A DNA stretch of 39,674 nucleotides, from contig JAFEGX010000052.1 in NCBI GenBank assembly GCA_018239675.1, positions 1 through 39,674 of the forward strand. Direction: 5' to 3'. Origin of the DNA: Verrucomicrobiota bacterium. Its GTDB lineage: Bacteria; Verrucomicrobiota; Verrucomicrobiia; Opitutales; Opitutaceae. The notes under the pieces are model-generated. The model searched no databases, was not told where the DNA came from, and saw nothing but the letters and a program-made list of their open reading frames with translations. The position numbers and the translations under genes are program-made. Of this stretch, positions 1-39,674 are shown one piece after another. Each line of letters opens with the position of its first letter. Positions within the stretch are counted from its first letter, which is position 1.

Positions 1-1953
1 CGGCGGGGTCGCGCACTGGCTGCCGGGGCGGCGATTACCGGCATGGCGGCCGCCCTGATCCTCGCCTGCGCCGCGCTCGCGGGCGCGCTGGCCGACCCGG
101 CTGCCCACCAGGTCGCAAACTTCACCTGGTTTGGGGTCGGACCGGACCCGTTCCGCCTCGGCTTCGTGCTCGACCCGCTCACGGGGTTCATGTGCGTGAT
201 GGTCACGTTCGTCAGCCTGCTGATCTTCATCTTCAGCACGGGCTACATGAAGGAGGACGAGAATTACTCGCGGTTCTTCTGCTTCCTGAGCCTGTTCGCC
301 GCCGCCATGCTGGGCCTGGTCGTCGCGAACAGCCTCCTGCTGCTCTTCATCTGCTGGGAGTTGGTCGGCCTCGCCTCGTACCTGCTCATCGGGTTCTGGT
401 TCCACAAGCCCTCGGCCGCCGCCGCCGCCAAGAAGGCCTTCATCACGACCCGCATCGGCGACCTCGGCTTCCTGCTCGGCATCGTCTGGCTCCAGCACGC
501 GGGCGGCACGCTGCTGTTCTTTGACGGCGGCAACGGCTGCCTCGAGCCCGCCGTCGTCTCGCACCTCGCGCTCACGACCACCTGCGGCGGCCTCGCCGTC
601 TCGACCGCCATCGGCCTCCTCATCTTCTGCGGCGCGGTCGGCAAGTCCGGCCAGTTCCCGCTGCATGTCTGGCTGCCCGACGCGATGGAGGGCCCGACGC
701 CGGTGTCGGCCCTGATCCATGCCGCGACGATGGTCGCCGCCGGCGTCTTCCTGATCGCCCGCGTCTACCCGCTGATGTCCGCCGACCAGGTCCTCGGGCA
801 CGTGCCGGTTCACGCCCTCACGGTCGTCGCCTTCACCGGCGCCATCACCGCGCTCCTCGGCGCCGTGATCGCCGTCGCCCAGAACGACATCAAGCGCGTC
901 CTCGCCTTCTCCACCGTCTCCCAGCTCGGCTACATGATGCTCGCGCTCGGCGTCGGTTCCTGGGTGGCCGCGATCTTCCACCTGCTCACCCACGCCTTCT
1001 TCAAGGCGCTGCTCTTCCTCGGCGCCGGCTCGGTGATCCACGCCGCGCACCACGAGCAGGACATCCGCGAGCTCGGCGGCCTCCGGCCCCGGATGAAGGT
1101 CACGTTCGCCACCTTCGCGATCGGCATGATGGCCCTCGCCGGCGTGCCGTTCCTCTTCTCGGGATTCTGGAGCAAGGAGGCCATCCTCCACGCGGCCCAC
1201 GCGTGGGAGGTCTCCCACCTGCCGCTCTACGCCGGCCTCGTCGCCGTCGTGCTCACCGCCTTCTACATGACCCGCCTGCTGGCGGAGACCTTCCTCGGCT
1301 CGCCGCGGTCCAGCCATGCCGGCCATGCCCATGAGAACCCGGCATCCATGTCGGTCCCGCTGGCGCTGCTGGCGGTCGGCTCGGTGGTGCTGGGCTTCGC
1401 CGGCACGCCGGCCTGCCCCTGGCTGCAGTCGCGGCTGGCCGGCACGCCGCTGCATTCGAGCCTCGGCCACCTGCTCGAGGGGGGCGGCCTGATGCTGCTT
1501 TCCATCGTGCTGGTGGGCGCGGGCCTCGGCGCGGGCTGGGTGCTCTACGGCCGCCGCCTTCGGACCGACCCCCGGGCCGCCGACCCGGTCGAGGCGCGCT
1601 GGCCGCGGATGTTCGCCTTCCTCGGCGCGCGCCTGAAGATCGACGAGTTCTACGCCGCCACCGTCTTCCGCCTGAACGCCGGCCTCGCGGCGCTGGCGAC
1701 CTTCCTTGATCGCTGGGTCTGGGGCGGCGCGGTCGCGGCCCTGGCCCGCCTGGGCGAGTTCGGCGGCGGCGCGAATCGCGACTTTGACGAGGAGGGCCTG
1801 AACCTCGGCTTCGACACCGTGAGCGAGAGTCTCCGCGGCACCGGCCAACGCTATGCGCGGGCCCAGACCGGCGAGGCCCACGGCTACCTGCGCACCGTGG
1901 CGATCGCGTTCGCCATCTTGGCGCTGCTGCTGGTGTGGGGAGGTGGCCGATGA
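1..1953 (+). CDS. nuoL: NADH-quinone oxidoreductase subunit L (5' partial)
   Basis: Antiporter-like, proton-pumping membrane subunit at the distal end of the complex I membrane arm. The frame is open from base 1, so the true start lies outside the window; the in-frame ATG at 43 is internal. Family landmarks are present: the TM5 glutamate in ICWELVGLASYLL, the TM7 lysine in GAVGKSGQFPLHVW, the APTPVSALIHAATMV-type segment (here GPTPVSALIHAATMV), and a lysine in the broken TM12 (FSGFWSKEAIL). The C-terminus carries the lateral amphipathic helix and the last TM helix. Between TM15 (ending near YGRR) and the last TM (from YLRTVA) there are about 109 residues, clearly more than the roughly 75 I recall for E. 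coli NuoL. The stop overlaps the nuoM start (ATGA at 1950). Identity is secure; the length comparison is from memory. Confidence 0.97.
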   Translation, partial: RRGRALAAGAAITGMAAALILACAALAGALADPAAHQVANFTWFGVGPDPFRLGFVLDPLTGFMCVMVTFVSLLIFIFSTGYMKEDENYSRFFCFLSLFAAAMLGLVVANSLLLLFICWELVGLASYLLIGFWFHKPSAAAAAKKAFITTRIGDLGFLLGIVWLQHAGGTLLFFDGGNGCLEPAVVSHLALTTTCGGLAVSTAIGLLIFCGAVGKSGQFPLHVWLPDAMEGPTPVSALIHAATMVAAGVFLIARVYPLMSADQVLGHVPVHALTVVAFTGAITALLGAVIAVAQNDIKRVLAFSTVSQLGYMMLALGVGSWVAAIFHLLTHAFFKALLFLGAGSVIHAAHHEQDIRELGGLRPRMKVTFATFAIGMMALAGVPFLFSGFWSKEAILHAAHAWEVSHLPLYAGLVAVVLTAFYMTRLLAETFLGSPRSSHAGHAHENPASMSVPLALLAVGSVVLGFAGTPACPWLQSRLAGTPLHSSLGHLLEGGGLMLLSIVLVGAGLGAGWVLYGRRLRTDPRAADPVEARWPRMFAFLGARLKIDEFYAATVFRLNAGLAALATFLDRWVWGGAVAALARLGEFGGGANRDFDEEGLNLGFDTVSESLRGTGQRYARAQTGEAHGYLRTVAIAFAILALLLVWGGGR

Positions 1954-3476
1954 GCAACCTGCCGCTCCTCTCCCTGGTCATCTTCGTGCCGTGGGCCGGC
2001 GCGCTCCTGCTCGCGATGCTGCCGCGGCTGTCCGGCCATGCCGCAAAGATCATCGCGGTGGCCTTCAGCCTCAGCACCCTCGCGCTGGGCCTGTTCCTGC
2101 TGCCCGGCTTCAACCCCGAGTTCAGCGGCTACCAGTGGCCCGAGCACCACGTGTGGATCCAGGCGCTCAACGTCCATTACCGGCTCGGCCTCGACGGCTT
2201 GAGCCTGCTGCTCGTGCTGCTGACGGGCATCGTCTCGCCGCTCGCCCTCGCGGCGGCGGCGCGGGACGCCCGGGACGTCCGCCTCCTCGGCGTGCTGTTC
2301 CTCGTCCTGCAGGGCAGCGCGCTCGGCGTGTTCCTCGCCCTCGATTTCTTCCACTGGTTCATCTTCTGGGAGCTGAGCCTGGTGCCGGCCTTCTTCCTCA
2401 TCCGCCTCTGGGGCGGGGCGGGCGCCGGCCGCGCGGCGTACCAGTTCGTGATCTACACCATCGCGGGCAGCGCCTTCATGCTGCTGGCCTTCGCCGCGCT
2501 CTACACCGCCGCGGGCACGCTCGACTTCACCGAGCTCGCCTACCTCGGCTCGACCGGACAGCTCGCCGCGCACTTCGGGCCCAAGGCCCTGATGCTGGTG
2601 TTCCTCGGCGTCTTTCTCGGCCTCGCGGTCAAGGTGCCGCTCTTCCCGTTCCACACCTGGCTGCCCCCGGCGTACGCCGAGGCGCCGACGGGCGTGTCGA
2701 TGTTCCTCACCGGCGTAATGTCGAAGATGGGTGTGTACGGCTTCCTCCGCCTGCTCTGGCCCATCTTTCCCGCCCAGCTCCATGCCTGCGCCGGGCCGCT
2801 GCTCTGGCTTGCGCTGGGCGGCGTGGTGCTGGGGGCCTTTGCGGCCATCCGGCAGACGGACCTGAAACGCATGGTCGCCTACTCGTCGGTCAACCATCTC
2901 AGCTACTGCCTGCTGGCCCTGTTCGCCGTCGCGGGCGCCGACGTCGCGCTCGACGGCCCCGCCCGCGCCGCCGCCCTCACGGGCACGCTGCTCCAGATGT
3001 TCAACCACGGCCTCTCCGCCGCCGCCCTCTTCTACGGCATCGGCGTGCTCGAGCGCCGCGCCGGCGGCCTCCGCGGCCTGAACGACTTCGGCGGCGTCCG
3101 CACCGCCGCGCCGGTATTCGCCGGGTTCTGCGGCATCGCCATGTTCTCCTCGGTGGGACTTCCCGGCCTCAACGGCTTCGTGGGAGAGTTCCTGATCTTC
3201 CGCGGCGTGTTCGGCCTGGTGCCGCACCTGGCGGCGATCGCCACCCTCGGCCTGCTGGCCACGGCACTATTCTACCTGACCTTCTGGCAGCGGGTCTTCC
3301 ACGGTCCGCGGGCCGGCGTGGCGCGCGGCGAATTCCGCGACCTCGACGCCGGTGAACTCCTGACCTTCATCCCGCTGGTCGCCCTCATGTTCCTCTACGG
3401 CGTGCTGCCGCACCTGCTCACCGGCCTGGTGAACCCGCTGGTCACGACCTGGGCCAATCTCCCGCCGCACCCATGA
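1950..3476 (+). CDS. nuoM: NADH-quinone oxidoreductase subunit M, first copy
   Basis: Proton-pumping antiporter-like subunit of complex I, 508 residues, about 14 TM helices. The start at 1950 is chosen over an in-frame ATG at 1935 because it overlaps the nuoL stop as ATGA, is preceded by the purine-rich GGGGAGGTGG, and gives the usual hydrophobic N-terminus. All charged channel residues of the family are visible: Glu141 (TM5, FIFWELSLVP), Lys228 (TM7, LAVKVPLFPFHTW), Lys259 (TM8, GVMSKMGVYG) and the TM12 glutamate in GFVGEFLIF. It ends in another ATGA overlap with a second, different nuoM. This copy looks like the ordinary, fully competent NuoM. Confidence 0.96.
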   Translation: MSNLPLLSLVIFVPWAGALLLAMLPRLSGHAAKIIAVAFSLSTLALGLFLLPGFNPEFSGYQWPEHHVWIQALNVHYRLGLDGLSLLLVLLTGIVSPLALAAAARDARDVRLLGVLFLVLQGSALGVFLALDFFHWFIFWELSLVPAFFLIRLWGGAGAGRAAYQFVIYTIAGSAFMLLAFAALYTAAGTLDFTELAYLGSTGQLAAHFGPKALMLVFLGVFLGLAVKVPLFPFHTWLPPAYAEAPTGVSMFLTGVMSKMGVYGFLRLLWPIFPAQLHACAGPLLWLALGGVVLGAFAAIRQTDLKRMVAYSSVNHLSYCLLALFAVAGADVALDGPARAAALTGTLLQMFNHGLSAAALFYGIGVLERRAGGLRGLNDFGGVRTAAPVFAGFCGIAMFSSVGLPGLNGFVGEFLIFRGVFGLVPHLAAIATLGLLATALFYLTFWQRVFHGPRAGVARGEFRDLDAGELLTFIPLVALMFLYGVLPHLLTGLVNPLVTTWANLPPHP

Positions 3477-4975
3477 ACGCGCTGCCCTGGACCATCTACA
3501 CGGCCTTCGCCGGCGCGCTGCTCGCGCTGGTGGCGGGCGCCCGTTCCGCCACGGCCGCCCGGGCGGTGGCGCTGCTGACCGCCCTGGCCGGGCTCGGGCT
3601 CGGCCTCTTCGCCGCCGCCGGGTTCACGCCGGTCGCCGCGCCGCAGGTCTTGGCCGACCTCCCCTGGATCGCCTCGCTCGGCATCCGCTACCACCTCGCC
3701 GCCGACGGCATCAGCCTCACCCTCGTGGTCCTGACCGGCCTCGCCGCCACGGCCGGCATCCTGTTCTCGTGGAACATCGAGGAGCGGGTCGGCGAGTTCT
3801 TCGCGCTCTACCTGGCCCTCATCGGCGGCGTCTACGGCGTCTTCCTCAGCGCCGATGCGTTCCTCTTCTTCGTCTTCTACGAGATCGCGATCGTCCCGAA
3901 GTACTTCCTGATCGCGAACTGGGGCTCCACGCGTCGCGAGTACGGCGCGATGAAGCTCGCCCTCTATTCCTTCGCCGGCAGCGCCCTGGTGCTGGCCGGG
4001 CTCATCTGGACCTACGCCGCCGGCGGCGCCCAGGGCTTCTCGCTCCCGGAGCTCGCCCGCGCCGCCGCCACGCTGCCCCGCGGCGAGGTGATCGCAATCT
4101 TCGGCCTGGTGTTCTTCGGCTTCGCCACCCTGGCCGGCCTGTTCCCGCTGCACACCTGGGCACCCACCGGCCACGTCGCCGCCCCCACCGCCGCCTCGAT
4201 GCTGCTTGCGGGCGTGGTCATGAAGCTCGGCGCCTATGGCTGCCTGCGCGTGGCCCTGCCGCTTTATCCGGAGGGCTTCTTCTGGTGGCAGGGCATCATC
4301 GGCTGGCTTGCCGTGATCGGCATCGTCTACGCCGGGCTGATCGCGCTGGTCCAGGACGACTTCAAGTTCGTGATCGGCTACTCCAGCGTCAGCCACATGG
4401 GCTTCGTGATGCTTGGCCTGGCCGCGGCCAACGCCCGCGCCGTCTCGGGCGCGGTGCTCCAGATGTTCTCGCACGGCGTGATTGCCGGCCTGCTGTTCGC
4501 GGTGGTCGGCCGCATGGTCTACGAGCGCACGCATACGCGGCAGCTCGAGGCCCTGCAGGCGCTGCCGCTGCACCGGCTGATCCCGTTTGCCGCCGTGACG
4601 TTCGTCCTGGCCGGCCTCGCCTCGATGGGCCTGCCGGGATTCAGCGGCTTTCCGGCCGAGCTCACCATCCTGATGGGTGCCTGGACGACCCGCCACCTAT
4701 GGGCGCTGGTCGCGGCCGCGGGCGTGCTCGTCGCCGCCGCCTTCACCCTCCGGGTCATCCAGGTCTCCTTCTTCGGTCAGACCGGCGGCTCGCCGGCCGC
4801 CGGCCACCTTGACCATCCGCTCGAGCCGATCAGCCTCGCTGAGAAGCTCGGGGCGCTGCTGCTGCTCGCGACCACTGTCCTAATCGGCCTCAAGCCGGAC
4901 CTGATCCTTGACTGGGTGACCCCGGCGCTGCAGTCGCCGCTCTTTCAGGCCGTGGTGCAGAAAGGCACGCCATGA
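3473..4975 (+). CDS. nuoM: NADH-quinone oxidoreductase subunit M, second copy (NuoM-like)
   Basis: A second NuoM-family protein of 500 residues directly behind the first, with ATGA overlaps on both sides (3473 and 4972), so it is translated as part of the complex I operon. It is not a recent duplicate: the two copies differ over most of their length. Glu137 (TM5, VFYEIAIVPKYF), Lys251 (TM8, GVVMKLGAYG) and the TM12 glutamate (GFPAELTIL) are kept. The TM7 lysine is not: the aligned residue is Leu220 in FATLAGLFPLHTW. This suggests a complex I with a fourth antiporter-like subunit (inference, supported by the long NuoL lateral helix). Whether this subunit pumps is open because of the missing lysine. 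Confidence 0.93.
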   Translation: MNALPWTIYTAFAGALLALVAGARSATAARAVALLTALAGLGLGLFAAAGFTPVAAPQVLADLPWIASLGIRYHLAADGISLTLVVLTGLAATAGILFSWNIEERVGEFFALYLALIGGVYGVFLSADAFLFFVFYEIAIVPKYFLIANWGSTRREYGAMKLALYSFAGSALVLAGLIWTYAAGGAQGFSLPELARAAATLPRGEVIAIFGLVFFGFATLAGLFPLHTWAPTGHVAAPTAASMLLAGVVMKLGAYGCLRVALPLYPEGFFWWQGIIGWLAVIGIVYAGLIALVQDDFKFVIGYSSVSHMGFVMLGLAAANARAVSGAVLQMFSHGVIAGLLFAVVGRMVYERTHTRQLEALQALPLHRLIPFAAVTFVLAGLASMGLPGFSGFPAELTILMGAWTTRHLWALVAAAGVLVAAAFTLRVIQVSFFGQTGGSPAAGHLDHPLEPISLAEKLGALLLLATTVLIGLKPDLILDWVTPALQSPLFQAVVQKGTP

Positions 4976-6441
4976 ACGCGCTCTACGCCGACTTGTTCCA
5001 TGCCCTGGTCCCCGAGACCATCCTCACGGTCTCCGCCCTCCTGGTGATTGGCTTTGACCTCGCGGTCGGCCGCCGTCGCCCGCTCGCGGCCCGGCAGACC
5101 CTGGCGGTTTTCCTCGGCGCCATCGGCGTCGTCACCGCCCTGGTCATCGGGCTCTCGAACGGCGCGGTAGGTTCCGTCTTCGGCGGCGCCATGATGCTCG
5201 ACGCGTTTGCGGTGGCGGCGCGGGCCGGCGTGCTCGCGCTCGTGCTGCTCACGCTCGGCGTGGTGACCGCGGCCCCAGTGACCCGGCAGCCGGCCGAATA
5301 TGTGGCCCTGGTGCTGTTCGCCGCCGTCGGCTTCCTCCAGATGGCGGTCGCCCAGCAGCTGCTGCTCGGATTCCTTGCCGTCGAGCTGGCGAGCATCTCC
5401 CTCTACGTCCTGGCCGGCTTCGACAAGACGCGGCCCGAGTCCGCCGAGGCCGCGCTCAAGTACTTCCTCGTCGGCGCCATTTCGGCCGCGTTCATGCTGT
5501 TTGGCTTCAGCCTGCTGTACGGCATCGCCGGCTCGATCGCCTTCCCGGACATCGCCCACGCCCTGATCTACCAGCCGATGAGCCCGCTGCTGGCCGTCGC
5601 GCTCGTGATGGTGCTGGTCGCCTTCGGCTTCAAGGCCGCCGCCGCGCCGTTCCACCTCTGGGCCCCGGATGCCTACCAGGGTGCGCCCACGCCCTCCGCG
5701 GCCCTGATCGCCTCGGCCTCCAAGCTCGCCGGACTCGCCCTGTTCTGGCGCCTGCTCTGGGGCGGCCTCGGCACGGTCGCCGGCAACTTCACGCTCGGCC
5801 ACGGCACGCCCGGCTGGCTTTCGATCGTCGCCGTGATCGCCGCCGCCTCGCTCCTGCTCGGCAATTTTGCGGCGCTCGCCCAGCACAACGTCCGGCGGCT
5901 GCTCGCCTACTCGGCCATCGCCCACGCCGGCGCGCTGCTCCTCGGTCTCATCGCCTCCGGCCAGGCCGGTCCCGGTCCCCTCTACTATTACGCCGCCACC
6001 TATGGCATCGCGACCGCCGGGGCGTTCGGGGTGCTGGCCGTGCTGGAAAACTTCGGCCGCTGCCAGGACCTGGCCGACCTCGCCGGGCTGCACCGCCGCT
6101 CCCCGCTGCTCGCCGCCACCCTGCTGGTCTTCATCCTGTCGCTGGCCGGCATCCCCCCGCTCGCCGGCTTCGTCGGCAAGTTCGCCGTCTTTGTGGCCGC
6201 CTTCCAGATGGGAGGCATCGCGACTCCCGCCGGCTGGCTGGCCATCCTCGCGATCCTGCTGAGCGCCGTGGCCCTGTACTACTACCTGATGATCCTGAAG
6301 CAGGCGCTCGTCGCCGCCCCCGCCGCGGACGCCGCGCCCGTGAAGGTCCCGGCCATCGCCGCCCTCACGCTGCTGGCGGCCGCCGCCCTGCTCATCGGCC
6401 TGGGCGTGTTCCCGTCTTTGCTCCTCCAGCTGGTGGCCTAG
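4972..6441 (+). CDS. nuoN: NADH-quinone oxidoreductase subunit N
   Basis: Third classical antiporter-like subunit of complex I, 489 residues, hydrophobic throughout. It starts in an ATGA overlap with the second nuoM. NuoN landmarks are the TM5 glutamate in FLAVELASISLYVLAGF, the TM7 lysine in GFGFKAAAAPFHLWAPDAYQG, the following TPSAALIASASKLAG segment with its TM8 lysine, and AQHNVRRLLAYSAIAHAG. It is the last nuo gene, as is usual for nuoA-N operons; nuoA-K would lie left of the window. The next gene starts 69 bases downstream. Confidence 0.97.
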   Translation: MNALYADLFHALVPETILTVSALLVIGFDLAVGRRRPLAARQTLAVFLGAIGVVTALVIGLSNGAVGSVFGGAMMLDAFAVAARAGVLALVLLTLGVVTAAPVTRQPAEYVALVLFAAVGFLQMAVAQQLLLGFLAVELASISLYVLAGFDKTRPESAEAALKYFLVGAISAAFMLFGFSLLYGIAGSIAFPDIAHALIYQPMSPLLAVALVMVLVAFGFKAAAAPFHLWAPDAYQGAPTPSAALIASASKLAGLALFWRLLWGGLGTVAGNFTLGHGTPGWLSIVAVIAAASLLLGNFAALAQHNVRRLLAYSAIAHAGALLLGLIASGQAGPGPLYYYAATYGIATAGAFGVLAVLENFGRCQDLADLAGLHRRSPLLAATLLVFILSLAGIPPLAGFVGKFAVFVAAFQMGGIATPAGWLAILAILLSAVALYYYLMILKQALVAAPAADAAPVKVPAIAALTLLAAAALLIGLGVFPSLLLQLVA

Positions 6442-6463
6442 GTGGCCGGACCGCCCTGCCGGA

Positions 6464-6493
6464 TTGACATTGTCCGAGCCGGTCCGAACTCGT
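6464..6493 (+). promoter_or_regulatory. possible promoter of the kinase-like gene
   Basis: A perfect TTGACA (6464-6469) lies in the short gap after nuoN, 42 bases before the next ATG. The -10 partner 17-18 bases on (around ACTCGT, 6488-6493) is poor, so this is only a possibility. The gene may simply be read through from nuoN. Confidence 0.25.
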
Positions 6494-6510
6494 ACCTTCA
6501 CCCCCGGGCC

Positions 6511-7455
6511 ATGGAATACGAGATCACCGAGATTCCGGCGCTGCAGCCAGGGGAAACGACCCTGGTGGAGATGCATTCGCTGCTGAACGTCTTGAACGTG
6601 CTCCACGGCGAACTCTGCGTCCTCGGCCTTCATCTGGCTGACGACCCGGATCTCCTGGCGCCAAGCCTCGCCGTGTGCGAGCGGATCAAGGCTTCCCTCT
6701 TCGACGAGGCCAAGACCCTCGCGTTTGCCGCCAACGTCGATCACGACCGCGAGATCGTGGAGCAGGACGTTGCCGCGGCCTGCGCGCGTTTCCCGGCCCA
6801 GGCCGCGGATCCCGAGACCCGGGAATCGCGGTCCAATCTCGCCAACGCCTTCCGGTTTCTCGCGGTCCGCGCGCTGGAGACCGTCCGGCGCGCCTCGGCC
6901 CCGGACCAGTGGATCGCGCTGCCGCTCGACGAGCTCCGGGCCGACTTCCTCGATGTGTTCGCCGCGTTCGAGAAGAACAGCAAGGGCCGCTATCGCATCA
7001 TCTACAATCTCGCCCGGCAGCAGCCCAACGACTACTACGTCGACTTCGTGATCGAGAGCGAGAACGGCCGCTCGGTGGCCATGCCGCTGCTGTTCAAGGA
7101 CGTCATGCGCGACCTCATCGCCAACGCCCGCAAGTACACCCCGGTCGGCGGCACCATCAATGTCGGGCTTTACGAGATGGGCACGGAGCTGCGCTTCGTC
7201 GTCCAGGACACCGGGCGCGGGATCCCGCCCGCCGAGATCCGCGAGGTGGTCGCGTTCGGGCGCCGCGGCAGCAACGTCACGGACCAGCGCACGATGGGCG
7301 GCGGCTTTGGCCTGACCAAGGCCTTCCTCGTCACCAAGCGCTTCGACGGCCGCCTCTGGATCCGGTCCGACCTGGGAGTCGGCACCCGGATCACGATCAA
7401 GATCCCGCGGCCGCCGGACGTCTCCTCGCAGCCCTGGTCCGGGGCACGGGCGTAG
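6511..7455 (+). CDS. orphan histidine-kinase-like protein (HATPase_c)
   Basis: A 314-residue soluble protein with no signal peptide or TM helix. The C-terminal half is a GHKL ATPase domain: N box DLIANARKYTP, G1 box DTGRGIP, then a glycine-rich lid GGGFGLTKAF. The N-terminal part has EMHSLLNVLNVLHGEL, which resembles an H box of a dimerisation/phosphoacceptor helix (His near residue 27). There is no sensor domain and no response regulator next door, so the input would come from a partner protein. The ATG at 6511 is chosen over an in-frame GTG at 6442 that abuts the nuoN stop, because the upstream extension has no family character. The target is unknown. It could instead be an anti-sigma-type kinase, but the H-box-like segment argues for a histidine kinase. 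Confidence 0.8.
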   Translation: MEYEITEIPALQPGETTLVEMHSLLNVLNVLHGELCVLGLHLADDPDLLAPSLAVCERIKASLFDEAKTLAFAANVDHDREIVEQDVAAACARFPAQAADPETRESRSNLANAFRFLAVRALETVRRASAPDQWIALPLDELRADFLDVFAAFEKNSKGRYRIIYNLARQQPNDYYVDFVIESENGRSVAMPLLFKDVMRDLIANARKYTPVGGTINVGLYEMGTELRFVVQDTGRGIPPAEIREVVAFGRRGSNVTDQRTMGGGFGLTKAFLVTKRFDGRLWIRSDLGVGTRITIKIPRPPDVSSQPWSGARA

Positions 7456-7509
7456 CAGGGCCGGAACCGCGTGGGTGGGTGTTCTGCCTTTTTTGTCGAT
7501 CCCGTATTT

Positions 7510-7750
7510 GCCACAAAGGGCACGAAGCACACGAAGCCCGGACCAATCACCCTTGGCGGGCTTCGGTAACCTATGCTCTTGCCGAGTCCGCTTTAACCGC
7601 GAAGGCCGCCAAGACCGCGAAGCCTTCGTGCGGCCAAGTGTCCCTGGTGGTTGACCAAGATTGGATTCCGATCCGTTGCACCGCAAAGCACGCGGAGATT
7701 GCGAAGCCCGGATCTGTCTCAGGCTTCGTGTGCTTCGTGCCCTTCGTGGC
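7510..7750. repeat. long inverted repeat (CACGAAG type) between convergent genes
   Basis: This 368-base gap between convergent genes holds no gene. Its ends are two 29-base arms, 7510-7538 and 7722-7750, that are inverted copies with one mismatch (28 of 29). Both are built from CACGAAG/CACACGAAG units. Inside lie degenerate relatives: an ACCGCGAAGGCCGCC-type stretch near 7595-7630 and a CACCGCAAAGCACGCGG-type stretch near 7679-7700. The whole could fold into a large branched hairpin and may act as a bidirectional terminator (inference). It resembles dispersed intergenic repeats I associate with Opitutaceae genomes (recall, not checked). Confidence 0.75.
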
Positions 7751-7823
7751 GAATGCCGGCTTGCCCGCTCCCTCGCGGGGTTCGCTGGCCAAAGGACTTG
7801 GCCGCCCGCCAGGAAAAATCGCT

Positions 7824-9248
7824 CTAGCCGCGGCGCGCCTTCAGGTAGCGGTGGATGCCCTGCGCCGCGCGGCGGCCGTCGCGGACGGCATGCACCACCA
7901 GGCTCGGGCCGCGGACGTCGTCGCCGCCGGCAAACACCCCCGGCTCGCTGGTCATCTGGCTCCGGTCCACCTTGAACGTGCCCCATTCCTCCGTCGCGAG
8001 GCCCGCGAAGTCGCTGCCCGGCGGGAACGGCACCGCGTCGAAGCCGTACGCCACCAGCACCAGGTCCGTGGGCACGTCGAACTCCGAGCCCGGCACCGGG
8101 CGCGGCTTGCGGCGCCCCGACGAGTCCGGCGCGCCCAGCTCCATGCGCACGCAGCGCACGAGGCCGACCCCGCCGTCACCGTTCGGGACGATCTCGACCG
8201 GATTGACCAGGAACTCGAACCGCGCGCCTTCCTCGAGCGCGTTGTGATACTCCTTCCGGCTGCCCGGCATGTTGGCGAGGTCGCGCCGGTAGAGGCCGAC
8301 CGCCTCCTTCGCGCCGCAGCGGAGGGCGGTGCGGAGGCAATCCATCGCGGTGTCACCACCGCCCAGCACCGCCACGCGTTTTCCCGCCACCGGCACCTTC
8401 GGCAGGTCCACGAGCGGCGAGGCCACGTTTTTCTGGATCAGGAACGGCAGCGCGTCGATCACGCCTCCCAGCTGACCGCCCGGGATGTCCAGGGCCTTGG
8501 GCCGCTGCGCACCCACCGCCAGGAAGACCGCGTCAAACTGCCGGCGCAGGTGGGCCAGCGAGACATCCCAGCCGACCTTCACGCCCAGCTCGAACTTCAC
8601 GCCGCGCTTCACCAGCAGCTCAATGCGCCGCTCGACCAGCCGTTTCTCCAGCTTGAACGCCGGAATGCCGTTCACCAGCAGGCCGCCCGGGATGAGCATG
8701 GACTCGTAGACCGTCACCGCATAGCCGAGCTGGATCAGCTCGTCCGCGCAGGCGATGCCGCCGGGTCCCGAGCCGACGACCGCCACGCTGAAGCCGTTCG
8801 GCATGACCGGGGTCGCGTCGACCGCCCCGCGATCGAGGGCGTAGTCGTTGATGAATCGCTCGACGGCGCCGATGGCGACGGGGTCGCCCTTCGCGTTCAG
8901 GATGCACGCCCCCTCGCACAGACGCTCCTGCGGGCAGACGCGCGAGCAGATCTCGGGCAGGTTGCTCGTGGTGCGCGAAATCGCTGCGGCCTCGAGGAAA
9001 TTGCCCTGGGCCGCCTGCGCGAGCCACTCCGGGATGCGGTTCGACAGCGGGCAGCCCTGCGAGCACAGCGGGTGCGGGCACTGGATGCACCGGCTCGCCT
9101 GCTCGCGGACCGTCGCCTCGTCGTAGCTCCCGTAGATCTCCTCAAAGTCCCCGGTGCGCTCGTTCGCGCCCCGCTTCGGCGGACCGATGCGGGCGATCCG
9201 GGACCAATTGTACTTGGGATTGGCCAGGGGATTGGAGGTCGGGGGCAT
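7824..9248 (-). CDS. GltD-like Fe-S/FAD/NAD(P)-dependent oxidoreductase
   Basis: A 474-residue protein of the glutamate synthase small-subunit family, which moves electrons between NAD(P)H and a partner through FAD and two [4Fe-4S] clusters. The N-terminal cysteine-rich domain has CIQCPHPLCSQGCPLSNRIP and CSRVCPQERLCEGAC. It is followed by the first Rossmann motif GSGPGGIACADELIQLGY (FAD) and the second, GGGDTAMDCL, with YRRD (NADPH type). The start at 9248 is preferred over an in-frame ATG at 9293, which reads through a repeat. No gltA/gltB is adjacent. The gene follows nifJ and a dihydroorotate-dehydrogenase-like gene on the same strand, so the partner is more likely that flavoprotein (compare PreT/PreA halves of dihydropyrimidine dehydrogenase) or ferredoxin than glutamate synthase. 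Confidence 0.88.
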   Translation of the reverse strand: MPPTSNPLANPKYNWSRIARIGPPKRGANERTGDFEEIYGSYDEATVREQASRCIQCPHPLCSQGCPLSNRIPEWLAQAAQGNFLEAAAISRTTSNLPEICSRVCPQERLCEGACILNAKGDPVAIGAVERFINDYALDRGAVDATPVMPNGFSVAVVGSGPGGIACADELIQLGYAVTVYESMLIPGGLLVNGIPAFKLEKRLVERRIELLVKRGVKFELGVKVGWDVSLAHLRRQFDAVFLAVGAQRPKALDIPGGQLGGVIDALPFLIQKNVASPLVDLPKVPVAGKRVAVLGGGDTAMDCLRTALRCGAKEAVGLYRRDLANMPGSRKEYHNALEEGARFEFLVNPVEIVPNGDGGVGLVRCVRMELGAPDSSGRRKPRPVPGSEFDVPTDLVLVAYGFDAVPFPPGSDFAGLATEEWGTFKVDRSQMTSEPGVFAGGDDVRGPSLVVHAVRDGRRAAQGIHRYLKARRG

Positions 9249-9269
9249 GGGGGTTTGGTTCAGGGACGG

Positions 9270-9386
9270 GATCGAACATCGAACGCCGGACATCGGACGC
9301 CGGACTTCGAACGGTGGAGGAGAGTTGCGAGGTGGTGGTTCCTTCCTTCGGTGTTGGACGTTCGGCGTTCGGTGTTGGATCTTCGG
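9270..9386. repeat. imperfect inverted repeat of CGAACATCGAACG-type units
   Basis: The gap between the two flavoprotein genes contains short tandem units (CGAACATCGAACGCCGGACATCGGACG, split here by one-base changes) at 9270-9312. An imperfect inverted counterpart made of GTTGGACGTTCGGCGTTCGG-type units lies at 9346-9386. The two arms could pair into a long hairpin within the transcript. This is a repeat family distinct from that at 7510-7750. Confidence 0.6.
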
Positions 9387-9405
9387 AGTGCCGCGCAGGC
9401 CCGGC

Positions 9406-10398
9406 CTACACCCGCCAGCTCTGCAGGATCTTCTGGTAGTTCGCGCGCTCGAAGGCGCCGGGATCCGGGCAGCGCGCGAGGTTCATCGCGCCGCGGAACT
9501 CGTCCACGTTCTCGTAGCCGTGCTCCTCCATCCAGGAGCGGAGGCCCGCCAGCAGGGTCGTCAGGAGCCGCGGGCCGTTCTTCAGGAGCACCGAGACCAC
9601 CTGGACGGCATGCGCGCCGGCCAGCAACGCCTTCACGACATCGCGGGTGCTGTGCACGCCGCCCGACGCCGCGAGCGAACCCTTCAGGTGCGGCGACAGC
9701 ACCGCCAGCCAGCGCAGGCGGAGCAGGAGCTCGGACGAATCTGAAAGCTTCAGCTGCGGCGCGACATCGAGCTCCTCCACGTCAAAGTCGGGCTGGTAGA
9801 ACCGGTTGAACAGCACCACGCCCTTCGCGCCCATCCGCTCGAGCGCCAGGGCGAAGTGCGCCGGCGCCGTGTGGAACGGCGAGAGCTTCACCGCCACCGG
9901 GATCTTCACGCTGTTGAGGACCAGCCCCACCGTCTCGAGCATGTCGGCCTCCAGGTCGTCGGCGGCCTTCGCGGGATCCGTCGCGAGCTGGTACAGGTTC
10001 AGCTCGATCGCGTCCGCGCCGGCGCTCTCGCACCGCTTGGCGTAGTTCGTCCAGCCGCCCGGGTTCGTGCCGTTGAGCGAGGCGATCACCGGGATGGCCA
10101 GCGCGCGCTTCAGGTCCTCGATCTGGCGGAGGTAGTGGTCCGGCACCAGCTGGTACTCCGCGAAGTTCGGGAAGAACGACGTGGCCTCGGGGTTGCTCTC
10201 GGCGGGCGTCTCGACGTGGTGGCGCAGCGCGCGCTGCTCCGCGTCGATCTGCTCCTCGAACAGCGACCGCATCACGACCGCGGCGGCGCCGGCGTCCTGG
10301 AGCTGCCGGGCCACATGGGTGCTGTCGCTGAACGGCGAGGCGCCGATCACGATCGGGTTGGAGAGCTTGAGGCCGAGGTAGGTGGTGGTGAGGTCCAT
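9406..10398 (-). CDS. dihydroorotate dehydrogenase-like flavoprotein
   Basis: A 330-residue TIM-barrel FMN protein of the class-I dihydroorotate dehydrogenase/PreA superfamily. It opens with DLTTTYLGLKLSNPIVIGASPF and has the barrel motifs IPVAVKLSPF, NRFYQPDFDVEEL and the phosphate-binding ASGGVHSTRDVVKALLAGA. It lacks the C-terminal ferredoxin domain of PreA. No other pyrimidine gene is nearby, and it sits between nifJ and a GltD-like gene. I therefore read it as the dihydroorotate-dehydrogenase-like protein often found beside pyruvate:ferredoxin oxidoreductase, whose substrate is not known, rather than as PyrD. The 123-base gap to nifJ upstream contains no gene, only repeat-like CAGGTCGAAAGTCACAGGTC and a 6-bp GGCTCG/CGAGCC hairpin (10454-10469). 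Confidence 0.85.
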   Translation of the reverse strand: MDLTTTYLGLKLSNPIVIGASPFSDSTHVARQLQDAGAAAVVMRSLFEEQIDAEQRALRHHVETPAESNPEATSFFPNFAEYQLVPDHYLRQIEDLKRALAIPVIASLNGTNPGGWTNYAKRCESAGADAIELNLYQLATDPAKAADDLEADMLETVGLVLNSVKIPVAVKLSPFHTAPAHFALALERMGAKGVVLFNRFYQPDFDVEELDVAPQLKLSDSSELLLRLRWLAVLSPHLKGSLAASGGVHSTRDVVKALLAGAHAVQVVSVLLKNGPRLLTTLLAGLRSWMEEHGYENVDEFRGAMNLARCPDPGAFERANYQKILQSWRV

Positions 10399-10521
10399 GG
10401 TGATGGGGTGTGGGGACTGGCGGTTGAAGGGCTCAGGTCGAAAGTCACAGGTCGGCTCGCGGCCGAGCCCTTCGGAGGTATTGGGTGTTTGGCGGTGGGC
10501 GGTTTGGCGTTTTCCAGCGGT

Positions 10522-13500
10522 CTACTTGGCCGGCACGGCCGCGGGCGCGGCCGGCGCCGTCGCGGCGGGGGCTGCGGCCGGAGCCGGGCTCGGTCCGGTG
10601 GTCGGCGCGGCGAGGTGCTGGTACAGTTTGAAGTGCTGGCTGACCTGGGCCTGGGCCTTCACCGCGAGCTCGCTGGCGCGCTGGGGCGCGACGTTCTTCA
10701 GGATCCCGAAGCGCGTCTCGTTGGCCATGAACTTCGCGAGTTCGACTTTCGGCGTCGCGGAATCGAGCCGGAGACCAACCTCGCCCTTCTCCACCAGGCG
10801 CGGGTCGTAGCGCAGCAGCGGCCAGTAACCGGAGTCGACCGCGAGCTTCTGCTGCTCGAGGCCGAGGTGCAGCGGGTAGCCGTGCGCGATGCAGTGCGAG
10901 TAGGCGATGACGAGCGCCGGCCCATTGTAGGCCTCGGCCTCCCGCAGCGCCGACACCGTCTGGCTGTCCTTGGCGCCCAGCGCGACGCGGGCGACATAGA
11001 CGTGGCCGTACTGCATGGCCATCAGGCCGAGGTCCTTCTTCGCGATCGCCTTGCCGCCGGCCGCGAACTTCGCGACCGCCGCCATCGGCGTCGACTTCGA
11101 GGACTGGCCGCCGGTGTTGGAGTAGACCTCGGTGTCGAGGACCAGGACCTTCACGTTGGCGCCGGAGGCGAGCACGTGGTCGAGGCCGCCGTAGCCGATG
11201 TCGTAGGCCCAGCCGTCGCCGCCGACGATCCAGACGGTCTTCCGGACCAGGTCGTCCGCGAGCGCCAGCAGGCGCTGCGCGTCGGCGCCCGGGATGCCCT
11301 TGAGCGTCTCGCGCAGGGCGGCCACGCGCTTCCGCTGCTCGGCGATGCCGGCTTCGGTGCCTTGGTCGGCCTGCAGGAGGGCGGTCACGGTGTCCGGGCC
11401 GATGCGGGCGGCCAGCCGGTCAACCAGCGCCTTGGCGGTCCGGGCGCGCTGCTCGACCGCGAGGAACAGGCCGAGACCGAACTCGGCGTTGTCCTCGAAG
11501 AGCGAGTTGGCCCAGGCCGGCCCGCGGCCGTTGGCGTCCTTGCAGTAGGGCGTCGTCGGCAGGTTGCCGCCGTAGATCGACGAGCAGCCGGTGGCGTTGG
11601 CGATGATCAGCCGGTCGCCGAACAGCTGGGTCAGCAGCTTGAGGTACGGGGTCTCGCCGCAGCCGGCGCAGGCGCCGGAGAACTCGAACAGCGGGGCGAG
11701 GAACTGCGTGCCCTTGACCGCGCTGACGTCGAGCCGGGCCCGGTCCGGATCGGGGATCTTCGTGAAGAACTCCCAGTCCGCGCGGTCGGCCGCGAGGCGC
11801 GGCGGCTGCGCCACCATGTCGATGGCCTTGTGGCGCGGGTTGGTCTTGTCCTTTGCCGGGCAGACCTGCACGCAGAGCGAACAGCCCGTGCAATCCTCCG
11901 GGGCCACCTTGAGCACGTAACGCTGGCCCGGGAACTCGTTCGAGCGGAAGGCCGCGCTCGTGAAGCTCGCGGGCGCCCCGGCCAGGGCCGCGGGCTCGCA
12001 GAACTTCGCGCGGATCGCCGCATGCGGGCAGACCATCACGCACTTGTTGCACTGGATGCAGATGTTCGGGTCCCACGCCGGCACCTCGAGCGCGATGTTC
12101 CGCTTCTCGAAGCGCGCCGTGCCCGTCGGCCAGCAGCCGTCGAGCGGCATCGCACTGACCGGCATGAGATCGCCCTCGTTGGCCAGGAGCCGGGCGGTGA
12201 CCTGCTGCACGAACTGCGGCGCGCCCGGGTAGGCCGGCGGGACCGTGACCACGGCGGCGGCGTCCACCTGCGCCGGCACCGCGACCTGATGCAGGCCGGC
12301 CAGGGCGGCGTCCACCGCCGCATAGTTCATCTTCACGATCTGCTCGCCCTTCTTGCCGTAGGTCTTGGCGATGGATTTCTTGATCTGCGCGATCGCCTCG
12401 TCGGGCGGCAGGACGCCGGAGAGGGCGAAGAAGCACGTCTGCAGCACGGTGTTCGTGCGCCGGCCCATGCCGCTGGCCTGCGACACCTGGGTGGCGTCGA
12501 TGGCATAGAGCTTGAGTTTCTTGGCGATGATCTGCCCCTGCCAGTCGCGCGGGAGCCGCTGCCACGTCTCCGCGGGCGGGTACGGCGTGTTGAGGAGCAC
12601 GGTCGCCCCCGGCGCCGCATAGCCGAGCACATCGGTGCGGCCGACGAAGCTGAACTGGCTGCACGCCACGAAATCCGCGCGGCGGATGAGGTACGGCGCC
12701 CGGATCGGCCGCGGGCCGAACCGGAGGTGCGAGGTCGTCATCGAGCCGGACTTCTTCGAGTCGTACACGAAGTAGCCCTGCGCGAAGTTGTCGGTCTGCT
12801 CGCCGATGATCTTGATCGAGTTCTTGTTCGCGCCGACCGTGCCGTCCGCGCCGAGGCCGACGAACACGCAGCGGCGGACGTCCGCGGCCTCGAGGTCGAA
12901 GTCCGCGTCGTACTTGAGCGAGGTCCCCGTGACATCGTCGAGGATGCCGACGGTGAAGTGATTTCGCGGCTCCCACTGCGAGAGATGCTCGAAGACCGCG
13001 GCCACCATCCCCGGGGTGAATTCCTTCGAGCCCAGCCCGTAGCGGCCGCCCACCACGCGGGCGGAGCCGGCCAGCGGCGACCGGCCCTCGGCCAGCGCGC
13101 CGAGGACGTTGAGGTAGAGCGGCTCACCCAGCGCGCCCGGCTCCTTCGTGCGGTCGAGGACGGCGATGGCCTTGGTGGTCTTCGGCAGCGCGGCCAGGAA
13201 CGCCTTGCCGTCAAACGGGAGGAACAGGCGCACCGCGACCACGCCCACCTTCTCGCCGCGGGCATTGAGCCAGTCGGCGGTCTCGACCGCGGTCTCGACG
13301 CCGCTGCCCATCGCGACGAGCACGCGCTCGGCGGCGGGATGGCCGTGGTAGTCGAACAACCGGTAGGTCCGGCCCGTGACGCTCGCGAACCGGTCCATCA
13401 CCGCCTGCACGGTGGCCGGGAGCCCGCTGTAGAAGCGGTTCACCGCCTCGCGGCCCTGGAAATATACGTCGGGATTCTGCGCCGTGCCGCGGAGCGTCGG

Positions 13501-14151
13501 CTTGTCGGGCGTCATGGCCCGGGCGCGGAACTGCGCGATGTCGTGCTCGTCAATCACCGCCCGGAGCTGGGCGTCGGACAGCACCGCCAGCTTCTGCACC
13601 TCGTGCGAGGTGCGGAACCCGTCGAAGAAGTGGATGAACGGCACGCGGGCCCGGTAGCTCGCGACGTGCGCGATCAGGGCGAGGTCCTGCGCCTCCTGCG
13701 GGGAGTTGCTGCAGAGCAGCGCGCAGCCGGTGGCGCGGCAGGCCATCACGTCCTGGTGGTCGCCAAAGATCGACAGGCCCTGCGCGGCGAGCGCGCGCGC
13801 GCTGACGTGCATCGTGAACGGCAGGAGTTCGCCCGCGATCTTGTACAGGTTGGGAATCATCAGGAGCAGGCCCTGCGACGCGGTGAAGGTCGTGGTCAGG
13901 GCCCCGCCCAGGAGGCCGCCGTGGACGGCGCCGGCGACGCCACCCTCGGACTGCATTTCGACGATGCGGGGCACCTCGCCCCACAGATTGGGCTTGCCCA
14001 GGGCCGCCCATTCATCGGCGACCTCGGCCATGGTCGAGGAAGGCGTGATCGGGTAGATCGCGATCAGCTCATTGAGCCGGTAGGCGACCGAGGCGACCGC
14101 TTCATTGGCATCGCAGGTGAGGTATTCGGTGGGAGGAACGGTGCTGGGCAT
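10522..14151 (-). CDS. nifJ: pyruvate:ferredoxin (flavodoxin) oxidoreductase
   Basis: Single-chain homodimeric PFOR, 1209 residues, converting pyruvate, CoA and oxidised ferredoxin/flavodoxin to acetyl-CoA, CO2 and reduced carrier. Domains in order: pyrimidine-binding domain with YPITPSSTMAEVADEWA; transketolase C-like and gamma domain; two [4Fe-4S] motifs CIQCNKCVMVCP and CTGCSLCVQVCPAKD; the CAGCGETPY cysteines of the third cluster; and the TPP-Mg domain with GDGWAYDIGYGGLDH and DTEVYSNTGGQSSK. The start at 14151 gives the usual N-terminus (STVPPTEYLTCDANEAV); the frame stays open further upstream but without family similarity. The upstream bases are CTCCTCCC, so there is no Shine-Dalgarno. 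The last 25-30 residues are an Ala/Pro tail not expected in the family. It is the first gene of the minus-strand set ending at 7824. Confidence 0.96.
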   Translation of the reverse strand: MPSTVPPTEYLTCDANEAVASVAYRLNELIAIYPITPSSTMAEVADEWAALGKPNLWGEVPRIVEMQSEGGVAGAVHGGLLGGALTTTFTASQGLLLMIPNLYKIAGELLPFTMHVSARALAAQGLSIFGDHQDVMACRATGCALLCSNSPQEAQDLALIAHVASYRARVPFIHFFDGFRTSHEVQKLAVLSDAQLRAVIDEHDIAQFRARAMTPDKPTLRGTAQNPDVYFQGREAVNRFYSGLPATVQAVMDRFASVTGRTYRLFDYHGHPAAERVLVAMGSGVETAVETADWLNARGEKVGVVAVRLFLPFDGKAFLAALPKTTKAIAVLDRTKEPGALGEPLYLNVLGALAEGRSPLAGSARVVGGRYGLGSKEFTPGMVAAVFEHLSQWEPRNHFTVGILDDVTGTSLKYDADFDLEAADVRRCVFVGLGADGTVGANKNSIKIIGEQTDNFAQGYFVYDSKKSGSMTTSHLRFGPRPIRAPYLIRRADFVACSQFSFVGRTDVLGYAAPGATVLLNTPYPPAETWQRLPRDWQGQIIAKKLKLYAIDATQVSQASGMGRRTNTVLQTCFFALSGVLPPDEAIAQIKKSIAKTYGKKGEQIVKMNYAAVDAALAGLHQVAVPAQVDAAAVVTVPPAYPGAPQFVQQVTARLLANEGDLMPVSAMPLDGCWPTGTARFEKRNIALEVPAWDPNICIQCNKCVMVCPHAAIRAKFCEPAALAGAPASFTSAAFRSNEFPGQRYVLKVAPEDCTGCSLCVQVCPAKDKTNPRHKAIDMVAQPPRLAADRADWEFFTKIPDPDRARLDVSAVKGTQFLAPLFEFSGACAGCGETPYLKLLTQLFGDRLIIANATGCSSIYGGNLPTTPYCKDANGRGPAWANSLFEDNAEFGLGLFLAVEQRARTAKALVDRLAARIGPDTVTALLQADQGTEAGIAEQRKRVAALRETLKGIPGADAQRLLALADDLVRKTVWIVGGDGWAYDIGYGGLDHVLASGANVKVLVLDTEVYSNTGGQSSKSTPMAAVAKFAAGGKAIAKKDLGLMAMQYGHVYVARVALGAKDSQTVSALREAEAYNGPALVIAYSHCIAHGYPLHLGLEQQKLAVDSGYWPLLRYDPRLVEKGEVGLRLDSATPKVELAKFMANETRFGILKNVAPQRASELAVKAQAQVSQHFKLYQHLAAPTTGPSPAPAAAPAATAPAAPAAVPAK

Positions 14152-14366
14152 GGGAGGAGACGCCGGACGAGCCGGCGCCGCGTTCAGGATGCCAAAAACA
14201 CCCCCGCCTCGCTCCGCATATCTTGCCAATCGTCGGGCATCGGTTGGGCCCCTCCCCGGGAGCGCGCAGAAATTGTTCCAAGAAAGCCACCGGCGCCGAT
14301 TTGTGCAGCGCCGCCCGGGCCAAAAAACGGGCCCCGACCGGGCCCGGAAAACCCTCGAATTTCCCG

Positions 14367-14395
14367 TTGACGCTGGCCCCGCGCCGCCCTTTGTT
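14367..14395 (+). promoter_or_regulatory. possible tRNA-Phe promoter
   Basis: TTGACG (14367-14372), a 17-base spacer and TTTGTT (14390-14395) end 15 bases before the tRNA. The -35 is good and the -10 weak, but position and spacing fit a stable-RNA promoter. The rest of the 14152-14410 gap shows no gene; it must also hold the nifJ promoter, which I could not place. Confidence 0.4.
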
Positions 14396-14410
14396 CGCCC
14401 TTCCTTTTGG

Positions 14411-14486
<76 letters not shown>

Positions 14487-14745
14487 GTCTTCGCCGCCAC
14501 CGCAGTGGCCAGAAGACTGCCGCGCCGGAGCCCGCGTTCAGCGGGCACAGGCGGGCCCTGCCCACCAAGGCGGCTGCGCCTCGACAAGGCCGGTGGGTTC
14601 CAGCAGCCTTTCCTGTGATTGCTCGTCGCGCGATCGTGACCCGGAAGCCGCCACAACGAATCTCCCGCCGCGCCGAAGAAGGCACGCTTTACTCCCTCCG
14701 ACCGGCAAAGGCTCGGCCAATCCCCCACCCGCCCTCAGTCCAGGC

Positions 14746-15228
14746 ATGCACCTCTCGACCGCTGATCTCATGGACCGGGGCGACCCGTCGCTCCAGAGCT
14801 GCACCCTGCAGTTCCGCCAGTTCGGCCGGAAACGGGCCTTCTTCGGCGCCGCGCGGACCCTGCGGACGATCGAGGACAACGCCCAGGTGCGGGAGCTCCT
14901 CTCCGGCCCCGGCGCGGGCGCCGTGCTGGTGGTGGACGGCGGCGGCTCGCTCCGCGCCGCGCTGCTCGGCGACCAACTGGCATCGCTCGGGGCCCGGAAC
15001 GGCTGGAGCGGGGTGATCCTCCACGGGGCCGTCCGCGACGCCGCGGCGCTCGCCGCGATCGATCTCGGCATCAAGGCGCTGGGCACGAATCCGCGCAAGA
15101 GCGCCAAGCTCGGCACCGGGACGATCGACGTGCCGGTTGCGTTCGGCGACGTCACGGTCCGGCCGGCCGACTGGGTGTACGCCGATGACGACGGCATCGT
15201 CGTCAGCGCCCGCCCGCTGCACGGGTAG
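14746..15228 (+). CDS. rraA: RraA family protein (RNase E regulator / HMG aldolase fold)
   Basis: A 160-residue protein matching RraA along its full length. The signature GDQLASLGARNGWSGVILHG followed by AVRD is the conserved substrate/metal site of this fold (Arg-Asp pair), and ALGTNPRKSAKLGTG and the C-terminal ADDDGIVV are also typical. In gamma-proteobacteria RraA inhibits RNase E; related proteins cleave 4-hydroxy-4-methyl-2-oxoglutarate to pyruvate or decarboxylate oxaloacetate. Both roles remain possible. The second would fit the convergent neighbour, which uses oxaloacetate. The ATG at 14746 gives the standard N-terminus (STADLMD). The stop lies 1 base from the stop of the convergent pckG. 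Confidence 0.9.
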   Translation: MHLSTADLMDRGDPSLQSCTLQFRQFGRKRAFFGAARTLRTIEDNAQVRELLSGPGAGAVLVVDGGGSLRAALLGDQLASLGARNGWSGVILHGAVRDAAALAAIDLGIKALGTNPRKSAKLGTGTIDVPVAFGDVTVRPADWVYADDDGIVVSARPLHG

Positions 15229-15229
15229 C

Positions 15230-17050
15230 CTACATCCGGCAGATCAGCAGCTCGCGCTCGAACATCAGTTCCTTCGGCAGGTGGGAGTGCAGGTCGAGGA
15301 AGAGCTCCTCGTGGCCCAGCACCTCGGCCCGCCACGCGGCCCGGTCGAAGGCCTGCAGCTCCTCGAATTTCTCCCTCGGAAAATCGAGGCCGGTCCAGTC
15401 GATGTCCTTGTGCCGCGGCACCCAGCCGATCGGCGTCTCGCGCGCCCGCCCGCCCGCGCGCACGCGGTCGAAGATCCACTTCAGGACGCGCATGTTCTCG
15501 CCGAAGCCCGGCCAGATGAACTTGCCCTCCCGGTCCTTCCGGAACCAGTTCACGTGGAAAATCCGCGGGGTCTCGCTGAGCCGCCGCTGCATGTTGATCC
15601 AGTGGCGGAAGTAGTCGCCCATGTGGTACCCGCAGAACGGCAGCATGGCCATCGGGTCGCGCCGCACCTGGCCGACCTTGCCCGCCGCCGCCGCCGTCAT
15701 CTCGGATCCCATCGTCGCGCCAACATACACGCCGCTGCTCCAGTTGAAGGCCTGGTAGACGAGCGGCATGGTCGAAGCCCGGCGGCCACCGAAGATGAAG
15801 GCGCTGATCGGCACGCCCTCCGGCGACTCCCAGGCCTCGTCCATCGTCGGGCACTGCCGCGCCGGCGCGGTGAAGCGCGCGTTGGGATGCGCCGCCTTCG
15901 CCCCCGTCTCCTGCGCCAGGGCCGGGGTCCAGTCCCGCCCCTGCCAGTCAAGCGCGTGCGCCGGCGGCTCGGCGGTCATGCCCTCCCACCACACCCCGCC
16001 GTCGTCGGTCAGGGCGCAGTTGGTGAAGATCGTGTTGCGGGCCAGCGTGCGCATCGCGTTCGGGTTGGTCCGGTCCCCGGTGCCGGGCGCCACGCCAAAG
16101 AAGCCGGCCTCCGGGTTGATCGCCCGCAGGCGGCCGTGCTGGTCGGGCCGGATCCAGGCGATGTCGTCGCCCACGGTGGTGACCTTCCAGCCCTGCCGCC
16201 GGAACGGCGCGGGCGGGATCAGCATCGCGAAGTTCGTCTTGCCGCACGCGCTGGGGAAAGCCGCGGCCACGTAGACCTTCTTGCCCTGCGGATTCTCGAT
16301 GCCGAGGATCAGCATGTGCTCGGCCATCCAGCCCTCGTCCCGGGCCATCGCGCTCGCGATCCGCAGCGCGAAGCACTTCTTGCCCAGCAGCGCGTTGCCG
16401 CCGTAGCCGGAGCCGTAGCTCCAGATCTCGCGGGTCTCCGGGAAATGGACGATGTACTTCTCCGGGTTGCACGGCCACGCGACGTCCCGCTGGCCGCGCG
16501 CGAGCGGCGCCCCGACGGAGTGGACGCACGGGACCACCCGCTTGAAGTCCTGGTCGATCAGCTTGAACACCGCCCGGCCGACGCGGGCCATGATGCGCAT
16601 GTTGGCCACCGCGTAGGGCGAATCCGTCAGCTGGACGCCGATCTGCGACATCGGCGAGCCGATCGGCCCCATGCTGTACGCGAGCACGTACATCGTGCGG
16701 CCCCGCATGCAGCCCGCGAACAGCCCGCGCAGCTTCTTTTTCATCTCATACGGGTTCATCCAGTTGTTCGTCGGGCCGGCGCCGTCCTGCGACTGGCTGC
16801 AGATGAAGGTGCGGTCCTCGACCCGGGCCACGTCGCCGGCGTCGGAACGCGCGAGGTAGCAGCCCGGCCACTTCTGCGGGTTGAGCCGGATGAACGTGCC
16901 GCCGGCGACCATCTCGCGGCACAGGCGGTCGTATTCGGCCTGGGTGCCGTCCACCCAGTGGATGCGCTCCGGCTTGCAGAGCGCGGCCATCTTGTTGATC
17001 CACCGGAGGAGATGGACGTTTTTGCTGAGCGGTGGATTGGTGGCAGGCAT
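15230..17050 (-). CDS. pckG: phosphoenolpyruvate carboxykinase (GTP)
   Basis: A 606-residue GTP-dependent PEPCK catalysing oxaloacetate + GTP to PEP + GDP + CO2, the entry to gluconeogenesis from C4 acids. The P-loop with its active-site cysteine, [13 protein letters not shown], is near residues 263-275, preceded by the [12 protein letters not shown] substrate region. Further family blocks are [32 protein letters not shown] and [14 protein letters not shown]. Length is as expected. Only 15 bases separate its start from the stop of the upstream porin gene on the same strand, so it probably belongs to the porin transcription unit. That is an unusual place for a core gluconeogenic gene and links it to the repeat operator at 19067. 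Confidence 0.96.
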
Positions 17051-17065
17051 GGATGAGTTGGCTTC

Positions 17066-18256
17066 CTAGAAGCTGATCTGCAGGCGGGTCACGAGGCGCC
17101 CGCCATCAAGCGCCGATCCCGGCACGGAGCCGTCCAGGTAGTTGACCGCGAGTTTGAAGTCGTCGCGCTTGATGAAGTAATTGAATCCCACGACATTCGT
17201 GCGGATCGTGTTGCCGCCGAGCGCCGTGTTCGGGTCGAACTCCTCGCGGCGAACCACGAGCTGGAGCATCTCCGGCACGACAAACCAGCCCGCCGTGGCC
17301 TGCCACCCCTCGGCGTCCAGCTGGCCCGCGGGAAAGCTGGTGGTCGGCTCGAAATGGCCGTGCAGGTATTCCGCGCCGAGGTCGAGCGGACCGTGGGTCC
17401 AGCCCGCATCCACGCCCGCCATGCGGCGCCGGCCGGTGAAGAGATTGCCCGCGAAGCCGAAGTCGCTCTTCGCGACGCCCACGTCGTCGGTCCACAGCCC
17501 ATCGATCCCGAGCACCACCTTGTCGGAGGCGTCGGACACGGGCGTGTACGCGAGGCGGACGGACTTCTGGAACTTGCCGTTGTCGTTGCCGCTGACATTC
17601 GCGCCGTTGCCGTTGGCCACGACGGCGAGGTAGCTGACCTTCTTGTCGAAGAGGTCCCCGCCCACGCTCATCGCCAGCTGCCGCCCGTCTGTCAGGCGGT
17701 CGCTGGCCAGCGAGCGCTCGATCGTGAGGGTCTTCGTGTCGCTGGCGAGCGCCTCGGCGCCGAACGCGGGCTTGAGCTGGCCGAACCGGACGTTCGCCTC
17801 GGGAAACTTCCGCCAGTTCAGGTAGATCTCGTTCGCGCGCGTGGTCTGGCCGGTGCCGGCGCCGAGCGTGTTGCCCTGCAGGTCGAGCTCGGCCTTGAAC
17901 TCGAAGTCGGTCGCGAAGCTGCCCGCGACGTAGATGCGGGCCCGGCGGAAGAAGAACCGGTCGCGCACGCCGTTCCAGCGCGGGTCCGACGTCCGGCCGA
18001 ACTCCGCTTGTCCCTGGAGAAATCCGCCGATGCTCAGCTTGGTCTCGCTCCCGCCCGGGGCGACCGCCACCGGCACCGCGGCGTCCTTGTGTCCCAGCTC
18101 CCGGCGCAGCTGCGCATTCTCCTGCGACAGGTTCTGGACCTGGAGCTCAAGCGCCTGGAGCCGCTCCTCGATGGTGGGCGCGGAGCGGGCGACCAGGCCG
18201 GAGGCCAGGGCGAGCAGGCTGCCGATGACGACGCGTGAGACGATGGGTCGATGCAT
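17066..18256 (-). CDS. OprP/OprO-type outer-membrane porin
   Basis: A 396-residue secreted beta-barrel protein of the phosphate-selective porin O/P family. It has a signal peptide (about 1-25, cleavage near ARSA), a short coiled coil (about 29-55, ERLQALELQVQNLSQENAQL), then barrel strands. Typical blocks are FFFRRARIYVAGSF, ANVRFGQLKPAFGAEALASD with TLTIERSL, and the terminal FNYFIKRDDFKLAVNYL; it ends in phenylalanine as barrels do. The family includes phosphate and pyrophosphate channels, but members also serve other anions, so the substrate cannot be assigned from sequence. It lies 32 bases behind another barrel gene and 15 bases before pckG, likely one operon. Confidence 0.88.
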   Translation of the reverse strand: MHRPIVSRVVIGSLLALASGLVARSAPTIEERLQALELQVQNLSQENAQLRRELGHKDAAVPVAVAPGGSETKLSIGGFLQGQAEFGRTSDPRWNGVRDRFFFRRARIYVAGSFATDFEFKAELDLQGNTLGAGTGQTTRANEIYLNWRKFPEANVRFGQLKPAFGAEALASDTKTLTIERSLASDRLTDGRQLAMSVGGDLFDKKVSYLAVVANGNGANVSGNDNGKFQKSVRLAYTPVSDASDKVVLGIDGLWTDDVGVAKSDFGFAGNLFTGRRRMAGVDAGWTHGPLDLGAEYLHGHFEPTTSFPAGQLDAEGWQATAGWFVVPEMLQLVVRREEFDPNTALGGNTIRTNVVGFNYFIKRDDFKLAVNYLDGSVPGSALDGGRLVTRLQISF

Positions 18257-18288
18257 GATGAACCAAGCTTGCTACCTTTTTGCCCGGG

Positions 18289-19044
18289 TCAGCGCAAGTA
18301 CTGCACCGCCACGTAGGCCAGCAGCGAGGCGCGTTCCTCAAAATGGTTGTGCAGTTCCCGGCCGACGGCCGCCAGCAGGACGCACGAGGGGTGAACCTTG
18401 ACCCGCACGCCGACATTGGCCGCCAGCTCGGTCCGGCCCAAACCCGCCGCCGCCTCGCCGTGCAGCTCGAACCCGAACTCCAGCCGCTCTCCCAGCTCCC
18501 GTCCTAGCGCGATGCCGTAGAGGTGCGACGAGGAGGACTTGCTGTGAAACACGGTGCCCAGCTCCACCGTCGCGATCCAGCCACCGCCCACCGGCCGCTG
18601 GATCTCCAGCGGCAGCTCGAAGGTCGTTTCATCCGGGGCAATCTCGAGGTCGATCGCCCTCGATCCCGGCGTGCGGAACTCGAACAGGGGTTCCGTGGCC
18701 AGGGACCAGCCCTGCTCGCCCTGATCATAGAACCGCCACTTCACCGCGATCGCGGAGTTGCCCCAGGCGTGCTTGGCGCTCCCGCCTTCCTCCCGCAGCG
18801 TCACGTGTCCGACCTCGTAGGTCAGCTGCACGCGGTCGGTGAGCCCGTAATTCAGGTCGAGGTGCGGCAGCTCCGTGACCGTCTCACCCGGGCGGTGCTC
18901 GGTCGTCCACGCGACGTTGGCCTCGATATGCCCCGCCTCCGGGGTGCCGGGATCGTTGGTCATGAACGGCGGGCCGCCCTGGGCCCAGAGGCCGAGGGGC
19001 AGCATCAGGCCGGCGAGTCCGGCCAGCAAACGGGGTGAACGCAT
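18289..19044 (-). CDS. predicted outer-membrane beta-barrel protein (transporter-like)
   Basis: A 251-residue secreted protein with a signal peptide (about 1-22, ending LGLWAQG). The mature part begins GGPPFMTNDPGTPEAGHIEAN, split here by one residue in comparison with relatives that read GPPFxTDDPxP. It then alternates hydrophobic and polar residues in short strands (PHLDLNYGLTDRVQLTYEV). This pattern matches small barrels annotated as transporter or phenol-degradation MetA-like; function is unknown. It is the first gene of a unit with the porin and pckG, right behind the 11-bp repeat operator. The predicted -10 ends only 6 bases before the ATG, so the mRNA may be leaderless. Confidence 0.7.
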   Translation of the reverse strand: MRSPRLLAGLAGLMLPLGLWAQGGPPFMTNDPGTPEAGHIEANVAWTTEHRPGETVTELPHLDLNYGLTDRVQLTYEVGHVTLREEGGSAKHAWGNSAIAVKWRFYDQGEQGWSLATEPLFEFRTPGSRAIDLEIAPDETTFELPLEIQRPVGGGWIATVELGTVFHSKSSSSHLYGIALGRELGERLEFGFELHGEAAAGLGRTELAANVGVRVKVHPSCVLLAAVGRELHNHFEERASLLAYVAVQYLR

Positions 19045-19050
19045 GCCGTC

Positions 19051-19094
19051 AGCCTAGGGTCCGTTTCTGAAGACGAACTGAAGACTGCCTGAAG
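19051..19094. promoter_or_regulatory. operator A: three CTGAAG repeats at 11-bp spacing
   Basis: CTGAAG occurs at 19067-19072, 19078-19083 and 19089-19094, exactly 11 bases apart, in the divergent region between the barrel/porin/pckG unit and the two-component system. Reading toward the barrel gene, the last TTCAG is followed by 10 bases and TAGGCT (19056-19051), a -10-like hexamer. The geometry (hexamer, 5-base spacer, tandem) is that of OmpR/PhoB/PmrA-family sites; PmrA boxes are CTTAAG-N5-CTTAAG. The site could also autoregulate the response regulator starting at 19171. Confidence 0.7.
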
Positions 19095-19170
19095 TTTTAT
19101 TTAGCCAATTTGCGCTCGCGCCGGGCGGCGCCAAGGCGTGTTGTCTAGCCGCAGCCAACCGTCTCGGCCC

Positions 19171-19836
19171 ATGAAAATCCTCGTCGTGGAAGATCAGCGC
19201 CGCCTCGGGCAATTCCTGAAGAAAGGCCTGTCGGAGCACAGCTACACGGTCACCTGGGTGCAGACCTGCCGCGAGGCGCGCGACGCGCTGTGCGAGACCC
19301 ACTACGACGGCATCATCCTCGACCTCGGCCTGCCGGACGGCGATGGCCTGGACCTGCTGCGGGAGTGGCGCAAAAGCGGGTTCAACGAGCCGGTGCTGAT
19401 CCTGAGCGCCCGCGACGCGGTGCAGGACCGGGTCCAGGGACTCGATCTCGGCGCCGACGACTACCTGCCGAAGCCGTTCAGCCTCGAGGAACTGCTGGCC
19501 CGGATCCGCTCGCTGCTCCGGCGGCAGGCCAGCACGAAGGAGACCGTCCTCGAGCATCGCGCGATCCGGCTCGATCTGCTCGCGCGCACCGTGACGCAGA
19601 ACGGGCAGGCGGTCGAGATGACGAGCCGCGAGTTCGCGCTGCTCGAGGTCTTTCTCCAGAATCCCGGCCGCGTGCTGCCGCGCACGCTGATCTGCGAGAA
19701 GATCTGGGAGACCAACTACGACATCGATACGAACCTGCTCGACGTGTACATGAGCAAGCTGCGGATGAAGCTGGAGGCCGATCCGGCCAAGCCGCTGTTC
19801 CGCACGTTGCGCGGTGTCGGCTACCAGCTGCTATGA
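19171..19836 (+). CDS. OmpR/PhoB-family response regulator (CusR/QseB class)
   Basis: A 221-residue transcription factor. The receiver domain (1-115) has the acidic pocket Glu7/Asp8, the phosphoacceptor Asp51 in GIILDLGLPDGDG and the lysine in DDYLPKPF. The winged-helix domain (about 130-221) has MTSREFALLEVFLQNPGRVL, TNLLDVYMSKLRMKL and the closing FRTLRGVGYQL. The start at 19171 (MKILVVED) is preferred over an upstream ATG at 19138. By sequence it is closer to CusR/CopR/QseB than to PhoB. Its stop overlaps the kinase gene (ATGA, 19833). As the only DNA-binding response regulator in the window and next to operator A, it is the best candidate for the protein that reads the four CTGAA-repeat operators. 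Confidence 0.93.
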   Translation: MKILVVEDQRRLGQFLKKGLSEHSYTVTWVQTCREARDALCETHYDGIILDLGLPDGDGLDLLREWRKSGFNEPVLILSARDAVQDRVQGLDLGADDYLPKPFSLEELLARIRSLLRRQASTKETVLEHRAIRLDLLARTVTQNGQAVEMTSREFALLEVFLQNPGRVLPRTLICEKIWETNYDIDTNLLDVYMSKLRMKLEADPAKPLFRTLRGVGYQLL

Positions 19837-21293
19837 AGTCGGTCGGCTTCCGGATCGCGTTCTGGTACGCCCTGGCCTCGCTGCTCACCCTCGGGTGCTT
19901 CTTCAGCATCGGCCGGTATCTCGTCGAGCAGCACATCGTGCACTCCCTCGACGTCGGCATCGCCGCCGAGCACGAGCAGGTGCGGCGGCGCCTGGGCAGC
20001 GACTTCGAGTCCCTCACGCCCGCGCAGGTGCGCGAGCGCCTGCAGCCGTTCGCCTCCGTGCGCTTCGGCATCGAGCTCTACGACGCGCAGGGCCGCGCCG
20101 TGTACCACTCGCGCAACCTCGGCAACGTCCCGATCCCCGGGGTGCCCATGGAGGGCAGCCTGGTCTCCAGCTGGCTCAACCGCGTCTTCCGCAGCGTGCG
20201 CGCCGGGCAGGACTCGCCCGCGCTCGCCGACCGCAGCTACAACGCGCTCGTCGGCGACCTCGGCGAGATGCGCATCGGCGAGTTCGCCGTCGGCTCGCTC
20301 ACCCTGCGCGTCGCCGTCGGCAAGGAGCAGGTGCGGGGCCTCATCAACGCCTACCAGGAGGTCTTCTACATCCTCCTCGCCCTGATGGTGGTCGTCAGCA
20401 GCGCGATCGGCTACATCCTCAGCCGCATCCTGCTGCGCCCGCTCCGCCTCATCCAGGCCACCGCCACGCACATCGGCTCCGACAACCTGAGCGAGCGCAT
20501 CCCGGTCTCGTCGGTCGACGACGAGCTCTCGAACCTCGCCCGCCTGCTCAACCAGATGTTCGAGCGGCTCGAGTCGTCCTTCAAGCAGGTCCACCGCTTT
20601 GCCGCCGAGGCCTCGCACGAGCTCAAGACCCCGCTCTCGCTCATGCGGCTGCAGACCGAGAAGATGCTGCTGGAGGGCGGGCTGAGCCCCGCACAGGAGG
20701 ATTCCCTCCAGGTCGTGATCGAGGAGATCAACCGGCTCAACCGCTTCATCGAGGAGCTCCTGTTCCTCTGCCGCGCCGAGGCCGACGCGGTCACGCTGGA
20801 GCGCCGGCCCCAGAACCCGCGCGCCTTTCTCGATGGGTTCTTCCTGGACGCCCATGTGCTGGCCGACAGCCGGAACGTCCGCCTGGCCAGCGAATGCCAG
20901 GGCGGCGGGCTGGTCGCCTTCGACCCGCGGTGGCTGCGCCAGGTGCTGCTCAATCTGCTGTCGAACGCGCTGAACTACACGCCCGCCGGGAAGTGCGTGA
21001 CGATCACCTCGGCGTTCACGCCGGACGCCTGGCGGGTCGCGGTGCAGGACGAGGGCCCGGGCGTCCCGGCCGCGCAGCGCGAGCGGATCTTTGACCGGTT
21101 TGTGCGCCTGGAGCACGAGGGCCAGCACGACAAGGGCACCGGCCTGGGCCTCGCGATCTGCCGCAGCATCGTCACGCTGCACCACGGCCGGATCTGGGCC
21201 GAGGAGGGCGCCGGCGGCCGCGGCCTGCGGGTCGTGATGGAGCTGCCCCGGGTCGCCGCCCCCGCCGAGCCGGCGGCGGCGCCGGCTGGATAG
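19833..21293 (+). CDS. membrane sensor histidine kinase (CusS-like)
   Basis: A 486-residue inner-membrane kinase. TM1 is about 7-29, a periplasmic sensor domain about 30-175, TM2 about 178-200, and HAMP about 200-250 (RILLRPLRLIQATATHI). The HisKA helix has the phosphorylated His262 in FAAEASHELKTPLSL. The HATPase domain (about 370-475) has NLLSNALNYTP, DEGPGVP, IFDRFVRL and GTGLGLAICRSI. The HAMP/HisKA spacing and the RFAAEASHELKTPL block match heavy-metal-sensor type kinases (CusS, CopS, QseC, TctE class); there is no PAS domain as in PhoR. The ligand is unknown. Periplasmic binding proteins encoded immediately downstream could present it. Confidence 0.93.
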   Translation: MKSVGFRIAFWYALASLLTLGCFFSIGRYLVEQHIVHSLDVGIAAEHEQVRRRLGSDFESLTPAQVRERLQPFASVRFGIELYDAQGRAVYHSRNLGNVPIPGVPMEGSLVSSWLNRVFRSVRAGQDSPALADRSYNALVGDLGEMRIGEFAVGSLTLRVAVGKEQVRGLINAYQEVFYILLALMVVVSSAIGYILSRILLRPLRLIQATATHIGSDNLSERIPVSSVDDELSNLARLLNQMFERLESSFKQVHRFAAEASHELKTPLSLMRLQTEKMLLEGGLSPAQEDSLQVVIEEINRLNRFIEELLFLCRAEADAVTLERRPQNPRAFLDGFFLDAHVLADSRNVRLASECQGGGLVAFDPRWLRQVLLNLLSNALNYTPAGKCVTITSAFTPDAWRVAVQDEGPGVPAAQRERIFDRFVRLEHEGQHDKGTGLGLAICRSIVTLHHGRIWAEEGAGGRGLRVVMELPRVAAPAEPAAAPAG

Positions 21294-21296
21294 AAA

Positions 21297-21339
21297 TTCG
21301 GCGGACATTCAGGTTGGATTCAGGAAGCGCTGGCAGAGT
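21297..21339 (+). promoter_or_regulatory. operator B: TTCGG/TTCAG/TTCAG repeats at 11-bp spacing
   Basis: TTCGG (21297-21301), TTCAG (21308-21312) and TTCAG (21319-21323) are spaced exactly 11 bases, directly after the kinase stop. Read on the minus strand they are CTGAAT, CTGAAT and a degenerate CCGAAT. After the last copy come 10 bases and CAGAGT (21334-21339) as a weak -10. It would drive the PstS-like/double PstS-like/methyltransferase unit from 21386. Confidence 0.62.
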
Positions 21340-21385
21340 GCCGGCCCGGACGGGATTACCCCGGCCGCAGTTTCACCCCTTCCCC

Positions 21386-22504
21386 ATGAATCCCTCCACC
21401 CTGCCGTGGCGCGCGCCACTGGTTGCGCTCGCCGGCCTTGCCCTCGTCCTCCCCGGCTTCGGCCGCGATCTGCCCACGAAGCCGACCCACGCCCAGACCG
21501 AGCTCTGGAAGGAACAGGGGCGCGACCTGCCGACGCCCGAGCTGCTGCAGCCGGAAGTCGACGCCAGCCTGCCGGCCTTTCAGCCCGCCCACGACCGCCA
21601 GCTGGCCGGCCACCTGCGCGGCGCGGCGTCGGACGTGCTGGCCGACCTCACCAAGCGCTGGGCCGCGGAGTTCCGGAAATTTTACCCGAACGTCATCATC
21701 GACGTGCCGCCGCCGTACGCCGGCAGCCTTGGGGCGATCGAGCTCATCAAGGGCGGCATCGATTTTGTCGCCGTCTCGCGCGAGTTGAAGCCCACCGACG
21801 TCTCCGGGTTTCGGCAGCGGTTCGGCTACGACCCCACCAGCCTGCCGATCTCCGGCGGCACGTGGCGGCACTTCGGCTTCCTCGACTCGGTGGTGTTCTT
21901 CGTCCACCCCGACAATCCCCTCCGCCAACTGAGCTTCACCCAGCTGGATGCCCTGCTGTCGTCGACGCGCCTCCGCGGGGGCCCGCCGATCACGAAGTGG
22001 GGCCAGCTCGGCCTGACCGGTGAATGGGCCGACCAGCCGATCCACGTCTGGGCGGTCAAGCCGTGGAACGGCTTCGAGGAATTCGTCCGCCAGCGGGTCC
22101 TCAGCGTCGGTCCGCGCCGCGGCGAGTGGCGACCCGACCTGAACTTCGTCGAGACGGTCTTCCCGGTCTCGCCGGCCGTCGCGGCCGACCGCTACGCCCT
22201 GGGTTACGCCGGCCTGGCCTACGTCGGCGACGGCGTGAAGCTGCTGGCCCTGTCCGGCGAAGCGGGCGCCCCGGCCGTCCTGCCTGATTACGAGGAGGTG
22301 GCACGGGCCGCGTATCCGCTCAGCCGCCTCGTTTACCTCAATGTCAACCGGGCCCCGGGCAAGCGCCTGAATCCGGCGCTCGAGGAGTTCGCCCGCTTCA
22401 TCCTCAGCCGCGAGGGCCAGCAGGTCGTGCGCGGCCAGGCCATCTTCCTCCCGCTGCGCAGTGGGCAGGCCGCCGCCTCGCGCGCGCAGCTGGCCGGGCC
22501 ATGA
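21386..22504 (+). CDS. PstS-like periplasmic binding protein 1
   Basis: A 372-residue secreted protein with a signal peptide (about 1-26, no lipobox Cys) and a type-II periplasmic binding fold of the PstS/PBP-like-2 family. Visible blocks: LTKRWAAEFRKFYPNVIIDV, FVAVSREL, the shared signature KWGQLGLTGEWADQPIHVW, and the C-terminal block LNPALEEFARFILSREGQQVV ending in FLPL (that run is split here across motifs). Where PstS has its Ser-Gly-Thr phosphate loop this protein reads AVKPWNGFEEF, so phosphate binding is doubtful. A spacer of about 45 residues precedes the fold. It follows operator B and overlaps the next gene (ATGA, 22501). No permease genes are near. Confidence 0.82.
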   Translation: MNPSTLPWRAPLVALAGLALVLPGFGRDLPTKPTHAQTELWKEQGRDLPTPELLQPEVDASLPAFQPAHDRQLAGHLRGAASDVLADLTKRWAAEFRKFYPNVIIDVPPPYAGSLGAIELIKGGIDFVAVSRELKPTDVSGFRQRFGYDPTSLPISGGTWRHFGFLDSVVFFVHPDNPLRQLSFTQLDALLSSTRLRGGPPITKWGQLGLTGEWADQPIHVWAVKPWNGFEEFVRQRVLSVGPRRGEWRPDLNFVETVFPVSPAVAADRYALGYAGLAYVGDGVKLLALSGEAGAPAVLPDYEEVARAAYPLSRLVYLNVNRAPGKRLNPALEEFARFILSREGQQVVRGQAIFLPLRSGQAAASRAQLAGP

Positions 22505-24432
22505 GCGCGCGCCGGTGCCTCGGTTTCCTGGCGAGTGTCCTCGCGGTCCCGCTGTTCGGTGCCGGGACGGCCGATCCGGCGCTGCCCGACTACCACGCCG
22601 AACAGGTGGTCGGCGGCGGGTTGAACAGCGTCGGCGATGACGCGCTCGCCCCGTTGATGGAGGCGTGGCTGAAGGCGTTCCAGGCCCACCAGCCCGCGGT
22701 CACGCGCGGCGAACGCTGGCACCATCCCGGAGGCGCCGCCGCCATGGGCGCCCTGATGCTCGAGGTCACCGACGTGGCGCCGCTCGGCCGCGACTTCTGG
22801 CCCGCCGAGCTCGCCCCGTACGGTCACCAGTTCAAGGGCGACATGATGCGGGAGCCGTTCGTCGTCCGCGTGGGCACCGGCAGTTTCCAGCCGGCCGCGC
22901 AGGCCGGCGCCCTCGCGGTGTACGTCAACGCCGCCAATCCCCTCTCCCACCTCTCGCTCTCCCAGCTCGACGCGGTGTTCGGCGCCGCCCGCCGCCGCGG
23001 CGCGCCGGCCGCGGTCACCACCTGGGGTCAGCTGGGCTTGACGGGCGACTGGGCCGATCGGCCGGTCGTCATCGTCGCGCCGCCCGACTACTCCACGCCC
23101 ACGCTGCAGTTCCAACACCGGGTGCTGCTCGACGGCCCGTGGTGCGCGGCGGTCGAGACCGAGAAGACGCCGGCCGATGTGCTGGCGCGGGTGACGCGGG
23201 TCCCGGGGGCGATCGGCCTTGCGGGATTCCTGCCGGGCACCGGAGTGCGTCCGCTGGCGCTCGGGGAATCCGCGTCCGGCCCGTTTGTCACGGCATCGGA
23301 CGCCACGGTGGCCGACCGGACCTACCCGCTCGTCCGCCCGCTCTATCTGGCCATGAACCGCCGGCCCGGGGCGCCGCTGCCGGCGAAGACCCGGGAGTTC
23401 GTGTCGTTCGTCCTGAGCCGTGAGGGTCAGGCCATCCTCGCGGCCTATCCGCATTTTTTCCCGCTCGACGCCAAGGCCGCCGCCGTGGAGCGCGCCTGGC
23501 TCGACGGCTACCTGGCGCCGCTCGACCCGCGGCTGCCCGCCTACCAGACAACCGGCCCGGTCAGCGGACCAATCTCCAATGTCGGCAGCGACGGGATGCA
23601 GTCGCTCGTCGAGTCCTGGATGCGCGCCTTCTGCCGGATTCATCCCGGCGTGCACAAGGGCGACCGGTGGTCCCACGAGGGCACGCTCAACGGCTTCCAG
23701 GCGCTGCTCGCGGGCGAAACGGATCTCGCCCCGATGGGGCGCGAGCTCTGGCCCGGGGAGAAGGTCATCTACCAGGCGGTGCGCGGGCAGCCGGCGCCGC
23801 TCGAGATTCGCGTGGCGCGGGGCGGGTTCAACACCCCGCAGCGCACGACGGCCCAGGCGATCTTCGTCCACGCCGGCAACCCGCTGCGCGGGCTCACCGT
23901 GGCGCAGGTTGAGGCCGTGTTCCGCCGCGACCGGCCGTTGACGCGCTGGGGTCAGCTCGGCCTGACGGGCGCGTGGGCCGAGCGCCCGATCCGCGTCTAC
24001 CTGCCGACGCGGGTGACCCCCAACGCGATGTCGCTGCAGCTGAGCGTATTGCACGGGGCGCCCTGGCGCACGGATCTCACGGAGGGCGGCGCGGCCGAGA
24101 TCGCGGCCGCCATGGCGCGCGACGAGGACGCCATCGGCTTCGGCGGATTCGAGGACGGCGGGCCCGGCCTGCGCGCGGTGCCGCTCGCGGCCGAGGACGG
24201 CGGTGCATTCGTGACGGGAACCGCCGCCACCGTCGCGAGCGGCGAATATCCCCTGACCCGCTACATGTACATCCGGCTGAATCGCGCGCCCGGCGAAAAG
24301 CTCGCCCCGCAGGTGAGGGAGTTTCTGCGCTTCATCCTCAGCCGCGACGGGCAGGCGTTCATCCCGACCTCGGCGTATTTCCCGTTGCGGGCCGACGAGG
24401 CCGCGGTCGAATTGGCCAAACTTGAACGATGA
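22501..24432 (+). CDS. tandem double PstS-like binding protein
   Basis: A 643-residue secreted protein containing two complete PstS-like folds in one chain: domain 1 about residues 24-335 and domain 2 about 343-640, after a signal peptide (about 1-21). Each half repeats the same landmarks: an entry LPDYHAEQVVGGG / LPAYQTTGPVSGP, DVAPLGRDFWP / DLAPMGRELWP, TTWGQLGLTGDWADRP / TRWGQLGLTGAWAERP, and a closing EFVSFVLSREGQ / EFLRFILSRDGQ. The phosphate-loop positions read PPDYSTPTLQF and PTRVTPNAMSL, so neither keeps SGT. The two halves are clearly diverged, so the fusion is not recent. It is translationally coupled to both neighbours by ATGA overlaps. Confidence 0.85.
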   Translation: MSARRCLGFLASVLAVPLFGAGTADPALPDYHAEQVVGGGLNSVGDDALAPLMEAWLKAFQAHQPAVTRGERWHHPGGAAAMGALMLEVTDVAPLGRDFWPAELAPYGHQFKGDMMREPFVVRVGTGSFQPAAQAGALAVYVNAANPLSHLSLSQLDAVFGAARRRGAPAAVTTWGQLGLTGDWADRPVVIVAPPDYSTPTLQFQHRVLLDGPWCAAVETEKTPADVLARVTRVPGAIGLAGFLPGTGVRPLALGESASGPFVTASDATVADRTYPLVRPLYLAMNRRPGAPLPAKTREFVSFVLSREGQAILAAYPHFFPLDAKAAAVERAWLDGYLAPLDPRLPAYQTTGPVSGPISNVGSDGMQSLVESWMRAFCRIHPGVHKGDRWSHEGTLNGFQALLAGETDLAPMGRELWPGEKVIYQAVRGQPAPLEIRVARGGFNTPQRTTAQAIFVHAGNPLRGLTVAQVEAVFRRDRPLTRWGQLGLTGAWAERPIRVYLPTRVTPNAMSLQLSVLHGAPWRTDLTEGGAAEIAAAMARDEDAIGFGGFEDGGPGLRAVPLAAEDGGAFVTGTAATVASGEYPLTRYMYIRLNRAPGEKLAPQVREFLRFILSRDGQAFIPTSAYFPLRADEAAVELAKLER

Positions 24433-25241
24433 GCGACACCCGCGACTTTGCGGTGAACCTGGCCCGCTTCACCGGCTTTGCCGGCCACTATGACCGGTGC
24501 CGGCCGGGCCCACCTGAGGACCTCGCCCAGCTCGCCGCACACGCCACCGGCCAGGTCAGGCCGCGGCTGGTGGTGGACCTCGGAAGCGGCACGGGATTGT
24601 CCACGCGCTACTGGGCGCCGCGGGCGGATCGCGTGGTCGGCGTCGAGCCGACCGCCGACATGCGCCAACAGGCGCGCGCCGGGACCACTGCTGCGAATGT
24701 GGAATACAGCGAGGGCTTCTCGCACCGGACCGGACTGCCGGACCACGCGGCCGACGTGGTGTGCTGCATGCAGGCCCTGCACTGGATGGAGCCCGGCTCA
24801 ACCTTCGCCGAGGCCGTCCGGATCCTGCGGCCCGGCGGCGTCTTTCTCTCCTGCGACTACGATTGGCCGCCGGTCACGGCGTCGTGGGAGGCCGACGCGG
24901 CGTTCGAGGCGTGCATCGAGACGGGACGCCGGCTCGAGCGGGAGCGCAAGGTCGATGCCGGCCTGAGGCACTGGCCCAAGTCCGGCCACCTGGAACGCAT
25001 GCAGGCGTCCGGCCGGTTCCGGCAGGTCCGCGAGGTGGTCCTGCACCATTGGGACGATGGCGATGCCGAGCGCCTGGTCGGGCTGATGCTGAGCCAAGGT
25101 TACGCCGTCGCGCTGCTGCGCGCGGGCAGCACCGAGGAGGAGCTGGGCCTCACGCGCCTGCGTGCGACGGCGGCGCGCACCCTCGGCGACCAGCCCCGCC
25201 CGTTCCTCTGGAGCGCCCGGGTGCGGCTCGGCCTCGCGTGA
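24429..25241 (+). CDS. class I SAM-dependent methyltransferase
   Basis: A 270-residue cytosolic protein of the methyltransferase-11 type. SAM-binding motif I is VVDLGSGTGLSTRYW, followed by VVGVEPTADM (acidic loop), ADVVCCMQALHWME and ILRPGGVFLSCDYDW. The substrate is not predictable; the same subfamily contains quinone/lipid-type and small-molecule enzymes. It is the last gene of the unit behind operator B, overlapping the double binding protein (ATGA, 24429). It ends 28 bases before a convergent gene. Confidence 0.85.
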   Translation: MSDTRDFAVNLARFTGFAGHYDRCRPGPPEDLAQLAAHATGQVRPRLVVDLGSGTGLSTRYWAPRADRVVGVEPTADMRQQARAGTTAANVEYSEGFSHRTGLPDHAADVVCCMQALHWMEPGSTFAEAVRILRPGGVFLSCDYDWPPVTASWEADAAFEACIETGRRLERERKVDAGLRHWPKSGHLERMQASGRFRQVREVVLHHWDDGDAERLVGLMLSQGYAVALLRAGSTEEELGLTRLRATAARTLGDQPRPFLWSARVRLGLA

Positions 25242-25269
25242 GGTGGGCCGGCACGACGCGGGCACATCG

Positions 25270-25971
25270 TCACTTGCCCTCGGCCGCCCACTGCACCGCG
25301 GCGTCAAAGAGCTTCAGCCCGGCGTCGTTCAGCAGCGGAAAAGTGGTATTGTCGAGGAAGAGCATCACCCGGCGGGCCGGCGCGAGGTTCTCGCCGTCCA
25401 TCGTGGCGCCGCGCTCGTAGGCGAACAGCGGCGACTTTCCGAGTTCGCCGGGCAGCGTTGCGATGACGATCGCGCCCGGACCCGGCCGGCCCCAGTTCAT
25501 CGGCCCGCCCTTCTGCACCACATTGAGCAGCCCGGCCGGCAGGCCGGCGGACAACGCCTGCGGGGCGTTCACCATCCAGAGATAGCGGTTCTTGCCCTCC
25601 TTGGTGCCGAAATCGGTCTCCTCCTTTTTCCCGGTCAGACCCATGTGCGGAAGAATGTAAGCCTCCCAGGTGACCACCGGGACGGGAACGGACTTGAACT
25701 TGCCCTCGACCACATGGGCGCTGACGCCGGAGGAAATGACGACGACATCCTGACCCGCGACATTCAGCGGGTCCCGTTGGTCCGCGAACGTGACGACGTA
25801 ACCGAGCGCCCGGAGATGCTCCTGCGCCTTGGCATCAGCCGCGACGATTTCCGGCGCGGCCTTGGCCTGGCTGACGAACAGGACATGGTGGCCGGCGGCC
25901 AAGGCCGAGGACCGGAATCCGGCTGAGGCCAGCAGGAGCGCGAGCCCCAGGCGCGGGAAGAAGATTTTCAT
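25270..25971 (-). CDS. secreted ThuA/GATase1-like protein of unknown function
   Basis: A 233-residue protein with a signal peptide (about 1-26, ending SALAAG). The mature part starts HHVLFVSQAK and alternates strands and helices (LRALGYVVTFADQ, DVVVISSGVSAHVV, PVPVVTWEAYILPHMGL). It closes with MLFLDNTTFPLLNDAGLKLF, a layout like ThuA/glutamine-amidotransferase-like Rossmann folds. No catalytic Cys-His-Glu triad is evident. It lies 19 bases behind the 2HCT transporter gene with AGGAA before the ATG, so it is the last gene of that unit. The assignment is fold-level only. Confidence 0.55.
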   Translation of the reverse strand: MKIFFPRLGLALLLASAGFRSSALAAGHHVLFVSQAKAAPEIVAADAKAQEHLRALGYVVTFADQRDPLNVAGQDVVVISSGVSAHVVEGKFKSVPVPVVTWEAYILPHMGLTGKKEETDFGTKEGKNRYLWMVNAPQALSAGLPAGLLNVVQKGGPMNWGRPGPGAIVIATLPGELGKSPLFAYERGATMDGENLAPARRVMLFLDNTTFPLLNDAGLKLFDAAVQWAAEGK

Positions 25972-25990
25972 GGTGTTCCTGGGGGAGGGT

Positions 25991-27352
25991 TCACGCCAGC
26001 CACCGCAGAGCGACCAGCGCGAGCGTGACGGTGATGGCGCCGCCGATGCGGGTGGCGATCTGGGCGAACGGCATCAGCTGCATGCGGTTCGCCGCGGTGA
26101 GGATGGCAACGTCGCCGGTGCCGCCCTGGCCACTGTGGCAGGCATTCACGATCGCGGCCTCGATGGGATAAAGCTTCACCCAGCGACCCACAAAGTAGCC
26201 GGTGGTCATGAGGGTCGTGACCGTCGCGACAATCGTCGCAAGATTCGCCGGATGGAGCGCCTCCATCAGTTTGTCCCACGGCGTGAGGGCGACGCCGATC
26301 GCGAACAGCAGCGGGTACGTGACAGCGGTGCGGAAGAACTTGTAGACCACGCCCGCGCCCTGCTGCAGGGCGGGCGGCACCGCCATCGCGAGCTTCACCA
26401 CGACGGCGAAGAACAGCATGACGACGGGCGCCGGGAGCCGGTAGGCCTCGGGCGGTAGCGTGCCGGCGGCGACGCCGAGCAGGTAGAGGGTGATGGCGAT
26501 GCTCGCGCCGGCGGCGATGTGGCTGACGTCCATGTGGCCGGTGATCTCCTCCTGCTGCGGATGGAGGTCGTCCTGCTCGCCCGGCTGCAGCCGGCCCTCG
26601 CCCGTGAGGTGCGGGAACCGCTTGCCGAGGAAGTTCAGCGTGCCGGAGAGGAGAATCGCGGTGAGGCTGCCGAACATGACGGGCGGCAGCACGCGGGCGA
26701 ATTCGTCGCCCTGCCTGAGGTGCAGGATCTCCGAGTAGCCGACGGACAGCGGGATCGCGCCCTCGCCCACGCCGCCACCCATGATGGGCACCACGATGTA
26801 GAAGAACGTGTGCTTCGCGCCGAGCCCGAGCAGCATGCCCGCGCCCGTGCCGACGAGGGCGGCGGCGACCGAGCCCGCCGCGAGCGGAATGAAGATCTTG
26901 AGGAAGCCCCGGATCAACACCGTGCGATCCATGCTGAGGATGGAGCCGACGATGATGCTCGCGATGAACAGATAGAGGAAGTTGGTCGCCTTGGTGAAAT
27001 CGGTGACCGTCTGGATGATCACCTTCGGCACGAGATTGTTGAAGGCCAGATAGGACGGGATGAACGTGGCGAAGATGGCGGCGCCGCCGATCTCCTTGAT
27101 GACCGGCAGGCGCTTGCCGAGCTCGGCACACACAAAACCGCCGACCGCCAGCACGGCCAGCATCGTGCAGACGTCGTTGGGGGTCTTGCCCGAGGCGGGG
27201 AATTTTCCGGCATAGATGAACGCCGTGAGCACCGACACCAGAATCACCAGCACGGGCACGGGCAGGACGCCGACGCGGGTCTCCATCAGTTTCCACCAGC
27301 CATCGGGCCAGAAACGGGAGGCGACGGGTGCGGAGCCGGGGGGATTTTTCAT
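25991..27352 (-). CDS. 2-hydroxycarboxylate transporter (citrate/malate type, 2HCT family)
   Basis: A 453-residue inner-membrane carrier with about 11 TM helices. The two diagnostic re-entrant loops of CitS/CimH/MleP are present: GGGVGEGAIPLSVGYSE in the first half and CHSGQGGTGDVAILTAANR in the second, followed by FAQIATRIGGA with the conserved substrate-binding arginine. Members move citrate, malate or lactate as Na+ or H+ symport, or by exchange; the sequence does not decide direction or substrate. The ATG at 27352 is used; the open frame extends further upstream through the neighbouring gene. It stands 50 bases behind a small membrane-protein gene in the unit with operator C upstream. Confidence 0.92.
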   Translation of the reverse strand: MKNPPGSAPVASRFWPDGWWKLMETRVGVLPVPVLVILVSVLTAFIYAGKFPASGKTPNDVCTMLAVLAVGGFVCAELGKRLPVIKEIGGAAIFATFIPSYLAFNNLVPKVIIQTVTDFTKATNFLYLFIASIIVGSILSMDRTVLIRGFLKIFIPLAAGSVAAALVGTGAGMLLGLGAKHTFFYIVVPIMGGGVGEGAIPLSVGYSEILHLRQGDEFARVLPPVMFGSLTAILLSGTLNFLGKRFPHLTGEGRLQPGEQDDLHPQQEEITGHMDVSHIAAGASIAITLYLLGVAAGTLPPEAYRLPAPVVMLFFAVVVKLAMAVPPALQQGAGVVYKFFRTAVTYPLLFAIGVALTPWDKLMEALHPANLATIVATVTTLMTTGYFVGRWVKLYPIEAAIVNACHSGQGGTGDVAILTAANRMQLMPFAQIATRIGGAITVTLALVALRWLA

Positions 27353-27402
27353 GGGGAAGTAAGGGCGCAGCGACCGGCCAAGCGGGGTGTTTCCGGCGCT
27401 GC

Positions 27403-27966
27403 TCAGTTCTTCGGTGAGTCTTTCCGGGGGCGTGAAACCATGGCAATGATCAGGAGGACGAGCACGGCCAGGGTGGCCACAACAAATGCCCCGGAGGATG
27501 ACATGGCCAGCCATCGCAACGACTCCTTGGCCGCCTTGGTGCCGCCGAGGCCGGGAGCACGCAGGCCGGCCCACATCCAGAAAGCCGAATATCCGAGTCC
27601 GCCTGCGCCAAGTCCGATTCCAATAAGCCAGGCTGCCAGCCGCGGCGGATTCAGGAAGCCCACCACCAGCATGAGCGCAAATGCCGTGGTCCCCATGCCG
27701 CCCGCGTGCAGGTGGGCGCGACGGATGAAGTTCCAGGCGTTGCCGAGCACCACTTTGATGGCGGCATCATCTCCGTTGTAGGCCGTGAGCCGCACCGCCG
27801 CCGCCGAAGTCTTGAGCTGGTTTTGGATGGCTTCCTCGTTGAGCCCGAAAAAAACGCCCATGCCCTGGCCGTACAGGATGGTCAGGATCGCCAACCCGAG
27901 GCCGAGCAACGCGGAACGCAGGCCGGGCGCGAGCAGCGTGCCCGGGGTTGACCCGGGAGGGTTCAT
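27403..27966 (-). CDS. small membrane protein of unknown function
   Basis: A 187-residue protein with about four TM helices (around 17-37, 78-100, 108-130, 150-172). A motif RRAHLHAGGMGTTAFALML precedes the second helix and contains two histidines near a membrane edge, reminiscent of haem- or quinone-site motifs in other small membrane proteins, but I do not recognise the family. Its ATG overlaps the stop of the cytochrome b gene (ATGA, 27963-27966), suggesting a two-subunit complex. Confidence 0.7.
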   Translation of the reverse strand: MNPPGSTPGTLLAPGLRSALLGLGLAILTILYGQGMGVFFGLNEEAIQNQLKTSAAAVRLTAYNGDDAAIKVVLGNAWNFIRRAHLHAGGMGTTAFALMLVVGFLNPPRLAAWLIGIGLGAGGLGYSAFWMWAGLRAPGLGGTKAAKESLRWLAMSSSGAFVVATLAVLVLLIIAMVSRPRKDSPKN

Positions 27967-28607
27967 TGCCGGCCCTCCAGTTCGCGAGACCAGGCGGGGC
28001 GGCGCAGGCGGGCCCAGCCGCTGGTGACGGTCCCCTTCACCATGGAAGCGAACGTGCCGGGCTCGCCGATCGTGGCCTTGTAGACGTGAATCAACAGGCT
28101 GCCGGACATGATCACGCTCACCACCCGGTGGCTGGTGCGGGCGACCACATAAACTTCCCGCGGCATCCAGGGCTCGCGCCGCCACCACCACACCAAGCCG
28201 GTGACCAGCAGGTAAGCCGTGCTGGCGATGAAGGCCCAGAAATAGAGCTTCTGGCCACCGTTGAAAAATCCCGTGTCAGGCGGAGGCAGCTGATCCGGCC
28301 GCATGGCATGATCCCGAATGTGCCGGACAAAATAGGTGTCCGTCGTGGTCCACCGCATGCGCTTGCGCCACAGGAAAAAGATGGGCAGGGCGAAAGCGGC
28401 CAGCGCCAGCCCGGCCAAAAAATGCATGGCGATCGTGCTGTGCTCCCCGCCGAAATACGGCACCGCCCACTTCAGGATGCTGGACCAGTAGAGCGTCAGG
28501 CCCGTGGCCATCGCCAGGATGAAGCAAAGCGCGATCAACCAGTGGACGACGCGGACAGAAAACGGGTGGCGGGGTATTTCCTTCTCGAGATCAGGAGAAC
28601 GGTCCAT
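27963..28607 (-). CDS. cytochrome b subunit (FdnI / Ni-Fe hydrogenase cytochrome b family)
   Basis: A 214-residue di-haem membrane cytochrome with four TM helices. Haem-ligand candidates are His22 (VRVVHWLIALCF), a histidine in STIAMHFLAGLAL and two in RTSHRVVSVIMSGSLLIHVYKA, as in formate dehydrogenase gamma. No formate dehydrogenase, hydrogenase or other catalytic subunit lies in the window, so the electron donor is unknown. It is the first gene of a four-gene unit (cytochrome b, small membrane protein, 2HCT carrier, ThuA-like) and lies 36 bases behind operator C. Confidence 0.85.
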   Translation of the reverse strand: MDRSPDLEKEIPRHPFSVRVVHWLIALCFILAMATGLTLYWSSILKWAVPYFGGEHSTIAMHFLAGLALAAFALPIFFLWRKRMRWTTTDTYFVRHIRDHAMRPDQLPPPDTGFFNGGQKLYFWAFIASTAYLLVTGLVWWWRREPWMPREVYVVARTSHRVVSVIMSGSLLIHVYKATIGEPGTFASMVKGTVTSGWARLRRPAWSRELEGRQ

Positions 28608-28626
28608 GGTGGGGTAAGGATGAGAC

Positions 28627-28669
28627 AGGGTGCGCCTCGTTTCTAAATCCGGCCTGAACCCCGCCTGAA
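28627..28669 (-). promoter_or_regulatory. operator C: CTAAA/CTGAA/CTGAA repeats at 11-bp spacing
   Basis: CTAAA (28643-28647), CTGAA (28654-28658) and CTGAA (28665-28669) are spaced exactly 11 bases. Toward the cytochrome b gene, TTTAG is followed by 10 bases and CACCCT (28632-28627). That is a poor -10 overall but has A and T at the two most conserved positions. The first copy is degenerate by one base. Confidence 0.6.
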
Positions 28670-28716
28670 TTTCCGTTCAGTCTCGAGCCCAGAGCGGCGG
28701 CGGTACAATTCGGTTT

Positions 28717-28921
28717 GCACAGGAGGGAACAGAGAGAATTGAGCTCAGACCTGGCACGCTCGCAGCGTCTTGGTATTCCCTGCCGGCCGGAAAGGAGTGG
28801 AGCTATTACTTTTTGGCACGGATAACGTGGTACAAAATCAATTCGAGCCGCCCAGAAGAAAACCGTGGAAGCTAAGCTCCACCGACCGCCCGTCCTCCGT
28901 TCCCTTCGTTAACTCCTGTGC
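28717..28921. repeat. decayed inverted repeat of the ACAGGAGG type
   Basis: The stretch 28670-28942 has no gene. GCACAGGAGGGAACAGAG (28717-28734) and an inverted, longer version (28894-28921) flank about 160 bases of lower-GC, non-coding sequence. The arms belong to the same family as the perfect repeat at 30100-30233; here the left arm looks shortened by an internal deletion. Confidence 0.5.
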
Positions 28922-28942
28922 AATCGGAATCGGGAGCCCTCC

Positions 28943-30052
28943 TCAGTCGAGCCGCGCGCGCTGCGCGGCGGCCACGTCGGCGGGCAGAGGGAGGTAATTG
29001 CCGTTGGCCACGATCGCCTCCTGGCCCTCGCGGCTGAGGATGTAACGCAGGAACTCGCGGAGCTTCGGGTCCACCGCTGTGGCCGGGCGCCGGTTGAGGT
29101 AAAAGTAGAGGTTGCGCACGAGCGGATAGGTGCGGTCCTGGAACGTGGCCCGGCTCGGGACCACGTACGGACCGCCCGAGTCCACCGCGAGCGCGATCGG
29201 CTTCGGGCCCGGCACCTTGGCGGCCTGCGGAACGATGGTCCAGGCGATGCCGTAGCGGTCATTCAGCAGTTCCTCCTTTAGCATGTACTGCACTCCACCC
29301 CGCTGCTCCGCGCGATCGTCGTCGTCGATCATCTTGCTCCCGGTTTCCACGTAGCCGCGGTAGTTCGGGTTCCACTTGTCACTGTTGTGGAGCACGCGGA
29401 GCTGGAAGAACCGTGTCGTGCCCGACGGCGCGTGACCGTAGGTGTGGATGGGCTGGTCCGCCCACTCCCCTTTCAGGCCCAGCTCGCCCCAGGTGCGGAT
29501 GTTGCCCTGCGGCCCACGCGCCGCCTTGAGGTCCCACTTGAAGCCGCGCAGGGCGCCGTTCCGCTCCGCGCCGAAAATTCCGTCAAGCTGTCGCAGCGTG
29601 AGTCCGGTCAGCGGGTTGTCGGGATGCACATACACCACGATGCCCGGCGACCGGCCTTCGACGTCATAGGTGCCCGACGCTACCGTGATGTCGGTCGCGT
29701 GGTAGCCGTAGACTTCAAAGAATGACAGCAGCTCCGTGATCGCCGGCTCGCCGCCATCTGGCGCGAGGTCGGTGACGCCGGTCACGAGCGCCGCGAACGC
29801 CGCGTCACTGGTCGGCAGCGTGTCCTGGAACGTCACATCCGGATGGTACTTCCGAAAGCCGTCCTCCCAGATCTTCAGCAGCCCGCCGAAGGCAAAGCCG
29901 TAGTTGCGGATGACGCCGGACACGCGCTGCTGCGGCACGTAGTCCGGCAGTCCGCTGAGGTCGAACTCGCCAGCCCGGGCCGAATGCGCCAGGGCGGCGA
30001 GGATGATGCCGAACGCTACGCGATGAACCAGAGTGCGACTGAAACGGTACAT
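28943..30052 (-). CDS. PstS-like periplasmic binding protein 2 (keeps an SGT loop)
   Basis: A 369-residue secreted protein; signal peptide about 1-27 (AHSARAG). The mature part opens with the array's shared entry LSGLPDYVPQQRVSGVIRNYG, given here in part, followed by DLAPDGGEP, VYVHPDNPLTGLTLRQLDGIF, RTWGELGLKGEWADQPIH and the C-terminal LREFLRYILSREGQEAIV with NYLPL. At the phosphate-loop position it reads HAPSGTTRFFQ, the closest in the array to the PstS Ser-Gly-Thr loop, so it is the best candidate for real phosphate or oxyanion binding. It is the last binding-protein gene on this strand, separated from the upstream genes by a 225-base gap with a hairpin repeat, and may be transcribed on its own. 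Confidence 0.85.
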   Translation of the reverse strand: MYRFSRTLVHRVAFGIILAALAHSARAGEFDLSGLPDYVPQQRVSGVIRNYGFAFGGLLKIWEDGFRKYHPDVTFQDTLPTSDAAFAALVTGVTDLAPDGGEPAITELLSFFEVYGYHATDITVASGTYDVEGRSPGIVVYVHPDNPLTGLTLRQLDGIFGAERNGALRGFKWDLKAARGPQGNIRTWGELGLKGEWADQPIHTYGHAPSGTTRFFQLRVLHNSDKWNPNYRGYVETGSKMIDDDDRAEQRGGVQYMLKEELLNDRYGIAWTIVPQAAKVPGPKPIALAVDSGGPYVVPSRATFQDRTYPLVRNLYFYLNRRPATAVDPKLREFLRYILSREGQEAIVANGNYLPLPADVAAAQRARLD

Positions 30053-30099
30053 GGGAATGGGTAGCTAGTGCCGATAAGCCGAGCGTGGCGGATGTTCAC

Positions 30100-30233
30100 T
30101 TCACAGGAGGCAACGGAGGGAACAGAGGAGAGAAACCTCTGATTCACGTTAATGGTTCCGAGCCGATTTGGTGCGGATTAGCGAACATTAGCGGTTGCCC
30201 ATCTCCTCTGTTCCCTCCGTTGCCTCCTGTGAA
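30100..30233. repeat. perfect 32-bp inverted repeat
   Basis: Arms 30100-30131 and 30202-30233 are exact inverted copies over 32 bases (core ACAGGAGGCAACGGAGGGAA), separated by 70 bases. The element fills most of the gap between two array genes. Its perfect arms suggest recent insertion or gene conversion, and as RNA it would form a very stable stem. No ORF of note lies inside. Confidence 0.85.
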
Positions 30234-30277
30234 ATCAATGATGGTCACAACACCGTTCAGAACAGTTTAGGTGAGTT

Positions 30278-30775
30278 TCAGTGCACGACCGTGAAAAGGG
30301 CGGCCAATGCCGGAATTTGCCGCGCCACCTGGTCGCGGATCGCCGTCGCCTCGGCCAGGTACTTCACCTGGTCCTCCCCGGCGCGGTACTTGAAAGCGAG
30401 GGCCAGCGCGCCGATCTCCCGGCCGCGCTGGTCGCGCAGCGGCAGCATGATCCCGAGTTTCGGGATCTTCAGGTTCGGCGAGATGATCGTCTCGCCCCGC
30501 GCGCCGACCTCGACATCGGGCGGGTCACTCCGCTTGCCGATCACATTCAGCGTGGACGCGATGATCGTCTGGGCCGCGCCGTCGGGCGGCACGCAATGCA
30601 TGCCTGCAGTGAGCAGCTCCGGATGGGTGGCCACCAGCCCATTCACGATCTTCTGCGCCAGGATGTGGTTGTCCGCAGCCAGGCCGTATCTGGACTCGGC
30701 TCCGTGGGCGGGCGCCAGCGCCAGGCCGGCGGCAAGCAGCAGTGGGACGAGGCGATGGGCCAGGGTTCTTTTCAT
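30278..30775 (-). CDS. small secreted protein inside the binding-protein array
   Basis: A 165-residue protein with a signal peptide (about 1-26, APAHGAES). The mature part contains ADNHILAQKIVNGLVATHPEL, here split, followed by GMHCVPPDGAAQTIIAST and LNVIGKRSD, then KLGIMLPLRDQRGREIGALAL and a helical C-terminus. The strand pattern with LPLRDQRGREIG resembles a single Cache/PDC-like sensor fold, but I do not recognise the family firmly. It is 16 bases behind the upstream binding-protein gene and so probably co-transcribed. Confidence 0.6.
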   Translation of the reverse strand: MKRTLAHRLVPLLLAAGLALAPAHGAESRYGLAADNHILAQKIVNGLVATHPELLTAGMHCVPPDGAAQTIIASTLNVIGKRSDPPDVEVGARGETIISPNLKIPKLGIMLPLRDQRGREIGALALAFKYRAGEDQVKYLAEATAIRDQVARQIPALAALFTVVH

Positions 30776-30791
30776 GCGGAAAGGTGAGGGT

Positions 30792-31787
30792 TCATTCGAC
30801 CAACCGGGCCTGCGCCGCGGCGGTCTCCGCGCGCAGCGGGAGATAACCCATCTCGGCGTTCGCCGCCCCCTGCCCTGGCGGACTGAGCACCAGGCGCAGG
30901 AAGTCGCGGACCACCGGACTGGCGGATCCGCCCGGCGGACGATGGAAGCAGGTCCAGACCGTGCGGGTCAGCGGATAGGTCCGGTCGACCAGGGTCTCCG
31001 CCGTCGGCAAGACCGCGGTCGCCGCAGCCGTGGCCTGCAATGCGACCAGCCGCACGCCGGGGACGTTACAGCCAAGCCACGCCACCGCCAGCCCGTCCGG
31101 GTCCCGGGCAAGCGCGGCGAGGATCTTTTCGCCGGCATCGTTTGACGATAGGCTCGTGTCGGACACCTCCGTCAATCGTTCCCACGGCGCGAACCGGCTG
31201 TCGCCGAGCACGACCTGACGGAAGAACCGTCCGGAGCCCGAAGTGAGGTCGGGCGCATAGAGGTGGATCGCGCGGCCGGTCCAGTCGCCGCCCAACCCGA
31301 GCTGGCCCCACGTGCGGATCGAGGTCGCGCCGCCGGTCTCGTCCGGCTGGAAAATCGCCGCCAGCTGGGAAAGCGAGAGTTTCGCCAGCGGGTTCGAGGG
31401 GTGGACGAAGATCGCGAGCGCGGGCGACCGGCCGGGACGGTCGAGGCTGCCGGTCAGGATGGCCACCTGGGTGGGACGGTAGCGGAAGACCCACTCAAAA
31501 GCCTGCACCTCGCTCGACGTGGGCTCGCGGCCCAGCAGCACCAGATTGGCCTGACCCGTGTAGAGTTCGGCCATGCCGGTGTCGCTGCCCGTCAGGCGCA
31601 CCTCCACCGGCACGCGCGGATGGCGGCGTTGAAACTCCGCCGCCCAGCGGTTGACGAGGGGAAGCAGCTCCGGATTCCCCGCGATGCGGAGAATTCCGTC
31701 GGCCGGCACGGGCGGAGGCAGCGCCTCCGGACCGGCCAAGGCGCGGATCGCGAGCACGCAAACGGCGAGAATCCGGCTTGGTCTCAT
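30792..31787 (-). CDS. PstS-like periplasmic binding protein 3 (short)
   Basis: The shortest copy, 331 residues, with a signal peptide (about 1-18, RALAGPE). It lacks the long N-terminal spacer of its neighbours and begins directly at the fold: GILRIAGNPELLPLVNRWAAEF. The loop SGSGRFFRQVVLGD is close to a canonical oxyanion loop, and RLTGSDTGMAELYTG keeps a second Ser/Thr-rich site, so of all copies this one and protein 2 look most able to bind phosphate. The signature reads RTWGQLGLGGDWTGRAIHLY. It is coupled to the upstream gene by ATGA (31784). Confidence 0.85.
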   Translation of the reverse strand: MRPSRILAVCVLAIRALAGPEALPPPVPADGILRIAGNPELLPLVNRWAAEFQRRHPRVPVEVRLTGSDTGMAELYTGQANLVLLGREPTSSEVQAFEWVFRYRPTQVAILTGSLDRPGRSPALAIFVHPSNPLAKLSLSQLAAIFQPDETGGATSIRTWGQLGLGGDWTGRAIHLYAPDLTSGSGRFFRQVVLGDSRFAPWERLTEVSDTSLSSNDAGEKILAALARDPDGLAVAWLGCNVPGVRLVALQATAAATAVLPTAETLVDRTYPLTRTVWTCFHRPPGGSASPVVRDFLRLVLSPPGQGAANAEMGYLPLRAETAAAQARLVE

Positions 31788-32848
31788 TGGAGGATCTCAA
31801 GCTGGCGGCGGACCGCCGCCGGACCAAGCGGCAGGTAGCCGCTCTCCCGCACGAGCAGCTCCTGACCCTCACGACTGAGCACAAACCGGAGAAACTCGCG
31901 GACCGCCGGCGCGACCGGCTGGCCGGGTGGCCGGTCAACATAGGCCGGGATGATCCGCACGAGCGGATAGGTCTGCGCGATCAGGTTTGCGGCCGTGGGG
32001 GGATAATACGGTTCGCCGGCGGCACGGGCGAGCGGCAGCGCCCGGACCGCGGGATTGGCATAGCGGACATTCGAGAGCGCGATGCCTGCCGGGTCCTCCG
32101 CCAGAGCGTCGAGGATGCGCTGCCCGTGGTCGTACTGGCTCCCGTCAGGACGCCTGAGGTGCGTGAATTCCCTCAGCGCCGGGTTCCAGCGGTGACTGTC
32201 CTCCAGCACGCGCTCGCGGAAGAACAGGGCGAAATCAACGTCGGCCTGCCAGCCGTACGGGCGGATCGGCCGGGCCTGCCATTCGCCGGTCAATCCGAGC
32301 CCGCCCCAGTTTCGGAGATTGCGCGGCCCGCGGCGATGCTCCGCCCCAAAAATCGCGTCCAGCTGGGCCAGCGTGAGGCCCGCGACGGGATTGTCGCGGT
32401 GCACAAAGACCATGTGCGCATAGTCGAAATAGTTCACGTCGAGACTGCCCGTCGCGATTTCGATTCCGGTGGGATCGTAGCCCTTCGCCCGGCGGAACGC
32501 CACGGCCGCCGCCGGGCTGATCTCCTCGCCGAGCAGCGCGAGGTCCCCCGCCCCGGTGTAGAGCGCGCCGATGGCGGAGGCGGTCCCATAGAGGTGGTTC
32601 TCAAACGTCACGCCGGGCTGCCGGCGCCGGAATCCGTCGATCCAGGCCGCCATGAGCCGGCCCATGAAGTCGCGCTTGGGACTGCCGTGGCCCCAGAGGC
32701 GGACCACACCCTGCACCTGGCCGCCAGGCGCATACGGCGCCAGCTGAGCCACCGCCCGTTCGGCCGCATCGGGCACGGCGACCCCGGCGGCAAGCGTGAA
32801 ACCCAGCACGCCAGGGATCAGAAAAAGGTGGGACCAGCGCCGCATCAC
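31784..32848 (-). CDS. PstS-like periplasmic binding protein 4
   Basis: A 354-residue secreted protein (signal peptide about 1-24). The entry block is LAPYAPGGQVQGVVRLWG, then DLALLGEEISP, VFVHRDNPVAGLTLAQLDAIF, RNWGGLGLTGEWQARPIRPYG and VREFLRFVLSREGQELLV with SGYLPL. The ligand loop reads QADVDFALFF: the phenylalanines survive but SGT is gone. ATGA overlaps join it to both neighbours. Confidence 0.83.
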   Translation of the reverse strand: MMRRWSHLFLIPGVLGFTLAAGVAVPDAAERAVAQLAPYAPGGQVQGVVRLWGHGSPKRDFMGRLMAAWIDGFRRRQPGVTFENHLYGTASAIGALYTGAGDLALLGEEISPAAAVAFRRAKGYDPTGIEIATGSLDVNYFDYAHMVFVHRDNPVAGLTLAQLDAIFGAEHRRGPRNLRNWGGLGLTGEWQARPIRPYGWQADVDFALFFRERVLEDSHRWNPALREFTHLRRPDGSQYDHGQRILDALAEDPAGIALSNVRYANPAVRALPLARAAGEPYYPPTAANLIAQTYPLVRIIPAYVDRPPGQPVAPAVREFLRFVLSREGQELLVRESGYLPLGPAAVRRQLEILQ

Positions 32849-34029
32849 TCGAGCTTCTTCAGCATCTCGCGGCAGACCTCCGCGGTGAGCGGCAGGTACT
32901 TGCCGTCGCGCATTACCGCCTCCTGGCCCTCGCGGCTGACGATGAAGCGCAGGTACTCCCGCACCATCGGGTCCATCGGATTGTCGCAGTAGGCGTAGAT
33001 CTCGTCAGAGAGCGGATACCGCCGGCTCCGGATGTTTTCCAAGGTGTACGCGTAGTACGGGCCACCGGCGGTGCGGGCGAGTTCGAGCACCTTGAGTTCC
33101 TTGGGCAAGTTCTTCCCGACCGGCGCCGCGACGTACGCGATGCCATAGCGGTCCTTGACCAGGTCGTCATTCAGCCCGCGCTTCAGGGCGCCGAAACCCA
33201 TGCCGCTCTCGGCGGCGGATTTCCCGGTGTCCACGTAGTTCGCGTAGATGCGGAGCTTCTCGTTCCACTTGTCGCTGCCCTGGAGGATCGCGTCGGAAAT
33301 CTCCACCGCCTGGTGGTAGCGCTGGTTCAGGCCGTAGGGGATGATCTCCCGGTTCGCCCATTCACCCGTGAGTCCAAGCTGGCCCCACGTGCGGAGGTTT
33401 TTCTCCGGACCGCGGGCGAATTCCGGGTGCCAGTCGGTGCCGACCCACCCTCCCAGCCGCTCGGCGCCGAAAATCCCGTCGAGCTGCTCGAGCGTGATCC
33501 GGGTGAGCGGGTTGTCCTGGTGGACGACGATGCCGAACGCCGGCTGCCAGCCCGTGACGTCGTAGGAGCCCGTGGCGATGACAATTTCGAGCGGGTCACG
33601 GCCCTTGTAGCGCTGGTAGAGCTGCAGTTCCTCCGTGGTGATCTTGCGCCCCATTCCGAGATCGGAAACGCCGAAGACCAGCGACGGCACCGCCGCACGG
33701 GTCGTCAGCATGTGATACTCGAATTTCACACCGGGATGGTATTTCTGGAACGCCTTTTCCCAGTACTCGCCGACGTTGCCGTCCACGATGTAGTTGCTGC
33801 CCCAGAGGCGAATCGTGCCGGTCACCTTCTGCCTGGGCACATAGGCCGGCAGGTCGCCGAGATCCCACTGGTTCGCGGGATAGTAGGCTTTCTTGCCCTT
33901 CTTGACCAGGCCCTCCGCCCGGGCCTTCTGCATGCCGAGGCCGGAGGTGTCCTGGTTGGCGGGCTGGGCCGGCAGGAGCGCGCCAGCCGCTACGGCCAGC
34001 ACGAGGGAGATGATTGCTCGGGTGTTCAT
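32845..34029 (-). CDS. PstS-like periplasmic binding protein 5
   Basis: A 394-residue secreted protein (signal peptide about 1-22, LLPAQPA). After a charged spacer (ARAEGLVKKGKKAYYPANQW) comes the fold with LPAYVPRQKVTGTIRLWG, LGMGRKITTEELQLYQRYKG, DNPLTRITLEQLDGIFGAE and RTWGQLGLTGEWANREIIPYG. At the ligand loop it reads NQRYHQAVEI. Protein and DNA are strikingly similar to the next gene upstream (34040-35233), including identical long stretches around the DWHPEFARGPEKN insertion, so the pair is a recent tandem duplication. It lies 10 bases from that gene. Confidence 0.84.
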   Translation of the reverse strand: MNTRAIISLVLAVAAGALLPAQPANQDTSGLGMQKARAEGLVKKGKKAYYPANQWDLGDLPAYVPRQKVTGTIRLWGSNYIVDGNVGEYWEKAFQKYHPGVKFEYHMLTTRAAVPSLVFGVSDLGMGRKITTEELQLYQRYKGRDPLEIVIATGSYDVTGWQPAFGIVVHQDNPLTRITLEQLDGIFGAERLGGWVGTDWHPEFARGPEKNLRTWGQLGLTGEWANREIIPYGLNQRYHQAVEISDAILQGSDKWNEKLRIYANYVDTGKSAAESGMGFGALKRGLNDDLVKDRYGIAYVAAPVGKNLPKELKVLELARTAGGPYYAYTLENIRSRRYPLSDEIYAYCDNPMDPMVREYLRFIVSREGQEAVMRDGKYLPLTAEVCREMLKKLE

Positions 34030-34039
34030 GGCATGGGGT

Positions 34040-35233
34040 TCAGTCGAGTTTCCGGAGTTGCTCCCTCACGGCCTCGGCCGTGAGCGGAAGGTATTTGCCG
34101 TCGCGCATGACCGCCTCCTGCCCTTCCCGGCTGAGGATGAACCGGAGGTATTCGCGCACCTTCGGGTCCAGCGGCGCGTCGCAGTAGGCATAGATCTCGT
34201 CGTGCAGCGGATATTTCCGGCTGCGCAGGTTCTCGATCGTGTAGGCGTAGTACGGGCCCGCGGAGGTTTCCGCGACCTCCAGCAGCTTGAGCTCCGGCGG
34301 CAAATTCGGGCCAACCGGCGAGCCGACATAGGCGATGCCGGAGGGATCGCGGACCAGGTCCTCGTTTAGTCCGCGCTTGAGGCGGCCGAATCCCATCGAG
34401 CTGCCCTTGCCGTCGGCGTCGGCCGCCGCGTAGTTGGCATAGATCCGCAGGCGCTCGTTCCACTTGTCGCTGCCGGCAAGGATGCGGTCCGACATCCACG
34501 ACGCCTGGCTATAGCGCTGGTTGAGCCCGTAGGGCGTGATCGCCCGGTCGGCCCACTCGCCGGTCAGGCCCAGCTGACCCCAGCGCCGCAGGTTCTTCTC
34601 GGGTCCGCGGGCGAACTCCGGGTGCCAGTCGGTGCCGACCCACCCGCCCAGCCGCTCGGCGCCGAAGATCCCGTCCAGCTGTTCGAGCGTGATCCGCGCG
34701 AGGGGGTTGTCCCGGTGCACCACGATGCCGAAGCCCGGATTCCAGCCGGTGACGTTGTACGAGCCCGTGGCCACGACGATTTCGCGCGGGTCGCGGTTCT
34801 TGTAGCGCTGGTAGAGCTGCAGCTCCTCCGTCTTGATTTTCCGGCCAATGCCGACGTCCGCCACCCCGAAGACCAGCGACGGCACGGCGGCCCTGGTCGT
34901 GAGCATGTGATACTCGAATTTTGCGCCCGGCTGAAACTTCTGGAACGCCTTTTCCCAATACTCCGCGAGGTTGCCGTCGACGAGGTAGTTACTCCCCCAA
35001 AGCCGGATCGTGCCCGCGACCGTCTGGTCCGGAACGTAGGCGGGCAGGTCAGACAGGTCCCATTTGTCGGCCGGATAGTAGGCCTTCTTGCCCTTGAGCC
35101 TGAGACCCTCGGCCCGCGCCTCCTGCATCGCGAGACCGCTGGAGTCACGGGCCGCGTTCTTGGCCGGGAGCGCCGCGGCCGAAAAGACGAGCGCTCCGGC
35201 GAGACCAAACAGCAGGCTCAGCCGCAGCTTCAT
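34040..35233 (-). CDS. PstS-like periplasmic binding protein 6 (tandem twin of 5)
   Basis: A 397-residue secreted protein (signal peptide about 1-22, FSAAALPA). The start at 35233 overlaps the upstream gene as ATGA; the frame is open further upstream but only as an out-of-frame shadow. It shares with protein 5 the spacer KGKKAYYPADKW, GRKIKTEELQLYQRYKN, GWVGTDWHPEFARGPEKN and RRWGQLGLTGEWADRAITPYG. The loop reads NQRYSQASWM, again without SGT. Differences from the twin cluster around that loop and the following helix, as expected if ligand preference is what diverges. Confidence 0.84.
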   Translation of the reverse strand: MKLRLSLLFGLAGALVFSAAALPAKNAARDSSGLAMQEARAEGLRLKGKKAYYPADKWDLSDLPAYVPDQTVAGTIRLWGSNYLVDGNLAEYWEKAFQKFQPGAKFEYHMLTTRAAVPSLVFGVADVGIGRKIKTEELQLYQRYKNRDPREIVVATGSYNVTGWNPGFGIVVHRDNPLARITLEQLDGIFGAERLGGWVGTDWHPEFARGPEKNLRRWGQLGLTGEWADRAITPYGLNQRYSQASWMSDRILAGSDKWNERLRIYANYAAADADGKGSSMGFGRLKRGLNEDLVRDPSGIAYVGSPVGPNLPPELKLLEVAETSAGPYYAYTIENLRSRKYPLHDEIYAYCDAPLDPKVREYLRFILSREGQEAVMRDGKYLPLTAEAVREQLRKLD

Positions 35234-36408
35234 GGGAGTTTCTCGAGCTGCTCCTTCGCCATTTTCGCCGTGAGCGGGAGGTACTTGCCGTCGCGCTGGA
35301 CCTCGGCCTGGCCCTCCTGGCTCACGATGAACCGGAGGAACTCCCGCACCATCGGGTCCATCTTTTGCCCGGGCAGGACCGTCGTGTAGAAATAGACCTG
35401 GGTCCGCAGCGGGTAGGAGCCGTTCTGGACGTTGTCGATGGTGTGTTCCACCAGCGGACCGCCGCCCGCGCCAATGGCGAGGCGCTTGATGTGGGGACGC
35501 TCGCCGCGGTAGCGGTTGAAGCCGATGGCGTACTTGTCCCGGCCGATCGCGTCGGTGATCTGGTCGGCCTCGATGTGGCGCTTGCCGTCCGGAGCCATGT
35601 AGTTCCCGTAGGCCTTGATCGTTTCGTTCCACTTGTCGCTGCCCTTGAGGACCAGGTCGCAGAACGCCGTGGCGGTGTTGTAGCGGATGGCGAAGCCGTA
35701 CACATGGATCGGCTGGTCCGCCCACTCGCCGGTCAGGCCGAGCTGTCCCCAGGTGCGGATGTTCTTCTCGGGCCCGCGGGCGAGGTCGGGCCGCCAGTTC
35801 GTGCCGACCCAGCCGCCCTCGCGTTCAGCGCCGAAGATCCCGTCGAGCTGTTCCATCGTGAGGCCCTTGAGGGGATTCTGGTCGTTGACGATGATCGTGA
35901 AGGAATTCTCCCAGCCACCGACGTCGAAGGAACCGGTGACGGCCGCGATTTCGACCGGGTCGCAATTCTTCATGCGCTCGTAGGCAAGCAGGTCGTAGAA
36001 GCCGGGCCGGTGGGAAAAGATCAGGTCGGCCTGATTGTAGTCGAGCGCACCAAACGAGCCGGCGGATGTCGGCAGGTAGTACGAGATGCGGATGCCGGGC
36101 TGGAACTTCGCGAACGCCTTGGCCCAGTACTCGCCGAGCAGCCCGTCGGCGATGTAGTTGTTGCCATGGATCTTGAGCCAGCCCGTAAGCAGCTTTTCCG
36201 GCTGGTAGTGCGGCAGCGCGCTGAGATCGAACCGCGGCTGGTAGTAGGCCTTCTCGCCCCGCTCTCGGACGATGCGGAAGTGGTCGGCCTGCGCCTTGAG
36301 GGCGTTGATCGTGTCAGGCGAGGCGTCATCTGCGGCGCGGACCGGCGGCAGCGGAGCGGCGAGCAGCACCGCGGCCGCGGCGAGGGTGGATTGTGCGATG
36401 ATTCTCAT
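35230..36408 (-). CDS. PstS-like periplasmic binding protein 7
   Basis: A 392-residue secreted protein (signal peptide about 1-25, PPVRAAD). A helical spacer (INALKAQADHFRIVRERGEK) precedes LSALPHYQPEKLLTGWLKIHG, ADLIFSHRPGFYDLLAYERM, DQNPLKGLTMEQLDGIFGAE and RTWGQLGLTGEWADQPIHVYG. The ligand loop reads AIRYNTATAF. It is the first gene of the tightly packed set 36408 to 30278. The 145-base gap upstream carries repeat fragments and no CTGAA triplet, so it may rely on read-through from the fusion gene before it. Confidence 0.83.
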   Translation of the reverse strand: MRIIAQSTLAAAAVLLAAPLPPVRAADDASPDTINALKAQADHFRIVRERGEKAYYQPRFDLSALPHYQPEKLLTGWLKIHGNNYIADGLLGEYWAKAFAKFQPGIRISYYLPTSAGSFGALDYNQADLIFSHRPGFYDLLAYERMKNCDPVEIAAVTGSFDVGGWENSFTIIVNDQNPLKGLTMEQLDGIFGAEREGGWVGTNWRPDLARGPEKNIRTWGQLGLTGEWADQPIHVYGFAIRYNTATAFCDLVLKGSDKWNETIKAYGNYMAPDGKRHIEADQITDAIGRDKYAIGFNRYRGERPHIKRLAIGAGGGPLVEHTIDNVQNGSYPLRTQVYFYTTVLPGQKMDPMVREFLRFIVSQEGQAEVQRDGKYLPLTAKMAKEQLEKLP

Positions 36409-36419
36409 GAGGGGTTCGG

Positions 36420-36530
36420 GGACCTGCCCTGAGCGGGTCGAAGGCCTGGCCTGAGGTTTGGTTTCACCACGGAAGTCACGAAACCCAAGCGGGGCTGGTC
36501 TTCGCGACGTTTGCGGTCGATCCGGATCGG
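36420..36530. repeat. intergenic repeat fragments
   Basis: CCTGAGCGGGTCGAAGGCC (36429-36447) is a near-palindromic motif of a type seen dispersed between genes in many bacteria (recall). It is followed by TTTCACCACGGAAGTCACGAA (split; about 36463-36481) and TCTTCGCGACGTTTGCGG (about 36500-36517), which look like degenerate relatives of the CACGAAG arms at 7510. There is no gene here. Confidence 0.4.
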
Positions 36531-36553
36531 GAGGAACAACCTGAAGCCAAAGC

Positions 36554-38308
36554 CTAGTCCAGTTTCTTGAGCTGCTCCTTCAGGTAGGCCGCGGGGAGCG
36601 GATAGTAGAACCCGACCTTGGCCATGATCTCCTGGCCCTCGCGGCTGAGCACGAACCGCATGAATTCGCGGGCCCGCGGGTCCAGCGGCCGACCGGGCGC
36701 CTTGTTGACGTAGAAGTAGGCGTCGCGGATCAGGGGATAGGTGCGGTTGGCGACGTTGTCCGGGGTGAGCGCCACCGCCGGTCCGCCGCCGCGCGGGATG
36801 ACCCGCAGTACCTTCAGGTTGGGGTAGTCGTTGACGTGCATCAGGGCGGCGATGCCGATCGCATACCGGTTCGTGGAGAGCATCTCGAGCGGGCGCTCAC
36901 TCGCCACCGCGGCGCCGTCGGCGTCCGGCGTGCACTGCTTTGCCTCGACGTATTCCATGAAGTTGCCGTTCCACTTGTGCGACCAGTGAAACCAGCTCCG
37001 TTCCACCGAGACGGCGAAGCCCGGCGCACAGTAGCCAAACGTCTGGATCTCCTTGCCGGCCCACTCGCCCGTCAGCCCGAGCTGGTCCCAGGTCCGGATG
37101 TTGGTCTCCCGGCCGCGGGCGTATTTCGCGGTGTAGAGGAAATTCCCGTTCACCAGTTCCCAGCCGCCGGAACGCTCGGACCCGAAGGTGCGGTCGAGCT
37201 GGTCCACCGAGATCTCCTCCAGCGGATTGTCCTTGTTGACCACGATGGCCCAGGCAAAGAGCGAGCCGCGCTTCTCATAGCCGCCGGTCGCCACCGAGAT
37301 CTCGGTCGGCATGTAGCCGAACGTGTTGAAGAACGGCATCTGGTCCGTGATCTTCGCGTCGTCACCCATCGGGGCGACGTCGGAGATCCCGCAATAGAGG
37401 CCGGCGATGCCGCCCTCGCTGCTGGTCATGAAGTTCGTCGAGACCCGCGCCTCGGGATGGAACCGCGCGAACGCCTCCGCCAGCTGCGGCACCGCGTTCT
37501 TGAGCTCGCTGCCCACGATGCGCACGGCCCCCACGATCCGCACCTCCGGCACGTAGGCCGGCAGGTCGCCGAGATCCGGCGGCGGCAGCTCGGTGTAGGT
37601 CGCGAACGTGCCGCCGTCGTCGGTGCGGAGCCGGTCCTTGACCGGCTGGAACTGCGCGTAGGTCGGGACCGTCGCCATCAGCTTCTCGCGGATCGCCTTT
37701 TTCACCGCGACATTGCGCTCGAAAGCCACGGGATCGCGGTACTCGAGGACGGCCAGGGCGTTCACCTTGCCGACCTCGCCGTGCTCGAGGTACATCGTGT
37801 ACCGGACCAGGTTCTTGGCGGCCCGCTGGGCCTCGTACAGCGGCTTCAGGTAGCCCTGCGCGAACTCGTCGTAGCGCGCCGGCGACACGGTGGGCGTGTA
37901 GGCATTGACGATGAAGACCGAGTGGTTCGAGTCGCGCGGCGAGATCTCGCCGTGGACGAGCGCATCGGCGCGGCGCACGATCAGGCCCGGGGGCAGCGCC
38001 GGGGCGGCCTGGCTGGCCCACGCCTCGTACGCGGCATTGCTCGGAAACTCGAGCACGGTGAGGGACTCGAAGCCGGCCTTGCCCCCGGCCTTCTCGGCCC
38101 GGGCCTGTGTCAGGTGGAGCACGCCGGCCACCTGGCCCGACTGCCGCCACTTGGACAGGAGCGGCGCGAGGCTGTCCGGCACCGGGGCGCCGGCCGGCGT
38201 GCGGACCAGCACGACGTTTTGGGCGGCGGAGGCGAGGCTCGCGGCCAGGACCATTCCGAGGACGGCGCGCAGCATGGAGCGAGAGACACGGGCCAAACGG
38301 TTTTTCAT
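36554..38308 (-). CDS. fusion: two ferredoxin-fold (DABB-like) domains + PstS-like domain
   Basis: A 584-residue secreted protein, the longest single-fold copy. After a signal peptide (about 1-28, LASAAQ) come two repeats of about 90-95 residues, around 29-120 and 128-222. Each has the strand-helix-strand pattern of dimeric alpha/beta-barrel proteins (GFESLTVLEFPSNAAYEAWA in the first; KVNALAVLEYRDPVAFERN in the second). The PstS-like domain starts near 244 with LGDLPAYVPEVRIVGAVRIVG, given in part, and has RTWDQLGLTGEWAGKEIQTFG and REFMRFVLSREGQEIM. Its ligand loop reads CAPGFAVSV. Such a fusion is not one I know. It is the first gene behind operator D with a leader of about 50 bases. Confidence 0.82.
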   Translation of the reverse strand: MKNRLARVSRSMLRAVLGMVLAASLASAAQNVVLVRTPAGAPVPDSLAPLLSKWRQSGQVAGVLHLTQARAEKAGGKAGFESLTVLEFPSNAAYEAWASQAAPALPPGLIVRRADALVHGEISPRDSNHSVFIVNAYTPTVSPARYDEFAQGYLKPLYEAQRAAKNLVRYTMYLEHGEVGKVNALAVLEYRDPVAFERNVAVKKAIREKLMATVPTYAQFQPVKDRLRTDDGGTFATYTELPPPDLGDLPAYVPEVRIVGAVRIVGSELKNAVPQLAEAFARFHPEARVSTNFMTSSEGGIAGLYCGISDVAPMGDDAKITDQMPFFNTFGYMPTEISVATGGYEKRGSLFAWAIVVNKDNPLEEISVDQLDRTFGSERSGGWELVNGNFLYTAKYARGRETNIRTWDQLGLTGEWAGKEIQTFGYCAPGFAVSVERSWFHWSHKWNGNFMEYVEAKQCTPDADGAAVASERPLEMLSTNRYAIGIAALMHVNDYPNLKVLRVIPRGGGPAVALTPDNVANRTYPLIRDAYFYVNKAPGRPLDPRAREFMRFVLSREGQEIMAKVGFYYPLPAAYLKEQLKKLD

Positions 38309-38363
38309 GGGGAGAAACGGGGATGGGCATCACTCCGGTGAGACCGGAGCTGCCGGTTGCGGA

Positions 38364-38406
38364 AGGCTACGCGCCCCGGCTGAAGGCAGCCTGAATCCTG
38401 CCTGAA
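38364..38406 (-). promoter_or_regulatory. operator D: three CTGAA repeats at 11-bp spacing
   Basis: CTGAA occurs at 38380-38384, 38391-38395 and 38402-38406, exactly 11 bases apart, between the dctA-like stop and the fusion gene. Toward the fusion gene the last TTCAG is followed by 10 bases and TAGCCT (38369-38364), matching the layout of operator A (TAGGCT). It is the cleanest copy together with A. Confidence 0.7.
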
Positions 38407-38412
38407 ATTCCG

Positions 38413-39674
38413 TTAACCGCCCGGCGATTCCGGCGGCGGCTGGCGCAGCACCGCCCCCGCCCGCCGGGGATCGAACTCGCCGTCCCAACGGGCGACGACG
38501 AGCGTCGCGACCGTGTTGCCGATGAAATTGGTGACCGCCCGCGCCTCGGACATGAACCGGTCCACCCCGAGAATCAGCGCCATCCCGGCCACGGGCACCT
38601 TGCCGGTGGCGGCCAGGGTCGCCGCCAGGACGACGAAGCCGCTGCCGGTCACCCCCGCGGCGCCCTTCGAGGTGATGAGCAGCACGGTGAGCAGGCCCAG
38701 CTGGCTGGCGAGCGAAAGCCCCGTGTCCGTGGCCTGCGCGATGAACAGGGCGGCCATGGTCAGGTAGATGCAGGTGCCGTCGAGGTTGAAGGAATATCCC
38801 GCCGGAACGACGAGGCCCACCACGGGTCGCGCGCAGCCCACCCGCTCCAGCTTGTCCATGAGCCCGGGCAGCGCCGCCTCCGACGACGAGGTGCCGATCA
38901 CGATCAGCAGTTCGTCCCGGATGTACCGGATGATCTTCCACAGGCTGAAGCCCGCGAGGCGCGCCATCAGGCCAAGCACGACCACCACGAAGATGCCGCA
39001 GGTCAGGTAGACGCAGGCCATCAGCTTGGCCAGGGCCGCAAGGGAGCCCAGGCCGTACTTGCCGATGGTGAAGGCCATCGCACCAAACGCCGCCACCGGC
39101 GCCAGGCGCGTGACGATGGAAACGATGCTGAAGAAGAGGCGGGCGACGTCGTGCAGCAGGGCCATCACCGGGCGGGCATGTTCCCCGAGGCGCGCCAGGG
39201 CGAAGCCGGCCAGCAGGGAGACCACGAGCACTTGCAGGATGTCACCGTCCACGAAGGCCCCCACGAACGTGTTCGGGATCAGGTGCAGCATTGAGTCCAC
39301 CGGGTTCATCGCCTGGGCCGCGCCCACGTAGCTCGCGACGGATTTCGTGTCCAGCGACGCGGCGGCGGCATGCACGCCGGCACCGGGCTGGAAATAATTG
39401 GCCACCACCAGGCCGATGATCAGCGCGAGGGTCGTCACGACCTCGAAATAGACCAGCGCCTTCACCCCGACCCGGCCGACCTTCTTCATGTCGCCCATCC
39501 CCGCGATGCCGACGACGACGGTGGTGAAGATGATCGGGGCGATGAGCATCTTGATCAGCTTGATGAAGCCGTCGCCGAGCGGCTTCAGCGGCACCGCCCA
39601 GTCCGGGGCCACCAGGCCCAGCACCACGCCGAGCACGATCGCGCACAGCACCTGGAGATAGAGGCTGGAGAGGA
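38413..39674 (-). CDS. dctA: dicarboxylate/amino acid:cation symporter (5' partial)
   Basis: Inner-membrane Na+ or H+ symporter of the DAACS family, running off the right edge. The visible N-terminus ([17 protein letters not shown]) lacks only some 5-10 residues; the in-frame GTG at 39651 is internal. Landmarks: [18 protein letters not shown] TM (here [19 protein letters not shown]), the serine-rich hairpin [56 protein letters not shown] and [16 protein letters not shown]. These fit C4-dicarboxylate (succinate, fumarate, malate) carriers best; glutamate/aspartate transport is the alternative. Its stop lies 7 bases from operator D. Confidence 0.9.

What the first reader, a model, noticed from the sequence alone, without database searches (positions are those of the whole stretch)
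21386..38308. Nine genes, ten PstS-like domains, and no PstCAB permease
PstS-like proteins normally come one per ABC operon. Here they form a large family spread over 17 kb, all with Sec-type signal peptides, none with a lipobox, and no permease, ATPase or phoU. They share a signature WGQLGLTGEWA and an entry LPxYxPxxxVxGxIR that ordinary PstS lacks. They may work without a permease: as capture proteins, as ligand presenters for the adjacent sensor kinase, or as parts of an envelope complex with the porins.
Basis: partly seen in the sequence, partly recalled or inferred. Interest (0 to 1): 0.85.

Follow-up and report, generated by a model that had tools for sequence, protein, structure and literature searches.

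The report
Permease-less PstS-like organic-acid receptor array
This bacterium carries nine genes for proteins shaped like phosphate-binding proteins that lack the complete phosphate-binding loop and have no ABC permease beside them; they likely serve as periplasmic receptors for organic acids, and one relative carries about 80 such domains in a genome where no Pst permease gene was found.

Summary
The nine genes and ten PstS-fold domains are real; none of the 30 genes called in the window is an ABC permease, ATPase or phoU. A phosphate operon with its own PstS lies on another contig. What marks the family is a 9-residue insert (242 of 243 domains, 0 of 3 linked PstS) and an incomplete phosphate loop (R and SGT together in 0 of 243, in 3 of 3 linked PstS). 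The family is expanded in 13 of 252 genomes of the same family. One has 83 strong matches but 3 importer-type permease domains and no PstC. Anion-site columns are unusually fixed within orthologs and divergent between paralogs. The clusters co-occur with citrate-type 2HCT symporters (9 of 13 versus 9 of 239 genomes), and two members directly follow a two-component system. Best reading: an orphan binding-protein repertoire for organic acids that works like Bordetella Bug/BctC but arose from PstS. The ligand is unproven; metal-chelate capture is the main rival.

The parts
19171..19836 (+). OmpR-type response regulator, start of the likely RR-HK-W1-W2 operon
   Evidence: Pfam Response_reg and Trans_reg_C; gene map
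19833..21293 (+). sensor histidine kinase with a periplasmic stretch between two membrane helices (helices read from sequence)
   Evidence: HAMP, HisKA, HATPase_c; best NCBIfam match heavy-metal sensor kinase TIGR01386, 235 bits, below its 292.55 cut-off
21386..22504 (+). W1: one PstS-like domain; 92 nt after the kinase gene
   Evidence: PF12849 60.2 bits; same order HK-W1-W2 in G242 and G169
22501..24432 (+). W2: two PstS-like domains; overlaps W1 by 4 nt
   Evidence: PF12849 two stretches, 102.7 bits; 4 orthologs per domain
24429..25241 (+). methyltransferase downstream of W2 (also after W2 in G169)
   Evidence: PF08241
25270..25971 (-). predicted-secreted protein without Pfam match; its family is also 0.2 to 11.9 kb from members in G166, G242, G178
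25991..27352 (-). 2HCT citrate-type cation symporter
   Evidence: PF03390 478.7 bits, TIGR00783 424.8 bits, below its cut-off, closest solved CitS
27403..27966 (-). membrane protein of unknown family beside cytochrome b561
   Evidence: no significant Pfam match
27963..28607 (-). cytochrome b561-type membrane protein; beside W3 orthologs the place is held by a PepSY-cluster gene in G242, G166 and G025 and by both kinds in G169 and G069
   Evidence: PF01292, order
28943..30052 (-). W3: PstS-like protein; keeps an SGT tripeptide but not the arginine
30278..30775 (-). small predicted-secreted protein with a GAF-like predicted fold (c1 family) conserved in the clusters
30792..31787 (-). W4: PstS-like protein
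   Evidence: PF12849 72.8 bits
31784..32845 (-). W5: PstS-like protein
   Evidence: PF12849 41.5 bits
32845..34029 (-). W6: PstS-like protein
   Evidence: PF12849 51.6 bits
34040..35233 (-). W7: PstS-like protein, 76% identical to W6
   Evidence: PF12849 39.5 bits
35230..36408 (-). W8: PstS-like protein
   Evidence: PF12849 48.4 bits
36554..38308 (-). W9: PstS-like domain fused to an N-terminal domain that occurs alone in relatives, beside 2HCT in G178 and near PepSY in a Paraburkholderia plasmid
38413..39672 (-). DctA-type dicarboxylate symporter, cut by the window end, directly upstream of W9 on the same strand
   Evidence: PF00375 364.1 bits; its family is also 29 nt from a member in G242 and 12.7 kb from one in G166
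17066..18256 (-). OprO/P-type porin beyond the regulator
   Evidence: PF07396 99.7 bits
14746..15228 (+). RraA-like aldolase; its family lies 1.8 to 6.2 kb from a member in 5 genomes
   Evidence: PF03737
15230..17050 (-). GTP-type PEP carboxykinase; also 5.0 and 3.9 kb from members in G242 and G243
   Evidence: PF00821

Best explanation
Nine genes encode ten PstS-fold domains that lack the complete phosphate-binding loop and have no ABC permease beside them; they likely act as predicted-periplasmic capture and sensing proteins for organic acids, two of them (W1, W2) probably reporting to the adjoining sensor kinase while ion-driven symporters of the citrate and dicarboxylate type would do the transport. 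Shown: domain content, gene order, absence of permease genes, the incomplete loop, a shared insert, ortholog conservation, divergence of the anion-site columns, co-occurrence with 2HCT. Inferred: that the ligands are hydroxy-, di- or tricarboxylates; that loaded W1/W2 touch the kinase's periplasmic part and raise expression of the 2HCT gene; that W3 to W9 hold or hand over different acids. The scheme is that of BctC-BctDE-BctAB in Bordetella, reached from a PstS ancestor and with single-protein carriers.
For: No permease to serve them: G009 has 83 family match rows above 175 bits plus 10 fragments in 3.0 Mb (counted by hand; three of the 83 show stops inside), 3 PF00528 domains, no PstC, and two PiT-type stretches for phosphate. 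Not phosphate as in PstS: R-x(2 to 4)-SGT in 0 of 243 domains and in 3 of 3 linked PstS. Differently tuned receptors: 15 anion-site columns have mean entropy 0.34 within ortholog groups (0.62 elsewhere) and 2.18 between paralogs (1.60 elsewhere), 0 of 20000 random column draws as extreme. Organic-acid link: 2HCT in 9 of 13 family genomes and 9 of 239 others, Fisher p 3e-9, by genus 6 of 8 versus 4 of 41, p 4e-4; gaps of 1.3 to 3.8 kb in five genomes. G242 and G243, without a 2HCT match, carry a CitMHS-cluster gene 3.7 and 2.5 kb from a member, as does Novosphingobium plasmid pSA1 at 6.5 kb (only the G242 copy was scanned with Pfam). DctA lies directly beside a member in G000 and G242, a DASS-cluster symporter in G025 and G069, PEPCK in three clusters. 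Kinase link: HK-W1-W2 in three genera.
Against: No ligand was tested. Eleven of 243 domains keep the SGT tripeptide without the arginine, W3 itself and W4 orthologs among them, so these may still bind a phosphate-like anion. Nine of 18 genomes with 2HCT lack the family, and 4 of 13 family genomes lack 2HCT; in G111 and G178 the 2HCT contigs that were mapped hold no family gene. The clusters also hold siderophore-type TonB receptors, PepSY or cytochrome b561 and FecR/ECF-sigma genes, which point to metal chelates. The kinase is most like heavy-metal sensors. The Paraburkholderia plasmid cluster shows no carboxylate carrier in the 20.8 kb read. In G166, G025, G069, G230 and G111 the W1 ortholog is not next to a kinase (in G166 the kinase pair is a few genes away). 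Co-occurrence counts are not corrected for phylogeny beyond the genus tally.
Confidence: 0.4

Rival explanations
1. The PstS-like proteins are periplasmic binders for a metal chelate: a siderophore-type TonB receptor brings a ferric (or other metal) hydroxycarboxylate complex in, the PstS-like proteins hold it, PepSY or cytochrome b561 would reduce the metal, and the freed acid leaves through 2HCT or DctA.
Confidence: 0.24
2. A repertoire for chemically mixed ligands, not mainly organic acids, whose members share only the PstS fold and act mostly as sensors for many kinases.
For: Divergent anion-site columns; three hybrid kinases with Y_Y_Y domains beside members in G009; members scattered over many G009 contigs.
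Against: Main clusters in several genera share the same neighbours, which suggests one theme.
Confidence: 0.17
3. They are spare phosphate scavengers that feed the PstCAB encoded elsewhere in the genome.
For: PstS fold; a pst operon exists on C138; W3 and some W4 orthologs keep an SGT tripeptide.
Against: R and SGT together in 0 of 243; G009 has no PstC; all nine score below the NCBIfam PstS cut-offs.
Confidence: 0.08
4. Structural or surface proteins, as has been proposed for Pseudomonas PstS in biofilms (recalled; only a search listing was seen).
For: Many copies, no lipid anchor in the window, long N-terminal extensions in W1 and W6 to W8.
Against: Conservation within orthologs is stronger at the ligand-site columns; recurring neighbours are transporters and sensors.
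Confidence: 0.06

Closest known systems
PstS of the 4omb/4pqj type (phosphate-binding protein; recalled as Pseudomonas aeruginosa PstS) and PstS linked to Pst or PiT genes in related genomes
   Different: The family has a 9-residue insert, no complete R-x3-SGT loop, no PstCAB beside it.
Bug/TctC orphan solute-binding proteins of Bordetella, with BctC-BctDE citrate signalling
   Same: Works alike: dozens of binding proteins without membrane partners; one citrate-loaded protein stimulates a sensor kinase that raises expression of the citrate transporter (PMC5812351 and PMC9602780, passages read).
   Different: Not a member: the nine match PF12849 and none matches a TctC family in Pfam; no TctAB among the window's genes; the carrier here would be the single protein 2HCT.
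2HCT citrate:cation symporters (CitS)
   Same: The symporter is a full 2HCT protein.
   Different: A search for papers with both '2-hydroxycarboxylate transporter' and 'solute-binding protein' listed one genome paper, which I did not open; I recall no described pairing of 2HCT with binding proteins.
TonB-dependent siderophore uptake modules with PepSY reductase
   Same: TonB receptor and PepSY_TM genes in the same clusters.
   Different: No ABC importer found in them; many PstS-like genes; small secreted c1 proteins.

Membership tests
PstS (phosphate-binding protein of the Pst ABC importer) | PF12849 type II binding-protein fold | tested here: met
   Ten domains above the Pfam cut-off; W3 model top match 4omb
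PstS (phosphate-binding protein of the Pst ABC importer) | Score above NCBIfam PstS cut-offs | tested here: not met
   TIGR02136 53.6 to 180.2 bits against 206.6; TIGR00975 22.6 against 205 in its only match (W4); the C138 PstS scores 407 on TIGR00975
PstS (phosphate-binding protein of the Pst ABC importer) | Complete R-x3-SGT phosphate loop | tested here: not met
   0 of 243 family domains, 3 of 3 linked PstS; 11 of 243 keep SGT alone (contacts recalled from E. coli PstS)
PstS (phosphate-binding protein of the Pst ABC importer) | Encoded with PstC, PstA, PstB | tested here: not met
   None among the 30 window genes; permease cluster only in the three pst-operon stretches of the mapped set; PstC elsewhere or absent
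PstS (phosphate-binding protein of the Pst ABC importer) | Binds phosphate | not testable with these tools
   Needs purified protein
Bug/TctC orphan binding proteins | TctC sequence family | tested here: not met
   No TctC match in the Pfam scan of the nine
Bug/TctC orphan binding proteins | Many paralogs without membrane partner genes | tested here: met
Bug/TctC orphan binding proteins | Bind small carboxylates | not testable with these tools
   No binding data
2HCT symporter (25991-27352) | PF03390 family | tested here: met
   478.7 bits; CitS is the closest solved protein
2HCT symporter (25991-27352) | NCBIfam citrate:cation symporter cut-off | tested here: not met
   TIGR00783 424.8 bits against 549.05; CitS model 230.9 against 600, so the exact substrate is open
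TonB-siderophore uptake system | Siderophore-type TonB receptor in the system | tested here: met
   C77 receptor, TIGR01783 252.1 bits over 223.5; none on C96
TonB-siderophore uptake system | ABC importer for the chelate | tested here: inconclusive
   None on C96 (all 30 genes scanned) nor in the C77 genes scanned; the genome has 35 PF00528 matches

The most novel reading that the evidence does not exclude
A permease-free receptor array made from PstS: each paralog tuned to a different organic acid (or acid-metal complex), kept one-to-one across genera, feeding information and ligand to a few kinases and ion-driven symporters, and grown in one genome to about 80 domains where no Pst permease was found. 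It would be a periplasmic counterpart of a chemoreceptor repertoire, built independently of the Bordetella Bug family.
Probability: 0.3. Interest if true: 0.82.

Novelty: new variant of a known kind. Interest (0 to 1): 0.62.

Why it matters
Why some bacteria keep dozens of TctC-type binding proteins is stated as unknown for Bordetella pertussis and C. testosteroni (PMC9602780, passage read). This is a second, unrelated sequence family with the same habit, small enough in this genome (13 domains) to be dissected, with a kinase and a symporter in the same cluster, so the idea 'orphan binding proteins are sensors' becomes directly testable. It also warns that these genes are filed as PstS: many listed homologs carry the source name 'phosphate transport system substrate-binding protein', so environmental counts of pstS may be inflated by proteins that are likely not phosphate receptors.

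Tried and rejected

A count mended on checking: one search asked for SGT at exact columns and found 5 of 243; counted without gaps, 11 of 243 keep SGT, W3 among them. The count of R with SGT stays 0.

Rows dropped before counts: one search kept 246 of 268 domain rows (at least 200 of 356 model columns); searches compare 243 with 3 PstS linked to Pst or PiT genes, and the canonical C138 PstS is not among them. One search's family set is genes over 100 bits outside four pst or PiT contigs (234). Ortholog groups are reciprocal nearest in one FastTree without a support check, on the stretches fetched, not whole genomes; 11 groups of at least 5 were used, W4's (3) was left out. One search scored 8 candidates per genome at most, so its per-genome counts are not totals. 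One search lists only the strongest permease rows; the listed row nearest to a family row is about 12.8 kb off (G190:C47). The 12 sequences of A1 come from this genome, so distant members may be missed.
Full report
Observation. The window is a whole 39,674-base contig (C96) of a draft genome of 148 contigs, 95.5% complete. A whole-genome search with PF12849 gives 14 domains: ten in the window, three on contig C77 and one on C138. Window domains are 25 to 46% identical to each other, except W6-W7 at 76%, and 16 to 22% to the C138 PstS. All nine N-termini carry a signal-type hydrophobic stretch and no lipobox.

Ordinary phosphate uptake is elsewhere. C138 has porin O/P, PstS, PstC, PstA, PstB, PhoU, and a PhoB- and PhoR-like pair in a row (mostly assigned from sequence and clustering; PstC by TIGR02138 at 308 bits; PstS by TIGR00975 at 407 bits). 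The nine window proteins match TIGR02136 below its cut-off.

Distribution. With an alignment of twelve domains at E 1e-85, 13 of 252 genomes of the same family match, in 8 of 49 genera. Homologs of W3 at 71 to 74% identity carry the names Massilia, Duganella and Undibacterium, and plasmids of Novosphingobium, Arthrobacter and Paraburkholderia carry relatives at 35 to 43%. G009 (its 89,226-base contig has the length of an 'Opitutaceae bacterium' record) gives 93 match rows: 83 above 175 bits and 10 fragments, in 3.0 Mb (counted by hand; three of the 83 have stops inside the matched stretch). G169, a one-contig genome, has 31 family genes in the 80 kb read.

No permease. G009 has three PF00528 matches in the whole genome and no PstC match. 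Of the 13 genomes, 11 have PstC over the cut-off, at places away from the family clusters; G230 (85% complete) has only matches below it. In the mapped stretches the permease cluster occurs only in the three pst operons; single unclustered genes there were not all scanned with Pfam. G009 does have two PiT-type stretches.

Cluster anatomy. In G169 and G069 the parts found here on C96 and C77 lie in one stretch. In G169: kinase, W1, W2, methyltransferase, RND pump genes, 2HCT, PepSY, cytochrome b561, W3 ortholog, c1, many PstS-like genes, an NMT1-cluster binding protein, a TonB-receptor-sized gene, a PstS-like gene, propeller, c1, a second TonB-receptor-sized gene with FecR- and sigma-cluster genes, further PstS-like genes. 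Representatives of these clusters, not each copy, were scanned with Pfam; the RND pump genes were named from sequence only. Other orphan binding proteins (NMT1, SBP_bac_3) sit inside the clusters. The window order W9 to W4, c1, W3 recurs with extra members between in G242 and in part in G166 and G025.

Paralogs are old and kept. Each window or C77 domain tested has reciprocal nearest relatives in 2 to 10 other genomes or records: W1, W8 and W9 in 9, C77b in 10, W4 in 2. At 15 columns chosen from the PstS anion site, mean entropy within ortholog groups is 0.34 bits (0.62 in 309 other columns) and between group consensus residues 2.18 (1.60); no random draw of 20,000 was as extreme. Limits: I chose the columns from recalled contacts, groups are not independent, and columns are treated as exchangeable. 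Still, this is the pattern of binding sites that differ between paralogs and are held within each.

Organic-acid context. 2HCT occurs in 18 of 252 genomes (two of these, G031 and G246, only as fragments): 9 of 13 with the family and 9 of 239 without (Fisher p 3e-9; genera 6 of 8 versus 4 of 41, p 4e-4). Gaps to the nearest listed family gene are 1.3 to 3.8 kb in G000, G025, G069, G166 and G169 and 7 to 14 kb at three further places; in G111 and G178 the mapped 2HCT contigs hold no family gene. CitMHS-cluster genes lie 2.5, 3.7 and 6.5 kb from members in G243, G242 and pSA1, and DctA directly beside members in G000 and G242 but 12.7 kb off in G166; a DASS-cluster symporter lies in G025 and G069. 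PEPCK is within 5.1 kb in three clusters and an RraA-like aldolase within 6.2 kb in five. The c1 family occurs in 11 of 13 family genomes and 6 of 239 others (p 2e-13). The N-terminal domain of W9 is related to stand-alone proteins (E 2e-25 without the contaminating row) that are next to 2HCT at one place in G178 and one gene off at another, and near PepSY in Paraburkholderia, which ties W9 to the same theme.

Kinase link. RR 19171-19836, HK 19833-21293, W1 21386-22504 and W2 22501-24432 lie on one strand with overlaps or a 92-nt gap. The order RR-HK-W1-W2 recurs in G242, and HK-W1-W2 in G169, where the stretch read starts inside the gene of the two-component cluster; the five other W1 orthologs printed (G166, G025, G069, G230, G111) are not next to a kinase.

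Interpretation. The best-supported scheme is a set of orphan binding proteins for organic acids, two of which signal through the kinase, with single-protein symporters as the entry route. It works like BctC-BctDE (PMC9602780, PMC5812351, passages) but is not a member of that family. The main doubt is the ligand: the TonB, PepSY and FecR genes allow a metal-chelate reading, and both could be true if the ligand is a metal hydroxycarboxylate.

Noticed in passing
G000 contig C77 (L015:194-7060): Second half of the system: siderophore-type TonB receptor, two more PstS-like genes (three domains), YncE-like propeller, small secreted c1 protein; FecR- and sigma-cluster genes further on.
   Followed up: partly
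window 30278-30775 and relatives: Family of small predicted-secreted proteins with a GAF-like predicted fold, without significant Pfam match, tightly co-occurring with the PstS-like clusters.
   Followed up: partly
L060:11157-13982 (Paraburkholderia plasmid): TonB receptor with two c1-type stretches ahead of its plug (read from the sequence), which suggests that c1 acts at the periplasmic face of the receptor.
   Followed up: partly
G009, whole genome: About 80 PstS-like domains spread over many contigs, some beside hybrid kinases with Y_Y_Y domains.
   Followed up: partly
L024:3197-4249, L023:6613-7410 and relatives in L041, L052, L060: Orphan NMT1-like and SBP_bac_3 binding proteins inside the same clusters (the two named were scanned).
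   Followed up: no
window 30109-30130 and 30203-30224: Inverted repeat between W3 and the c1 gene; its 22-base core was found in no other fetched stretch.
   Followed up: partly
window 36554-38308, N-terminal 224 residues: Domain of unknown family (looks like a ferredoxin-like dimeric barrel repeat, my reading from sequence) fused to W9 and free-standing in relatives.
   Followed up: partly
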